Shown here: positions 1 through 64,000 of the stretch, piece after piece
How the letters are laid out: each line of letters begins with the position of its first letter
How positions within the stretch are numbered: the first letter of the stretch is position 1
Translations under genes and position numbers: made by a program
Notes under the pieces: model-generated
The model's input: the letters and a program-made list of their open reading frames with translations, nothing else
Told to the model about the DNA's origin: nothing
The model's database searches: none
Assembly: GCA_024682835.1 (NCBI GenBank)
Contig: JAIKYU010000059.1
Location: forward strand, 27,897 to 91,896
Length of the DNA: 64,000 nt
From: Lachnospiraceae bacterium
GTDB taxonomy: Bacteria; Bacillota; Clostridia; Lachnospirales; Lachnospiraceae
Direction of reading: 5' to 3'

Positions 1-418
1 TGACAAAATCCGCATCAAAGGCGCGGATTTCGCTATTACCAACCGACGTGGCGCCCAGCATCCCGATCGCATAAGCCTCGGACGTGGAGCCGATGTCTCC
101 GCGCTTGGCATCAGCGATGACCAGCAGTCCCTTTTCGCGGGCATATCGCACCGTTCTGTCAAAAACGGCAAGTCCCGGCAGACCGAACTGCTCATACATG
201 GCGATCTGCGGTTTTACCGCGGGAATCAGATCATGCACGGCATCGATGATACCGCGGTTAAACTGCCAGAAGGCCTCCGCAACCCCTTCTGCCGTCTCGC
301 CGTGTTTCTGAAACGCCTGTTCCCTGATCCCATCCGGAATAAAAGCAAGATTCGGATCAAGTCCCACGACGATCGGCGCACCGGTGCGGCGGATCGCCTC
401 ATTCAGTTTTCGGATCAT
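1..418 (-). CDS. pyrF: Orotidine 5'-phosphate decarboxylase, partial (3' end beyond window)
   Basis: Reverse translation of 418->1 reads MIRKLNEAIRRTGAPIVVGLDPNLAFIPDGIREQAFQKHGETAEG...AVKPQIAMYEQFGLPGLAVFDRTVRYAREKGLLVIADAKRGDIGSTSEAYA, typical of PyrF type 2 (GLDPN, VKPQ, DAKRGDIG). No stop inside the window, so absent from the ORF track. Confidence 0.93.
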   Translation of the reverse strand, partial: MIRKLNEAIRRTGAPIVVGLDPNLAFIPDGIREQAFQKHGETAEGVAEAFWQFNRGIIDAVHDLIPAVKPQIAMYEQFGLPGLAVFDRTVRYAREKGLLVIADAKRGDIGSTSEAYAIGMLGATSVGNSEIRAFDADFV

Positions 419-1185
419 TTCAGTCTGTCTCCTTTTTTCATGGAAAAGAATCCGTCTATCTCCGCCACCAGTTCCGCCGGCGGCATGGTCTTCAGCAAAT
501 ACTTCACGGGCTTGAGGGAAAGCACCTTCATCACGCTTTCCTTGTCGCTCTTTACCGTCAGAAACATCACAGGAATATCCGCCGTGCGCGGCTCACACCG
601 CAGCATCTCAAGTACCTTCGGCCCTGTGACGACAGGCATCTCATAATCCAGGAGAATCAGATCCACCTTTTCGGTGGCCAGAAAGGTGATGGCATTCATC
701 CCGGAATTGGCCATGGACACACGGTAGCGATCCGAGAGCCAGGTCTTGATCGTCCGAAGCATGGTTCCGTCATCGTCTATAACCAGAATGTGCTTTTTTG
801 CCGCCTCAGCCGCAAGCTCCCCCATCAGGCGCTTGAGCTTCTCCGCCAGATCCCTGACATTGACGGGGCGCACATATTTCCCGCGCACCAGCTGCTCAGG
901 AATAAAACTGCCGGCACTCTCCAGTTCTTCCTCCTTGCCGATCAGGGCGAGAATACTCTCCTCCTGCGCCACCAGATCCTTGAGCCAGGTAAGTGTTTCC
1001 CGCTGCTCCTCGCAGTCCTCAGCCAGGTAGTATAGCATCAGCCGGGGGCGGTCGTCCATGCGGGAAAGCTCGTTGATATCCGCAGTCGCGCGCACAACAA
1101 GAAAGCCCTCCTCTGAAAGGCCCTTGTCTATCGCATTCACCATGAATCCATTGGTCTGTCCAATAAGCAGAATACGCTGATTCAT
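415..1185 (-). CDS. Response regulator with degenerate N-terminal region and C-terminal receiver domain, no DNA-binding output
   Basis: 256 aa; C-terminal half HILVIDDDGTMLRTIKTWL...VDLILLDYEMPVVTGPKVLEMLR...PVMFLTVKSD...KPVKYLLK is a canonical receiver. Confidence 0.85.
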   Translation of the reverse strand: MNQRILLIGQTNGFMVNAIDKGLSEEGFLVVRATADINELSRMDDRPRLMLYYLAEDCEEQRETLTWLKDLVAQEESILALIGKEEELESAGSFIPEQLVRGKYVRPVNVRDLAEKLKRLMGELAAEAAKKHILVIDDDGTMLRTIKTWLSDRYRVSMANSGMNAITFLATEKVDLILLDYEMPVVTGPKVLEMLRCEPRTADIPVMFLTVKSDKESVMKVLSLKPVKYLLKTMPPAELVAEIDGFFSMKKGDRLK

Positions 1186-1255
1186 ATCATATTCCCCTAA
1201 ACGTATGATGTATTACTATAGTATAGCATCCCACCGAGGTCAAAAACAATACGAT

Positions 1256-4009
1256 TCAGAGCATTCCCAGCAGGCCGTCCCGATCGACGGCGGCGAGCCT
1301 CCGTCTGACCTCATCCCAGAACCGCTGCTCCTCTTCCGGAAGGCGATATTCCTTGAGCATGGAGAAAATCTCATCGGCCGAATCAAAATCCTGCGCCGTG
1401 ACCGCCTCCTTCAGGCTCTCTCTGGCGTCAGCCAGCATCGCAGCATCTATCTCCTCCCGATCATCTGCTCCGGAAGCCTCCTCCGTAACCGGAGACAGGT
1501 CGGCCTCACAGGCGCGGCAGGATGCGACCAGTGCCGGTGTCGCCCGGACAATCTCATCTGCGTCCTCTGCGTTTCCGCATGCTTCGAGCCTTTCAGCCTC
1601 TGCGGAGAGTTCCAGCGCTCCGATCAGCCTGGCTGAGCTCTTTAGCGCATGAACCAGAACCGTGTATTCACGCCAGTTTTCCTCCCGCACAAACCGTTCG
1701 ATCCGCTCACACTTCTCCGGTACGGTAAGGACAAAATCACGCATGACCTCCGCGAGAACCTCTTCCCCGCCCGTTGCGGCAAGCGCCGCTTCCAGATCGA
1801 TATGGGGCACCGTCCGTAGCTTTTTCAGCAGGAGCGTATCCTCCTGTTCATCCGTCTGTCCGGTCAGCCCGGGCTCATCCCCATCGTCCGCGGGGAGGAG
1901 TTTGACCGGCGGAAGCAGAGACCGCAACAGCTTCTCCAGCTTGCCGGCATCCACCGGTTTGGTGAGATAATCACAAAACCCGGCCTCCAGATACATCTCC
2001 CGCGCTCCGGAGACCGCATTGGCCGTCAGGACTACCACGGGAACACCAAAGCTTTTGTTTTCCTCCGCGGACAGGGCACGCATCGCCTCCAGCGTCTCAA
2101 TCCCGTCCATCTCCGGCATCATATGGTCGATGAAGATAACATCGTAGTGTGTGTTCCTGATCTTTTCCAGCGTCTCTCTTCCGCCGGACGCTGTATCAAC
2201 AACAATCCGGGTCGCCTTTAAAAGCGCACAGATCACCGTAAGGTTCATCCGCGTGTCGTCGGTCACCAGAATCCGCGCATCCGGAGCATGAAAGCTCTCC
2301 CGGTAGCGTTTTCTTCCCTCGGTGCTCTTCCTGTAGGCGACCTCGAAATCGCCGATCGGTGCATCATCCACCACCTCCTGCAGCACCCGGAAGGAAAAAT
2401 CGGAACCCTCCCCGTAGACACTCTTCACCTCAACCCGCGTGTGCATCATGGCCAGCAGCTTTTTGACGATGCTCATGCCGAGGCCGGTGCCCTCCACCGT
2501 ACGGTTCCGTATTTCGTCGATCCGCTCAAACGGAGAAAACAGCTTCTCCAGATCCTCCTCCCTGATTCCGATGCCGGTGTCCGTCACCCGAACCTGCAGC
2601 CAGATTTTCCCGGACGGCTCATCAATCGGATTTCCCTCCTCATCCTCGGTTTCCGTCACCGGAGCATAACCGATTTCAAGGGTAACCGATCCCTTCTCCG
2701 TGTATTTCACCGCATTGGTCAGAATATTGGTGACCACCTGTTTGATCCGGATCTCGTCTCCGCACAGCAGATGGGGCATTTTCTCATCCACACGGACGAG
2801 CAGCGAAAGATGCTTCTCCTGCGCCCGGATGGCAATCATGTTGACCAGGTCGTTGATCGTGGAGGCAAGATCATATTGTACCGGCAAAATCTCCATCCTG
2901 CCCGCTTCGATTTTGGAGAAATCAAGAATATCGTTGACAAGTGACAGCAGGGAGCTGCCGGCGTTACGGATGGCGGTCGCATATTCGATCGTGCTGTCCT
3001 CTTCGCTCTCCCGAAGAATCATCTCATCCATGCCGAGCACCGCGTTGATCGGTGTCCGGATCTCGTGGCTCATATTGGAGAGAAAGGCCGATTTTGCCCC
3101 ACTGGCTGCCTGGGCAATTTTCAGATCGTTTTCCAGTTTTGCTTCATTTCGAATCCGCCCGATGCTGTCGACAAGCTGACGGCTCATCACCCCCACCGAA
3201 CGGTAAAGCTCCCCGATTTCGTCCCGGTTTCTGATATCCAGCCCCGTTATGCTGTCCGCCGCAGATACCAGTGCCTCTTCGTCGCCCGACGCCTCCGCAA
3301 AACGCTTCAGATACCGGGCGAGCCTCCCCACCGGCTCAGCAATGCTCCTCTGCGCATAATAGTTTACAAGCACGGCGATCGGAACCGCCAGCGTCATAAT
3401 CATCATGATCAGTTTCAGGTCAAAACCGATTCTGTCGCGGCTTAGAACAAGAAAATCCTTCGTGTCCATTCCCATGTCGCTGGCCATGTCCTTCTCCATC
3501 CTGCGCTGCATCTTTTCTCCGAACGGACGCATTCCCTCCGGCAGTCCCTCCACGATCTCCCCAGCCGCCTGTGTGATCGCGGCCGAATCAATGGGCGCCT
3601 GCGCTTCCGGCTCCGCCATCACGGAGGGCAGGAGAAGATTTGCGAAAACAGCGGCGAAAATGCTCAATACCGCCGCCTCCCCGACAATGATCATCGTCAC
3701 TCTCCGGCTGATATGGGAACCTGCCGCCCGCCGGGTGATTCCCGCCAACCGGTTTTCCGTCGTGTAGTAATCTCCCAGGGGAAGCAGACCTTTTGCGCAA
3801 TCCGGCGCGAAGCGGAAAATGAGCCAGAGAAGAATGGCCGCAAGAAAGCATTCAGGCGCTTCCATCAGAAAATCGGAAAGGACCGTATTCAGCCCCATTT
3901 CCGTGAGAAAACTGCCGCGGAGAAGCTCCGTCAGACCCCCCACAGGTTTCCCGTCAGAACAGTCAGGCTCAATCCGTACAGCAGCGTTTTTCTGACGGAC
4001 CAGAAGCAC
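1256..4009 (-). CDS. Hybrid sensor histidine kinase (HAMP/HisKA/HATPase/receiver/HPt); apparently the 3' part of a frameshifted gene
   Basis: SNMSHEIRTPINAVLGMDEMI H-box, GTGLGMSIVKKL G-box, receiver (ILVTDDTRMNL...VIFIDHMMPEMDG...YLTKPVD), HPt (VHALKSSARLIGA). Confidence 0.9.
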   Translation of the reverse strand: MLLVRQKNAAVRIEPDCSDGKPVGGLTELLRGSFLTEMGLNTVLSDFLMEAPECFLAAILLWLIFRFAPDCAKGLLPLGDYYTTENRLAGITRRAAGSHISRRVTMIIVGEAAVLSIFAAVFANLLLPSVMAEPEAQAPIDSAAITQAAGEIVEGLPEGMRPFGEKMQRRMEKDMASDMGMDTKDFLVLSRDRIGFDLKLIMMIMTLAVPIAVLVNYYAQRSIAEPVGRLARYLKRFAEASGDEEALVSAADSITGLDIRNRDEIGELYRSVGVMSRQLVDSIGRIRNEAKLENDLKIAQAASGAKSAFLSNMSHEIRTPINAVLGMDEMILRESEEDSTIEYATAIRNAGSSLLSLVNDILDFSKIEAGRMEILPVQYDLASTINDLVNMIAIRAQEKHLSLLVRVDEKMPHLLCGDEIRIKQVVTNILTNAVKYTEKGSVTLEIGYAPVTETEDEEGNPIDEPSGKIWLQVRVTDTGIGIREEDLEKLFSPFERIDEIRNRTVEGTGLGMSIVKKLLAMMHTRVEVKSVYGEGSDFSFRVLQEVVDDAPIGDFEVAYRKSTEGRKRYRESFHAPDARILVTDDTRMNLTVICALLKATRIVVDTASGGRETLEKIRNTHYDVIFIDHMMPEMDGIETLEAMRALSAEENKSFGVPVVVLTANAVSGAREMYLEAGFCDYLTKPVDAGKLEKLLRSLLPPVKLLPADDGDEPGLTGQTDEQEDTLLLKKLRTVPHIDLEAALAATGGEEVLAEVMRDFVLTVPEKCERIERFVREENWREYTVLVHALKSSARLIGALELSAEAERLEACGNAEDADEIVRATPALVASCRACEADLSPVTEEASGADDREEIDAAMLADARESLKEAVTAQDFDSADEIFSMLKEYRLPEEEQRFWDEVRRRLAAVDRDGLLGML

Positions 4010-4335
4010 CTCCTGCCGGAAGCGGAATAGGTGGCGACGACAATGACCAGGTAAATGAAATTCAGAAAGGCGACGTTCCGATCCAGAAACAGATTATGTA
4101 AAAAGACAATCAGCACGCAGAGCATGCCCGGAACTTCGCCGAAGACGCCGGACAGCAGGATGAGCGGAAGATACCGCAGGGAGAAGACCAGACCGCCCAC
4201 GGAAAGGAAACCACCGATATAGATATCGGTGGACACTCTGTCCGAATAAACCGTAGCACAGGTGCATAGCAAAATTCCTGCCAACTGCAGGAAAAAACAG
4301 ATCCTTTTATTCTTATCGGACAAGGTTTTTTTCAT
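3931..4335 (-). CDS. N-terminal multi-TM sensor segment of the hybrid kinase, out of frame with 1256..4009
   Basis: 134 aa hydrophobic ORF ending ...LTVLTGNLWGV*. One base added at the GGGGGG run (plus-strand C6, 3936-3941) continues the frame as ...NLWGGLTELLRGSFLTEMGLNTVL of the kinase ORF. Confidence 0.7.
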   Translation of the reverse strand: MKKTLSDKNKRICFFLQLAGILLCTCATVYSDRVSTDIYIGGFLSVGGLVFSLRYLPLILLSGVFGEVPGMLCVLIVFLHNLFLDRNVAFLNFIYLVIVVATYSASGRRCFWSVRKTLLYGLSLTVLTGNLWGV

Positions 4336-4660
4336 GACGCTGATATGCTGTAAGAAACGCTGCTTTCTTATACTTGGACAGCAGCAGATGCTCCCCGCTG
4401 TCCAAGGTGACCTCTCCGCCGCCGATCTCTGTGACGCGCGACAGATTCACCAGATATCCCCGATGAATGCGGAAAAACCGCTCTCCCAGCGTCTCCTCCA
4501 GCTCACCCATCCGGTCGTAGTAGGTGATCTCCCCGTTGTCCGTATGAACGATCACCTTGCGCCCGGCACTTTCGATGTAACGGATCGCCAGGACGGAAAG
4601 CCAGCGGATCTTTCCCTCACACCTCACAGTCATCCGGCAATCGCGCGTGACATCAACCAT
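4313..4660 (-). CDS. LytTR-type DNA-binding protein
   Basis: 115 aa; IRWLSVLAIRYIESAGRKVIVHTDNGEITYYDRMGELEETLGERFFRIHRGYLVNLSRV is a LytTR domain. 3' end overlaps the kinase N-terminal ORF. Confidence 0.85.
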   Translation of the reverse strand: MVDVTRDCRMTVRCEGKIRWLSVLAIRYIESAGRKVIVHTDNGEITYYDRMGELEETLGERFFRIHRGYLVNLSRVTEIGGGEVTLDSGEHLLLSKYKKAAFLTAYQRHEKNLVR

Positions 4661-4792
4661 AACGGCAATCTCCCTGCTCTCTTCCCGATTTGCGGAATGC
4701 GTTTTCCGTCAATCAGCATTTATCTGTATATCGGGTGATCCGCCGTCAAACTTTAGGAAATTGCCTCTCTCCGGAAACACCGGGAACAGGAA

Positions 4793-6205
4793 TCACTCCT
4801 TTCCGTCCCAGCAGTATGTACACAGTCTGTCACGGCCGATTCCGACCGCATCCAGCATATCATCCAGGCGGTTAAAGGAAAGCGTCGTAAATCCGAGCTG
4901 CTTCCGGATCCGCTCCAGCATCTCGTGATACCTGTCGCTGTCTGGATTCGCATAGTCCGTCAACACCTCGCGTTCGACGTCTTCTCCCTCCTCCTCGCGG
5001 ATGATCCGACGCGCGATCAGTTCCATTTCCGATGTGGAACGGGAAAAATTGATGTATTTGCAGCCGAAGAGAATCGGCGGACAGGCCGGACGGACATGCA
5101 CCTCTCCGGCACCGCTTTGATACAGAAATTCCGTGGTCTCCCGAAGCTGCGTCCCGCGCACGATGGAGTCATCAATGAGTAGGATGCGCTTTCCGTCAAT
5201 CAGCTCATGCACCGGCAACAGCTTCATCCGTGCAATCAAATTCCTTTTTTCCTGAATGGTCGGCATAAAGGAGCGCGGCCAGGTGGGCGTATACTTGATA
5301 AACGGTCTGGAAAACGGGATCCCCGAAGCGTTGGCGTAACCGATCGCATGCGCCGTTCCGGAATCCGGAACACCGGCAACGATATCCGCATTCTCTCCGT
5401 CGTATCCGTCACGCTTCGCCATACTGGCCCCGCAGCGGTAGCGCATCTCCTCCACGGAGACGCCCTCATAAAACGAAGAGGGATAGCCGTAATAAACCCA
5501 GAGAAAGGTGCAGATTTTCATCTCACGCCGGGGATTCACCAGCGTCGTCACCGCCTCCGGCGTCATCACGACAATTTCTCCCGGGCCCAGCTCCCGTTCC
5601 GTGGCATAGCCCAGATTCTGATAGGCAAACGCTTCAAAGGAGGCGCAGTAGCCGTCCCCCTTCCGGCCGATGATCACCGGTGTGCGCCCGAGCCTGTCTC
5701 TCGCAGCGTAAATGCCCGCCGGCGTAAGCACCAGAATCGTCATGGAGCCGTCGATCTCCTCCTGGGCATAGCGGATTCCCTCAATCAGATGATCCTTCTG
5801 ATTGATGAGTGCCGCCACCAGCTCCGTCGCATTGATATTGCCGCCGCTCATCTCAAGGAAATGCGTACCTGTTCCCACAATCTTTGCGGCCAGCGCATCC
5901 GTATTATTGATCTTTCCCACGGTTGTGATCGCGTAGGTTCCGTGATGGGACCGGACGATCAGCGGCTGGGGCTCATAGTCGGAAATGCAGCCGATTCCGA
6001 GATTGCCATGCATCTCCTTCATCTCCGATTCAAATTTCGTCCTGAACGGTGAATTCTCAATATTATGAATCGACCGGTCAAAGCCCTCCTTTCCGAACAC
6101 CGCCATACCGGCACGGCGCGTTCCCAGATGGGAATGGTAATCCGTCCCGAAAAACAGATCAAACATACAGTCATTTTTCAGCGCTGCCGCAAAAAATCCC
6201 CCCAT
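4793..6205 (-). CDS. PurF-like amidophosphoribosyltransferase (class II GATase fold + PRTase domain), lacking Cys2
   Basis: 470 aa; FFGTDYHSHLGTRRAGMAVF, DGSMTILVLTP, PRTase loop RILLIDDSIVRGTQLRET, C-term LCTYCWDGKE. N-terminus reads MGGFFAA rather than MCGI. Confidence 0.88.
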   Translation of the reverse strand: MGGFFAAALKNDCMFDLFFGTDYHSHLGTRRAGMAVFGKEGFDRSIHNIENSPFRTKFESEMKEMHGNLGIGCISDYEPQPLIVRSHHGTYAITTVGKINNTDALAAKIVGTGTHFLEMSGGNINATELVAALINQKDHLIEGIRYAQEEIDGSMTILVLTPAGIYAARDRLGRTPVIIGRKGDGYCASFEAFAYQNLGYATERELGPGEIVVMTPEAVTTLVNPRREMKICTFLWVYYGYPSSFYEGVSVEEMRYRCGASMAKRDGYDGENADIVAGVPDSGTAHAIGYANASGIPFSRPFIKYTPTWPRSFMPTIQEKRNLIARMKLLPVHELIDGKRILLIDDSIVRGTQLRETTEFLYQSGAGEVHVRPACPPILFGCKYINFSRSTSEMELIARRIIREEEGEDVEREVLTDYANPDSDRYHEMLERIRKQLGFTTLSFNRLDDMLDAVGIGRDRLCTYCWDGKE

Positions 6206-6219
6206 CGATCCCTCCTTAT

Positions 6220-6268
6220 TTTTTAATAGCAGTTGTTACGTATCACATGTTACGCATCACACGTTATT
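6220..6268. repeat. Three near-tandem ~14 bp units upstream of the purF-like gene
   Basis: Gene-sense (minus): AATAACGTGTGATGC / GTAACATGTGATAC / GTAACAACTGCTATT, just before the AAGGAGG RBS. Confidence 0.75.
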
Positions 6269-6272
6269 GATT

Positions 6273-7424
6273 CTATCCGCCATTTCCGGCGTTCAGCGAC
6301 TCTTCGTTTTCTTCTGCCTCTCTTCTGCGCGTCGTCAGGAAGATATTCTCCCGCAAGGCTTCCTCGTCAGTGGGCACCAGTTTGAGGTACTCCTCCATAC
6401 GCTGGGCCGCCACATCAAAATTGCCCATGTACTCATAGACTGCAGCCATGTTTCTGAGAATCGCGGGATTCTGGGAAGCGTCATCCAGACTCAGCCCGAT
6501 CTGAAAATCGGTCAGCGCATCGCTGTAGCTCCCCATCCGCATTTCACAGGCGCCCAGTGCATTATATATGCTGGCCTGTGACTGATCCTCCTGCAGAAAA
6601 CGGCGATAGGTACTGATCGCCCCCGCATCATCCCCGAGATTCTGTTCAACCTCGCCCAATAAAATAACGATCGGTATTTTATCTGACACGCGGATACTGC
6701 TGTCGTTGTTTGCCTCCTCAAGGAAGCGCTTGGCGCTGTCCGAATCCCCAAGGGAATAGTAAAACCGGCCCTTTTCATAGTTGGTCATCGTATCGGCGCT
6801 GTCCGCGAGAATGTCCTCCAGGATTCCCTTTCCCTCTGCCGCATAGCCTGACCGGGAAAGCGCCTCATAGATGGAAAGGATCTGATCATACGGCCGCGGA
6901 CGCTCATCCAGAATCACCTGAAAATCCTTCAGCGCGCTCTCATGATCCCCCCGCCGCAGGTAGATCATTCCGCGCAGATAATGAGCAATCTTTTCCCTGG
7001 GTTTCAGATCCAGAATGGCGTCATAGATACCGATGGCCTCCTCTGTCCTGTCCTGTGCACGGTAGGTATCCGCGAGATAATAGGCGAGATCGTAGGACAT
7101 GGCGTTCGGTATGCCGCCGCAGTCGGCAAGCGCCGTGCGAAAAGCCGCTTCCGCTCCCTCATAATCACCGAGATAGAAATCGGCGATACCGATTCCGCGG
7201 TACAGTCTGGCACTGTCTTCCCCCTGCGAGCGTGCAGCCTCAAATCTCGCGAGCGCCTCCCTGTACTCCCGGGAATCCAGCAGGGTCATGCCCGCATCAT
7301 ATGCCGTCTCCTCCGACTCGATAAAGGGAACGGAAATCCCGCACCCGGCAATTCCGGTCAGAAGGATACCGGCCATCAGAAAGCCGGCTGTCCGGGATAA
7401 CAGATTCTGCATTCTTCGGCTCAT
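6273..7424 (-). CDS. TPR-repeat lipoprotein
   Basis: 383 aa; lipobox LLTGIAGC; repeated TPR helices. Confidence 0.85.
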   Translation of the reverse strand: MSRRMQNLLSRTAGFLMAGILLTGIAGCGISVPFIESEETAYDAGMTLLDSREYREALARFEAARSQGEDSARLYRGIGIADFYLGDYEGAEAAFRTALADCGGIPNAMSYDLAYYLADTYRAQDRTEEAIGIYDAILDLKPREKIAHYLRGMIYLRRGDHESALKDFQVILDERPRPYDQILSIYEALSRSGYAAEGKGILEDILADSADTMTNYEKGRFYYSLGDSDSAKRFLEEANNDSSIRVSDKIPIVILLGEVEQNLGDDAGAISTYRRFLQEDQSQASIYNALGACEMRMGSYSDALTDFQIGLSLDDASQNPAILRNMAAVYEYMGNFDVAAQRMEEYLKLVPTDEEALRENIFLTTRRREAEENEESLNAGNGG

Positions 7425-7813
7425 TGATCACCCAGCCAGGCCGTGATCTCCACCTCGCAGAGCACGTTCTTCGGAAGCGTCCTGACTGCCACGCAGCTGC
7501 GCGCGGGCCTGTTCGGAAAATACGAGCCGTACACATCGTTGAATTCCGCAAAATCGCCCATATCCGCCAGGAAGCATTCTGTTCGTACAACATCGTCATA
7601 TCCGGCTCCCGCTGCTGCAAGCAGGGCACCGATATTCTTCATCACCCGTTCCGCCTGCGCCCGGATGTCTGTACCGTCAATCTCCCCTGTCTCGGGATTG
7701 ATTGCGATCTGGCCGGAGGCAAAAAGGAAACCTCCGGCGATTTTGGCTTGGGAATACGGCCCGATCGCCGCGGGCGCATCCTTTGTACTTACGGTTGCGA
7801 TCTTTTCTGCCAT
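7421..7813 (-). CDS. ridA: RidA/YjgF/Rid family deaminase
   Basis: MAEKIATVSTKDAPAAIGPYSQAKIAGGFLFASGQIAINPETGEI...RSCVAVRTLPKNVLCEVEITAW; start after GGAGG. Confidence 0.93.
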   Translation of the reverse strand: MAEKIATVSTKDAPAAIGPYSQAKIAGGFLFASGQIAINPETGEIDGTDIRAQAERVMKNIGALLAAAGAGYDDVVRTECFLADMGDFAEFNDVYGSYFPNRPARSCVAVRTLPKNVLCEVEITAWLGDQ

Positions 7814-7843
7814 CTCATTTCCTCCATTAAATAACACGTGATA

Positions 7844-8089
7844 TCATTCATCCACATCCACTGTCACATAATAACCGCGCTCATTCTGCTCTATCTTTCT
7901 GACCGTCCCCTCCGTCTTCTGAAGCCGTTCGGTCAGCGGAATATTGGGGGACATGGCGAGCGATTTCGCATGCCGGGAATCCAGCGTGTAATAATACGAA
8001 CTGGGAAGCACCCCTTCGGCCAGCTTTACACGCTCCCCCTCCTCCAGCAGTCCTGTTCTTTCCATCTTAAAGATCATTTCCCGTGACAT
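7844..8089 (-). CDS. Small conserved-looking hypothetical protein (81 aa)
   Basis: ORF with RBS GGAGGAGACGG-ATG inside the 3' end of the upstream SGNH gene. Confidence 0.65.
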   Translation of the reverse strand: MSREMIFKMERTGLLEEGERVKLAEGVLPSSYYYTLDSRHAKSLAMSPNIPLTERLQKTEGTVRKIEQNERGYYVTVDVDE

Positions 8090-9050
8090 CCGTCTCCTCC
8101 GTGTTCCTCACCAGTCCATGCTGTCTTAAGAATTCATACCACAGACCATACGAAGCGGCTTTCAGATGCACATCGTCAAATGAGAGCGATGCGGTCAGAT
8201 GATGCTCTTCGTCATCAAACGCCTCGTTCGGATCAATATAGTAGATACCCGCCCGGGCATCCTGAAGCCCGGCAATTGCCTCATTCCGGGAATTGATCCG
8301 CGGATTGTTGAAGCTTCGGTCGTTATTGCTCTTATTCTTTGTCACATGCATGATGCCCTGAATCACGATCACTGCATCCGGCTGCTTTTCACGGATCCGG
8401 TCAATCATGACCCGGTAATCCTCCCGGAATGACTCCGCCGTGCCGCTGCCGATCTCATTCAGGCCGAGCATCACATAGATTTTGCCATAGTCGTTCTCAT
8501 CCAGAAGGGTGTCGATACTTTTCCTTCCCTCCTCCGTTTTGACAAATTCGAGATCCAGTGCCTTTTTCACCGTCAGGGAAATCTTGGCGTAAAAGGTCGC
8601 CCTTTCATCCAGCTCCTCACAGTACTCGGAAAGTCCGACAGTCCGTGAATCGCCGATAAACAACGCATCGTCAAAGAAAGACGCATCGACCTCCGCAAAC
8701 GAAAGGTCAGCGTAGGGCGGAACCGGCTCCGGGTCCGGCCCGGACTCCTCTTCTTCCACAGGCTGTCCGTCCTCCGGCTGTTCCTGCTCCGCAACCGGAT
8801 CGATCCGTTCCTCCGTCTGCTCCGCCTCTGCGGAGAGATCCATCTCATCGTCCGCTCCGCGCAGGTCAGACTGCAGAGGATCCGAAGCAGCCAAGGCCAA
8901 CTCCTCCGGCATCTCCGGTACCGTTTCTTCCCGAACCGTCGGTATTTCATCGGCGGGCTCCCGCTCCGGCAGCCGGAATCCGGTAAACGCATACAACGTC
9001 GCACTCACGACAGTGACAAGCAACAACGGGCAGGCATTGACAAACCGCAT
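8067..9050 (-). CDS. Membrane-anchored SGNH/GDSL hydrolase-like protein with acidic Pro/Glu linker
   Basis: Start at ATG 9050 after TAGGAG. N-terminal TM (MRFVNACPLLLVTVVSATLYAF); long acidic linker; FIGDSRTVGL block I; VMLGLNEIG; SFDDVHL block V. Confidence 0.8.
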   Translation of the reverse strand: MRFVNACPLLLVTVVSATLYAFTGFRLPEREPADEIPTVREETVPEMPEELALAASDPLQSDLRGADDEMDLSAEAEQTEERIDPVAEQEQPEDGQPVEEEESGPDPEPVPPYADLSFAEVDASFFDDALFIGDSRTVGLSEYCEELDERATFYAKISLTVKKALDLEFVKTEEGRKSIDTLLDENDYGKIYVMLGLNEIGSGTAESFREDYRVMIDRIREKQPDAVIVIQGIMHVTKNKSNNDRSFNNPRINSRNEAIAGLQDARAGIYYIDPNEAFDDEEHHLTASLSFDDVHLKAASYGLWYEFLRQHGLVRNTEETDVTGNDL

Positions 9051-9061
9051 GAAAGCCACTC

Positions 9062-10432
9062 CTAAAACTGCAGATATAAAAACGGGTTGCCGCCTGCGCG
9101 GGCCAGACTGATCAGGCACAGAACGAACAATGCCGTAAGTCCCGCCGTGACCGCCGGGGTTCTCCGATGACGCTCAAAATAATGATAGACGCTGGGGATC
9201 ATAAAAACAAGGGAAAAGAAAAGATAAATTCCGTAAGCGGAAACGTATTTCAGGAAATCACCGTCATAGACGGTTCCAACTGCTTCCCTGATCGGAAACA
9301 GTCTCTGAAAATATGCTGACAGCCTCTCCGTGTCCGAAACGGCAAACATCAGCCATGTGAGGGGAATGCCGACCAGCACGTGAAGCCTGCCGACGAGGTG
9401 CAGAAGCCGGGACCTGCGATCCTTCAATTCCCGTTCCATCAGGATCATAAACAATACCGCCCCGGCCCAGAAAAGGAAATTGACGGTAATTCCGTGCCAG
9501 AGCCCCGTCAGCAGCCAGACGATTCCCAGATTGCGCACGGTTTTCAACCAGCCGTTCCTGCTGCCGCCAAGAGGGATATACACGTTTTCCCTGAAAAAAT
9601 CCCCGAGCGTTACGTGCCACCTTCGGTAAAACTCACTGACACCTCCCGCCGCGTACGGCTGTCTGAAATTTTCAATCATCGGCAATCCGATCATCACTCC
9701 CACGCCGGCCGCCATCAGGGAGTAACCCCAGAAATCGTAATACAGCTCCATGGAATAGGTGTATACGCCCAGCCAGGCGAGCGGGGTGGAAAGGCTCTCG
9801 TAGCCGATCCCGTAGAGTGCGTTCCAAAGTGAGCGCAGATGATCCGCCAGCAGCACTTTGGCCGCCATGCCGAAAATCAACCAGGTCAGCCCGTTTTCCA
9901 GACGGACAAAAATATTTCGTAATCTTCGTCGCCAGCCTGTGGCTTCCGCCGGTTCACGAAACGCCGAACTCCTCTCAAAATCCGCATACCGCATGATCGG
10001 GCCCGAAAGAAGCTGCGGAAACAGACAGAAAAAGGCAAGGGAATCAGGAAGTGTGGGCTCCTTTTTCATTTTTCCGCGATATCCGTCCGCAAGGAAAAAC
10101 AGCATTCGAAAGACATAGAAGCTCATCCCCACAGGCATCCAGGCAGGTCCGCCCACTGCGCCAAACGCCTTTGCCAGCACGAGTGAAGCAACGTCCACCG
10201 TAACCCCCGCCGCAAACGCTCTCCTGTTTCCCCGCCTCACCAATCCGACCAGTGCATAGTTCCACAGGGAAAGCAAAAGAAGGATCAGACAGAATCGAAT
10301 ATCGAACAGCGCATAGAAAAAATAGCTCCCGGCAATCAGCACATAAATCCTGACCACGGCCGGTGCCAGATAGTACACAAAAAGAAAAACCGGAAGAAAC
10401 CGGAACAAAAAATCAAAATCCGTAAATGTCAT
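9062..10432 (-). CDS. MBOAT family O-acyltransferase
   Basis: 456 aa; FPQLLSGPIMRYADF, YDFWGYSLMAAGVGVMIGLPMIENFRQPYAAGGVSEFYRRWHVTLGDFFRENVYIPLGGSR, LLTGLWHGITVNFLFWA. Confidence 0.93.
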   Translation of the reverse strand: MTFTDFDFLFRFLPVFLFVYYLAPAVVRIYVLIAGSYFFYALFDIRFCLILLLLSLWNYALVGLVRRGNRRAFAAGVTVDVASLVLAKAFGAVGGPAWMPVGMSFYVFRMLFFLADGYRGKMKKEPTLPDSLAFFCLFPQLLSGPIMRYADFERSSAFREPAEATGWRRRLRNIFVRLENGLTWLIFGMAAKVLLADHLRSLWNALYGIGYESLSTPLAWLGVYTYSMELYYDFWGYSLMAAGVGVMIGLPMIENFRQPYAAGGVSEFYRRWHVTLGDFFRENVYIPLGGSRNGWLKTVRNLGIVWLLTGLWHGITVNFLFWAGAVLFMILMERELKDRRSRLLHLVGRLHVLVGIPLTWLMFAVSDTERLSAYFQRLFPIREAVGTVYDGDFLKYVSAYGIYLFFSLVFMIPSVYHYFERHRRTPAVTAGLTALFVLCLISLARAGGNPFLYLQF

Positions 10433-11829
10433 GTTCCTGCGTGATTCATCTCAGCAAGCAGATTCTGTGCTTCCGTTGCCTGATCCGAGTCAGGGAAGCG
10501 CTCCGTCACCTTTTCAAAAACCGCCCTGGCTTTCTCGGTATTTCCGCTCCTGTAATACGCGCGGCCAAGGAAGTAAAGCGCATCCACATGATCCTCATCA
10601 AAAGCGCTCGCCTTGGACAATCGGGCAATCGCCGTGACATCATCCTCGTTGCGGTAGGCCTCATATCCCTCGTGATAAAAGGCATCCGCCATCTGAACGC
10701 CCACCAGCGCAATAAAATTCTGGTAAAGTGCCTGCACACCGCCGATTTCCGTCATTTCCGGCGCATCCGGATCCATATCCCTCAGATACTCCCTGACCCG
10801 GTCCAAATCCTCCGGATCCTTGAGCCATGCGGCCACCGCCTGAATCAGAAGTCCGGCGGAACGCAGCTCACCGGTCCCCGCAGTTTCCTGTGCCTGCGCC
10901 TCCATCGTTTTGATCTGCTCATCCAGAGAGGACAGCTCCTGTTCAAGATTCCTGATCTTGATGCTCTTGGCATCCGATTCCTCACTTACGGAGGTAATCT
11001 CCTGTCTCGACGCCTGCTGCACGCGTGAAATCCGGTTTGGCAAAATCAACGTCCAGGCAATCGCGATACCGATTGCGATTCCGAAAAGTGCCGTGGCGAA
11101 GGTGATGACCCCCCCTCTGACGACGCTTCTTGTCGGCTGGATAATGATCTCATTCCCGCTCTGGTACCGGATGACATCATCCTTCCTTCGGCTGCCCCGT
11201 TTCTGTTCCACGGGAATCAGCGCGGCCTGCGCTTCCTTGAGATACCGTTTGGCCATCGTATCCCCACTGTCGATCCGCAGGCATCGGTTGCACTCGAGCT
11301 TGGCGCGTTCGTATTCCCCGGCGTGCAGATACAGCAGGGCAAGCAGCTCTCTTGCCCGCAAAAAGCCGGGATTCAGCTGCAGAATCCTTTTCAGCTGGAT
11401 GATGGCAAGATCATAGTCCTCCTGCCACGCATAATTCAGTGCAAGATTGTATTTCTTTGCCGTTCTGCCAAGCGTATCCAGACGCTGCGGCTCACTCTGC
11501 ACCCGGTTCAGAAAATAGGATGCCGGATTCCGGTCCTCCCTCAGATTGGTGCTGATGACCCACTCTGTGAGCGCACTGACAACCTCCCCGGTCTCATAGT
11601 AAATCAGACCGAGGAGATTTCTTGCCTCGATATTTCCTTTATAGAGCTTCAGACTCTGACGCAGGCAGCCGGCAGCACCGGAGAGGTCCCTCACACGTGC
11701 CTTATCCAGTCCTTCGTTATACAGACGATTGGACAGGTAACGGATTTGTTTGTAATCCCTGACATCCGCGCCGCAGGCAGTACAGTAGTCCTGTTCGTTC
11801 AGCTCATTCCCACATGCGTAACACAGCAC
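10429..11829 (-). CDS. Zinc-ribbon + TPR + TM + coiled-coil protein
   Basis: MLCYACGNELNEQDYCTACGADV zinc ribbon, TPR repeats, TM near ALFGIAIGIAIAWTLILP, coiled coil, then more TPRs. Confidence 0.8.
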   Translation of the reverse strand: MLCYACGNELNEQDYCTACGADVRDYKQIRYLSNRLYNEGLDKARVRDLSGAAGCLRQSLKLYKGNIEARNLLGLIYYETGEVVSALTEWVISTNLREDRNPASYFLNRVQSEPQRLDTLGRTAKKYNLALNYAWQEDYDLAIIQLKRILQLNPGFLRARELLALLYLHAGEYERAKLECNRCLRIDSGDTMAKRYLKEAQAALIPVEQKRGSRRKDDVIRYQSGNEIIIQPTRSVVRGGVITFATALFGIAIGIAIAWTLILPNRISRVQQASRQEITSVSEESDAKSIKIRNLEQELSSLDEQIKTMEAQAQETAGTGELRSAGLLIQAVAAWLKDPEDLDRVREYLRDMDPDAPEMTEIGGVQALYQNFIALVGVQMADAFYHEGYEAYRNEDDVTAIARLSKASAFDEDHVDALYFLGRAYYRSGNTEKARAVFEKVTERFPDSDQATEAQNLLAEMNHAGT

Positions 11830-11832
11830 CGT

Positions 11833-12009
11833 CTATCGCCTTTCGCGCCGTCCGCCCGAACGTCCCTTTCCTTCCGCACCGGATCTTCGGAACATATCCA
11901 CCAGTACGTCCGCAACATCATCCAGATCCTGATCCTCGATTACGCCGCGTGCCTCATCCAGTTCGAGGCTCGGATGAAACTTTTTCAATTCCTCTTCAAA
12001 ATTGATCAT
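11833..12009 (-). CDS. Small acidic/basic protein (58 aa) overlapping the valS stop codon
   Basis: MINFEEELKKFHPSLELDEARGVIEDQDLDDVADVLVDMFRRSGAEGKGRSGGRRERR*. ATG (12009-12007) overlaps the valS TGA (12008-12006). Below the ORF track's apparent 60 aa cutoff. Confidence 0.7.
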   Translation of the reverse strand: MINFEEELKKFHPSLELDEARGVIEDQDLDDVADVLVDMFRRSGAEGKGRSGGRRERR

Positions 12010-14684
12010 GCTTTCTTTCCCGTCAGACGCGCCAGCTGTTCCTCCACCTGTGCGTGCGTCTGCTCGTATTTCCTTTTCTTTTCGCGCTCCTCTTCCACCT
12101 TTTCCGGCTTGGCTCCGGCAAGAAACCGCTCATTGGTCAACATTTTCTCCGAGCGCGCAAGCTCCGCGTCAAGACGCTTCAGTTCCTTGGTCAGACGATC
12201 GATTTCGGCCTGAACATCCACCAGTTCTGCCAGAGGAAGATACAGCGTCGCTCCGGGAAGCGACACGGAAACAGCGCTGTCGTCAATTCCCGTGCGATCC
12301 GTCTGGCAACGCGAATCCGAGGCGCCGGCCAGACTCTCGAAGAACAGTTTGCCGGTTGTAAAAATATCAAGTGTTTTTTTATCTTCGCTGACAATAATCA
12401 CCGATACCTTTTTGGAGGGTGCAACATTCATGGCGTTCCGGACGTTCCGTATCCCCCTCACCGCCGTCTGGATGGTGTCAATCTCCTTTTCTTCCTTCTC
12501 GAAGTTCCATTCATCACGATAAACCGGCCAGTCAGAAATCATGATGGATTCCTCGGCGGACTGGAGGGTACAGAAAATCTCCTCCGTAATAAACGGCATA
12601 TACGGATGCAGCAGCTTCATGGAGCCGGCCAGCACCGTCGTCAGGCACCACATGGCCGCCCGGCGGCTTTCCTCCATGTGCTCTCCATACAGACGCGGCT
12701 TCACCATTTCAATATACCAGTCGCAGAACTCTTCCCAGATGAAATCATAAACCTTCTGGACAGCAATCCCCAGCTCGTATCGATCCATGTTGTCCGTCAC
12801 TTCACGCACCGTGCTGTTAAACCGGGAAAGGATCCACTTGTCAGCCGGTTCAAGCCCGTCCGGCATGGGCGCACCGTACCAGTCCTCGTTCTCATGCAGA
12901 TTCATCATGATAAACCGGGACGCATTCCATATCTTATTGGCAAAATTACGGCTGTTTTCAACCCGTTCCCGGTAGAAGCGCATATCGCTGCCCATATCGT
13001 TGCCGGTGACAAGCGTAAGTCTGAGGGCATCCGCCCCGTAGAGGTCAATAATCTCCAACGGATCGATTCCGTTTCCGAGGGATTTGCTCATCTTGCGGCC
13101 CTGCGCATCGCGCACCAGTCCATGGAAAATCACCGTGTGGAACGGGTAGGTTCCCATCTGTTCATAACTGGAGAAGATCATCCGGATCACCCAGAAGAAG
13201 ATGATATCCCATCCCGTAACCAGCACGTCCGTCGGGAAGAAATATTTCAAATCCGGCGTTTCATCCGGCCATCCGAGCGTCTCGAAGGGCCAGAGCGCAG
13301 AGGAAAACCAGGTGTCCAGCACGTCCTCATCCTGCGTCAGATGACTGCCTTTACACTTTGGACAGGCTGAAGGCTGCGTCCTGTCCACGATAATTTCACC
13401 GCAGTCTTCGCAGGTCCATGCGGGAATCCGGTGCCCCCACCAGAGTTGGCGGGAGATACACCAGTCGCGGATATTGTCTGTCCAGTTAAAATACCGCTTT
13501 TCCGCTCCTGCGGGCACCAGCTTGATTTCTCCTTCCTTCACGGCCCGAACGGCGGGTTTGATGAGTTCATCCATCCGGACAAACCATTGCTTCTTGATCA
13601 GCGGCTCTACCGTCGTATGGCAGCGGTCATGCGTGCCGACATTGTGGGTATAATTCTCCACGCGAACCAACAGTCCCAGTTCATCCAGTTCCCTGACGAT
13701 CTGCTCGCGACAGGCATAGCGATCCATTCCCGCAAACTTCCCGCCGTTTTCATTAATGGTGGCATCATCGTTCATGATATTGATTTCCGGCAGATGATGA
13801 CGCTTGCCCACCTCAAAGTCATTCGGGTCGTGTGCGGGTGTGATTTTTACAACGCCGGTTCCGAATTCCATATCCACATAGTCGTCCGCCACGATCGGCA
13901 GTTCACGGTTCATTAACGGCAGCATCAGTTTTTTGCCGACCAGTTCCCGATATCTCTCATCATTCGGGTTGACCGCCACGGCCGTATCACCGAGCATGGT
14001 CTCCGGACGGGTCGTTGCGAATTCAATAAACCGCGTCGTGCTGACAGAACCGTCCTCCTCAATAAACGGATACCGGATATGCCAGAGGTGACCGTTCTGC
14101 TCTTCATATTCGACTTCCGCATCGGAAAGGGAAGTGTTACAGACCGGACACCAGTTGATAATCCGGCTCCCTTTATATATGTAGCCTTTTTCATGCATGC
14201 GCACGAAGACTTCCGTCACAGCGCGGTTGCAGCCCTCGTCCATGGTGAAGCGCTCTCTGTCCCAGTCGCAGGAGCTGCCAAGCTTCTTTAACTGCGAGAC
14301 GATGGTTCCGCCGTACTTTCGCTTCCATTCCCATGCGCGCTCAAGAAACTTCTCGCGTCCGAGCGCATGCTTGTCAATTCCCTCCTCCTTCAGCTCATTG
14401 GTAATGCGAACCTCAGTGGAAATGGACGCGTGATCGGTTCCCGGCTGCCACAGGGTATTGTAGCCCTGCATCCTTTTCCACCGCACCAGAATGTCCTGAA
14501 CCGTTTCATCAAATGCGTGTCCCATATGCAGAATCCCCGTGACGTTCGGGGGCGGGATCACGACGGTAAACGGTTTTCTGTTCTCATCCACTTCGGCATG
14601 GAAGTACTTCCTTTCCTCCCACGTTTTGTAAATCCTGTCCTCCAATCCTTTCGGATCATATGCCTTTGCCAGTTCCTTTTTCAT
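12006..14684 (-). CDS. valS: Valyl-tRNA synthetase
   Basis: 892 aa; PPPNVTGILHMGHAFDETVQDILVRWKRMQGYNTLWQPGTDHA, KMSKSLGNGIDPL, C-terminal coiled coil. Confidence 0.97.
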   Translation of the reverse strand: MKKELAKAYDPKGLEDRIYKTWEERKYFHAEVDENRKPFTVVIPPPNVTGILHMGHAFDETVQDILVRWKRMQGYNTLWQPGTDHASISTEVRITNELKEEGIDKHALGREKFLERAWEWKRKYGGTIVSQLKKLGSSCDWDRERFTMDEGCNRAVTEVFVRMHEKGYIYKGSRIINWCPVCNTSLSDAEVEYEEQNGHLWHIRYPFIEEDGSVSTTRFIEFATTRPETMLGDTAVAVNPNDERYRELVGKKLMLPLMNRELPIVADDYVDMEFGTGVVKITPAHDPNDFEVGKRHHLPEINIMNDDATINENGGKFAGMDRYACREQIVRELDELGLLVRVENYTHNVGTHDRCHTTVEPLIKKQWFVRMDELIKPAVRAVKEGEIKLVPAGAEKRYFNWTDNIRDWCISRQLWWGHRIPAWTCEDCGEIIVDRTQPSACPKCKGSHLTQDEDVLDTWFSSALWPFETLGWPDETPDLKYFFPTDVLVTGWDIIFFWVIRMIFSSYEQMGTYPFHTVIFHGLVRDAQGRKMSKSLGNGIDPLEIIDLYGADALRLTLVTGNDMGSDMRFYRERVENSRNFANKIWNASRFIMMNLHENEDWYGAPMPDGLEPADKWILSRFNSTVREVTDNMDRYELGIAVQKVYDFIWEEFCDWYIEMVKPRLYGEHMEESRRAAMWCLTTVLAGSMKLLHPYMPFITEEIFCTLQSAEESIMISDWPVYRDEWNFEKEEKEIDTIQTAVRGIRNVRNAMNVAPSKKVSVIIVSEDKKTLDIFTTGKLFFESLAGASDSRCQTDRTGIDDSAVSVSLPGATLYLPLAELVDVQAEIDRLTKELKRLDAELARSEKMLTNERFLAGAKPEKVEEEREKKRKYEQTHAQVEEQLARLTGKKA

Positions 14685-14723
14685 CTGTAATTATCCCTCC
14701 CGATCTCTGAATGATCCCTACAA

Positions 14724-14752
14724 TTTTTAATCAATAACGCCCGCATTGTCAA
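14724..14752 (-). promoter_or_regulatory. Sigma-A-type promoter of valS
   Basis: Gene-sense TTGACA (14752-14747), 17 bp spacer, TAAAAA (14729-14724), ~33 nt leader to ATG 14684. Confidence 0.6.
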
Positions 14753-15167
14753 GGGAAAGAAGCCAATCATGTGTTATCTAATCAATCCTTGAACCAAATC
14801 AGTTGTTATTAAAAGCTCAGATCGTCGTTTAGTTGACATAATAATATTGACTGACATTGTTTTGTTTGGAATCACATGCTTTGACAAACAGTTTTCCGTT
14901 AAGTTACACAACCCGCATAAAATCGGGGTTTCAATTTTTTCATGTGCCAAATGTCCCCAATTTCCACATAGTTTTCCACAACCCTTGTTTCTCGGATTTT
15001 GTGGCAGATCATCGATTTTTTGTCAATAAACGGTTTGTATTGTGTACACAATTTCGATCCTGCCGGGGAGTTTTTGGTTTACATAATTCGGTGACCATGT
15101 GTATTATGTCGCCTTATCGTTTTATGGGCATTATTTTATCACTATAAAAAACAGCGATTGATTTTGT

Positions 15168-17720
15168 CTATTTCACGAAATCCCTTGACCAGAAGGCATT
15201 CAGTTCGTTTTTGACCGAATCGGTCGTGACGGTTTTGCAGTTTTCCCATTCTCTCGGAAACAATCTGCGATACGCCGGCTGTCGAAATCGCTCATCCAGG
15301 AGCAGGATGACCCCGCGATCCTCCTCCGTTCGAATAAGCCTGCCAAGCGCCTGCAGCACCTTATTCATTCCCGGAAACCGATAGGCATAATCAAAGCCGT
15401 CGATCTCCCGCGCATCAAACCAGGCACGCAGCAGTTCCCTCTCCTCCCCAACCTGGGGCAGCCCCGTTCCGACAACGATCACGCCGATCAGGCGCTCTCC
15501 GCGCAGATCGATCCCCTCGCCGAAGATTCCGCCGAGGACGCAGAGACCAAGCACGCTTTTTTCCTCCGTCACCTCAATGTCCATCCGGATATCTGTTGTC
15601 AGATCCGCATCCGTCCCCGACGTAAACCAGGAAAGAAATTCCTCCCGGCCCTCCTCCGTCATCTGCTCCTGCTGCGTGACAAGCTGTACCTGCTCCGGGT
15701 CATGAAACGCGGAAAGGTAGCATTTTTTCACCTCCTTCAGAAGCTGATAGGAAGGAAAAAAGACGAGATAGTTTCCGCGTTTCGCGTGTACCGTTTCCTG
15801 CAGATACCGCGCGATTTTCCGATATTGCCCGTCTCCCCTTTCCTGATATCTCGTGGTCACGTCCTGCGCAAGAAGCACCTGAAACTGTGCGGGCAGAAAG
15901 GCGGTCTCAGCGTATGCCTCGTAATCCTCCTCCTGTCCTCCCAACAGGGATTTATAGTACTGGATCGGCAGAAGCGTGGCAGAAAACAGAATGGTCGAGA
16001 CCGCCCGTTTCATACAGTAATCCAGTCTTGCTGCAGGATCCACACACATCAGCTTGATCTGTGCACGCCGGTTCCATCCGCGCTCTCCGTAGACAACGTA
16101 ATGATCGTCCACAAGCTCCGCGATGGTGAGAAAACGGAACAGCCGAAAATAGAACGAAACCTCCTCGTCACCGCGCACTTCTGCCTCCTCATCCATCAAC
16201 CCGGAGATCAATTCAGCAAGCCCGATCAGGTTTGACATCAGTGGTTCGGTCTGTTCCAGGACCTGAAGGCGCCCCGGCGGCAGATCATTCAGCAGCAGCT
16301 CCATTGCCCTTAAGGAGTGGTCAAACTTCTCCTGTATCCGTTTTCTCATATCCCCGGCCGTACTGCTGCGAAAGCTTTGAGCGGCTGCTGTCAGCTCGTC
16401 TGCGGTGATCACGGCGCTGTACATCTCTCGGCCGCGATCCAGCAGATTGTGTGCCTCATCCACCAGGAAGATATTGCCGCGTCCCGCGCCCGCTCCCTCC
16501 GCAAAAAACCGCCGCAGGTATACAAAGGGATCAAAGACATAATTGTAATCGCAGATGATTCCATCCGCAAAAAGCGTCAGATCCAGCGTCAACTCGAACG
16601 GACAGACCCCGTGTGCCTCCGCGCCCGCCAGGATGGTCTCGCGATTCAGTTCCTCCCCGCCGGAAAGCAGGTCAAAGAGCGCGTCATTGACGTGTGAATA
16701 GTGTCCGCGGGCTCTGGGACAGGCGTCCGGATTACAGGAAGGTCGGCTTAAAACGCAGCTGCGTTCTTTCGATGTCAGTGTAACCGTTCTAAACCGCAGA
16801 CCGTTTCTCCTGAGAATGGAAAATGCCTGCTCCGGAACTGTTCTTGCCACGGTCTTGGCCGTCATATAGAAAATGCGCTCCGCATGTCCCTCTCCGACTG
16901 CCTTAAGAGCCGGATAAAGCACGGCAAGGGTCTTCCCGGCACCCGTCGGCGCCTCCAGAAAAAGCTTCCGGCCGTTGGCAATCGTTCGGTAAACATATCC
17001 GGTCAGCGCGCGCTGACCCGCCCGGTAGGGAAAAGGAAAGGAGAGCGCCCGGATGGACTGCTCCTTCTCCTTCCGTCCGTAATAGAGCAGATCTGCAAAA
17101 GGCTTGTAACGCTCAATCAGGCCTTCAAAAAAGCTTTTCAGCTCGTCCGCCGTGTAGCGGTATCGAAAATAGCGGATCTCCTCCGTCTGCGCCTGACAAT
17201 AGGTCATCCGCACGCGGACCCGTTCCAGTCCCTCCCGCACCGCATAGAACCAGGCATAGCATTTCGCCTGGGCAAGGTCCGGCGTGCGTGCTTCGCGCAG
17301 CCTTGCGATATCCGATATTGTGCTCTTGATCTCATCAATGACGGGCACATCCTCCCAGCGAATCTGTGCCTCCTGATCGGCAGGAACCGAAGCTTCGCGA
17401 AGAATATCCTCGAAATCAAGCTGCTTTTCCTGCGCTGCCTCCGGATCCGCCTGACCCGTCAGTATCCCGTCTGCCCGTCCCTCCACGCAAATCGCATAGT
17501 CCTCATAGTTCACAACCAGCGACAGCGGTACTTCTGCCTGATAACCGCTTCCCTGTCTGCGCTGAATCATCCGATGAATCCGGGAACCGTTCAGCAGGTT
17601 CTGCTCCGAGCCCCCTCTCCGGCGATCATCCAGATCACCCTCACGGAGGATAAACTCCACGAGGCCGCGAACGGAAATCCGCATTACATCGTTCACTTTT
17701 TTCTGCTCATCTTTTGTCAT
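15168..17720 (-). CDS. DinG/Rad3(XPD)-like ATP-dependent DNA helicase
   Basis: EAPTGAGKTLAVLYPALKA, LVDEAHNLLDRGREMYS, GGIFGEGIDLRGERLIGVIVVGTGLPQV, QALGRLIRTEEDRGVILLLDERF; four-Cys Fe-S-like region (CVLSRPSCNPDACPRARG...HGVCPFE). Likely start MTKDEQKK at 17720. Confidence 0.88.
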   Translation of the reverse strand: MTKDEQKKVNDVMRISVRGLVEFILREGDLDDRRRGGSEQNLLNGSRIHRMIQRRQGSGYQAEVPLSLVVNYEDYAICVEGRADGILTGQADPEAAQEKQLDFEDILREASVPADQEAQIRWEDVPVIDEIKSTISDIARLREARTPDLAQAKCYAWFYAVREGLERVRVRMTYCQAQTEEIRYFRYRYTADELKSFFEGLIERYKPFADLLYYGRKEKEQSIRALSFPFPYRAGQRALTGYVYRTIANGRKLFLEAPTGAGKTLAVLYPALKAVGEGHAERIFYMTAKTVARTVPEQAFSILRRNGLRFRTVTLTSKERSCVLSRPSCNPDACPRARGHYSHVNDALFDLLSGGEELNRETILAGAEAHGVCPFELTLDLTLFADGIICDYNYVFDPFVYLRRFFAEGAGAGRGNIFLVDEAHNLLDRGREMYSAVITADELTAAAQSFRSSTAGDMRKRIQEKFDHSLRAMELLLNDLPPGRLQVLEQTEPLMSNLIGLAELISGLMDEEAEVRGDEEVSFYFRLFRFLTIAELVDDHYVVYGERGWNRRAQIKLMCVDPAARLDYCMKRAVSTILFSATLLPIQYYKSLLGGQEEDYEAYAETAFLPAQFQVLLAQDVTTRYQERGDGQYRKIARYLQETVHAKRGNYLVFFPSYQLLKEVKKCYLSAFHDPEQVQLVTQQEQMTEEGREEFLSWFTSGTDADLTTDIRMDIEVTEEKSVLGLCVLGGIFGEGIDLRGERLIGVIVVGTGLPQVGEERELLRAWFDAREIDGFDYAYRFPGMNKVLQALGRLIRTEEDRGVILLLDERFRQPAYRRLFPREWENCKTVTTDSVKNELNAFWSRDFVK

Positions 17721-17790
17721 TATGCTTGCATTATAGAACAAAAAAGTGTTTAATAGTAGGGTATTTGATTTGCTGAGGGGCAGAAAAGAT

Positions 17791-18798
17791 ATGAAAAATC
17801 TGAGCATACCGGACGGTTATCAATCTGCACTGTCCGTACACGACACACAAATTGCCATCAAAACGGTCAAGGACTTCTTTCAGGATCTGTTCGCAGAGCG
17901 TATGGGACTGCTGCGTGTAACGGCACCTCTTTTCGTCGATCCCGCCAGCGGAATCAACGACGATCTTAACGGCGTCGAGCGGCCCGTGGCATTCACACTC
18001 GCAGACGGCGAAAGAGACGCGCAGATTGTCCAGTCACTCGCCAAATGGAAGCGCTACGCCCTCAAGGCCTACGGATTTTCCGTCGGCGAAGGTCTCTACA
18101 CCGATATGAATGCGATCCGCCGTGATGAAATCACGGACAATATTCATTCCGTCTATGTCGATCAGTGGGACTGGGAGCGCATCATCCGGCGCGAGGACCG
18201 CAACCTGTCCTATTTACAGGAGACCGTCCGCACCATCTACAAGGTTCTCCGCAAGACCGAAAAATACATGGCCATCCATTATGACTACATCGAGGAAATG
18301 CTTCCTCACGACATCTTCTTTATCACCACACAGGAGCTGGAGGATATGTTCCCGGATAACACGCCGAAGGAACGGGAATACTACATTGCCAGAGCGAAGG
18401 GAGCCGTCTGCATCATGCAGATCGGTGATCTCCTGGAATCCGGCGTAAAGCACGACGGCCGTGCGCCGGATTATGACGACTGGTCCTTAAACTGCGATAT
18501 CATTGTCTATTATCCGGTTCTCGACATCGCATTGGAGCTTTCCTCCATGGGCATTCGCGTGGACCGGACCTCCCTCACCGACCAGTTAAAGAAGGCCGGC
18601 TGTGAGGAGAGAGCAGAGCTTCCGTTCCAGCGGGCGATTCTCGATGAAAAACTGCCGTTTACAATCGGCGGCGGCATCGGGCAGTCGCGGCTCTGCCTGT
18701 TTTTCCTGCGCAAGGCACATATCGGCGAGGTACAGAGTTCCCTGTGGCCGCAGGAAATGATAGAAGAATCGGAGCGAAAGGGACTGCATCTGCTGTAA
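17791..18798 (+). CDS. asnA: Aspartate--ammonia ligase
   Basis: MKNLSIPDGYQSALSVHDTQIAIKTVKDFFQ...LRVTAPLFVDPASGINDDLNGVERPVAF...GGGIGQSRLCLFFLRKAHIGEVQSSLWP. Confidence 0.96.
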   Translation: MKNLSIPDGYQSALSVHDTQIAIKTVKDFFQDLFAERMGLLRVTAPLFVDPASGINDDLNGVERPVAFTLADGERDAQIVQSLAKWKRYALKAYGFSVGEGLYTDMNAIRRDEITDNIHSVYVDQWDWERIIRREDRNLSYLQETVRTIYKVLRKTEKYMAIHYDYIEEMLPHDIFFITTQELEDMFPDNTPKEREYYIARAKGAVCIMQIGDLLESGVKHDGRAPDYDDWSLNCDIIVYYPVLDIALELSSMGIRVDRTSLTDQLKKAGCEERAELPFQRAILDEKLPFTIGGGIGQSRLCLFFLRKAHIGEVQSSLWPQEMIEESERKGLHLL

Positions 18799-18818
18799 GT
18801 GCTTTAGGAGGAGTAAGG

Positions 18819-19547
18819 ATGTTTCTCACACAGGAAGAAGGATATTACGCGCTCACGAAGACCGGAATGGTCAGCCTTTATCTTTTGGTCGCTCTGTTTG
18901 TCCTTTTTACGCTGTTCAGCGTCAAACCGGACAAAGAGCATGCCGGGGCAGAGAAAAAATCCCGCATCTCTGTCAGACAGCTGGTTTTTTCTGCTGCCGC
19001 ACTGGCACTCGCCTTTGTTCTCTCTTTTATCCGGCTTTTTTCCTTCCCCTGGGGCGGTTCAGTGACACTGTGCTCCATGCTGTTCGTCACCCTGATCGGC
19101 TACTGGTACGGTCCGCGCGTCGGGCTGACGGCCGCCTTTGCCTACGGACTGCTGGAATTCGTTCAGGACGGCGGATCCTACGTTCTTTCGCCGCTGCAGG
19201 CCGGACTGGATTACCTTTTTGCCTTCACGGCACTTGGGCTCTCCGGTTTCTTCCGCCGGAAAAAGAACGGTCTTCTGATCGGATACCTTGCAGCGATTCT
19301 GGTGCGCGGACTGATGCACACCATCGGCGGATATCTGTACTGGATGGACTACATGCCTGAAAGCTTTCCGCCACATCTGGCCGCCCTTTATCCGGTGATT
19401 TATAATTACGCATATATCCTGGGTGAAGGCTTGATCACCGTCATTCTCATCTCCATCCCCGCCATCCGAAGAGCTCTTAAACAGACCCGGATCCTGGCGG
19501 TACCGGCGGAAGATGTTTCGTCGGTGTCTAAAGAAACGAAATCCTAA
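18819..19547 (+). CDS. thiT: ThiT-like energy-coupled thiamine transporter S component
   Basis: ~242 aa, multi-TM, ISVRQLVFSAAALALAFVLSFI...GPRVGLTAAFAYGLLEFVQDGGSYVLSPLQAGLDYLFAFTALGLSGFF...HTIGGYLYW resembles ThiT. SD AGGAG before ATG 18819. Confidence 0.8.
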   Translation: MFLTQEEGYYALTKTGMVSLYLLVALFVLFTLFSVKPDKEHAGAEKKSRISVRQLVFSAAALALAFVLSFIRLFSFPWGGSVTLCSMLFVTLIGYWYGPRVGLTAAFAYGLLEFVQDGGSYVLSPLQAGLDYLFAFTALGLSGFFRRKKNGLLIGYLAAILVRGLMHTIGGYLYWMDYMPESFPPHLAALYPVIYNYAYILGEGLITVILISIPAIRRALKQTRILAVPAEDVSSVSKETKS

Positions 19548-22500
19548 GGGATCTGCACGGCTCTTCCCACAGCAAAGGACCAGATCCATTTCTCGCGGAC
19601 CTTCCATTCCGTGAGACGCTCCAGCGCTTCGGCATACAGCTGCAGCTGCACCCCGTACCGCGACGCCAGCTCACTGCCGTCTCCCACGGTATGATCCGTT
19701 TTGTAATCCAACAGCACAATCCCATTGTCCTCGACGAAATACGCATCAACAATTCCCTGCAGGAGCACTTTCTCCCCTGCCGGGGCCTCTTTCTGCACCC
19801 GTACCGCGTCAATGCTCATCATGAACTGTTTTTCACGGAACAGGCATTTTTCGCCAAATGCACGGATGAAACGCTGTCCGAGATCCGAGGATAAAAACAC
19901 CAGCACGTCGTCCGGGCGAACAGCTTCAGCCGCTTCCAGTGAAAATCCCTCATCTTTACGTTTTTTCATCCACTCATGTACTTTATTGCGATTTTCATTA
20001 ATTAAATCCTGATTTGTTATCTGCTGATCATAGAGTATTTCCGCGTCCAGAAGCTCCATTACTTTATGATAGAGGATTCCGCGCTCAGCTCCGGTTGCCT
20101 TTTCTCCCTGTCTAAGGAGCCGGTGCTCATTTTTGTCCATTTTGATTGACTGCTCCGGTTCTTTCAGGAGGTGACTGAGCCCCGGAGTTTCCTCCTCCTC
20201 AGCCAGACTGTGTTCCTTCATCTCGGTGACGGTGGTCTTCACATACAGGTTTTCCAATTCCTTGTGTGCATACTGAAATCGGACTTTTTCCAGGATGGAC
20301 GCCTTTAGATAACAATTGATATTTATCCCGTTGACTGCATCAGTCAGTGCCCTGTTTCGCTCTTTCTCCGTCTTTTTTTCCACTTCCACCGACTGTTTCC
20401 ACCCGGATTCCGTAACCATTTTGATCCGGATCGGAAGCGGACGCGCCTTAAGCACTGCCTCCAGAACAGAAAGATAGCCGGACGCGTGTGCCCGTTTCAA
20501 ATAGGATAACCCCGCGCTCCCAGTCAGCCGCTGCTGCGCTTCCATCATTGCCCGGATATTCTCCTCCTTTGCCCGCGCTGTCAGGATCAGCTTTTCCTTC
20601 GCGCGCGTCATCGCGACATACAGCACCCGATACTCCTCACCCAGGCTCTCCTCATGCATCCGGTCCGCAATGGCCAGCCTCCTGAGCGTGGTATACCTCA
20701 CCCGCTCCACAGGGTCAACCGCATAGCTGCCCAGTCCGATCCTGTCATCCTTGAGCACGGCCGATCTCTCATCCCGACGGTTAAAAGCGCGGGAGAGTCC
20801 GGCGACAAAAACAATCGGAAACTCCAGTCCCTTGCTCTTGTGTATGCTCATGATCCGGACCAGATCCGCGTTTTCCGAAAGGACACTGGCCTCCCCATAA
20901 TCCACCTCCACGCGTCGGTATTGCTCGAGCCGCGCGGCGAAGGCCCCCAATCCTCTGCCTCCCGTTTTTTCAAATTCCGCTGCCCGAAGCATCAGCTGCT
21001 GCACATTGGCCCGTCGCCTGGCGCCGGCCGGCATGGCTGAAACCAGTTCCAGATATCCTGTCTCATCCAGAATCATCTCCAGCAGTTCCCGGACAGCAAG
21101 CCGCCCGGATGCTTCGCGCCATGCCGCCAGACGTTCCAGAAAATCAGCACATTTCCCGGATAACGATAAGGGGCAGATATCGACTGTTATTTTATTCTTG
21201 TCCGGAGAAGCGCATCGAACGAGCGCATCATACATTCCGTCCGCGCGATTCGGATCGGCGGCGCGGATGCGTGCCAGCTCCGAATCGCTGAATCCGCCGA
21301 TGACGGATCGCAGCACCCCGGCAAGCGGAATATCTCTGAGCGGATTCTCCATAATAGACAGCAGATCCGTCAGAACACGGATTTCCCGCGCCTTGAAATA
21401 GCCCGCCCTTGATTCCGTATGAACAGGTATGCCGTATTCTGTCAGTACCTCCCGGTACACATCATCCACTCCGGCTGTCGCGCGAAGCAGAATGACGATA
21501 TCTCCGAACCGCGGGCGTCGAAGTCCTTCCTTTTTGTCGCTCACCAGTCCATCCTTCATCAGTCCCCTGATCCGGCTGGCAATCATGCGCGCTTCCGCCT
21601 CCTCTCCGGAGACATGGGAATCGTCGGGATCCGGCTCCTCCTCCATGTCGGATTCGGACTCAGCCTCCGACTTCGCATACAGCAGTAACTCCGGCTCAAA
21701 AGGATCCGTTTCTTCGTCCGGAGGCGGATAATCCGCTCCTGCGCGAAGCATGGCATCGTCATCGTACTCCACACCTCCGACATCCCGCTTCAAGACCTCG
21801 GAAAACACATCATTTGCCAGATCCAGAACCTCGCGGCGGCTTCGGAAATTCTGATGAAGATCCACACGTCGCTCCTCACCCGGACCGCGGCCGCACCGTT
21901 CAAGCTTGCCGGTAAAAATCTCGGGACGCGCAAGACGAAATCGATAGATGCTCTGCTTGACATCGCCGACCATAAACCGGTTTCTTTCTCCGGCGTCCCT
22001 GCGTGAAACGGCATCGAGGATCAGCTCCTGCACATAATTGCTGTCCTGATACTCATCAATCATAATTTCATGAAAATAAGCGGCGTATTCTTTTGCAACC
22101 GCAGTCGGAACAGGATGAAAAATCCCGGCCATCTCCTCCGGTTCCTCCACCAGAACCCGGAGAGCCAAATGCTCCATATCAGAAAAATCGATCACATTCT
22201 TCTCGCGTTTCCTGTTCTCCAGACGTTCCCCGTACAGCAGCGCCAGTCTCACCAGTTCATTGCTCGCCCGCTCCGCCATCTGTTCCCGGAGAAACAGGAT
22301 TTGGGGCGGCGCAAAAAAATAACGATCGATATCTTTTTGTATCAGATCTTTGATTTCGTTTCGTATGTCTTTCGCTGTCTCTCTTTTTTCCGTCTCAACC
22401 GCCTCGTCCCGTTTGGAGGAGAGCCTGCCGAACAACCCGCCGACCGGTGTCACTGCGTCATATAATTCAGAAAAATCAGCAGCCTTTGCCGCGGCGGAAA

Positions 22501-23320
22501 GTTTTTCGATTTCACTTGTTATTGTATCCTCATACATCCAGGGCCCGCCGGGCGACTGAATGATTCGCAGCACCCCGCGCAACGTATCTGCCGCGCAGGC
22601 AAACTCTTTTTTCAGGCGTTTTGTGAGTTCCGTCAACCAGGGCTGCCCGGTATCATGTCCGGAAGGGATTTTGTCCGAAGTTCCTGACAGCTGCGTCTTC
22701 AGCCAGAGCTTCGGCCAGGGCATACTCTCCGCAAAGCGGTGCAGCGCCGTAATCTCTTCCTCGATCCCGCGATCCGTCGCCCCTTGTGCATAGACCTCCG
22801 TGCAATACAGAAAATCCGAATCCTCCCGGCCGGAGGCTTTTTCATATTCCTCCTCAAGAAGTTCCTCCAGGACCTCCGTCTGAAGGAGTTTCAGCTCTCC
22901 TTCATCACAGACGCGAAACGAGGGATCCAGTCCCGCAGCATCAAAATTGTTGCGCAGTACATACTGACAGAATGCGTCAATGGTCATAATCTTTGCATGC
23001 GGAAGCAGCATCTCCTGCCTGCGAAGATGCCTGTCATCCGGAAACCGGGCCGCCCGGACGGACAGCGCTTCGGCAATCTTTTCTCTCATTCCTGCCGCCG
23101 CCGCGCGCGTAAAAGTCACCACCAGAATCCGGTCTATATCAAACGGATGCTCCCCTTCGGAAATCATCCGGACGATGCGTTCCGTCAGAACCGCCGTCTT
23201 TCCGGAACCCGCTGCCGCGGAAACCAGCAGATCACAGCCGCGCGTTTCGATCGCCTCCAGCTGCTCGCCGGTAAAGTGCACCTTCTCCTGCTCCTTATTC
23301 CGCTCACACATCCCGCTCAC
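19544..23320 (-). CDS. addA: ATP-dependent helicase/nuclease subunit A
   Basis: VSAAAGSGKTAVLTERIV, MIDEYQDSNYVQELIL, VGDVKQSIYRFRLARPEIF, SIHKSKGLEFPIVFVAG, C-terminal nuclease LLDYKTDH. Confidence 0.96.
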   Translation of the reverse strand: MSGMCERNKEQEKVHFTGEQLEAIETRGCDLLVSAAAGSGKTAVLTERIVRMISEGEHPFDIDRILVVTFTRAAAAGMREKIAEALSVRAARFPDDRHLRRQEMLLPHAKIMTIDAFCQYVLRNNFDAAGLDPSFRVCDEGELKLLQTEVLEELLEEEYEKASGREDSDFLYCTEVYAQGATDRGIEEEITALHRFAESMPWPKLWLKTQLSGTSDKIPSGHDTGQPWLTELTKRLKKEFACAADTLRGVLRIIQSPGGPWMYEDTITSEIEKLSAAAKAADFSELYDAVTPVGGLFGRLSSKRDEAVETEKRETAKDIRNEIKDLIQKDIDRYFFAPPQILFLREQMAERASNELVRLALLYGERLENRKREKNVIDFSDMEHLALRVLVEEPEEMAGIFHPVPTAVAKEYAAYFHEIMIDEYQDSNYVQELILDAVSRRDAGERNRFMVGDVKQSIYRFRLARPEIFTGKLERCGRGPGEERRVDLHQNFRSRREVLDLANDVFSEVLKRDVGGVEYDDDAMLRAGADYPPPDEETDPFEPELLLYAKSEAESESDMEEEPDPDDSHVSGEEAEARMIASRIRGLMKDGLVSDKKEGLRRPRFGDIVILLRATAGVDDVYREVLTEYGIPVHTESRAGYFKAREIRVLTDLLSIMENPLRDIPLAGVLRSVIGGFSDSELARIRAADPNRADGMYDALVRCASPDKNKITVDICPLSLSGKCADFLERLAAWREASGRLAVRELLEMILDETGYLELVSAMPAGARRRANVQQLMLRAAEFEKTGGRGLGAFAARLEQYRRVEVDYGEASVLSENADLVRIMSIHKSKGLEFPIVFVAGLSRAFNRRDERSAVLKDDRIGLGSYAVDPVERVRYTTLRRLAIADRMHEESLGEEYRVLYVAMTRAKEKLILTARAKEENIRAMMEAQQRLTGSAGLSYLKRAHASGYLSVLEAVLKARPLPIRIKMVTESGWKQSVEVEKKTEKERNRALTDAVNGININCYLKASILEKVRFQYAHKELENLYVKTTVTEMKEHSLAEEEETPGLSHLLKEPEQSIKMDKNEHRLLRQGEKATGAERGILYHKVMELLDAEILYDQQITNQDLINENRNKVHEWMKKRKDEGFSLEAAEAVRPDDVLVFLSSDLGQRFIRAFGEKCLFREKQFMMSIDAVRVQKEAPAGEKVLLQGIVDAYFVEDNGIVLLDYKTDHTVGDGSELASRYGVQLQLYAEALERLTEWKVREKWIWSFAVGRAVQIP

Positions 23321-26300
23321 TCCGTATCGCCGTCAGTAAATCCTGCTCCTTCATCGGCGTGATCTCGCGCATCCGATACCCGGCAATCTGCCTGTCGAAC
23401 GAGCACACCCCACGGTATCTGCAGTAGTCGCAGGCCGTCTTCTTACGATATCGATACGGCGACACCGTCACATCCCCCGCGCGGATCCGATCGCCAACCG
23501 AACGAATCATTTTTCCCGCATACTGCGAAGCCATGTCGAATTCTTCCGTCGAAAACACGTGGGAGGACGCGGTAAAGGCTCCGTCCTTTTTCAACCCGAC
23601 AGGAAGAATGTCCGACTGCAGGGCGGTTCCTCCCCCACCCGCCAATGTCCGATCCATCAGGGAGAGCGCGCGCATATCCCTGTTGGCGATCCCTGAAAAA
23701 GCCAGCTCTTTGCGTATCTGGTTTTCGATATCGCTTGCTATTTTATTGTCATCCCCGGACAGAATCGGATCATTCACCCGGTAATAGAACACGCCTGCCG
23801 GAAGCGGCTCTGTTTCCGGATAACGTTTCCGATACGCTTCTGTCACCGCGCGCAGATAGATCACCAGCTGCATCTGAATCCCGTGATAAAACAGCGCCGG
23901 ATCCCAGGTCTGCGCACCCGATTTGTAATCAACAATGCGGAAATACCGGCCGTCATCCCCTCCTGCCTCATCAATCCGGTCGACCCGCCCCCGCATTGTC
24001 CAGCCGCTTTCCTGCACCCGGAAATCCCACTCTGAGGCAGCAGGCACAAAAACGCCCTTTTCCAGCTGATAGCGAAGCGTGTCCACGGTGCGCAGCATGA
24101 CCCGGCGAATACGCTGCTGCATGTATTGATAACGCGCGTTACTTAAAAATATCTGGTTCCTGTACCCGGAAAGATAATCGGTCAACACCGCATCCGTCAA
24201 CGCGATCGTCTCCTCCGCCGTCAAATCCGCCAGATTTCGTCTTCCTGCGCGAAGCCTGCCGTCAATTCCCTGTAAAACACCATGATAGACTGTTCCGAGA
24301 TCCGTCGGATCCACCTCATACCGTTCCCGTTCGCGCAGGCGCAAACCGTACGCAGCAAAATAGGAAAACGGGCATGCTGCGAAGGTTTCCATCCGGCTGA
24401 CACTGCCTTCCATCAAGCCGGCATATAAAATATCGATTGTTTTTTTATCGATCGGGGAGGGACGGTACGTGTAAAACGCCTGCTCAAAGAGCCGCTGTAC
24501 CGGGTCCGTTTTCCCCTGTTCCGTATCACAGACCACGTGAACCAGCGTCAGATAGTCGCGCTCCTCTTCAGGCGTCATCTGCGCATCCGCATATCGGCGC
24601 AGATCACCGGACACCAGCATGCGGGCGCTCTTCACCGTCCCGATACGATCCGTCAGTTCCCTCTCGGTTGCGTGATGAACGGGTAATTCAGGGAACATCC
24701 GGCGGATCTGCCGTATCAGGTCTGCCGGCCTCATACTCTTTCCGTCCAGTCCCGTCAGCGACCAGGATAGACCGAGCGTTACGGAAGGCTTGGTCAGATT
24801 CATATAGAGGTATTCCCGTTCATTGGAAAGGCTTTGAACCGTGTCGGGGGCAAGCTCCACATCGCGTACCGCCTCCGAAAGAAAACGACGATCCATCTCG
24901 TTCAGAATCCCGCCGCCGCCCGCGCTTCTCGGAAGGAGTGTATCGTTTACGCCGAGAAGAAACAGGATCTTCTTCTCACCGAGTCTCGTCCGCTCCATGT
25001 CTCCGATGACAACCCGGTCGATGCTGGCAGGAATCATACCGATTGTTATTTTATCAATTCCGACCCGCAGCAGTTCCCCATACTCCCTTACACTCACGTG
25101 CTGCTCTCCGAGAAGAGCAATCATCTGATCGATGAGCTCCATCACCTTGCGATAGACCTGTTCATATTCACGCCGTCCCTCCTGATCCCCGCTCGCTTCG
25201 CGAACCGCCGCGATCTCCAGCAGTTTTTCCTCGGCATGCAGATTCTCGAGGAGTGCGATGAGTGCCTCCGAGAAGGTTCGTACATCTCCCTTCGCCGAAG
25301 CCGCAAACGGCTCGATCAGCTCGCAGAAACGTTCCCGCAGTTCATTGACCTCCTGCAGGAGCTCCACCTGCTCCTCCGGTGTGCGATCTGTCCAGACCGT
25401 GCGCAGAAATCTGCTTTCCCACTGCTTCCGGCGGCGAATTCCCAACGCCTCCGTATAAATCTGCAGACGATCCACCGCTGCGACCGAAAGACCAAGAATC
25501 GGGCAACGCAAAAAACGGAACGCCGCCTCCGTAATATCCCGGTCCCGCAAAACCGCCATCGCGCTCTCTATACATTCCACCAGCGGATTCATGCGCAGCT
25601 TTCGCGTTTCATCAATATAGAGCGGAATATCAAACAAGGATGCTGTCCGTTTGATCAACGGCACATAGGATTCAGGATCCGTGGTCAGGATTGCCATGTT
25701 TTCAAAACGGAGTGTTTCATCTGTACGAAGCATCGAATGGATTTTCAGACAGCATTCCGTGCACTCCTCCTCCGGATCGGAAGCCTCAAAAAGGGTGATC
25801 GAATCTCCCGTCGGTTTTGACCACACCTCGGACGGGCGACGGAAAACGGACTCCTCAAGAAAAGCCAGGGGCGGATTGTCCCGAAGTCTCCTCACCGGAC
25901 GCTCCCGAAGAAAAAGATCCCCGGCTTTTGCCCTCCTCTCGACGCAGAACGCACCGAGATCCGGCCCACCCGCATGATCATGATCGTCCGTAAGGGATGC
26001 AAGGTAAGCTGTCTTTTCCAGGTCCGCCGTCGCCTTCAGTGTGAGTGAAAAGACGCTGTCAGTCTCCCTCGGGAAGCGGAACGGATCCTCCTGAGGATCC
26101 ATCAGGAGGGAAACGGTCACCTGTCGGGCCGTGCGCAGAAGAGAAGATATCACCTGATATTGAATGGGGGTAAAACCGGTGAACCCGTCAAAAACCACAA
26201 TAGAATCCTTAAGCAGCTTCGAACGGGGAATAGAATCAGAAAGGATCCCGAGGGTTTCTTCCGCCGTGACATAATGTCCCTTCAGAAAGGAAAGAAAAGC

Positions 26301-26789
26301 GTCATAAACCGTCCGGCAATCGCGCAGACGGGCAGCCAGCTGTCTGTGCATCCCGCAGGCTTCGACCAGACGATCCAGATCTGCCGGTGTAATGCGATAT
26401 TGTAAAAACTCGGAAAGAACGGATTTGACTTCATCCAGAAAGCCCGGTTGAGAAAGACGCCTGCCGATTACCGGCAGGCGATCTTGTATCTGATCTGCAA
26501 CATGCCGAAGAACCAGCGTTTTCCCCATATCATCCAACACAGGGACCTCAGGCTTTCCCACCTCGTCAAAAACACGGTGACGGAGGCGGGAAAAACTGAG
26601 CACATCAATGTTGCTGATGGCATGCTTCGGGTGCATACGCACCACGTCGCGCTGCACCTGCAGCGTAAACTGGTCGGGAACAACAATGAAAAAATCAGTC
26701 TCCGGGCTGCGCTGACTCTCCTCAATCACTTCCCTGAACAGCGTCGTGCTCTTTCCCGAACCGGAAGCGCCAAAACAGAACCGCAGCAT
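23304..26789 (-). CDS. addB: ATP-dependent helicase/nuclease subunit B
   Basis: MLRFCFGASGSGKSTTLFREV; FLLGVNDTLLPRS; SVSRMETFAACPFSYFAAYGLRLRERE; C-terminal Fe-S/nuclease VDYKSGAQ...CDYCRYRGVCSFD. Confidence 0.95.
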   Translation of the reverse strand: MLRFCFGASGSGKSTTLFREVIEESQRSPETDFFIVVPDQFTLQVQRDVVRMHPKHAISNIDVLSFSRLRHRVFDEVGKPEVPVLDDMGKTLVLRHVADQIQDRLPVIGRRLSQPGFLDEVKSVLSEFLQYRITPADLDRLVEACGMHRQLAARLRDCRTVYDAFLSFLKGHYVTAEETLGILSDSIPRSKLLKDSIVVFDGFTGFTPIQYQVISSLLRTARQVTVSLLMDPQEDPFRFPRETDSVFSLTLKATADLEKTAYLASLTDDHDHAGGPDLGAFCVERRAKAGDLFLRERPVRRLRDNPPLAFLEESVFRRPSEVWSKPTGDSITLFEASDPEEECTECCLKIHSMLRTDETLRFENMAILTTDPESYVPLIKRTASLFDIPLYIDETRKLRMNPLVECIESAMAVLRDRDITEAAFRFLRCPILGLSVAAVDRLQIYTEALGIRRRKQWESRFLRTVWTDRTPEEQVELLQEVNELRERFCELIEPFAASAKGDVRTFSEALIALLENLHAEEKLLEIAAVREASGDQEGRREYEQVYRKVMELIDQMIALLGEQHVSVREYGELLRVGIDKITIGMIPASIDRVVIGDMERTRLGEKKILFLLGVNDTLLPRSAGGGGILNEMDRRFLSEAVRDVELAPDTVQSLSNEREYLYMNLTKPSVTLGLSWSLTGLDGKSMRPADLIRQIRRMFPELPVHHATERELTDRIGTVKSARMLVSGDLRRYADAQMTPEEERDYLTLVHVVCDTEQGKTDPVQRLFEQAFYTYRPSPIDKKTIDILYAGLMEGSVSRMETFAACPFSYFAAYGLRLRERERYEVDPTDLGTVYHGVLQGIDGRLRAGRRNLADLTAEETIALTDAVLTDYLSGYRNQIFLSNARYQYMQQRIRRVMLRTVDTLRYQLEKGVFVPAASEWDFRVQESGWTMRGRVDRIDEAGGDDGRYFRIVDYKSGAQTWDPALFYHGIQMQLVIYLRAVTEAYRKRYPETEPLPAGVFYYRVNDPILSGDDNKIASDIENQIRKELAFSGIANRDMRALSLMDRTLAGGGGTALQSDILPVGLKKDGAFTASSHVFSTEEFDMASQYAGKMIRSVGDRIRAGDVTVSPYRYRKKTACDYCRYRGVCSFDRQIAGYRMREITPMKEQDLLTAIRSERDV

Positions 26790-26796
26790 CGGTATC

Positions 26797-27975
26797 TTAA
26801 TGATGGAAAAGCCGCAGTCCCGTGAAGCACATGACCATCTCGTGCCGGTCTGCCGCAGCAATCACATGATCATCCCGGACGGATCCGCCGGGCTCAGCGA
26901 CATAAGACACGCCGGACCTCGCGGCACGTTCGATGTTGTCTCCAAAGGGGAAGAACGCGTCACTGCCAAGCGACACGCCGATATTCCGATCGAGCCAGGC
27001 TCTTTTTTCCGCAGGGGTGAACGGATCCGGACGTACCGTAAACAATTCCTGCCATCTGCCTTCGCCAAGGACATCATCGGCATCCTCTCCCAGATAAAGA
27101 TCGATGGCGTTGTCCCTGTCCGGGCGCCGGACGGTATCCTTGAAAGGAAGATCCAGGACCTGCGGCGCCTGCCTGAGGTACCAGCGGTCAGCCTTGTCAC
27201 CTGCCAGTCTCGTGCAATGAATCCGGGACTGCTGCCCCGCACCGATTCCGATTGCCTGCCCGCCCACCGCATAGCAGACAGAATTCGACTGAGTGTACTT
27301 CAGGGTGATCAGCGCAATCAGCAGATCCCTCTTTGCCTCCTCCGGAAGCACCCTGTTTTTCGTGACAATGTTTTCCAACAGCTTTTCATCAATCGGCAGA
27401 TCATTGCGTCCCTGAGAAAAGGTCACACCGAAAACCGTTTTCGTCTCTTCCGCGGCCGGCTGATAATCCCGATCGATCCGGATCACCGCATAACCGCCCT
27501 TTTTCTTTTCCTTCAGAATCGCCAGCGCTTCCGGAGAATAATCCGGAGCAATGATTCCGTCAGAGACCTCCCGCTTCAGCAATCTGGCCGTATCCTCGTC
27601 ACAGGTGTCCGACAGGGCGACAAAGTCGCCGAAGGACGACATCCGGTCGGCACCTCTTGCCCGCGCATAGGCACTTGCCTGCGGCGAAAGGTCCCCCAGA
27701 TCATCCACCTGGTAGATACGGCGCTCCAGTTCATCCAACGAAAGCCCCAATGCCGCTCCGGCCGGACTGACATGCTTGAAGGAGGAGGCAGCCGGAATGC
27801 CGGTCGCCTTTCGCAGCTCCGATACAAGCTGCCAGGCATTAAAGGCATCCAGCAGGTTGATGTATCCGGGTTTCCCGTTCAAAACCTCGATCGGCAGATC
27901 ACTCCCGTCCTGCATATAGATGCGGGACGGTTTCTGATTCGGATTGCATCCGTACTTCAATTCCAGTTCTTTCAT
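26797..27975 (-). CDS. Stand-alone AICAR transformylase (PurH C-terminal-type, no IMP cyclohydrolase domain)
   Basis: MKELELKYGCNPNQKPSRIYMQDGSDLPIEVLNGKPGYINLLDAFNAWQLVSEL...SFKHVSPAGAALG...SDAFFPFGDNIERAARSGVSYVAEPGGSVRDD. Confidence 0.93.
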   Translation of the reverse strand: MKELELKYGCNPNQKPSRIYMQDGSDLPIEVLNGKPGYINLLDAFNAWQLVSELRKATGIPAASSFKHVSPAGAALGLSLDELERRIYQVDDLGDLSPQASAYARARGADRMSSFGDFVALSDTCDEDTARLLKREVSDGIIAPDYSPEALAILKEKKKGGYAVIRIDRDYQPAAEETKTVFGVTFSQGRNDLPIDEKLLENIVTKNRVLPEEAKRDLLIALITLKYTQSNSVCYAVGGQAIGIGAGQQSRIHCTRLAGDKADRWYLRQAPQVLDLPFKDTVRRPDRDNAIDLYLGEDADDVLGEGRWQELFTVRPDPFTPAEKRAWLDRNIGVSLGSDAFFPFGDNIERAARSGVSYVAEPGGSVRDDHVIAAADRHEMVMCFTGLRLFHH

Positions 27976-28032
27976 CTTGCTCTCCTCATTTAAAAACAAA
28001 TGTTATAATAACACGCGATATAATATCATGTA

Positions 28033-28749
28033 TTATTTATTCTTGTTAATGATTCTCGACTGAACCTCTCCGCTTTCGATGTTGATAAAACGCGTGAAAA
28101 GGGATACCCGGTTGTTCTCATCCAGTGCTTCCCATACGCCGTCCGTAAAGGCATCGAACGAATCCGCAATCGTCACTGCCTTCGGCTCTCCGGTGAAGCT
28201 CGGCAGCGCTTCTGTCGGAGCAACATCTCTCGCGTAGGTATGGATCAGATGTCCCTCTCCGGCAACCGGATTGGCATAGGCGTAGGTAAAACGCTGACAG
28301 GAGGAGGGGTCGCCGCCGCGGGACTTGATGACGGACAGCTGGTAATCGTAATGTCCGCCGGCAACATGCACCAGAGCGGAGATCCTCGGCGTGAAATTCG
28401 GCGCATCCGGCTCGAATTCTCTTGTGGAAAGCGCCTCTGTCCAGGTCATCTGTGCATCCAGTCCGCTCACGATCGTATCGGTCTGATCTCCGTTCGTCAC
28501 AACGGTATAGTTGCCGATCGTGCGCACCGGTGCGTAAATAATCAGGCTCGGATCCGTAAGCTTTGCCGGATCGAATGCCTCGGTCCGGATGCCGGTTCCG
28601 TCCTCCACAAAAATGCGGTTGCGGCTGTTCTCACTCCTTCCCATGATGAAATAAGCGATTGCGGCCCGCTTTCCGTCGGCCGTCAGTCCGATCACGATTC
28701 CCCTGCCGGGATAACTGTTTGCCTGTAACTCCTTTACCAGATCCATCAC
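28033..28749 (-). CDS. purO: PurO-type IMP cyclohydrolase
   Basis: YPGRGIVIGLTADGKRAAIAYFIMGRSENSRNRIF...IIYAPVRTIGNYTVVTNGDQTDTI...FTPRISALVHVAGGHYDYQLSVIKS. Confidence 0.85.
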   Translation of the reverse strand: MMDLVKELQANSYPGRGIVIGLTADGKRAAIAYFIMGRSENSRNRIFVEDGTGIRTEAFDPAKLTDPSLIIYAPVRTIGNYTVVTNGDQTDTIVSGLDAQMTWTEALSTREFEPDAPNFTPRISALVHVAGGHYDYQLSVIKSRGGDPSSCQRFTYAYANPVAGEGHLIHTYARDVAPTEALPSFTGEPKAVTIADSFDAFTDGVWEALDENNRVSLFTRFINIESGEVQSRIINKNK

Positions 28750-30155
28750 GTCACTCCTTCCGTTTGTCCCCTGCCTGCTCCGCTGTCGGCAATCCCCTCT
28801 GCTCCTGCGCTTTCTGTGCCGGTTTCATCGGCAAAATCCGCATCCGGTGCGCCGTCCGTTCCTTCCAGGCCCTCCCCGGCCGCTTCCGTCGCCGATTCAC
28901 CTCCGGTCTCCGCACCCTCGGCATATGCTGCCGACAGACTGTCATAATACTCGTCCGAGGGAATCTCCGTGAGGTTTTCTCCCTCCAGGCGGTAACAGTA
29001 CCCCTCGTCCGTCAGCGTATTCTCTTCCGTCACGCGCTCCTTATGGGAAAGCGCATAGATCTGTCCTCCCGCCGGCAGGTATACCAGCTCATTGAACACC
29101 GCTTCCCTCTCCGTCGTGCGCTCCCAGTCAACAATCAGCATCAGCAGTCCTCCGGCGTCCGAATACTCCGCATAGATCGAGGTGTTCATATCCGCAGGCT
29201 GGATCGCGGAAAAATCAAAGGTCTGTTCACCCAGTTCATTCACCGGCCGTGCATATTCCTCTATCCGGTACCGGAACAGCTCATGCCCCACAATCTGGCC
29301 GGCCGAGACAAAATCCCCCTCCGCCATGGCGTGATTCAGATCGCGGATAAACTCATCCGGCAGAAATACCTCCGCATTCTCCTGCGTGTACTGCGACCGA
29401 AGCCCGGCCAGAACCTCCGAGCCGGTAGCCGCAAGACCCTCATCAAGAATCAGAATGGCCTCATCATCATTTCCCCGGTCAATGTAAACATGAGCCATCC
29501 GCTCATAGACAGCAGCCGCATCCATGTGCTCCACCTCCAGGAGTCGCCGGTACAGCGCAATCGCATCCTCCGGTGCCTTTTTAGCGGCTGCGGACAGCAT
29601 ACCGTCAATAACCAGTGCCCTGATCAGCGCCGCTTCGTTGTCGTCGCCCGTGACATCCTGCACCGTATCCGCAACGGAGAATGCGCCGTCAAAATCCTCC
29701 TCATCCACACGCTCCACCGCACGAAGCTCCAAAAGCCGCTCCAGCGGTTCCTTATAGGAAACAAGCGTCTCGCCGGCGCGGTGATAAAGGGAAACGGCCG
29801 TATCCGTATCCTCTGACCGGATGGCGACCTCCATCAGTCCCCGGTACGCGTCGGCATTTCGTTTGTCCATGGCAAGCACGCGCCTGAATTCGGTCACAGC
29901 CTTCGAATAATCCGCCGCCGCAAGATAACGCTGCCCGTATTTCAGATTATGTGCCAGGCGGTTCCGGGGATTATACATGAACCAGGCCATGAAAAAGAAG
30001 ACGGCAACCAGGGATGCGCACAGCATCCACCAGAGGAAACGCGTTATCCTCTCTCTCGTGGTATAGACGATTCTGCGCCGCATCACCGGCGGTTTTTTCA
30101 GTTTTCTCTTCGCTATCGTCATAATCCCGGCCATACTACCCGCATATGAAGGCGC
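28746..30155 (-). CDS. Membrane-anchored TPR protein with low-complexity acidic C-terminus
   Basis: ORF track 28746..30215. N-terminal TM (FLWWMLCASLVAVFFFMAWFM), TPRs, Gly/Glu/Thr/Ala-rich tail. The promoter at 30187-30215 places the start downstream, probably TTG/GTG near 30155 after GGGAGG. Confidence 0.75.
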   Translation of the reverse strand, partial: APSYAGSMAGIMTIAKRKLKKPPVMRRRIVYTTRERITRFLWWMLCASLVAVFFFMAWFMYNPRNRLAHNLKYGQRYLAAADYSKAVTEFRRVLAMDKRNADAYRGLMEVAIRSEDTDTAVSLYHRAGETLVSYKEPLERLLELRAVERVDEEDFDGAFSVADTVQDVTGDDNEAALIRALVIDGMLSAAAKKAPEDAIALYRRLLEVEHMDAAAVYERMAHVYIDRGNDDEAILILDEGLAATGSEVLAGLRSQYTQENAEVFLPDEFIRDLNHAMAEGDFVSAGQIVGHELFRYRIEEYARPVNELGEQTFDFSAIQPADMNTSIYAEYSDAGGLLMLIVDWERTTEREAVFNELVYLPAGGQIYALSHKERVTEENTLTDEGYCYRLEGENLTEIPSDEYYDSLSAAYAEGAETGGESATEAAGEGLEGTDGAPDADFADETGTESAGAEGIADSGAGRGQTEGVT

Positions 30156-30186
30156 CACCAAAAAAGAGATACCTCCCTTATGATAG

Positions 30187-30215
30187 ATTATACGGCAACG
30201 GGCAGGCATTGACAA
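30187..30215 (-). promoter_or_regulatory. Sigma-A-type promoter for the TPR-purO-purH cluster
   Basis: Gene-sense TTGTCA (30215-30210), 17 bp spacer, TATAAT (30192-30187). Confidence 0.65.
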
Positions 30216-30242
30216 CGAAAAACAAAATATAGCAGATGGTAT

Positions 30243-31601
30243 TTAAAGAACCGAAACCTTCTCCCGGTATGTTTTCCGGAACAGCGTGACAGAGAGCAGG
30301 AGCGAAGCGATTTCGGCAATCGGAAACGCCCACCAGACATGGACCAGCAATCCGGTCCTGGCTAGAAGAAACGCCGCCGGGATCAGCACAACCAGCTGCC
30401 TCCCCACGGATACGATCAGCGAATAGAGACTGACGGAAAAGGCCTGGAACACGGAGCCCATCACGATGCAGACCGCGGCAACAGGAAAGCTCAGAGCGAT
30501 AATACGAAGCGCCGGTATGCCGATCGCCTTCATCTCGTCGGAAGCGGCGAACAGATCCAGCAGCACGCCGGGAATGAGCTCAAAAACGGCGGTTCCCGCC
30601 AGCATGATCGACAACGCCAGCGTCATGGAAAATCGCAGGCTTTCCCTGATCCTTGAAGCATTCCTGGCCCCGTAATTGAATGCAAGAACCGGAATCATCC
30701 CGTTATTGAGGCCGAAAACCGGCATGAACACGAAGCTCTGCAGTTTGAAATATACCCCGAAAACCGCCGTGGCCGTCGAGGAGAATGCAATCAGAATCTG
30801 ATTCATCAGATAGGTCATCACCGATCCGATCGCCATCATGAGCGCGGAAGGAACCCCCACCGCATAAATCTCCTTCACGGCGTCTGCCGAAGGATGCAGA
30901 ACCAGCGACCAGGAAAGCCGGATATCCTTATTCTTTTTCAAATTCAGTGTCAAAGCAATGGCCGACCCCGCCACCTGTCCGAAAATCGTCGCAAAAGCAG
31001 CTCCGGCGACGCCAAGGCGCGGGAAGGGACCTACCCCGAAAATCAGAAGCGGATCGAGAATAATGTTGATCACCGCCCCCGTAATCTGAGAGATCATGCT
31101 GTACAGCGTCCGCCCGGTTGACTGCAGGAGGCGCTCCAGCGTGATCTGGAAAAACACGCCGATCGACAGCACACAGACAATCCGAAGATAGGTGATCCCC
31201 AGTGCCAGAATTTCCGGGTCGTCCGTCTGAGATCGAATGAAAGCCCCCGCAAGGAAAATGCCGATGAACAGAAAAATAAAATAATGAATGATATTTAATA
31301 AAATTCCCACACAGGCCGCCTGATCCGCCCTGTCAAACCGCTTTTCGCCCAGCGACCGCGAAAGCATCGCATTGATGCCGACACCCGTACCGGCTGCCAG
31401 CGCAATCATCAGATTCTGCATCGGAAAAGCAAGCGTCACAGCCGTCAGCGCGTTTTCACTGATCCTCGACACGAAAATTGAATCGACCACATTGTACAGC
31501 GCCTGCACCAGCATGGAAATCATCATCGGCAGGGACATGGAAACAATCAGGCCCTTTACGGGCATGGTGCCCATTTTATTCGTTTCACGTGCATTCACCA
31601 C
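30243..31601 (-). CDS. MATE family efflux transporter
   Basis: 452 aa, 12 TM; LPMMISMLVQALYNVVDSIFVSRISENALTAVTLAFPMQNLMIALAAGTGVGINAMLSRSLGEKR. Confidence 0.95.
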   Translation of the reverse strand: MVNARETNKMGTMPVKGLIVSMSLPMMISMLVQALYNVVDSIFVSRISENALTAVTLAFPMQNLMIALAAGTGVGINAMLSRSLGEKRFDRADQAACVGILLNIIHYFIFLFIGIFLAGAFIRSQTDDPEILALGITYLRIVCVLSIGVFFQITLERLLQSTGRTLYSMISQITGAVINIILDPLLIFGVGPFPRLGVAGAAFATIFGQVAGSAIALTLNLKKNKDIRLSWSLVLHPSADAVKEIYAVGVPSALMMAIGSVMTYLMNQILIAFSSTATAVFGVYFKLQSFVFMPVFGLNNGMIPVLAFNYGARNASRIRESLRFSMTLALSIMLAGTAVFELIPGVLLDLFAASDEMKAIGIPALRIIALSFPVAAVCIVMGSVFQAFSVSLYSLIVSVGRQLVVLIPAAFLLARTGLLVHVWWAFPIAEIASLLLSVTLFRKTYREKVSVL

Positions 31602-31723
31602 GGCAATCCTCTCTGTCCTGTCGCATCGGCGACCCCCTCAAAAATCTTCCAACAGTCTATGAAAATGTCCCCCTCTTGTCAACCCGATCATCGGACCGTC
31701 TGAATTCCAGCAACAATTCCTGC

Positions 31724-31752
31724 TTGACAGTTCCCTCTGTCCTGCGTATGAT
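31724..31752 (+). promoter_or_regulatory. Sigma-A-type promoter of mntP
   Basis: TTGACA (31724-31729), 17 bp, TATGAT (31747-31752). Confidence 0.65.
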
Positions 31753-31762
31753 TTCTTCCTAT

Positions 31763-32353
31763 ATGAATGCACTGTTTTTTCTGATCAACAGCATCGGTCT
31801 CGGAATCGGACTTGCCATGGACGCTTTCTCCGTCTCTCTGGCAAACGGGTTGAATGAGCCGCGCATGAATAAAAAACGGTCGCTATTTATTTCCGGCATC
31901 TACGCCACATTCCAGTTCCTGATGCCTCTGATCGGATGGTTTTTCGTGCACACGGCAGCCGCTTTTTTTTCTGTGCTCCGCCCGCTGATTCCCTGGATCG
32001 CTCTTGTTCTGCTGGCAATCATCGGCGGCAAAATGCTTTTGGAGGCCCGTTCCGGCTCCGATTCCGAATCCGGCCCGACGAGCGTCCCCCTTACACGAAA
32101 GGTTCTGCTTCTGCAGGGAATTGCCACCTCGATCGATGCGCTTTCCGTCGGCCTGACCATCGCGGATTATCATGTTGTCTCTGCAATCATTGCCTCCCTG
32201 ATCATCGGAATCGTAACACTTGTTATTTGTCTTGCCGGTCTGCGTCTCGGGCGGACCTTCGGTACGCGGCTGTCCGGCCGCGCCTCCATTCTCGGCGGAA
32301 TCATTCTCCTTGCCATCGGTCTTGAAATCTGGATCAAAGGGGTCTTCTTCTGA
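31763..32353 (+). CDS. mntP: Putative manganese efflux pump MntP
   Basis: MNALFFLINSIGLGIGLAMDAFSVSLANGL...LLLQGIATSIDALSVGLTIADY...ASILGGIILLAIGLEIWIKGVFF. Confidence 0.9.
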   Translation: MNALFFLINSIGLGIGLAMDAFSVSLANGLNEPRMNKKRSLFISGIYATFQFLMPLIGWFFVHTAAAFFSVLRPLIPWIALVLLAIIGGKMLLEARSGSDSESGPTSVPLTRKVLLLQGIATSIDALSVGLTIADYHVVSAIIASLIIGIVTLVICLAGLRLGRTFGTRLSGRASILGGIILLAIGLEIWIKGVFF

Positions 32354-32371
32354 TAAACGGCTTCTTTTTCG

Positions 32372-32400
32372 TTGACAGATCCCGTTCCCCGTTGTATGCT
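32372..32400 (+). promoter_or_regulatory. Sigma-A-type promoter of typA
   Basis: TTGACA (32372-32377), 17 bp, TATGCT (32395-32400). Confidence 0.6.
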
Positions 32401-32475
32401 GATTCATGCTGACAGGCGGCGAAAAGCCGGTTCTCAGGCATGACGGCAGCGCAAGTCGCGCCGGGGAAGGGATTT

Positions 32476-34341
32476 ATGAAACAGACAAGAAACGATGTCC
32501 GCAACGTAGCAATCATCGCCCATGTCGATCACGGCAAAACGACACTGGTGGACGGATTGCTGCGGCAAAGCGGCATTTTCAGGGACAACCAGGAGGTGGT
32601 CGAGCGTGTGATGGACTCCAACGCCATCGAACGGGAGCGCGGGATCACCATTCTGTCCAAAAACACCGCCATCACCTATAAGGATATCAAGATCAACATC
32701 ATCGACACGCCCGGTCACGCCGATTTCGGCGGAGAGGTGGAGCGCGTCCTGAAGATGGTCAACGGCGTGATCCTTGTCGTCGATGCCTTCGAGGGACCGA
32801 TGCCGCAGACCAAGTTTGTTCTCAGAAAAGCCATGGAGCTCCGTCTCCCCGTCATCGTCTGCGTCAATAAGATCGACCGGCCGGAAGCACGACCGAAAGA
32901 GGTGATCGACGAGGTGCTGGAGCTGCTTATGGATCTGGGAGCGGACGACAAGCAGATCGACTGCCCGTTCGTCTTTGCCTCAGCCAAGGCAGGCACCTCC
33001 TCCATGGATCCCGAGGAAGCGGGAACCGATTTACAGCCACTGCTGGACACCATCATCAACTATATTCCAGCCCCGGTAGGAGATCCGGAGGCAGGCACGC
33101 AGATGCTGATCTCCACCATCGATTACAACGAATACGTCGGGCGCATCGGGGTCGGCAAGATTGACAACGGTTCTCTTCACGTCGGTCAGGACGTGATCAT
33201 TGTCAACCATCACGACGCTTCCAAACAGGTGAAGACCAAGGTCAGCAAGCTCTATGAATTCGAAGGTCTGAACAAGGTCGAAGTCCAGAAAGCCGAAATC
33301 GGATCCATCGTGGCCATCTCCGGCATCGACGAGATCCGTATCGGAGACACGCTCTGCTCACCGGATTCCCCGAAAGCCATTCCTTTCCAGAAGATATCCG
33401 AGCCGACGATCTCCATGAATTTTATCGTGAATGATTCTCCTCTTGCAGGCCAGGAGGGAAAATATGTCACCAGCAGGCATCTCCGCGACCGGCTGTATCG
33501 GGAGCTCAACACCGATGTGTCGCTGAGGGTGGAGGACACCGAGACGACGGAGACATTCAAGGTGTCCGGCCGGGGCGAGTTGCATCTGTCCGTTCTGATC
33601 GAAACCATGCGCCGGGAAGGCTATGAATTTGCCGTAAGCAAGGCCGAGGTCATTTACCGGGAGGACGAAAACGGCAAACGGCTGGAGCCTATGGAAACCT
33701 GTGTCATTGACGTCCCGGAGGAATTCTCCGGCAGTGTGATCCAGAAGCTCGGCATGCGCAAGGGTGAGCTGGTGTCCATGGGCGAATCCGGCGGCGGTTA
33801 CAACCGCCTGACTTTCCGGATCCCTTCCCGCGGTCTCATCGGCTACCGGGGTGATTTCATGACCGACACCAAAGGAAACGGCATCATGAACACGATCTTT
33901 GACGGCTATGAGCCCTATAAGGGTGATATCTCCTATCGCGGGCAGGGCTCTCTGATCGCCTTTGAGAGCGGAGAAGCGGTAACCTACGGGCTCTTTAACG
34001 CCCAGGAACGAGGCGCGCTCTTTATCGGGCCGGGCACAAAGGTTTATTCCGGCATGGTCATCGGAGAAAGCTCCAGAGGAGAGGACATCGAGGTCAATGT
34101 CTGTAAAACCAAGCATCTGACCAACACGCGGACCAGTTCATCAGACGAGGCGCTGCGTCTGGTGCCGCCAAAGGTCATGAGCCTCGAGCAGTGCATTGAA
34201 TTCATTGACACCGACGAGCTGTTGGAAGTGACTCCCGAAACGCTCAGGATCCGGAAGCGCATTCTTGACCCCACCCTGCGCAAGCGCGCCAACATCGCCG
34301 CCAAGCAAAGAGCAGAAGCCGCTGCAAATCAGGGATCATAA
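32476..34341 (+). CDS. typA: GTP-binding protein TypA/BipA
   Basis: [76 protein letters not shown] precedes ATG 32476. Confidence 0.97.
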
Positions 34342-35798
34342 TTAAATAACAATCGATTTTTATCAGAACCGTCTGCGGGCAGCACAACCAGTTGTGCATC
34401 CGTCAGACGGTTTTCTTCCATATCCAGCAGATTCTCCGATTCATCATGATCCAGATAGACACCGGTGAAATTCTCCACCTGAATGGCTTCCAGTTCCCCC
34501 AGCCGCGTATCCATCCAGTCCGTCACCTGATAGCCGGACAGGTCAAAGGAACCGGAAGCATCAGCCGGCAGAATGAACAGGGCAGGTTCACCGGCGGCGG
34601 CCGCCTTGCGCAGTCCGTTCTCAGGCACCAGCGCATCCAGCAGATTCCTGACCGCCGGATCCCCGATTGCCGCTCCGGTTCCGGAAAGATAAAGCACCGC
34701 ATCACCCAGTTCACGATCTGACCCAAGTACAACCAGTGCTTCCGAAAGCGATTTCGCTTCGGCCAGCATCTTTCCTTTCTGTGTGTCAAACTGCTCCGCT
34801 CGATCCATCCAGAGACGGTATGCCTTATCCCCCCTGCGGTCCGGGACAGGGCACTCCTCGGAAATGAACCGGCCGACCCGGCGGGTCGTCTTCGTCATTC
34901 CCAGAAGATTCAGGTGTCCCTCATCATTGAAATCCGTCCGGAAATCCGCCGCCTCCTCCGTCAGCAGATCCAGGTACGGCACACACTCCGCCTCGGAGAG
35001 GGCATGGAGGCGCGCAGCCGTCTGGCGATCCAGCGCAGTCGAATTACAAGGAAGAAAGGTGATTGCAGGCTGTATGCCACGCTCCCTGCAAAGAGCAAGA
35101 ATCATCTGCAGATAGGATTCCCCCAGATGAATCTCGTCCGTCAGCTCATCGTCTCCGTCCGGATGCGGAGCTGTCCGGTACTCCACCCTGGTTCTGATCT
35201 CTGCCCCGAGCAGACGATTCGTTTCCGGAGAATGCGCCCCATCCAGAAAATCATCCGATGTAAGAGAAGACCATCGATTGTGATAGAGGATAAACGGAAA
35301 AAGGAATTCCATCTGCAGCGACCTGTCAGCGATCAGATCCCGTACGGCGTAGATTTTGTTCCTGCTCAACGGGAAAACATCCATATTTAAATGCAGCTGG
35401 CTTACAGCGGAAGCACGCTCCTCATCGTCATACTCCTCCGTCATCTGATCCAGATAATGATAATCCCGTTCCATCATATATCCGTCCACGACAACCAGCC
35501 GGGGAGAAAAAATATCCAACGCACAGAGAAGCTCATAGTAAGCCGCCGGCAGGATACTCCCGTGACCGCCGAGATTGTAACCGGCAATTCCGTATTCATC
35601 AAACAGCTGAACCGGATTGATTCCGTTAATGACATGAGAAGAACCGATAAACAACACATCCGCACGCCCGGCAGCATACAGATCTGCGTATTTACGGACA
35701 CTCTCCTTGCGTTCCACCACATGACACACCACAGTAAACGCAAGTACAAGAATCACCAGAAACAACAACCACTTGAACAGTGTCTTTCCTTTACGCAT
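34329..35798 (-). CDS. SGNH-like membrane-anchored protein
   Basis: 489 aa; N-terminal TM; ADVLFIGSSHVINGINPVQLFDEYGIAGYNLGGHGSILPAAYYELL; DEGHLNLLGMTKTTRRVGRFI. Confidence 0.75.
   Translation of the reverse strand: MRKGKTLFKWLLFLVILVLAFTVVCHVVERKESVRKYADLYAAGRADVLFIGSSHVINGINPVQLFDEYGIAGYNLGGHGSILPAAYYELLCALDIFSPRLVVVDGYMMERDYHYLDQMTEEYDDEERASAVSQLHLNMDVFPLSRNKIYAVRDLIADRSLQMEFLFPFILYHNRWSSLTSDDFLDGAHSPETNRLLGAEIRTRVEYRTAPHPDGDDELTDEIHLGESYLQMILALCRERGIQPAITFLPCNSTALDRQTAARLHALSEAECVPYLDLLTEEAADFRTDFNDEGHLNLLGMTKTTRRVGRFISEECPVPDRRGDKAYRLWMDRAEQFDTQKGKMLAEAKSLSEALVVLGSDRELGDAVLYLSGTGAAIGDPAVRNLLDALVPENGLRKAAAAGEPALFILPADASGSFDLSGYQVTDWMDTRLGELEAIQVENFTGVYLDHDESENLLDMEENRLTDAQLVVLPADGSDKNRLLFNYDP
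34367..34412 (+). terminator. typA terminator hairpin, embedded antisense in the convergent SGNH CDS
   Basis: AACCGTCTG-CGGGCA-GCACAA-CCAG-TTGTGC-ATCCGT-CAGACGGTT then TTTTCTTCC: two nested perfect stems. Confidence 0.6.
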
Positions 35799-35829
35799 AA
35801 TCCTATGGTAGCCTGCATCCGACAGCCCG

Positions 35830-36459
35830 TCAAACCGGAAGCTGCCGGATCAGGAAAAACCCCTCCTCTCCCCGAGTGATCTTTGCCTTCCCGTCCGTTA
35901 TCCGTGTGATGTTGCAGCAGATCCTTTCAATATCAGTCGATATTATATTTAGGCACACCTTCACATCCGCGCCATATTCGATATCATCCGTTATGATATT
36001 GTTTTGCCTGAAATAGTGCTGCAGTATCTGGAATCGGGTATAATCAATATCAATTGATATTTTTCTTCCGAATACCTGTTCCGCCTGGGGGGTATTGCTC
36101 AATCCGGCCTGCGCCGCCTGGGTGTACGCCCGCACCAGCCCTCCTGTCCCCAGCAGGACGCCTCCGAAGTAACGTGTGACAACGATCAGCGTATCTGTCA
36201 GGGACGCGCCGTTCATCACCTCCAGAATCGGCTTGCCGGCCGTTCCCGACGGTTCTCCGTCGTCGCTGCACCGCGAATTTTCGCGGTGCGGACCGATTAC
36301 GAAGGCATAACAATGATGACGCGCATCCCAGTAGCGCTTCTGAATCTCGTGTATCCGGTTCTCCGCTTCCTCCGCACTGTGCACCGGCAGGACGTCCGCA
36401 AGAAAACGGGATTTTTTTTCGGTGATCTCCCCTGACCCGGGAGCAGTTGTCACTTTCAT
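35830..36459 (-). CDS. YigZ/IMPACT family protein
   Basis: KKSRFLADVLPVHSAEEAENRIHEIQKRYWDARHHCYAFVIG...CSDDGEPSGTAGKPILEVMNGASLTDTLIVVTRYFGGVLLGTGGLVRAYTQA. Confidence 0.93.
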   Translation of the reverse strand: MKVTTAPGSGEITEKKSRFLADVLPVHSAEEAENRIHEIQKRYWDARHHCYAFVIGPHRENSRCSDDGEPSGTAGKPILEVMNGASLTDTLIVVTRYFGGVLLGTGGLVRAYTQAAQAGLSNTPQAEQVFGRKISIDIDYTRFQILQHYFRQNNIITDDIEYGADVKVCLNIISTDIERICCNITRITDGKAKITRGEEGFFLIRQLPV

Positions 36460-36533
36460 ATTTTGTAGTATATCATGGTTTTTTGTGCTATAATAGGATG
36501 AATTTTGATTCCGAAAGGATACCGGTTGACCTT

Positions 36534-39293
36534 ATGAATTACTCCAGAATGGGAATACGCGCACAGCAGCGTCAGATTGCCGCCTCCAGCGGGAAATGGG
36601 GCATGAAGCTCTGGGTTCTGATCCAGGGGGCCGTGTTGCTCTCGCTGATTGCCGCCATTCTATTGTCCATGAGTGGCGGAATGGGTGTATTGACCGGCAT
36701 CATCAACACCTCCCCGGAGATCGGCATGATTGATGTGACCCCCTCCGGCTTTTCCACCTTTGTCTATGACACGGAGGGCAATCAGACCGCCAAGCTGGTT
36801 TCCACGGACTCCAACCGGATCCCGGTGACGCTGGACATGGTGCCGATCGATCTGCAGCATGCTTTTGTCGCTATCGAGGATTCCCGCTTCTATGACCATC
36901 GCGGCATCGACATTCAGGGTATCATCCGCGCAGGTGTCGTCGGCATTCGAAACGGCCTGCATTTCACGGAGGGTGCTTCGACCATTACCCAGCAGCTGTT
37001 GAAAAACAACGTCTTTACCAGCTGGACCACGGAGGGTGAGACGGAAAGCCGGATCATGGGTCTCAACATTGCCAGTCTGCGGCGTAAAATTCAGGAACAA
37101 TACCTCGCGGTACAGCTTGAGAAAACCATGAGCAAGGACGATATTCTGATCAACTATCTCAACACCATCAACCTCGGTCAGAATACGCTCGGTGTACAGG
37201 CCGCCTCCCTGCGATATTTCAACAAGCCGGTGAGCTCCCTGAATCTGTCCGAATGCGCCGTGATCGCTTCCATCACGCAGAACCCGAGCGCCTTAAATCC
37301 CATCACCCATCCGGACAAAAATGCGAAGCGCCGTGAAAAGGTACTCAACGACATGTGCGATCAGGGATATATCACCAAGGAGGAAAAAGACCGGGCGCTG
37401 GCGGACGATGTCTATGCGCGCATCCAGACAACAAACGAAACAGCCGTCGACGATACCATCAATTCCTACTTTGTGGACGCGCTGGTGGAGGATGTGCTTG
37501 ATGACCTGATCAATGCAGGCTACAATGAAACCCAGGCCTATTCCCTTCTGTACAGCGGCGGTCTGAAGATCTATTCCACACAGAATCCGAAGATCCAGAA
37601 GATCATGGACGACGCCTTCCAGAATGAGGACAACTTCCCGAGCAACACCAAATGGGATCTCGACTTTGCACTCACCATCACAAAGGCAAACGGCGAACTG
37701 GAAAACCACAGTGCCGAGATGCTGAAAGCGTATTTCAAGGGGATCAACTCTTCCTTCAATATGTTGTTCTCCTCTCAAGACGACGCTTACGACGCAGTCC
37801 GGCAGTATGAGGAGGCTGTTCTGGAACCGGGAGATGAGATTCTGAAGGAAAATGTCCGTCTCACTCCCGAGCCACAGGTTTCCATGACCGTTCTTGACCA
37901 ATACACCGGGCAGGTGGCCGCTATGGCCGGCGGACGCGGCACCAAGGATGCCAGCCGCACCTTCAACCGGGCGACGGACGCATACCGCCAGCCCGGATCC
38001 ACCTTTAAGGTCATCGCCGCCTATGCACCGGCTCTGGACAGTGCCGGTCTGACCTTGGCAACGGTATACAACGATGCGCCCTTCTGCTACGACAACGGCA
38101 AACCGGTGCGCAACTGGTACAGCTCCGGTTACCGCGGAATCTGTTCCTTCCGTCAGGGAATCGAATCCTCCCTGAATATCATTGCCGTCAAAACCATTAC
38201 AGCCATCTCCCCGCAGCTCGGCTTCGAATACTGTCAGGATTTCGGCTTCACAACCCTCACGGAGGGCATCCAGATCGGAGATGAAATCTACGGCGATGTA
38301 AACCAGACGCTGGCTCTCGGCGGCCTGACCTTCGGTGTCAAAAACATCGAGCTGACCGCTGCCTATGCCACCATCGCCAACGGCGGCGAATACATCAAGC
38401 CAAAGCTCTACACGCGGGTGGTCGATCATGACGGCAACATCATTCTGGACAACAGCGCACCGAATTCCCACCGCGTGCTGAAGGAAACCACGGCCTTTCT
38501 CCTGACCAGCGCTCTCAAGGACGTTGTCTCGGGCGCACAGGGCACCGGAGGACGGGTCAATTTCGGTACAACCGCCATCGCCGGTAAAACCGGAACCACC
38601 ACAGCCAACAACGACGTCTGGTTCGCGGGTTTCACCGATTACTACACCGCGGCCACCTGGGCCGGCTATGATAACAACAACGCAAAACTGACCGGCGACG
38701 AAGCCAACCTTGCCAAAACGCTCTGGCGCGCTGTGATGAGCCAGATCCATGAAGGGCTGGAATACCGGGATTTCGCGCGGCCGGAAGGCATCGTCGAAGC
38801 CACGGTATGCTCTCAGTCCGGCAAACTGCCCATCCCGGGTCTGTGTGACGGATGTCTTAAAACCGAGTATTTCGCCGAAGGCACCATTCCCACAGAGACC
38901 TGCAACGTCCATTATCAGGGAACCATCTGCCGTCTGGACGGAAGACCCGCCACAGAAATGTGCCCGTTCAAGGAGGACGGCGTCTTCACGCTGCCGCTCA
39001 CGGAGCCGCAGGCACTGGCGAGAGGATCCGCGCTCGCTGCCGGAATTGAGCCCGATGCAGTCGTCTCTACGGCAACGACCACCGATGAAAACGGCAACGT
39101 CATCAGTGTGGAGACTCACTGTCAGCATGATGAAGCGTTCTTTGAACAGCCCAACGCCGCCGAAATTATAGCAGCGCAGCAGGCGCAGCTTGACGCGGCA
39201 GCAGCCGCCGCAGCCCAGGCAGCCGCCGAAGCAGCCGCAGCTGCTGCTCCGCCGCCCGAAACGCCGGCGCCGGCACCGGAAGAAGGAGGATAA
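36534..39293 (+). CDS. Class A penicillin-binding protein (transglycosylase/transpeptidase)
   Basis: AFVAIEDSRFYDHRGIDIQGI...GASTITQQLLKNN (GT51); RQPGSTFKVIAAYAPAL, KTGTT (transpeptidase); Ala/Pro-rich tail. Start could be ATG 36498 or 36534. Confidence 0.93.
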   Translation: MNYSRMGIRAQQRQIAASSGKWGMKLWVLIQGAVLLSLIAAILLSMSGGMGVLTGIINTSPEIGMIDVTPSGFSTFVYDTEGNQTAKLVSTDSNRIPVTLDMVPIDLQHAFVAIEDSRFYDHRGIDIQGIIRAGVVGIRNGLHFTEGASTITQQLLKNNVFTSWTTEGETESRIMGLNIASLRRKIQEQYLAVQLEKTMSKDDILINYLNTINLGQNTLGVQAASLRYFNKPVSSLNLSECAVIASITQNPSALNPITHPDKNAKRREKVLNDMCDQGYITKEEKDRALADDVYARIQTTNETAVDDTINSYFVDALVEDVLDDLINAGYNETQAYSLLYSGGLKIYSTQNPKIQKIMDDAFQNEDNFPSNTKWDLDFALTITKANGELENHSAEMLKAYFKGINSSFNMLFSSQDDAYDAVRQYEEAVLEPGDEILKENVRLTPEPQVSMTVLDQYTGQVAAMAGGRGTKDASRTFNRATDAYRQPGSTFKVIAAYAPALDSAGLTLATVYNDAPFCYDNGKPVRNWYSSGYRGICSFRQGIESSLNIIAVKTITAISPQLGFEYCQDFGFTTLTEGIQIGDEIYGDVNQTLALGGLTFGVKNIELTAAYATIANGGEYIKPKLYTRVVDHDGNIILDNSAPNSHRVLKETTAFLLTSALKDVVSGAQGTGGRVNFGTTAIAGKTGTTTANNDVWFAGFTDYYTAATWAGYDNNNAKLTGDEANLAKTLWRAVMSQIHEGLEYRDFARPEGIVEATVCSQSGKLPIPGLCDGCLKTEYFAEGTIPTETCNVHYQGTICRLDGRPATEMCPFKEDGVFTLPLTEPQALARGSALAAGIEPDAVVSTATTTDENGNVISVETHCQHDEAFFEQPNAAEIIAAQQAQLDAAAAAAAQAAAEAAAAAAPPPETPAPAPEEGG

Positions 39294-39902
39294 ATGAGTT
39301 ATTCTTTTTTTGCAACCGTCTCCCGGATGAAATACATCGACCGTTGGGCGCTGATGCGCAACGCCAGGGAAGAAAACCTCAGCGAACACTCGCTGGAGGT
39401 GGCCATGATCGCACATGCGCTCTGCATAATAGGTAACAAGCGTTATGGTAAATCGCTGAACGCGGAAAAAGCCGCTTTGATCGGACTCTATCACGACGCT
39501 TCCGAAATAATAACTGGCGATATGCCAACTCCCGTCAAATACAGAACCAGCGCTCTGCGGCGCGCTTATAAAGAGGTGGAGGGCGTCGCGGAGGATCAGC
39601 TTTTGCGCATGCTCCCGGAGGATCTGCGCGACGCATTTGCCGGCATCTTTTCAAGCGACGAGCAGGATGTGGAGGAGCAGTATCTCCGTCGTCTCGTCAA
39701 AGCAGCAGACAAATTTTCGGCGCTCATTAAATGCATGGAGGAAAAGGAGGCCGGAAACCTCGAATTCCGCACGGCAGAGCTCTCCACACGAGAATCCATT
39801 GAAAAAATGAGCCGGGAGCTGCCCGAGGTACGGGATTTCCTGATCGAATTCCTTCCCTCCTACGGCAACACGCTGGATGAACTGATCGGAAAGGATGATT
39901 AA
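39294..39902 (+). CDS. YfbR-like 5'-nucleotidase (HD domain)
   Basis: EENLSEHSLEVAMIAHAL...GLYHDASEIITGDMPTPVKY. Confidence 0.92.
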   Translation: MSYSFFATVSRMKYIDRWALMRNAREENLSEHSLEVAMIAHALCIIGNKRYGKSLNAEKAALIGLYHDASEIITGDMPTPVKYRTSALRRAYKEVEGVAEDQLLRMLPEDLRDAFAGIFSSDEQDVEEQYLRRLVKAADKFSALIKCMEEKEAGNLEFRTAELSTRESIEKMSRELPEVRDFLIEFLPSYGNTLDELIGKDD

Positions 39903-39915
39903 AAAGGAGTTACGC

Positions 39916-40743
39916 ATGATGAAAATCGGATTCATTGGTATGGGAAATATGGCTCAGGCCCTGTGCGAGGGATTCCTTCAATCAGGATCCATTGACTCGA
40001 AAGATGTGTACGCCTACGCCCCCCATCAGGACAAGCTTCAAGCCAATGCACGGCGAATCGGCTTTACGCCGGTCGCATCCGCAACAGAGCTCGCGAAAGC
40101 CGCCGACATGCTCTTCGTGGCCTGCAAGCCTTATCAGATCGAAGCCGTGCTCTCAGGGATCGGCGACGCGCTGGCGAATAAGGCACTCATCTCTGTTGCC
40201 GCAGGATGGACCCTTGAAAAATATGAGCTTCTGCTCGCGAAGCTGTCCGACCCGGCAAAGGACGAGGGCGAGCTTCTGCTGGATTCGGTCCGCGTGCAGT
40301 GCGTCATGCCCAATACCCCCGCCATGGTGCGCGAAGGCGTTTTTCTGGTCGAGACGGATCACAGCCTTCGGCCTGAAGAGCGGGAGTTCCTGTTTTCGCT
40401 TCTCACTCCGCTGGGACTCGTCCACGAGCTTCCAGGGCATCTTCTCGCCATCGGCACAGCTGTCACGGGATGCTCTCCGGCCTTTGTGGATCTGCTCATT
40501 GAAGCGTACGCGGATGCCGCCGTCAGGTATGGTATTCCGCGCGCAGATGCCTATCCGCTGATCTCTCAGGCTGTGCTTGGCGCGGCCAAACTTCAGCTGG
40601 TAACCGGCAAACATCCCGGTGAACTGAAGGACAACGTCTGCTCTCCCTCCGGCACCACGATCCGGGGTGTTCAGGCGCTCGAGGAGCACGGCTTCCGTGC
40701 CGCCTGCATGGCCAGCGTGGATTCTGTCATGAATCCGTCCTGA
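39916..40743 (+). CDS. proC: Pyrroline-5-carboxylate reductase
   Basis: MKIGFIGMGNMAQALCEGFL...MPNTPAMVREGVFL...ELKDNVCSPSGTTIRGVQALEEHGFRAACMASV. Confidence 0.95.
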   Translation: MMKIGFIGMGNMAQALCEGFLQSGSIDSKDVYAYAPHQDKLQANARRIGFTPVASATELAKAADMLFVACKPYQIEAVLSGIGDALANKALISVAAGWTLEKYELLLAKLSDPAKDEGELLLDSVRVQCVMPNTPAMVREGVFLVETDHSLRPEEREFLFSLLTPLGLVHELPGHLLAIGTAVTGCSPAFVDLLIEAYADAAVRYGIPRADAYPLISQAVLGAAKLQLVTGKHPGELKDNVCSPSGTTIRGVQALEEHGFRAACMASVDSVMNPS

Positions 40744-40791
40744 TCCCATCTGTCCGTTCTTAAGAATACAAAGAATACAAGAATGTAAAAC

Positions 40792-40828
40792 AGCAGGCAG
40801 TATTTGATACCGCCTGCTATTTTATTAC
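40792..40828. terminator. Terminator between proC and the K+ channel, possibly bidirectional
   Basis: AGCAGGC-A-GTAT-TTG-ATAC-C-GCCTGCT followed by ATTTTATTA; AT-rich on the other flank too. Confidence 0.75.
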
Positions 40829-40875
40829 CCGCAGAAAGCGTTCCTATATTAACTATCGATCGTTATCGTATTTGT

Positions 40876-42108
40876 TCAAAACTCAAGCCGGTCATGCAAA
40901 GCCGCTTCTCCGACGGAATACAGGAACACCTTGTCATTCTCCCGCAGGATCAGTCCACCCTTTGGAATCATGGTTCGCGTCCCGCGCTTGATCATAACAA
41001 TAAATGACTTCCTCGAGAGATCGAGATCCTTAATGGCAGATCCATTCCAGGGATGATTCTGCTTCAAAATGATTTCCTTGATATTGACCGGCTTATCATT
41101 CTTTACAGATTCCGCCCCAAGAATGACTGTATCGGTCATTCTCAGTGTCAGATCTCCTCTGGGAATCATCGTCTGCTGCCCTCTCTGAACGACGGCGATC
41201 AACACGCCATGCGGAAGCTGTAGTTCTTGGATAGCCTTATCACACCACGAATCGCCTTTCTTTAATCCTATTTTAATAAATTTGACGTCTTCTTCTTCGG
41301 CGATTTCCCCGATCCGTTTCAGCCTGGTGTACTGTTCCACGAATCCGGCAGAAATAATACCGGTCGGAATCGCCACCACCCCGACCCCCAGGAAGGAAAT
41401 CACAATGCCAAAAAAACGTCCCATCGGTGTCACCGGATAGATGTCCCCATAACCGACCGTAAGAAGTGTCGAAACAGACCACCAGATTCCGGAAAACGCA
41501 TTGGAGAAAACCTCCGGCTGCGCATCATGCTCAAGGGAATACATACACAGGCTGGAGGCAAGCATCAATACCGCCAGAATGAAAACGGAGGACAGAAGCT
41601 GCTGCTTTTTTCCTACGATAACTTCCGTGATTACATTCAGTGAATCATAGTAGGCATTGATACGAAACAGACGAAAGATCCGGGCAACACGGAACATCCG
41701 GAACACAACCGCTCCCGCAGGGAAGAATACAGGCAGGTAATAGGGCATAAAGGAGAGCAGATCAATGATACCGGCCAGCGAAAAGAAATACAAAATGACC
41801 GCTCGCTTCTCACTTACATCCGGATACAGGAAGCCCGCGGTCAGCATACGCAGCACCCAGTCCACCGCAAAGAAGAGAACCGTTACGGCCTCAATTACAC
41901 GCAAAACCGCGCCGCAGGCAGCCTGCGCCTGGTCAAACGTCAGTGCGACGCTCACAACGAGATTGACCAGCAAAAAAGCAGTACTGGCAATATCATAGCC
42001 CTGATTCAGCCGGTCATTGATCACGCCTGTGGAAACCATGGCAAACAGGCGCCCTCGCAGCTTTGTCCACCGAAGCTGCAGCTGTTCCGCTTTCTTCCGT
42101 CTGCTCAC
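40876..42108 (-). CDS. Six-TM potassium channel with C-terminal tandem TrkA-C (RCK_C)-like domains
   Basis: S4-like RMFRVARIFRLFRINAYYD; selectivity filter WWSVSTLLTVGYGDIYPVTPMGR; two TrkA-C-like units (MIPRGDLTLRMTDTVIL, MIPKGGLILRENDKVFL). Confidence 0.87.
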   Translation of the reverse strand: MSRRKKAEQLQLRWTKLRGRLFAMVSTGVINDRLNQGYDIASTAFLLVNLVVSVALTFDQAQAACGAVLRVIEAVTVLFFAVDWVLRMLTAGFLYPDVSEKRAVILYFFSLAGIIDLLSFMPYYLPVFFPAGAVVFRMFRVARIFRLFRINAYYDSLNVITEVIVGKKQQLLSSVFILAVLMLASSLCMYSLEHDAQPEVFSNAFSGIWWSVSTLLTVGYGDIYPVTPMGRFFGIVISFLGVGVVAIPTGIISAGFVEQYTRLKRIGEIAEEEDVKFIKIGLKKGDSWCDKAIQELQLPHGVLIAVVQRGQQTMIPRGDLTLRMTDTVILGAESVKNDKPVNIKEIILKQNHPWNGSAIKDLDLSRKSFIVMIKRGTRTMIPKGGLILRENDKVFLYSVGEAALHDRLEF

Positions 42109-42121
42109 GAAACGCTCCGTT

Positions 42122-42991
42122 TCATCGACCGAGGATTGCTGAGAAACTTTCCAGGATACCGGCTGCTATCTCCGGCTTATTCATCGAATACACGTGGATG
42201 TGATTCACCCCGTTGGCAATCAGATCCACGATCTGCTCTGCGGCATAGATGATTCCGGCCTGCTGCATCCTGCGCGGATCATCGCCGAAACGATCCACCA
42301 TGGTGCGGAACCGCTGCGGTATCGTCGCCCCCGACAGCGCCACGCTTCTCGCCACCTGCCTGGCGTTGGTGATCGGCATGATCCCCGGAAGCACCGGAAC
42401 CGTAATCCCCGCCTCCCGGATGCGGTAAAGGAAATTGTACAGCACATTATTGTCAAAAAACATCTGTGTCGTCAAAAACGAGCAGCCGGTTTCCACCTTT
42501 TCCTTCAGATGCGCGATATCCTCCGACTGTCTTTCGCACTCCACATGACCCTCGGGATAACAGGCACCGCCGACGCAGAAAGCATCCCCGCCGAATTCAC
42601 GAATATCCCGGATCAGATCGACCGCATACAGGTAATCCTCGCTCCTTCGTCCGTCTTTCGGGATATCACCGCGCAGAGCCATGATATTTTCTATTCCGCG
42701 CCTTTTATAATCCTGCAGCATCCCGCGCACATCCTCTCTGGACGCTGCCACGCAGGTCATATGAGCGAGCACGGCCACCCCGTGCTGCGTCTGGAGGCGC
42801 TCCGCCAGTTCAGCCGTGTTGGCCGCCGTGTTACCGGCAGCGCCATAGGTCACACTCATAAAGTGCGGCTTGAGGGCCGCTATTTCACCCGCTGCCTTCT
42901 CCACGCTTTCAAAGAGCGCATCCGTTTTCGGCGGAAACACCTCAAACGACAACGTCACCTCGTTTTGTTTCAAAATATCCGAAATTTTCAT
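42122..42991 (-). CDS. metF: 5,10-methylenetetrahydrofolate reductase
   Basis: VTLSFEVFPPKTDALFESVEKAAGEIAALKPHFMSVTYGAAG...HMTCVAASREDV...NIMALRGDIPKDG...TGCSFLTTQMFFDN. Confidence 0.95.
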   Translation of the reverse strand: MKISDILKQNEVTLSFEVFPPKTDALFESVEKAAGEIAALKPHFMSVTYGAAGNTAANTAELAERLQTQHGVAVLAHMTCVAASREDVRGMLQDYKRRGIENIMALRGDIPKDGRRSEDYLYAVDLIRDIREFGGDAFCVGGACYPEGHVECERQSEDIAHLKEKVETGCSFLTTQMFFDNNVLYNFLYRIREAGITVPVLPGIMPITNARQVARSVALSGATIPQRFRTMVDRFGDDPRRMQQAGIIYAAEQIVDLIANGVNHIHVYSMNKPEIAAGILESFSAILGR

Positions 42992-43019
42992 ATTCCCGGT
43001 AACTCCTCCATTAACGAAA

Positions 43020-43043
43020 AACCCACGGCAAAAGCCGTGGGTT
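43020..43043 (-). terminator. Rho-independent terminator downstream of the SCP2-like gene
   Basis: AACCCACGGC-AAAA-GCCGTGGGTT; minus-strand TTTTCGTT follows. Confidence 0.75.
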
Positions 43044-43089
43044 CATCAATCATACCGTCAATATACGCAACCTGCCCGCAGAGTCGCTA

Positions 43090-43560
43090 TCACTTCACAG
43101 CGGGTTTCTTCGCCGCAGGCTTTTTGGCAGCAGTGTTTTTCACGGCAGGCTTTTTGGCAACGGTCTTTTTCACTGCCGGCTTCTTGGCAGCGGTTTTCTT
43201 CGTTGCGGTTGCTTCCTTCTGCACCGTTTTCTTCGCGGCGGCCTTCACCAGACCGGAAAGGATCTCCGATTTTTCCAGATCTCCCTCCGCATACACCTTG
43301 CCGGTGAGATTGGCATTGACAATATCCGTCTTGCCGCTCGTGATCTCAAGCAGTGCCTCCGCACTGCCGACGACCTTGATGTCGTGCTCATAATACTCAT
43401 ACGGTTCTACATTGATCTTGCCATCAGCGACCTCGACATAAAATGCACCTTCTCCTTCGCCGGTGATATCGAACTGAACCGCCAGATGATCCTCTGCTTT
43501 CGCGGGACGGCTTGACTGGTAATTCTTCTTTACCTTCGCGACAATTTCTTCATACGTCAT
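43090..43560 (-). CDS. SCP2-like domain protein with Lys/Ala/Pro-rich histone-H1-like tail
   Basis: 156 aa; N-terminal SCP2-like fold sequence; C-terminal KKTAAKKPAVKKTVAKKPAVKNTAAKKPAAKKPAVK. Confidence 0.8.
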   Translation of the reverse strand: MTYEEIVAKVKKNYQSSRPAKAEDHLAVQFDITGEGEGAFYVEVADGKINVEPYEYYEHDIKVVGSAEALLEITSGKTDIVNANLTGKVYAEGDLEKSEILSGLVKAAAKKTVQKEATATKKTAAKKPAVKKTVAKKPAVKNTAAKKPAAKKPAVK

Positions 43561-43608
43561 AATAACTTCCCCTTTCTACATCCAAAGCCCCGTATTCGGT
43601 TTCAAAAA

Positions 43609-43681
43609 AGCTGGCATCGGGAATCGGACCCGAGACCTCCGCACTACCAATGCGACGCACTACCGACTGTGCTATGCCAGC
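43609..43681 (-). tRNA. tRNA-Thr (anticodon GGT)
   Basis: Gene-sense GCTGGCA TA GCAC AGTCGGTA GTGC G TCGCA TTGGTAG TGCGG AGGTC TCGGG TCCGATT CCCGA TGCCAGC T: all four stems pair. T-loop is TCCGATT, not TTCGATT. No encoded CCA; T6 follows. Confidence 0.87.
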
Positions 43682-43717
43682 TTATTGTTGACGCGTCCGC
43701 GCCAAACCGACGCGCCT

Positions 43718-43746
43718 ATTCTACCACTCCTGAAAGCGTATGTCAA
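43718..43746 (-). promoter_or_regulatory. Sigma-A-type promoter of tRNA-Thr (and possibly the SCP2 gene)
   Basis: Gene-sense TTGACA (43746-43741), 17 bp, TAGAAT (43723-43718), just after the rho stop. Confidence 0.7.
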
Positions 43747-45192
43747 TTAAAACCGCACCATTCCCTTGAGAATCATATTGACAAATTCAGGATTTGTTCT
43801 GGTACGCGAAAACAGATTGATGATCTGATCGACTGCTTCATCACCCTTCATCCCGTTAAAGCCCTTGCGCATGATATTCACCGCGTCCTGCTCGGGTCTG
43901 GCCAGCAGCAGATCCTCGCGCCTCGTACCGGATTTCGGAATGTTGATTGCCGGGAAAACGCGGCGCTCCTGCAGCTTCCTGTCGAGGATCATCTCCATAT
44001 TTCCGGTGCCCTTGAATTCCTCATAGACGACGTCATCCATCTTGGAACCCGTCTCAATCAGCGCCGTAGCCAGGATGGTCAGGCTTCCCCCTTCACGCAT
44101 GTTGCGCGCCGCGCCGAAAAAGCGCTTGGGCATATGAAGAGCGGCGGGATCCAGTCCACCGGAGAGCGTTCTGCCAGACGGTGTGACCACCAGATTGTAC
44201 GCACGCGTCAAACGCGTAATGCTGTCCAGCAGAATCATGACGTCTCTTCCGTGCTCAACCAGCCGCTTGGCGCGCTCAATCACCATCTCGGAGACGCGGC
44301 GGTGATGCTCCGGCGTCTCGTCAAATGTGGAATAAATCACCTCGACATTAGGTCCCTCGATGGTCTCCTTGATGTCCGTCACTTCCTCGGGGCGCTCATC
44401 GATCAACAGGATGATCATATGAATATCCGGATTATTCACCTTGACCGACTTGGCAACATCCTTAAGAAGCGTCGTTTTTCCGGCCTTCGGAGGAGAGACA
44501 ATCATGCCGCGCTGTCCCTTTCCCACCGGACAGATCAGATCCATGATCCGCATCGCCACGGACGCGCCCGGCCTCTCCAGACGGAGCTTCTCCTCAGGAA
44601 AAATCGGCGTCATATCCTCAAAGCTGCGTCTCCGCGACGCGTCCTCCGGACGGTATCCGTTGACGGATTTGACGAAGAGCAGGGCGCTGAATTTCTCTCC
44701 CTGCGTCTTGACGCGCGTGTTACCCACCAGGATATCCCCTGTTTTGAGATTGAAACGACGGATCTGACTCGGCGCTACGTAGACATCGTTCTCACCCGGA
44801 AGGTAATTGGCGCTTCGGATAAACCCGTATCCGTCCGGCATGACCTCAAGGATGCCGTTGGCCTCCAGCCCGCTGTCCAGCTCGCTCTTTTCGGCAGGAG
44901 GTGTGCTGCCGCCCTGTGCTTCCTCGGCCGTGGCTGCCGTCTGTGTGGCCGCGCTGCCGCCTGATGTCTCCGCTGTGCGCGTCGCCGCTTTCGGGGTGCT
45001 GTTATCCCTGGGCTTCTCATGCGCCGGCTCTGCGGGAGCTTCCGATGCGGCCTTTTTTTCTTCTTCCTTCAACAGTGCATTGATGACGTCGGCTTTTTTC
45101 ATCGTGGAGACGCCTTTGATACCGCATGATTTAGCCATCTCCTTGAGCTGGGAAAGCTGAAGTGACTCCAGTTTCTCTTTCAGGTTCGTCAT
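43747..45192 (-). CDS. rho: Transcription termination factor Rho with extended low-complexity N-terminal region
   Basis: [81 protein letters not shown]. Confidence 0.97.
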
Positions 45193-45404
45193 ATGTTTCC
45201 TTTCTGCAATTGTTTCGATATCAGCCTTTCGGTTTTCTCTCTTTGGGTAAGGAACGAACGGCACGCACGCCGTGAGAATTTTTCCAACGTGATTATACAA
45301 CGGGATCACACAAATTGCAACTGGTTCGGTCAGGCATTCCAAAGTGCCTTTCAGGTGCTTCCAGCGTCCCCTCCTGCATCAGCCGGGGCTGTACCCTCTT
45401 CCTT

Positions 45405-47270
45405 CTAAGGCCAGCTTCCGATTCCGATGATGCCCAGTGCAAAATCGCACACATCCGCGCTGTCAGGCATGTCGACGTGCTTGTAGCACTGATAGATCCG
45501 CTTATGGCCCCCTCCGACGTCATTGAGTCCCAACGCCAGATTCTCCGCGATTTCACTAGCATGATCCGACTCACGGGCATAGATGAATATATCAATATCC
45601 GGATTCGCCGCCGCGATTTTATATGCGTAGATAAACGCCGCCGCCTGCACCTCCTGCCCGGCTGTTGACGTGAATCCCTGTTCACTTAAAATGATCGAGC
45701 GCACCTCCCCTGTTCTGGTCAGGAACTGACTCTGATGCATATAGGAGGTGAGCACACCGATGTTTTTCATCGTGATAAACGATGTGTTCGCCGAATTGGT
45801 TACCAGCGAGTTCTGCTGCCAGAAGGCCGCCTTTGTCAGAGGCACGGAGTAAGGATGGTAAGCCAGTCCCCAGTCGATATCACCATATGCGCGGATATCC
45901 GCGGCAAAAAGATCCAACATGTCGCGCGCGTCGTAATCGGGATTCCCGGACTTGTTCCTGTCCCACTGCTGATCAAAACAGATGTAGACACCCGCGCCCC
46001 CGTTGACGGCCTTGATCGCATTGTAAAACACACGATACGCCTTGGCATAAGCGGCCGTATAGGTTTCGATTCCCGTCCCGGACGCCATATAATTCCATTC
46101 CTTGCGCGCATTGACCTCGTTTCCGATAATCCAGTTCTGCACGCGGCCGTAAGCTCCGCCTGAATACCGACTCGCAAGAAAGGACGCAACCGCTCCCAGT
46201 GCCTCAACACCGTCCTCCGTCACCCCGTTAAACATATAGTAGGGTGCGGTGGAACCCGATCTCGCAGACGGATGCGTGAAGTCGGGATACGCCGAAACCG
46301 AAGCATTGTTCAGAAGGATTGCCGTGATATCGATCCCCTTATTGGTCAGTGTGGAAAACAGGTAGTCATACTGATGAATGTGGGCGCCGTTGAAATACCA
46401 GGTTTTGCCGTGATAATTATAGGTGATCGTCGGATACGCCCCGTTGGAGGTGGCACCCAGAATATGCGCCAGCGGGAAATTGTAGGTGCAGTACTGCACG
46501 CCAAGATCGTCCCATTCGTTCGTTGACGTCTTCAGCGGATCGATCAGCAGCCCCTTCTTGGAGGAATGGTTTCTGCCGCTGTACTGATAGGAAGCCAGTG
46601 CCTCCGGGTTATCGATATATCTGGCGTGGCTGACCGCCTGCCAGGCACCGTTTTGCTTCACCGCCACATAGAACCTGGAAAACAGTCTCGACGCTTTCGT
46701 CCCGCGATTCAAATCGACCAGAAAATGAACCTCGGAATCCTTGTACTGCCTGGCAAGCGGTTCCTGCTCCTGTTCCTGATCTGTGCCTTCCTGCCAGATT
46801 TTTTCCTCAAAAAGATAGTAATACTTGTCATCACTCGCCAGAAGCCCCGGTGATGTCACAGACACGGAAACCGCGGCGGCGTCCGCAATACGCACCTCGT
46901 CGACGGTAGCAAACTCAGAAGCCTCTGAGCCGGACAGCACGATCTCCTCCGGTCTTTCCTCCAGTGCCTCCCGCACGCCTTCTCCGGCCGAAACGGCTCC
47001 CGTCAGCATTCCCTCATGCAGTACCTCGGAAATAATCTCCGCCGTCTCCTGCTGCACTTCCTCATCAAACATCTCCGTCTGCTGCGTGGACTCGCCGGTG
47101 TTTTGCCGGATAAGGAGTCCAGCCGCCACCACGCCTGCAACAATAAAGGCGCCGAGAATACCAAAGGAGATCAATCGGAGCCAGAACAGGTCTTTTCCCT
47201 TCAGCAGCCTGTTCTTACTCCGAACGATCTCCCGTTTGACTCTCTTTTTCTTTTCCGACTTTGCTTTCAA
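45405..47270 (-). CDS. Membrane-anchored DUF5722-like protein (TIM-barrel/glycoside-hydrolase-like)
   Basis: 621 aa; N-terminal TM; GRVQNWIIGNEVNARKEWNYM; DIDWGLAYHPYSVPLT; SIILSEQGFTS. Confidence 0.7.
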   Translation of the reverse strand: MKAKSEKKKRVKREIVRSKNRLLKGKDLFWLRLISFGILGAFIVAGVVAAGLLIRQNTGESTQQTEMFDEEVQQETAEIISEVLHEGMLTGAVSAGEGVREALEERPEEIVLSGSEASEFATVDEVRIADAAAVSVSVTSPGLLASDDKYYYLFEEKIWQEGTDQEQEQEPLARQYKDSEVHFLVDLNRGTKASRLFSRFYVAVKQNGAWQAVSHARYIDNPEALASYQYSGRNHSSKKGLLIDPLKTSTNEWDDLGVQYCTYNFPLAHILGATSNGAYPTITYNYHGKTWYFNGAHIHQYDYLFSTLTNKGIDITAILLNNASVSAYPDFTHPSARSGSTAPYYMFNGVTEDGVEALGAVASFLASRYSGGAYGRVQNWIIGNEVNARKEWNYMASGTGIETYTAAYAKAYRVFYNAIKAVNGGAGVYICFDQQWDRNKSGNPDYDARDMLDLFAADIRAYGDIDWGLAYHPYSVPLTKAAFWQQNSLVTNSANTSFITMKNIGVLTSYMHQSQFLTRTGEVRSIILSEQGFTSTAGQEVQAAAFIYAYKIAAANPDIDIFIYARESDHASEIAENLALGLNDVGGGHKRIYQCYKHVDMPDSADVCDFALGIIGIGSWP

Positions 47271-47294
47271 CGCCTCTGATCACTTATACGGATT

Positions 47295-48803
47295 TCAGAC
47301 GCGGCCGGCACGGACATCCTCGAACTCCTCAAGGACTTCCCGATCGGGAGCCTTTGTGCAAAGACTCACGACGATGATGGCAACCAGACTCAGGAAGAAG
47401 CCGATCAGCAGCGAGTATACGCCGGTCGCGCTGCCAGCCGTCTGACCGCCGAAAAGCGGCAGATAATCCCAGAAAATAACCGTCAAAGCACCGATTGAAA
47501 TCCCCGCAATCGCCCCCTGTGTATTGGTTCTCTTCCAGTAAAGAGACAGTAACACCGTCGGTCCGAATGCTGCACCAAGTCCCGCCCAGGCATCAGACAC
47601 CAGTCCCATGATGGAGCTGTTCGGATCCAGAGCAATGAAATACGCAATAAAGGCAACAACAATAACCACGATGCGGCTGAACCACACCATTTTCGCGTCC
47701 GACTGCTTTCTTCGGAAGAATCCCATATAGAGATCCTCCGTCACGCTCGAGGCGGTAACCAGCAGCTGCGAATCCGCCGTCGACATGATGGCGGCCAGAA
47801 TGCCGCACAGGAAGATTCCGGCGATGATCGGCGCGTTCATATGCTCCGTGAACACCTTGATGATCATATACATAAACACGCGTTCACTCTCTCCGTCAGC
47901 CACCAGATCCTGCGTCAGAAACGCACGGCCGATGACACCGATCACACAGGCAAAAAACAGGGAAAGCGCAACCCAGATGATACCGATCGACTTCGCCTTG
48001 TTCAGCTCTCTGTCGCTTTTAACCGCCATAAACCGCACGAGAATATGCGGCATTCCGCAGTAACCCAACCCCCAGGCGAGCTGCGATAATACGGAAACAA
48101 ACGTTATTTTTTCGCCGCCGTCATACAGGGGATTCAGATACTGTGCATTGATGGTTGTTGCCGCCGTCAGATCACCGTTCAGGATCGCATAAGCCGCAAT
48201 TGGAACAGCCAGCAGCGCCACCAGCATGACCGTTCCCTGAATGAAGTCCGTGTCGCACACAGCCGTAAAACCTCCCAGCAGCGTATAGGTCAGAATGACG
48301 ATCGCGCCGATGGTCAGTGAAATCTTGTAATCGATATGAAACACCGTGGTGAACAGCTGACCGCCGGCCGCCAGTGCCGACGCCGTATAAACCAGGAAGA
48401 AGACCATGATCGCCAGGGAGGACACCAGCAGCAGGCCTCTCTTTTTATCATGGAAACGGTTTTCCAGATACTGCGGAAGCGTCACCGCATTGTTGGCGCG
48501 GATTGTGTAACGGCGAAGCCTCGTGGCAATGAAAATCCAGTTTAACACCGTTCCGATAAAGAGCCCAACCGCGATCCAGATCTGACCGGTGCCCAGCGCA
48601 TAGATGGATCCCGGCAATCCCATCAGAAGCCAGCCGCTCATGTCGGAGGCCTGTGCGGAAAGTGCAGCCACCAGACCGTTCAACCTCCTGCCGCCGAGGA
48701 AGTAATCCTCCGAGGAGTTGTTCTGTTTCAGGCTGTACACGCCCACCAGCACCATCACGGACAGATAGATGGCAAACGACAATACAATCCAACCGGTACT
48801 CAT
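47295..48803 (-). CDS. putP: Sodium/proline symporter (SSS family)
   Basis: SEDYFLGGRRLNGLVAALSAQASDMSGWLLMGLPGSIYALG; 12-13 TM. Confidence 0.93.
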   Translation of the reverse strand: MSTGWIVLSFAIYLSVMVLVGVYSLKQNNSSEDYFLGGRRLNGLVAALSAQASDMSGWLLMGLPGSIYALGTGQIWIAVGLFIGTVLNWIFIATRLRRYTIRANNAVTLPQYLENRFHDKKRGLLLVSSLAIMVFFLVYTASALAAGGQLFTTVFHIDYKISLTIGAIVILTYTLLGGFTAVCDTDFIQGTVMLVALLAVPIAAYAILNGDLTAATTINAQYLNPLYDGGEKITFVSVLSQLAWGLGYCGMPHILVRFMAVKSDRELNKAKSIGIIWVALSLFFACVIGVIGRAFLTQDLVADGESERVFMYMIIKVFTEHMNAPIIAGIFLCGILAAIMSTADSQLLVTASSVTEDLYMGFFRRKQSDAKMVWFSRIVVIVVAFIAYFIALDPNSSIMGLVSDAWAGLGAAFGPTVLLSLYWKRTNTQGAIAGISIGALTVIFWDYLPLFGGQTAGSATGVYSLLIGFFLSLVAIIVVSLCTKAPDREVLEEFEDVRAGRV

Positions 48804-48901
48804 AATCTTTTCCTCCTTTTCCCCTTTTCCCCAGTTCTTTTTACACAGGCGGACACATGGTCCACCGTGCAGATACGCATTCCTTTAACGGAATGATTGC
48901 G

Positions 48902-50704
48902 TCACATCCTGTCAGGCGCCTCAAAGCCCAGCAGGTCGATACCCGTCTCCAGCAACCGTCTGGTCATGGAGATCAGCGCAATGTAGCTCTGCCTTTTTTC
49001 ATCATCCGGCTCTGCCAGGATCTTTGTCTCATGATAGAAGGTATTAAACGTGTTGGCGAGCTCATAAATATAAGCGCAGATCCGGTTGGGCGCAAGCTCC
49101 CTTGCAGCCCCCTCTACCGCGTCCGCAAATCTTGTAAGCTGCAGGGAAAGCGACTTTTCCGCAGCCGTCCCGGGCGCTGCCAGAAGGGCATCCTTCGCGC
49201 TTTTGCCCTGCTCCTCATACTTCTTCAGAATCGACTTGATGCGCACGATGGTATAGAGAATATACGGGCCGGTATCCCCCTCAAAGGAGGTGAATTTTTC
49301 CAGATCAAAGATATAATCCTTGGAAGGCTGATTGGACAGATCGCCGTATTTGATGGCTGCCAGCGCAATCTGTTTCGCGGTTTTTTCCGCCTCTTCCCCG
49401 GACATGTCCGTATCTGATGCTTTTATTCTCTCCGTCATCTCACGTTCCGTGTCGCCGATCAGACTTTCCAGCTTCATCACGCCGCCGTCACGGGTCTTGA
49501 AGGGATGACCGTCCTTCCCGTTCATGGTCCCGTGACCGATAAACGTAAGCGTTGTTTCCGGCAGCGCAAGCCTGGATTTCTTCGCCGCGCGAAACACCTG
49601 CTCAAAATATAACGCCTGCCGTTTGTCCGTGATATAGATCATCATATCCGGACGGAATTCCCCCATCCGTTCCTGAATGGTTGCGAGATCCGTCGTCGCA
49701 TACAGGGAAGCGCCGTCGGATTTCCGGACAATACAGGGCGGCATTTCCTTTGTATCGCTTTCCTCTGCGACATCGATCACCAGTGCTCCCCGGCTTTCAT
49801 GCGCATATCCGTTCTGCCGGAAGTAATCGAGCATTCCCGGAATCAATTCCTGAACATCGGATTCCCCACGCCAGAGATCAAAGGTGACGTGCAGACTGTC
49901 ATAATTCTTTCGCAGATTGGGGAGAGAAACAGCCATGATTTTTTTCCAGAGGTCGCGATAGGCACGGTCTCCGTCCTGCAGGCGCTTCGTGGCCTCCATC
50001 GCCTCCGCCTTGTAGGCCGCTGCCGCTGCTTTATCCTCCTCACTGTCCGTCTCCGATGCCTTGGATTTCGCGCTGGCGGTCGGATACATCTCCCCGAACT
50101 CCTCCATCGTAAACGGCGGCTCCTTGGGGTAAGCCCCGCTATAGGCTTCGTCAAACCAGGGCAACTCCGGCCTGCGGTGTTTTAACTCCGTGATGACGAG
50201 CCCGATCTGCAGCCCCCAGTCCCCCATATGGATATCGCCGGTCACATCATTCCCCGCGTATCGAAGAATCCGCTTGAGCGACTCGCCGATGATCGCCGGA
50301 CGCAAGTGTCCCACATGAAGCGGCTTTGCGACATTGGCACCGCCATAGTCGATAATGATCTTCGGTGCATGCGCCGGCATCTCCAGTCCGAATTTCTTCT
50401 CATGAAGCATCTTTACCAGATACTGCCGAACATATTCCGGTCTGAGGGTAAGATTCAGAAAGCCCGGCTTTACGGACTCCGCTTTCTCAAACACCTGACT
50501 GTCCGAAAGCTTTTCAGCCACCGCATCCGCGATCTCAAAGGGCGGCCGGTGAAGCGCCTTTGCTCCCGCCATCGCCCCGTTGCACTGGTACTCGCACAAA
50601 TCCGGGCGGTTGGAGAGCACAACCTGTCCCAACGCAGGGTCAAACCCCGCGGCCTCAAAGGCAGCCCGAACCTCTTCCGTGATCAATTCCTGCAGTTTTC
50701 TCAT
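48902..50704 (-). CDS. argS: Arginyl-tRNA synthetase
   Basis: IIDYGGANVAKPLHVGHLRPAIIGESLKRILRYAGNDVTGDIHMGDWGLQIG. Confidence 0.97.
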   Translation of the reverse strand: MRKLQELITEEVRAAFEAAGFDPALGQVVLSNRPDLCEYQCNGAMAGAKALHRPPFEIADAVAEKLSDSQVFEKAESVKPGFLNLTLRPEYVRQYLVKMLHEKKFGLEMPAHAPKIIIDYGGANVAKPLHVGHLRPAIIGESLKRILRYAGNDVTGDIHMGDWGLQIGLVITELKHRRPELPWFDEAYSGAYPKEPPFTMEEFGEMYPTASAKSKASETDSEEDKAAAAAYKAEAMEATKRLQDGDRAYRDLWKKIMAVSLPNLRKNYDSLHVTFDLWRGESDVQELIPGMLDYFRQNGYAHESRGALVIDVAEESDTKEMPPCIVRKSDGASLYATTDLATIQERMGEFRPDMMIYITDKRQALYFEQVFRAAKKSRLALPETTLTFIGHGTMNGKDGHPFKTRDGGVMKLESLIGDTEREMTERIKASDTDMSGEEAEKTAKQIALAAIKYGDLSNQPSKDYIFDLEKFTSFEGDTGPYILYTIVRIKSILKKYEEQGKSAKDALLAAPGTAAEKSLSLQLTRFADAVEGAARELAPNRICAYIYELANTFNTFYHETKILAEPDDEKRQSYIALISMTRRLLETGIDLLGFEAPDRM

Positions 50705-50784
50705 GGGTTTTCCCTTTCCCCGCGCGAATCAAATGCGCGGAACGGAGCCATGTCTCCCGTAATGCGCACAAAACGACATGTTAC

Positions 50785-50813
50785 ATTCTAACAAAAGGGG
50801 AGGGAATACGCAA
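50785..50813 (-). promoter_or_regulatory. Sigma-A-type promoter of argS
   Basis: Gene-sense TTGCGT (50813-50808), 17 bp, TAGAAT (50790-50785). Confidence 0.55.
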
Positions 50814-50832
50814 CGAAATATCGATTGTTATT

Positions 50833-51528
50833 TCACTTTTTTTCGGTTTTTGAAAAACTGCAGCCGCAGTAGTTCTGTCGATAGAGGCCGTATTCGCGGG
50901 ACAGCTCCAGAGAGCGCAGATAGCCATTCCGCTTCTTGAAATCCGAGGGGAGCCAGGTGACCCGGCCGGTTTGCTCCGCCGCCTCTCTGCCGATGGCATT
51001 CAGAAGTCCGGCATCCTTGAGCGGGCTGATGGTAAGCGTCGTCGTAAAGCAGGAGAAGTCCCCCTGTGCCGCGACACGCGCCGTTTCAAAGAGGCGCAGC
51101 CGAAAACAGGCCATACACCGCGCTCCGCCCTCCGGCTCATTCTCCAGTCCGCGCACCAGCGCATGGAAATCCTCCGGGTGGTAATCCCCTTCCATCACCC
51201 GGATTTCGGACAACCCGGACTTCTGCCGGTCACAGGCCGGCGGAAACCCGCAGGATGCTTCGCGAATACGGCGGTTGTACTCGTCGATCAGCCGCCGTTC
51301 CTCCGCAACACGCTTTTGATATTCCTCCTCATGATCGATATTGGGATTGTAATAAAAGACCGTGATGGCAAAGTCCGGCAGAAGCCGTTCCAGACAGGCG
51401 GAGGAACACGGTGCGCAGCAGGCATGGAGAAGCAGCTTCGGAAGCTTTCGGGTTTCACTGTGCAGCCGGCGGATTTCCTGCTGCATCTCGCGGTCATAGT
51501 TGCGCTTTGCCTCTCTTTTTTCCGTCAT
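50833..51528 (-). CDS. queH: Epoxyqueuosine reductase QueH
   Basis: MTEKREAKRNYDREMQQEIRRL...LLHACCAPCSSACLERLLPDFAITVFYYNPNIDHEEEYQKR; RCMACFRLRL; CGCSFS. Confidence 0.93.
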   Translation of the reverse strand: MTEKREAKRNYDREMQQEIRRLHSETRKLPKLLLHACCAPCSSACLERLLPDFAITVFYYNPNIDHEEEYQKRVAEERRLIDEYNRRIREASCGFPPACDRQKSGLSEIRVMEGDYHPEDFHALVRGLENEPEGGARCMACFRLRLFETARVAAQGDFSCFTTTLTISPLKDAGLLNAIGREAAEQTGRVTWLPSDFKKRNGYLRSLELSREYGLYRQNYCGCSFSKTEKK

Positions 51529-51547
51529 CGTTCCACCCGGACATGCA

Positions 51548-54500
51548 TCAGGAAGCTGTCGATCTGGGGCCGTCCTGCAGCTTTGCCACATCCACCAGCA
51601 CCAGATCCTCCTCGCGCTCACCGTTTTCCAGACTGGTGACCAGGGCCCGCGCCGTATCCAGTGCCGTCAGCACGTTCACGCCGGTCTCAATTGCCGTCCG
51701 CCGGATAAGAAATCCGTCCCGTGTCTTATCGCGCCCCTGTGTGGGGGTGTCGATCACCAGATCAATCCGATGGCCCAGAATCAGGTCGATCACCGTCGGC
51801 GATTCCTGGTGAATTTTATTGATCTTTCGCGCGCGCACACCGTTTTCATTGAGGATCTGCGCCGTGGAACGCGTCGCGTAAATAATATAGCCCAGTTTTT
51901 CATATCGCTTCGCGATTCCGATGATCTCGCCCTTGTCCGCATCCCGCACGGTGATGATCATCTGCTTGTGCCTGGGAAGATGATATCCGGCACCTAAAAA
52001 TGCCTTGTAAAGGGCCTCGTTAAAGGTCTCGCTGATCCCCAGACACTCCCCCGTGGATTTCATCTCCGGTCCCAGGCTGATCTCTGCTCCGCGGATCTTT
52101 TCAAAGGAGAACACCGGCATCTTGACCGCAATGTGTTTTACCTCCGGCTGAAGACCGGGCGCATAGCCAAGATCGCGCAGCTTTTTCCCGAGCATCACCT
52201 GCACAGCCAGATCGACGATCGGAATACCTGTCACCTTACTGATATAAGGCACGGTACGCGAGGAACGGGGATTTGCCTCAATAATATAAATCTCCTCTCC
52301 CACCGCGATGAACTGGATGTTGATCAGTCCGATCACATGCAGCGCCTGTGCCAGGCGCCTGGTATACTCGGCAATGGTTTCCTTTGCCTTGTCCGACAGG
52401 GTCTGCGCGGGATAGACGGATATCGAATCGCCGGAATGAATGCCGGAACGCTCAATATGCTCCATGATTCCCGGAATGACCACATCCTCCCCGTCGCACA
52501 CCGCATCGACTTCCGTTTCCGTCCCCTGCAGGTATTTGTCAATCAGAATCGGATGATCCTGCGCGTACCGGTTGATAATCGCCATGAATTCCACGATCTC
52601 ATCATCGTTCAGGGCAATCTGCATCCCCTGTCCACCCAGCACGTAAGACGGCCGGATCAGCACGGGGTACCCGAGACGGTTCGCTGTCTCCACCGCCTCC
52701 GCCGCCGTGTAGACCGTCGCACCCTCGGCGCGGGGGATACCTGTCTTTTGCAGAATCTCATCAAAAAGCTCCCGATCCTCTGCAGCATCGACATCGGCAG
52801 CATCGGTTCCGTATATCCTGACGCCCATCCGCATCAGGTCCTGCGTAAGCTTGATCGCCGTCTGCCCGCCAAACTGAACCACCGCGCCGTCCGGTTTCTC
52901 CAGCCTCACCACATTCTCCACATCCTCCGGCGTCAAGGGCTCAAAGTACAGCTTATCGGCGATGTCAAAGTCCGTGGAAACCGTCTCCGGATTGTTGTTG
53001 ATGATGATGGTTTCATAATTCTCGCGGGCAAAAGCCCAGGCGGCGTGAACCGAGCAGTAGTCAAATTCGATTCCCTGTCCGATACGAATCGGTCCGGATC
53101 CAAGGATCAGAATCTTTTTCTTTTGTTTTGATTTAATATCACTTGCTTTTTTATCCGTTTTATCGATAGCGGGCGTTATCATACGTTCCGCCGCTTCATT
53201 CTCCTCATCCGCATCGCCGTACACGGAGTAATAGTACGGGGTCTTTGCCGCAAACTCCGCCGCACAGGTATCCACCAGCTTATAGGCCGCTTCGATGCCG
53301 CTCCCATAACGCAGAGCTTTGACGCGATCCTCCTCCATCCCCGTCAGCTGCGCAATCACGGTATCCGGAAACTCCATTTTCTTAGCCTCAAGCAGCAGCT
53401 GTCCATCCGGATTTCTGCCTGCCGCCTTCAGCTTCCTCTCCGTTTCCACAAGACGATTGAGCTTGTCAATGAACCAGATGTCCACCATCGTGATCTCATG
53501 TATACGCTGCATGGTAAACCCGCGCCGCAGAGCCTCCGCGATCACCCAGATCCGCTGGTCATCAATGCGATGGAGCCGATCCTTCAATTCATCATCCGCA
53601 AGCCCGGAAAAATCATAACTCAGCAAAGAATCCACATGCTGTTCCAGAGAACGGATCGCCTTCATCAGTGCTCCTTCAAAACAGGTGCAGATGCTCATCA
53701 CTTCACCGGTCGCCTTCATCTGCGTCGTCAGCGTGCGTTTGGCGGTCAGAAACTTGTCAAACGGCAGCCTCGGGAACTTCACCACACAGTAATCCAGGGC
53801 CGGTTCAAAGCTCGCTCTTGTCTTCCCCGTGATCGCATTGGGGATCTCGTCCAGCATGTACCCGAGCGCAATCTTTGCCGCCACTCTCGCTATGGGATAT
53901 CCCGTCGCCTTCGAGGCGAGCGCGGAAGAACGGGATACACGGGGATTGACCTCAATCACACAATACTCAAAGGAATTCGGATGCAGGGCAAACTGTACAT
54001 TGCAGCCCCCGGTAATCTGCAGCTCGTCTATGATATTCAGCGCCGCACTGCGCAGCATCTGATATTCCTTGTCGCCAAGGGTCTGGGAAGGCGCAACGAC
54101 AATGCTGTCCCCTGTGTGCACCCCGACGGGATCCAGATTCTCCATGTTGCAGACCGTGATGCAGTTGCCGGCGGAATCGCGCATCACCTCGTATTCGATT
54201 TCCTTCCAGCCGGCAATACAGCGCTCCACCAGCACCTCGCCCACACGGGAGAGACGCAGTCCGTTGGTCAGAATATCATCAAGCTCCGCCTGATTGTGCG
54301 CAATACCGCCGCCGGATCCGCCCAGCGTGTAGGCAGGACGCAGAACAACCGGATAGCCGATCTGCTTGGCAAAGCGTTCCCCATCCTCCAGATTGGTGAC
54401 GACAAGGGAGGGGGCACAGGGCTCGCCGATCTTTTCCATCGTATCCTTGAAGCACTGTCTGTCCTCCGCCTTGCGGATCGTCTCTGCCGTTGTGCCCAGA

Positions 54501-54844
54501 AGGGCGACATGATGCCTGTCAAGGAAACCGGATTCCGCCAGCTCCATACCGAGATTTAAGCCCGCCTGTCCGCCAAGCGTCGGCAGCACACTGTCCGGAT
54601 GCTCCTTCTCGATAATCTGCTCAAGCACACGGATCGTCAGCGGTTCGATATAGACCTCGTCCGCAATATCCCGATCCGTCATGATGGTGGCCGGGTTGGA
54701 ATTCACCAGAACCACCTCGACGCCCTCTTCCTTCAGGGAACGGCAGGCCTGTGTGCCCGCGTAATCAAACTCGGCCGCCTGACCGATGACAATCGGTCCG
54801 GATCCGATCACCAGCACCTTCTTTACATCTTCTCTCTTAGACAT
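51548..54844 (-). CDS. carB: Carbamoyl-phosphate synthase large subunit
   Basis: MSKREDVKKVLVIGSGPIVIGQAAEFDYAGTQACRSLKEEG...; second half KILILGSGPIRIGQGIEFDYCSVHAAWA. Confidence 0.97.
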   Translation of the reverse strand: MSKREDVKKVLVIGSGPIVIGQAAEFDYAGTQACRSLKEEGVEVVLVNSNPATIMTDRDIADEVYIEPLTIRVLEQIIEKEHPDSVLPTLGGQAGLNLGMELAESGFLDRHHVALLGTTAETIRKAEDRQCFKDTMEKIGEPCAPSLVVTNLEDGERFAKQIGYPVVLRPAYTLGGSGGGIAHNQAELDDILTNGLRLSRVGEVLVERCIAGWKEIEYEVMRDSAGNCITVCNMENLDPVGVHTGDSIVVAPSQTLGDKEYQMLRSAALNIIDELQITGGCNVQFALHPNSFEYCVIEVNPRVSRSSALASKATGYPIARVAAKIALGYMLDEIPNAITGKTRASFEPALDYCVVKFPRLPFDKFLTAKRTLTTQMKATGEVMSICTCFEGALMKAIRSLEQHVDSLLSYDFSGLADDELKDRLHRIDDQRIWVIAEALRRGFTMQRIHEITMVDIWFIDKLNRLVETERKLKAAGRNPDGQLLLEAKKMEFPDTVIAQLTGMEEDRVKALRYGSGIEAAYKLVDTCAAEFAAKTPYYYSVYGDADEENEAAERMITPAIDKTDKKASDIKSKQKKKILILGSGPIRIGQGIEFDYCSVHAAWAFARENYETIIINNNPETVSTDFDIADKLYFEPLTPEDVENVVRLEKPDGAVVQFGGQTAIKLTQDLMRMGVRIYGTDAADVDAAEDRELFDEILQKTGIPRAEGATVYTAAEAVETANRLGYPVLIRPSYVLGGQGMQIALNDDEIVEFMAIINRYAQDHPILIDKYLQGTETEVDAVCDGEDVVIPGIMEHIERSGIHSGDSISVYPAQTLSDKAKETIAEYTRRLAQALHVIGLINIQFIAVGEEIYIIEANPRSSRTVPYISKVTGIPIVDLAVQVMLGKKLRDLGYAPGLQPEVKHIAVKMPVFSFEKIRGAEISLGPEMKSTGECLGISETFNEALYKAFLGAGYHLPRHKQMIITVRDADKGEIIGIAKRYEKLGYIIYATRSTAQILNENGVRARKINKIHQESPTVIDLILGHRIDLVIDTPTQGRDKTRDGFLIRRTAIETGVNVLTALDTARALVTSLENGEREEDLVLVDVAKLQDGPRSTAS

Positions 54845-54857
54845 ATCCTTTTTTTCC

Positions 54858-56006
54858 TTATCCCATATGCTTTTCGCCGCGCATGGATGCGATAAACCGG
54901 TCAAACAACACACCGGAATCATGCGGTCCGGGAGACGCCTCGGGATGAAACTGCACGGTAAAGATGTTTTTCCCGATGTATCGCAAGCCCTCGTTTGTTC
55001 CGTCATTGACATTGACGAAAGCGGGTTGTGCCACTTTGGCATCCACCGTTGCTTCATTCACCACATACCCGTGGTTCTGCGAGGAAATATAGACGCGTCC
55101 GGAATCCAGATCCCGCACCGGGTGGTTGGCGCCCCGATGGCCATACTTCAGCCGGTGCGTATCGGCTCCCGTTGCCAGCGCCATCAGCTGATGACCCAGG
55201 CAGATCGCAAAAACCGGTACATCTGCTGCGTACAATTTCTTAATTTCTGATATAATTTCCGGATTATCCTTAGGATCTCCGGGGCCATTTGAAAGCATAA
55301 TCCCATCCGCGCCGCTTGCAAGAAGCTCTTCCGCCGGGGTATGTGCTGGAAAAACAGTCACCTCAACGCCTCTGGCTGCAAGACACGCTGCGATATTCCG
55401 CTTGACCCCCAGATCGAGCAGCGCAACCCGCAGACCGGTTCCGTTTTGCTTCTTTATTCGTTGACCGGGCCGGTCACCCTGTTCGGGCAGGTTTTTCTTC
55501 GGCGGGATGATATGCTTTTCCTTACAGGTCACCCGATCCACCACCCGGCCGGTCGTGTATGCCCGCACACGGGAAAGCACCTGCTCCGGATCAGCGGCCG
55601 CTTCCGCATCGGTGGTAAGCATTCCGTTCATGGTACCCTTTTCCCGGAGTATTCTGACCAGCTTTCTTGTATCAATCCCTGCAATACCCGGGATCTCATA
55701 TTTGACCAGAAACTCCTGCAGACTCATATCACACCGGAAATTGGAGGGCAACGGTGCCAGTTCCCTGACAATCACCGCGTCCAGCCATGGACGTTCACTC
55801 TCCATATCGTCAATACAGACTCCGTAGTTGCCGATGAGCGGCCAGGTCATGCACAATGCCTGCCCCGCATAGGAGGGATCCGTAAAGGCCTCCGTATAAC
55901 CGGTCATTCCTGTGTTAAACACCACTTCACTGACAGTTTCACGATGCGCGCCGATCGCGTGACCGCGAAAAACCGTGCCATCCTCCAGGATCAGAAATGC
56001 GTCCAT
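54858..56006 (-). CDS. carA: Carbamoyl-phosphate synthase small subunit
   Basis: LILEDGTVFRGHAIGA...GIAGIDTRKLVRILREKGTMNG...PVFAICLGHQLMALATGADTHRLKYGHRGANHPVRD...SQNHGYVV. Confidence 0.97.
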   Translation of the reverse strand: MDAFLILEDGTVFRGHAIGAHRETVSEVVFNTGMTGYTEAFTDPSYAGQALCMTWPLIGNYGVCIDDMESERPWLDAVIVRELAPLPSNFRCDMSLQEFLVKYEIPGIAGIDTRKLVRILREKGTMNGMLTTDAEAAADPEQVLSRVRAYTTGRVVDRVTCKEKHIIPPKKNLPEQGDRPGQRIKKQNGTGLRVALLDLGVKRNIAACLAARGVEVTVFPAHTPAEELLASGADGIMLSNGPGDPKDNPEIISEIKKLYAADVPVFAICLGHQLMALATGADTHRLKYGHRGANHPVRDLDSGRVYISSQNHGYVVNEATVDAKVAQPAFVNVNDGTNEGLRYIGKNIFTVQFHPEASPGPHDSGVLFDRFIASMRGEKHMG

Positions 56007-56040
56007 TCCTCGACTTCTCTCCTCTATAAAACCATGTTAT

Positions 56041-59000
56041 TTACAGAAAATACTTTACACCGGATGCAAAAATCTTCATATCCTGCTCGCCGACGATATT
56101 TCTGGCGACACCGTCTCCAATCCGTTCGCTGTGGCACATTTTCCCAAAGCATCTGCCGTCCGGCGACGTGATTCCCTCGATCGCGCAGTACGATCCGTTG
56201 ATATTCCACTCATCGTCCATGGAGAGTACGCCGTCCGGATCGCAATACTGCGTTGCCACCTGTCCGGCAGCAAACAGCTGCGCAATCACATCCCCGGGCG
56301 CGACAAACCGACCCTCTCCGTGAGAGGCCGGGTTGGTGTAGACCCCGCCCAGTTCCGCTTCCGCAAGCCAGGGAGATTTGTTGGAGACCACCTTGAGATA
56401 CGCCATGCGGGAAATATGCCGTCCGATGGTATTGCGCGTCAGCGTCGGTGAGGCCGGCGTCTGTTCCGTCACGATTCTCCCCTCCGGCACGAGTCCCAGC
56501 TTGATCACCGCCTGGAAGCCGTTGCATATCCCCAGCACGAGTCCGTCCCGTTCCTCCAGAAGCTTCTGCATCGCCTCCCTGATCCTGTCATTGCGAAAAG
56601 CCGTAGCAAAAAACTTGGCGCTGCCGTCCGGCTCATCACCCGCAGAGAAGCCCCCCGGGAACATCACGATCTGTGCCTGTGCAATCGCTTCTTCAAAGGC
56701 CTCCACGGATTCCAGTATATCCTGTGCATTGCGGTTCCTGAACACCAGCGTGCGAACCTCTGCACCGGCGCGCCGAAACGCCCGTTCCGTGTCGTACTCA
56801 CAGTTGGTGCCGGGAAACACGGGAATGAAGACCGTGGGTTTCGCCACGCGATGCCGGTTTACATACACCTCTTTGGCGTCATACAGCTTTTCCTCCAGGG
56901 GCGTCCGGTTTTCGTCCGCACGGGTTTTGAATACCGGCTCCAGGGTGCGGGTCCAGGCGGCAAGCGCATCCTCCCCGGAAACCACCGTCGTGCCGTCAAT
57001 CCGAAATGCCGGTTCCTCCGTCACCTCTCCGATCATCGCGCTGCCGCAGCCTGCTTCCTTAAGCAGCGTCTCCGCATCCGATATCATATCATCCGTTATT
57101 TCAATCAGCAGGTCACCGGGGGTAGCAGAGAACAGGGATTCATTAATATCGCTTGTTATTTTATATCCCAGACTGTTTCCGAATGCCATGACACTCAGGG
57201 CCGGCAGAACGCCGTGACGATCCAGTGCGCTGCAGGAAACGATCACTCCACGTCTCATACACCCGATCACTTTTTCGTAGACCTCCAGCACGCGATCGTA
57301 TTCCGGAAGGTCATTCCGGTCCGTCCCGATACGAATCACCGCCAGCCGGTTGCCGGCCTTTTTCAACTCCGGCGTGATGACCTCGCCGGCCTTTGCCATG
57401 TCAACCGCAAAGGATACCAGGGTCGGCGGCACGTGAATCTCATTAAAGGAACCGGACATACTGTCCTTTCCCCCGATGGACGCCATCCCGTAGCGAAGCT
57501 GTGCCTCAAACGCGCCGAGAAGAGCTGTGAGCGGCTCCCCCCAGTTTTCGGAATCGATCATCCGGCGGAAATACTCCTGGAAGGTGAAATGGATTCCCTG
57601 CAGCGCGCCGCCGCTGGCGACAATCCGGGCGATCGACTGCGTCACTGCCCAGACTGCACCGTGGTACGGGCTGAATTCAGACAACGCCGGGTCAAAACCG
57701 TAGGACATAAGCGAAACCGCATCCGTCTCCCCGTGCAGAATCGGGAGCTTGGCGGCCATAGCCTGCGTCGGGGTCTTCTGATACTTCCCGCCAAAGGGCA
57801 TGGTCACGGATGCCGCGCCGATCGACGAATCAAACATCTCGATCAATCCCTTCTGGGATGCAACATTAAGGTCGGCAAGCGCAGCCAGAAGCGCTTCCCC
57901 GGTCTTTCCGGCGCGGAATGCCTCCCGCACCGCCGGATCGGAAATCCCGTGCAACGGATTTTCTTCCCTCCTCGGAAGCTTCACGCGAACCTTCGTCTCC
58001 TGCGGAGCGCCGTTGGTATCAAGAAACGCTCTGGAAATATCGACGATTTTCTTTCCGCGCCAGTTCAGCACCAGACGCGGTTTGTCCGTCACCACCGCCA
58101 CCTCTGTGGCCTCCAGATTTTCCTCTCCCGCGTACGTAAGGAATGTCTCTCTGTCTGCAGGATCGATGACAACCGCCATTCTCTCCTGTGATTCGGAAAT
58201 AGCAAGCTCCGTCCCGTCCAGACCGGCATATTTTTTGGGAACCAGGTCCAGATTGATATCCAGCCCGGGTGCCAGCTCACCGATTGCCACAGACACACCG
58301 CCCGCGCCGAAATCGTTGCATTTCCGGATCAGATGCGCCACTTCGGGCCTTCGGAACAGCCGCTGAAGCTTTCGCTCCGTCGGAGCATTTCCCTTCTGCA
58401 CCTCCGCCCCGCAGGTCGTGATCGATTTGGTGTCGTGCGCCTTGGACGAGCCGGTTGCACCGCCGATTCCGTCACGGCCGGTTCTGCCGCCCAGCAGGAT
58501 GACTATATCGCCGGGCCGTGGGGATTCTCTGCGCACGGCGCTCTTCGGGGCAGCCCCCATGACGGCGCCGATTTCCATTCGCTTCGCCACATAGTTCGGA
58601 TGGTAAATCTCACGGACAAAGCCGGTTGCAAGACCGATCTGATTGCCGTAGGACGAATACCCTGCCGCGGCCCCCCGAACCAGCCGTTTCTGTGAAAGCT
58701 TGCCCGGAAGCGTCTCCGAGGCCGGCCGCGTCGGATCCGCCGCACCGGTCACGCGCATCGCCTGATAGACATATCCTCTTCCGGAAAGCGGATCACGGAT
58801 CGCACCGCCCAGGCATGTCGCCGCTCCGCCGAAGGGTTCGATCTCCGTCGGATGATTATGTGTTTCGTTCTTAAAGAACAGCAGCCATGTCTCGGTGCGG
58901 ACTCCGCCATCCTCGTCCGCAATTTCCACCGGAACCTCGATCGTACAGGCGTTGTTCTCTTCGGATTCCTCCATATCGGTAAGCTTTCCTGCCGCCTTAA

Positions 59001-59861
59001 GCTTCTTCATCCCCATCAGCGCGATGTCCATGAGGCAGACCGGTTTTTTTGCCTTCTTCTCCGGCGTGCGGTACAACTCGTCCCTGGCCTCGAAGTAATG
59101 CTGTAAACTTCCCTCGATAACCTCCCGGTAATCGCCGTCTTCCCAGTCGATTTCCTTCAGTTCCGTCCCGAAGGTCGTGTGCCTGCAGTGATCCGACCAA
59201 TAGGTGTCCAGCACACGGATCTCTGTCATGGTGGGATCCCGGTGCTCCTCATCTCTGAAATGATCGCGGATCCACAGGAAATCCTTCCAGGTCATCGCAA
59301 GCGACAAAGCGTCGTATACCTCCCGCAGCCTGTCCTCGGGCTTCTCACAGAAGCCGTCCAGAACAGCCACATCCGCCGGCTCCTCATACGTCACGGAAAG
59401 TGTCTCGGGCTTCGTCTCATCGGTCACCCGCGAATCCACCGGATTCACCAGATAGTCTTTTATCCGGTCAAATTCGGCATCCGAAATATCACCTGTTATT
59501 ATATAAGTCTCTGCCGTTCGGACGTCCGGTTCCTCGTCCTCCTTAATAAACCGGATACACTGCTCCGCGGAATCCGCGCGCTGGTCAAATTGTCCCGGAA
59601 GCGCCTCCACCGAGAAGATGCGTGCGCCATCCGGCACCTGCACAACCTCCCGATACAGCTCATCCACAGGTGGTTCCGAGAATACCGTGACACAGGCCTG
59701 CCGAAACACCTCATCACCAACACCTTCCACATCATAGCGGATCAGGAGCCGTACCTCCTCCACGCCGGCTATGCCCAGGTAATGCCTCAGATCATGCCGC
59801 ACCTCCCGTGCTGCGCCCGCAAACTCCTTCTTCTTTTCCACATAGATCCGTCTGACGCCCA
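56041..59861 (-). CDS. purL: Phosphoribosylformylglycinamidine synthase, single-chain
   Basis: MGVRRIYVEKKKEF...; RVLDTYWSDHCRHTTF; FKNETHNHPTEIEPFGGAATCLGGAIRDPLSGR; C-terminal GATase MFPGGFSAGDEPDGSAKF...LGICNGFQAVIKLG. Confidence 0.97.
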
Positions 59862-59919
59862 TGCTGCCTCCTCTCTGCTGCCGGAGATCTCTCCGGCCGG
59901 TGATAATCAAGCCACAAAG

Positions 59920-59952
59920 AAAGGTGTCCCGGATCTTCTCCGAAGCACCTTT
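59920..59952 (-). terminator. Probable terminator between the 161-aa gene and purL
   Basis: Gene-sense AAAGGTG-...CGGA...TCCG...-CACCTTT followed by CTTTGTGG; weak U tract. Confidence 0.45.
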
Positions 59953-59970
59953 GCCTCATTCGCTGATCAA

Positions 59971-60456
59971 TTACCCGTGGCCATGACCCTTAGGTTCTTT
60001 GCCCCAGAATTCAATGATTTCCTTCATCTTAGTCAGCGCGCTGAACAAAACGCGGTTTCTCACCCCTTCCGCCCAGACCGCCCCGCGCACGTTGCCCTCC
60101 AGCACATAGCGGGAAAGAATCCCGGCAAGCTCCGCCATTTCCGTGATCTCCGCCCCCTCGATGAAACGAAGCTCATCCGCTGCCGTCCGCAGACGGTTGC
60201 GCGAATAGACGTAGGCATAATTGCGGTCCACCAGAGCGGTTTTCTGAAAATCCTTCACAAAGCCAAGAAGGGTCGAATCATACACGGGAAACGGCATCGT
60301 GTGTTCCATCCGCTCGTTCGTATAAGTGTCCGCGACCGGGGTCGATGCATGAGATTCCAGCCAGGGCAGATAGCGCGCCATTTGCATGACATCAATGCGA
60401 TACCGCCTCACGACCTCTTCCGTGCTGTTTTCCCGAAATCCCCCGCGCGTATCCAC
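59971..60456 (-). CDS. Conserved hypothetical protein (DUF6508-like)
   Basis: GTG start at 60456 after GAGGAGG; RRYRIDVMQMARYLPWLESHA...FPVYDSTLLGFVKDFQKTALVDRNYAYVYSRNRL. The upstream M at 60594 in the ORF track lies beyond a terminator. Confidence 0.7.
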   Translation of the reverse strand: MDTRGGFRENSTEEVVRRYRIDVMQMARYLPWLESHASTPVADTYTNERMEHTMPFPVYDSTLLGFVKDFQKTALVDRNYAYVYSRNRLRTAADELRFIEGAEITEMAELAGILSRYVLEGNVRGAVWAEGVRNRVLFSALTKMKEIIEFWGKEPKGHGHG

Positions 60457-60476
60457 TCTCTGCCTCCTCTTCCCTG

Positions 60477-60507
60477 TAAAAAAGCCTGAAAACAAACCGT
60501 TTTCAAG
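60477..60507 (-). terminator. Rho-independent terminator downstream of the second MBOAT gene
   Basis: Gene-sense GCTTGAAAAC-GGTTT-GTTTTCAGGC-TTTTTT. Confidence 0.85.
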
Positions 60508-60599
60508 CCCCGCCTCGTTGCGAAAACACAGAAAAGCAATCCATACGACCTGCTTCAGAATATAGCAAATTGAGAAAGCAGCGTCAAGAAGCAACCGGG

Positions 60600-62051
60600 C
60601 TAAAACCGGTAATAGATAAAACTCGATGCGTCATATCCCGGTCCCCAGACTCCGCAGACCAGAACCACGAGAATCCCGAGCATCACCACCGGCCAACGAA
60701 TAAATAACGGTCGGTTGGAAATCCAGACAGTCAGATCGCATCCTTCGTGCAAAAGGATCCGGTCTGACGTAAAAACGAGAAGGCATCCCAAAACGATCAT
60801 CCACCATTCCGCCGTGTGGACGCCAAGCGACAGCAGGGTCCCGTCAAACAGCTGCCAGACAGCGGGATGGAGAAAACCGCGAAAGACCGTCAGCGCCTCC
60901 GTAAGCGTCCCTGAACGGAAAAAAATCCATGCAAAGTTCACGAAAAGAAAGGTGCGGATGATCCGCAAACTGCGAATCACCGAACAATATCTTCCGTCCC
61001 TCCCGCAGCAGAACGCCGCCATGCGTTCACGAGCTGTCTTCGTCAGATCTCCAAGCACCATGTACAGCCCATGAAGCAGCCCCCAGATTAAGAAGGTCAG
61101 ATCCGCGCCGTGCCACATGCCGCTCAATGTAAACACGATGAGCAGATTCAGCCGCTTTCTTGCCCGTCCTCTTCGGCTGCCGCCAAGCGGAATATACAGA
61201 TAATCCCTGAACCACGTCGAGAGGGAAATGTGCCAGTGCCGCCAGAAGCTGCCGATGCTCTCGGTCAGATACGGCGCACGGAAATTCTCCATCACCTCTA
61301 TTCCGAGGACCTGTGCCGTGCCCACCGCGATGGAGGAGTAACCCGAAAAATCCAGGTACAGCTGCATCGTGTAAAGAAGAGAAGTCAGAAAGAGCACCGT
61401 TCCTCCGTAGTCTGCCGGCGATAAATAAACCGCATTCACCGCAATGGCGATGCGGTCGGCAAGCACCAGCTTGCAGAAAAACCCCCAGAGCATCCGCACC
61501 ATTCCCCTGCGCACCCGGTCAGCGTCGAAACGGATCGTTTCCTGAAAATCCGTTCTGAACTGCGGAAGAAGGTGTCCGCCCCTCTCAATGGGACCGGACA
61601 GCACAATCGGGAAAAAGCAGACAAAAAGTCCATAGCGGATTGGGTTTTTCTCCGCAGGGATGGTTCCCCGCCGGACATCGATCAGGTAACCGGCTGCCTG
61701 GAACAGATAGAAGGAAATCCCGATGGGCAGAATCGGACTCGTAAGCCTTCCGCCCGTGAGAAAGCCGATGTATTTAAAATAGATCATCATCAGCAGATTG
61801 GCGGCCAGAACGGTCACAAACACCATCCGGCGCGCGGCTGCCCGGTCTGTATACCGTTCCAGAAGCAGACCGCCCGCCCAGGTCGTCGCCATGGACAGGA
61901 GTAGAAAAACCGTATGTGCGGTTCCCTGCGAAATATAGAAAAAGATACTGGCAGCAAACAGCCAGATATATCTCACCTTCGGAGGCAGAAGATAATACAC
62001 CGCCGCCGCAACCGCAAAGAAAATCAGGAACCAAAGTGATATCACCTGCAT
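60600..62051 (-). CDS. MBOAT family O-acyltransferase
   Basis: 483 aa; FFPIVLSGPIERGGHLLPQF, QLYLDFSGYSSIAVGTAQVLGIEVMENFRAPYLTESIGSFWRHWHISLSTWFRDYLYIPLGGSRRG, LSGMWHGADLTFLIWG. Confidence 0.94.
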   Translation of the reverse strand: MQVISLWFLIFFAVAAAVYYLLPPKVRYIWLFAASIFFYISQGTAHTVFLLLSMATTWAGGLLLERYTDRAAARRMVFVTVLAANLLMMIYFKYIGFLTGGRLTSPILPIGISFYLFQAAGYLIDVRRGTIPAEKNPIRYGLFVCFFPIVLSGPIERGGHLLPQFRTDFQETIRFDADRVRRGMVRMLWGFFCKLVLADRIAIAVNAVYLSPADYGGTVLFLTSLLYTMQLYLDFSGYSSIAVGTAQVLGIEVMENFRAPYLTESIGSFWRHWHISLSTWFRDYLYIPLGGSRRGRARKRLNLLIVFTLSGMWHGADLTFLIWGLLHGLYMVLGDLTKTARERMAAFCCGRDGRYCSVIRSLRIIRTFLFVNFAWIFFRSGTLTEALTVFRGFLHPAVWQLFDGTLLSLGVHTAEWWMIVLGCLLVFTSDRILLHEGCDLTVWISNRPLFIRWPVVMLGILVVLVCGVWGPGYDASSFIYYRF

Positions 62052-62152
62052 GGCATTTCTCCGAAACCGGCTTTACACCGAATCATTCCGTAGATCATTA
62101 TACCCCATCATCTATCCGCATGGAAGCCACCAGTTGCGATTCACAGAAGCGC

Positions 62153-62181
62153 TTGCGCAAGGGGTGAATATTTCATATAAT
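62153..62181 (+). promoter_or_regulatory. Sigma-A-type promoter of tRNA-Pro
   Basis: TTGCGC (62153-62158), 17 bp, TATAAT (62176-62181). Confidence 0.6.
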
Positions 62182-62215
62182 AAAGTGATATGCAGGGTGC
62201 CCTTGATGCACCTTT

Positions 62216-62290
62216 CGGCGTGTGGCCCAGTTTGGCTAAGGCGCGTGGTTTGGGACCACGAGATCGCAGGTTCGAATCCTGTCACGCCGA
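62216..62290 (+). tRNA. tRNA-Pro (anticodon TGG)
   Basis: CGGCGTG TG GCC...GGC G CGTGG TTTGGGA CCACG AGATC GCAGG TTCGAAT CCTGT CACGCCG A; CCA not encoded. Confidence 0.95.
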
Positions 62291-62333
62291 GGTAACCCAT
62301 AAATAGTCTCTCCACATCCCATACAGGTGCAGC

Positions 62334-64000
62334 ATGACCAATCACGTAATGAAATCCGGCAGTATCCTCTACGAGCATGACAAAGACACCGTTAAAACGC
62401 TGGACATTGTAGCCAAAGGGGTGATCCGCGCCACGAGAGATTACTGCACCATTGACCTGCCAGCCGGCAGCATCATCGGCATCGGAGAAACGCCGAATTC
62501 TCCCTACACCTTCACCTACGAAGCCGGGGAAGAGGATGTCTCTCTCTTTTCCTATCCCTATGAATCCGAGGCTTCCCTGGTCGCCCTGTTCAAGGCCAAC
62601 CCGAAGCTCCTTGGCATGCTGGTGGCAGGATGCATCCGGTTCGCCAAAAACCTGCAAAACGCGACCGTTGACACCATGAGCATGGCCAGAACGGAGTATG
62701 CGGCGGTCAGTGCCGCGCAGGAGGATTATGAAAAGCTGGCCATCTCCGTCGGTGCCAAGGTTCGTGAATTCCGGGATCTCAGCTGGATCTCCGAGCCGTC
62801 CATGCTGGACACCGCGCGTGGATGGCACAGAGACTTTGTGGACGACCTCTTCACCTATGAAGCGAAATTCAAAAAGGATTTCTTCCCGATTCCCAGTATC
62901 GGGCTTGGCATCGGACTGACCATCCACTCGTATGCCCAGGAATCCAAGGCCTTCATCTCCTCCATTTTTGATTATCTGGATTCCCTCCGACGCAATTCAG
63001 AGGAATTCATGACCGAATACAGGAATCTGAAAAACAGGAGCGTTCCCGGCAGCGCAAAGGATTCCGTCGGCGAATCCATGGATGATTCCGTCCACCACTG
63101 CCTGGATGCGATCGCCGCTTTTGCCAGACCCTCCTCCGAGCTGCTCGATCACTTCCGGAAGTCCCTCGACCGCTTCATGCGCCACAAGGATCGCTACGGG
63201 AGCGACGACGATATCCGGAGACTGCGTCGGGAACTGGCCGCTGATTTCTATGAGCTCTATACCTCCTGCTTTATCGCAACGATCGGCCAGACCTGGGAGG
63301 GGATCCCGATCGGCGTGCGCATGTTCCTCCTGTTCGGCTTTGTGGACGAACAGCTTGCCGGTGAAGAGAATACCGCGAAGCTTTCCTCCATCACTGAAAA
63401 CTTCGCGCCTGATTTGCACTGCAGGGTCGTGACCATTGTCGAATGGCTCATGCTTATTTACCGCGGCAAGGTCATGCCCTCCAAAAACGAATTCGACCTG
63501 GATTACCCCAACTACCTCATCAGCCTGAAGCGAAACGGGGATATCACGGACGCTCAGGCCAACCAGCTGCTTAACAGTGCGGTGGACAAGCTGAAGTTTG
63601 AAATCAAAAACTTTTTCCTGTCCGGCAACCGCCTGACCTTCGGCCGGATCACCACCTTTGTTCCAGTCTTCGACAGGGACAACGTCGCAAAGCCGTTGGA
63701 GATGGCCTATCTCAACAGGAAAAACGTCTCCGAGCAGATCGACCGTCTGCGCGACATCGATTTCAAGGCATTCTGCCGCCAGGGCGTATTTTCCGATCCC
63801 GCCAACGGCATCACCACTTTTTTCACCACGGACGAAGTGCTTCCCTATGTCATCCTGATGCCCAACGTCGGCTCCCGCGCCTCCCTGTGGCAGGAGATTG
63901 ATGCCAAAAAACGCAGCACGCCGGCCCGTATGATCGCCTCCATCTTCCACACAGAGAATGTTGAAGACACCTTTATCCGCCTGGTCGGCGAATTCCGCTG
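62334..64000 (+). CDS. Large protein with N-terminal cyclic-nucleotide-binding-like (cupin) region, truncated by the window edge
   Basis: Open frame from ATG 62334: MTNHVMKSGSILYEHDKDTVKTLDIVAKGVIRATRDYCTIDLPAGSIIGIGETPNSPYTFTYEAGEEDVSLFSYPY..., no stop to 64000; SD-like AGGTG. Not in the ORF track because truncated. Confidence 0.75.
   Translation, partial: MTNHVMKSGSILYEHDKDTVKTLDIVAKGVIRATRDYCTIDLPAGSIIGIGETPNSPYTFTYEAGEEDVSLFSYPYESEASLVALFKANPKLLGMLVAGCIRFAKNLQNATVDTMSMARTEYAAVSAAQEDYEKLAISVGAKVREFRDLSWISEPSMLDTARGWHRDFVDDLFTYEAKFKKDFFPIPSIGLGIGLTIHSYAQESKAFISSIFDYLDSLRRNSEEFMTEYRNLKNRSVPGSAKDSVGESMDDSVHHCLDAIAAFARPSSELLDHFRKSLDRFMRHKDRYGSDDDIRRLRRELAADFYELYTSCFIATIGQTWEGIPIGVRMFLLFGFVDEQLAGEENTAKLSSITENFAPDLHCRVVTIVEWLMLIYRGKVMPSKNEFDLDYPNYLISLKRNGDITDAQANQLLNSAVDKLKFEIKNFFLSGNRLTFGRITTFVPVFDRDNVAKPLEMAYLNRKNVSEQIDRLRDIDFKAFCRQGVFSDPANGITTFFTTDEVLPYVILMPNVGSRASLWQEIDAKKRSTPARMIASIFHTENVEDTFIRLVGEFR

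Follow-up and report, generated by a model that had tools for sequence, protein, structure and literature searches.

Motif form and abundance at the locus

The window, a stretch of 64,000 nucleotides on contig C138 of a Lachnospiraceae genome (G000), carries valS, addA, addB, purO, purH, a MATE gene, typA, yigZ, yfbR, carB and purL, and a short string recurs in and between these genes (Table 1). The initial annotation had described this string as a dispersed repeated motif. Its copies lie where it placed them and the repetition is real, but the form had to be corrected: the core is a 16-bp pseudo-palindrome, AATAWCRNNYGWTATT, with A/T-rich flanks, in which an AAC half is usually paired with an ATC half (80 of 114 sites versus ~49 expected from column frequencies). 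The half-site approximates WTWWAATAWCR, the outer bases are ATAAC/ATATC, the centre is of even length and variable, and the whole motif spans 16-24 bp. The repeated string is a DNA palindrome, neither an RNA word nor an inserted peptide.

Comparison with codon-preserving shuffles, which the annotation had named as a test able to refute its claim, gave a clear excess. AATAWCRNNYGWTATT occurs 5 times exactly, 18 times at ≤1 mismatch and 32 times at ≤2 mismatches, whereas 300 such shuffles gave expectations of 0.05, 0.91 and 5.1 (maxima 1, 4 and 11). AAAATAACANNNGATAT at ≤3 mismatches has 37 matches in the window, some being one place scored on both strands, versus 2.5 expected and a shuffle maximum of 8; a 24-bp matrix also called 37 places. 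The motif is enriched beyond codon constraint.

The preferred step between neighboring sites is exactly 15 bp, with runs of as many as four. This step accounts for 8 of 16 close pairs in G000 and 9 of 26 in the relative G015, and it is almost absent in a third genome, G410. A scan of viral contigs for mobile elements with tandem arrays gave two stretches. One of them, L263, proved to be the end of a phage-like contig whose 15-bp repeats are near-identical, and it was uninformative.

Table 1. Motif cores in the window and their state in genome G015
Feature	Core positions	Strand	Basis or remark	State in G015
Three cores	6225-6240, 6663-6678, 7830-7845		matrix	7830 not kept at aligned place
valS core	12363-12378	-		DNA identical
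valS upstream region, two weak cores	14795-14810, 14843-14858		matrix	14843 (C138:42735) not kept, score 4.8
addA, four cores	20308-20323, 21176-21191, 22318-22333, 22508-22523	+, -, +, -	matrix	21176 (C138:49068) kept, among addA cores aligned
addB, five cores	23727-23742, 24128-24143, 24429-24444, 25035-25050, 26146-26161		matrix	23727, 24128, 25035, 26146 kept
purO-purH spacer, tandem array of three overlapping cores	27992-28007, 28007-28022, 28022-28037		exact 15-bp steps; matrix scores 24.9, 28.0, 28.9	3/3 places conserved
MATE gene region and upstream of typA, four cores	30228-30243, 31280-31295, 31872-31887, 32212-32227		matrix	31280 not kept at aligned place
Directly after typA, within end of opposite-strand neighbor gene (34329-35798)	34345-34360	+	pattern and matrix	
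yigZ, three cores	35929-35944, 35980-35995, 36046-36061		matrix	2/3 kept where aligned
Four cores, second in yfbR	39432-39447, 39509-39524, 40806-40821, 40852-40867		matrix	39432 and 39509 kept
Two cores	48093-48108, 50817-50832		matrix	48093 kept
carB, two cores	53135-53150, 53165-53180		matrix	both weaker, scores 11.0, 11.7
purL, three cores	57085-57100, 57145-57160, 59485-59500	-	matrix	57145 and 59485 kept

Reading frame, orientation and position relative to genes

The common reading frame reported in the initial annotation is confirmed, but it is accounted for by stop codons: two of the three frames of GATAAAATAACRNNYGATATT contain TAA, and of 39 same-sense sites within genes of G000, G015 and G410, 36 use the remaining stop-free frame, while in-gene sites of opposite orientation use all frames. 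The claim that orientation follows transcription did not extend beyond the window, which leans that way (~9 same-sense versus 4 opposite among matrix calls), since the ratios in the fetched sequence of G000, G015 and G410 are 12:15, 18:15 and 9:15. An RNA-binding or processing site, one of the options offered by the annotation, draws on its same-sense examples and the single frame; because the motif is palindromic and without strand bias across genomes, with an intergenic excess and a frame explained by stops, we regard such an RNA-level element as having a very slim chance of being correct. Orientation relative to replication is likewise about even (leading:lagging 24:18, 32:24 and 18:17), unlike the strong polarity with replication of KOPS and Chi. 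An uptake, restriction or replication-direction signal of the DUS, Chi or KOPS kind could explain many short conserved sites in genes, but not their palindromy or regional clustering, and its chance is slim.

Intergenic sites are in excess (23 of 80 versus 5.3 expected). Together with the dimeric palindrome, and with a core resembling the LexA-type CRNNYG centre, which is a lead only, this could point to a conventional transcription factor whose operators serve a very large regulon. However, the majority of sites lie inside the unrelated housekeeping genes of the islands described below, far from gene starts; arrays also occupy spacers within operons (opp-type permease genes, purO-purH), and the distribution is regional rather than regulon-wide. 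The LexA/SOS box is a promoter operator of the form GAAC-N4-GTTC, whereas the outer bases here differ and sites are mainly inside genes. We therefore consider operators unlikely.

Islands along the chromosome

The sites are crowded into few chromosome stretches. Counts per 10 kb along C138 are 1, 3, 2, 3, 6, 13, 9, 2, 5 and 0, with a local peak centred at ~17-37 kb of the window, the densest island found in G000. That genome has 62 sites at ≤1 mismatch versus 4 for reversed-pattern controls, and ~33 of the 62 lie on C138 and C42, which make up 4.3% of the genome (binomial ~1e-28); in G410, 42 of 66 sites fall on 22.5% of the genome (~1e-12), the contigs in both calculations having been picked after the counts were seen. 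Origin regions are nearly empty, with 1 site in 26 kb on C151 of G000 and 0 in 20 kb on C121 of G015.

The island map is partial, being drawn from unfinished genomes. G410 shows several peaks (C1:40-120k, C1:240-300k, C41:20-40k, C37 and C26) with quieter DNA between them, so no single terminus- or origin-centred domain is established. The genes within hot regions vary in part from genus to genus: in G000 the contigs with smc and infB/pnp/dxs are cold, but their counterparts in G410 are hot. In G127 the smc and polC pieces are cold. Contig C41 of G410 is syntenic with 3.78-3.80 Mb of a reference genome whose dif lies at 3.624 Mb; it was not possible to assign the C1 islands to the neighborhood of the terminus. 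G000 and G015 yielded no dif of the Bacillus type. Used as a pattern, the reference dif had no match in g1 genomes, and its candidates elsewhere were all weak, such as G410:C26:52111, around which the skew does not flip.

Taxonomic distribution

In some gut Lachnospiraceae the copies, written through ordinary genes, number well over a hundred. Strong enrichment extends to two further genera; in most of the family the motif stays close to background. Genomes G000, G015, G100, G410, G127 and G426 are rich in the motif, and G000 has genus-mates that are poor in it. In genus g77, exact matches occur in 53 of 60 genomes with controls near zero. Among other valS-region loci that were scanned, enrichment was clear in L023 only; matches in L036 were weak and unconvincing.

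Conservation and gain of sites

In G015, a relative with 72% identical DNA, 29 of 36 alignable sites are retained at the same place, the reverse test gives 29 of 30, and core identity is 0.815 versus 0.724 in the flanks. The valS alignment of 38 orthologs is gap-free, with no insertion or target duplication; the valS core is absent, without any indel, from 37 other valS genes including that of L023, and in this one gene checked the site was gained by substitution. The encoded peptide, DKKTLDI, is the only one checked, and it is not conserved in motif-free orthologs, so the annotation's second test, whether the peptide is conserved with unrelated codons, also came out in its favor.

These observations bear on two further explanations. 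A small in-frame inserted repeat, comparable to Rickettsia palindromic elements as also suggested in the annotation, or to REP or MITE, shares with the sites their many dispersed copies inside or between genes, but here the sites are short, degenerate and variable at the centre, and the valS copy is a substitution; we find this the least credible explanation of all. Xer/dif-like or invertase recombination sites, or traces left by a site-specific mobile element, would suit inverted half-sites flanking a degenerate centre and the preference for asymmetric halves. Yet the arms are unlike the dif of a complete relative, GGTTTACATAA-TTATA-TTATGTAAACC, many copies keep conserved positions, and the valS alignment speaks against insertion, which makes this very unlikely.

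Comparison with known systems

MatP, Noc, SlmA, RefZ and SegB bridge, condense or position parts of the chromosome, or couple them to segregation or division. The likeness to matS/MatP of the enterobacterial Ter macrodomain lies in a short palindrome whose centre is of the CRNYG type, spread over one part of the chromosome and with no action on its host genes. However, matS is GTGACRNYGTCAC, with 23 copies in Ter (PMC3116907), a consensus that the even-centred motif does not match, and the sites here are many more and denser, in several islands and with 15-bp tandem arrays. SegB of archaea binds a 13-bp palindrome at ~46 sites, ~84% of them intragenic, enriched in a chromosome part and clustered near segAB (PMC12284271), and in Caulobacter most ZapT sites fall within ORFs close to the terminus (PMC7188993); these belong to other lineages with other sequences, and here tandem 15-bp arrays occur and no ParA-like partner was identified. 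RefZ probably binds as a pair of dimers (PMC6657595), and its RBM sites in Bacillus resemble ours in being near-palindromic and at conserved positions, but they are five, at fixed distances from the origin, as opposed to well over a hundred in dense islands.

Noc nucleates on a 16-bp NBS (PMC8429893), and both NBS and parS share with the motif the palindrome length, equal half-site spacing and WCR..YGW inner bases, while the outer bases differ. A PF02195 search of G000 returned only a Spo0J-type gene (C151) and an ICE-type ParB (C42) beside lysS, and no Noc-type paralog. Noc is a ParB-family paralog without its own ParA, whereas both of these genes are preceded by a ParA gene; ParB/parS centromeres are TGTTTCACGTGAAACA-like sites near the origin. 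That the motif serves one of these two proteins, the only ParB_N proteins found in G000, would agree with C42 being a hot contig and with the parS-like 16-bp architecture. However, G015 (81% complete) shows only a Spo0J-type ParB and is strongly enriched, which led us to reject the ICE-type protein, and Spo0J has separate parS-like sites (1 mismatch) at its own locus on C151, where the motif is nearly absent. The two genes fit poorly, and we judge this quite unlikely.

A putative chromosome-organising system

Palindromy, regional clustering, 15-bp tandem spacing, positional conservation, the lack of gene-orientation bias, patchy spread and near-absence from the origin regions searched are all observed. 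A chromosome-organising site, the remaining option of the initial annotation, fits best because the motif is palindromic, orientation-neutral, placed in unrelated genes, regionally clustered and conserved in position. With a probability of roughly 0.6, we propose that the motif is recognised by a dimeric protein that binds DNA cooperatively and labels regions of the chromosome, in the manner of matS/MatP, Noc, RefZ or SegB. A sequence-specific dimer would bind the string, and adjacent dimers may bind cooperatively at 15 bp centre-to-centre. Sites would mark chromosome stretches and not particular genes; within these, selection would keep them wherever coding constraint permits, with a probable preference for short intergenic gaps and, inside genes, stop-free frames. 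By analogy, the bound protein may bridge, condense or position the stretches, or tie them to segregation or division. Neither the PF02195 search of G000 nor the genes at the G000/G015 peak yielded the binding protein, the latter being housekeeping or membrane genes (addAB, purO/purH, MATE, typA, yigZ), and the matches listed in a literature search on the motif and on MatP-like systems of Firmicutes included nothing relevant.

More tentatively, and at somewhat less than even odds, this could be an undescribed chromosome-organising or segregation system of Lachnospiraceae, in which a putative protein acts cooperatively on 15-bp-phased palindromes in several islands, is gained or lost between genera and can settle on different genes. 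Region-specific chromosome markers are known from a few model lineages, and a dense, conserved set of sites in common gut bacteria would offer a handle on chromosome arrangement in Clostridia. The patchy spread should allow phylogenetic profiling to find the binding protein. The motif also provides a case in which DNA-level selection reshapes protein sequence, as in the valS stretch, which differs in all motif-free orthologs checked.

Motif Form and Enrichment

The recurrent string that the initial annotation had described in the window is real, with 37 matches to AAAATAACANNNGATAT at up to three mismatches against 2.5 expected. Matrix refinement shows it to be one face of a 16-bp pseudo-palindrome, AATAWCRNNYGWTATT, with A/T-rich flanks. 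The halves are unlike (AATAACR + AATATCR) in 80 of 114 sites, where ~49 would be expected from column frequencies. In 300 shuffles preserving all proteins and per-gene codon usage, cores with ≤1 mismatch averaged 0.91 (maximum 4) and cores with ≤2 mismatches 5.1 (maximum 11); the window lies above both, with 18 and 32, respectively.

Among 397 Lachnospiraceae genomes, exact cores versus controls were strongly enriched in the source genome G000 (19 vs. 0), G100 (33 vs. 1), G410 of another genus (20 vs. 0), G127 (68 vs. 2) and G426 (22 vs. 0), and most others held 0–2. Exact cores were counted in AT-rich G127 because matrix counts there approximate background. In genus g77 an asymmetric form has exact matches in 53 of 60 genomes, with controls at ~0. 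Within the window's own genus only G015 equals G000 in motif strength, G018 and G002 being weak.

Relation to Genes

Gene calls came from a simple codon-usage caller. The common reading frame noted initially holds for copies in the AAC..GAT orientation, 36 of 39 of which, when in genes, use the third frame because TAA is present in the other two, but sites in the opposite orientation are found in all frames. Similarly, the proposed orientation with transcription is seen as a same-sense lean in the window taken alone, but across fetched sequence same-sense to opposite ratios were 12:15 (G000), 18:15 (G015) and 9:15 (G410). The sites are not directed by coding sense.

Small in-frame inserts had also been suggested. 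The valS site (peptide DKKTLDI) has identical DNA in G015, and in 37 other valS orthologs the matching residues are unrelated and the alignment is gap-free there, which argues against this reading; judged from the alignment, the valS copy arose by substitution rather than insertion, valS being the one gene compared this way. One relative's valS lacks the site although the rest of its valS region is motif-enriched. The relatives of the window's valS are Lachnospiraceae, the closest named one being a cattle-rumen MAG (88% identity).

G000 and G015 share only ~72% DNA identity, yet of 36 aligned G000 sites 29 are retained as sites in G015, and 29 of 30 when the comparison starts from G015; identity is 0.815 in cores vs. 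0.724 in flanks. Intergenic sites number 23 of 80 vs. 5.3 expected and also occupy short within-operon spacers, an excess consistent with sites being selected for in DNA under little coding constraint.

Two features of the window are listed separately (see table): AT-rich non-coding DNA upstream of valS, without a match in Rfam, and a split purine gene pair in place of fused PurH.

Features and their coordinates
Feature	Location	Sequence	Remark
Four-site run	G000 C91:15975-16035		between two opp-type permease genes
Three-site run	window 27992-28037
Three-site run	G015 C5:3939
AT-rich non-coding DNA, ~480 bp	window 14685-15170		upstream of valS; blocks kept in three species
Conserved block	window 14685-15170	TTGTGGAAAACT-N-TGTGGAAATTGGGGA	DnaA-box-like
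Conserved block	window 14685-15170	GATTCCAAACAAAAC
Conserved block	window 14685-15170	ACATAAT-N15-ATTATGT	arms like dif arms, centre longer
Split purine genes	window 26797-28749		AICAR formyltransferase (PRK07106 type) beside archaeal-type PurO-like IMP cyclohydrolase
parS-like sites, three	L112 2506-2754 (G000 C151)		upstream of soj-spo0J
Excisionase-like gene, ICE-type parA-parB	L105 4744-6743 (G000 C42)		directly after lysS, contig end
dif-like site	L231 (CE91-St56) 3623970-3624000	GGTTTACATAATTATATTATGTAAACC	nearly perfect palindrome, apparent 5-bp centre

Distribution Along Chromosomes

The genomes compared are mostly fragmented (G000, 3.22 Mb, has 154 contigs), and contigs for examination were picked after hit positions were known. 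Along C138, the contig on which the window spans positions 27897–91896, sites per 10 kb run 1, 3, 2, 3, 6, 13, 9, 2, 5, 0; together with C42 it makes up 4.3% of the genome and carries ~33 of the 62 best sites. Contigs that are hot (site-rich) in G015 have hot orthologs in G000. In G410, 42 of 66 sites fall on four contigs (22.5% of the genome) in several peaks; the genes that contain them are unrelated housekeeping genes, among them serA, serC, ilvD, tgt, aroC and tyrS (names assigned by eye). Origin regions are almost free of sites, with 1 in 26 kb of C151 in G000 and none in 20 kb of C121 in G015.

Genes were placed on the complete CE91-St56 chromosome via a composite protein query. Its dif-like site at 3.624 Mb adjoins a GC-skew switch at 3.623 Mb (≤1 kb). 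Parts of G000 C146 and C138 correspond to 3.70–3.76 Mb and G410 C41 to 3.78–3.80 Mb, near the terminus there. However, genes carried by G410 C1 lie at 0.67–0.85 Mb on that chromosome, the smc and infB/pnp/dxs contigs are hot in G410 and cold in G000 (from site lists), and the reference terminus region has no motif excess (1 vs. 1.5). Thus, the data do not make the islands one terminus domain.

A Putative Binding Protein

Close pairs lie exactly 15 bp apart in 8 of 16 cases in G000 and 9 of 26 in G015, with one pair at 14 bp and none at 16 bp in the two genomes; G410 has a single pair at 15-bp spacing. The longest run comprises four sites, followed by runs of three (see table). Such arrays suggest that neighboring dimers may bind cooperatively.

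G000 has two ParB-domain genes, one Spo0J-type, whose own locus carries parS-like sites, and one ICE-type, which was not found in G015 (assembly 81% complete, so this absence is not final). Read as an ORF, the parS-like sites upstream of soj-spo0J yield MFHVKH-type peptides. The ICE-type locus probably marks the border of an integrated element.

Sites of SlmA and MatP (PMC3116907), and of the comparable systems SegB (PMC12284271) and ZapT (PMC7188993), are often mainly coding, with carrier genes unaffected; RefZ (PMC6657595) and Noc (PMC8429893) offer further comparisons. The motif fits putative sites of a dimeric DNA-binding protein that would bind them cooperatively and thereby mark stretches of the chromosome.
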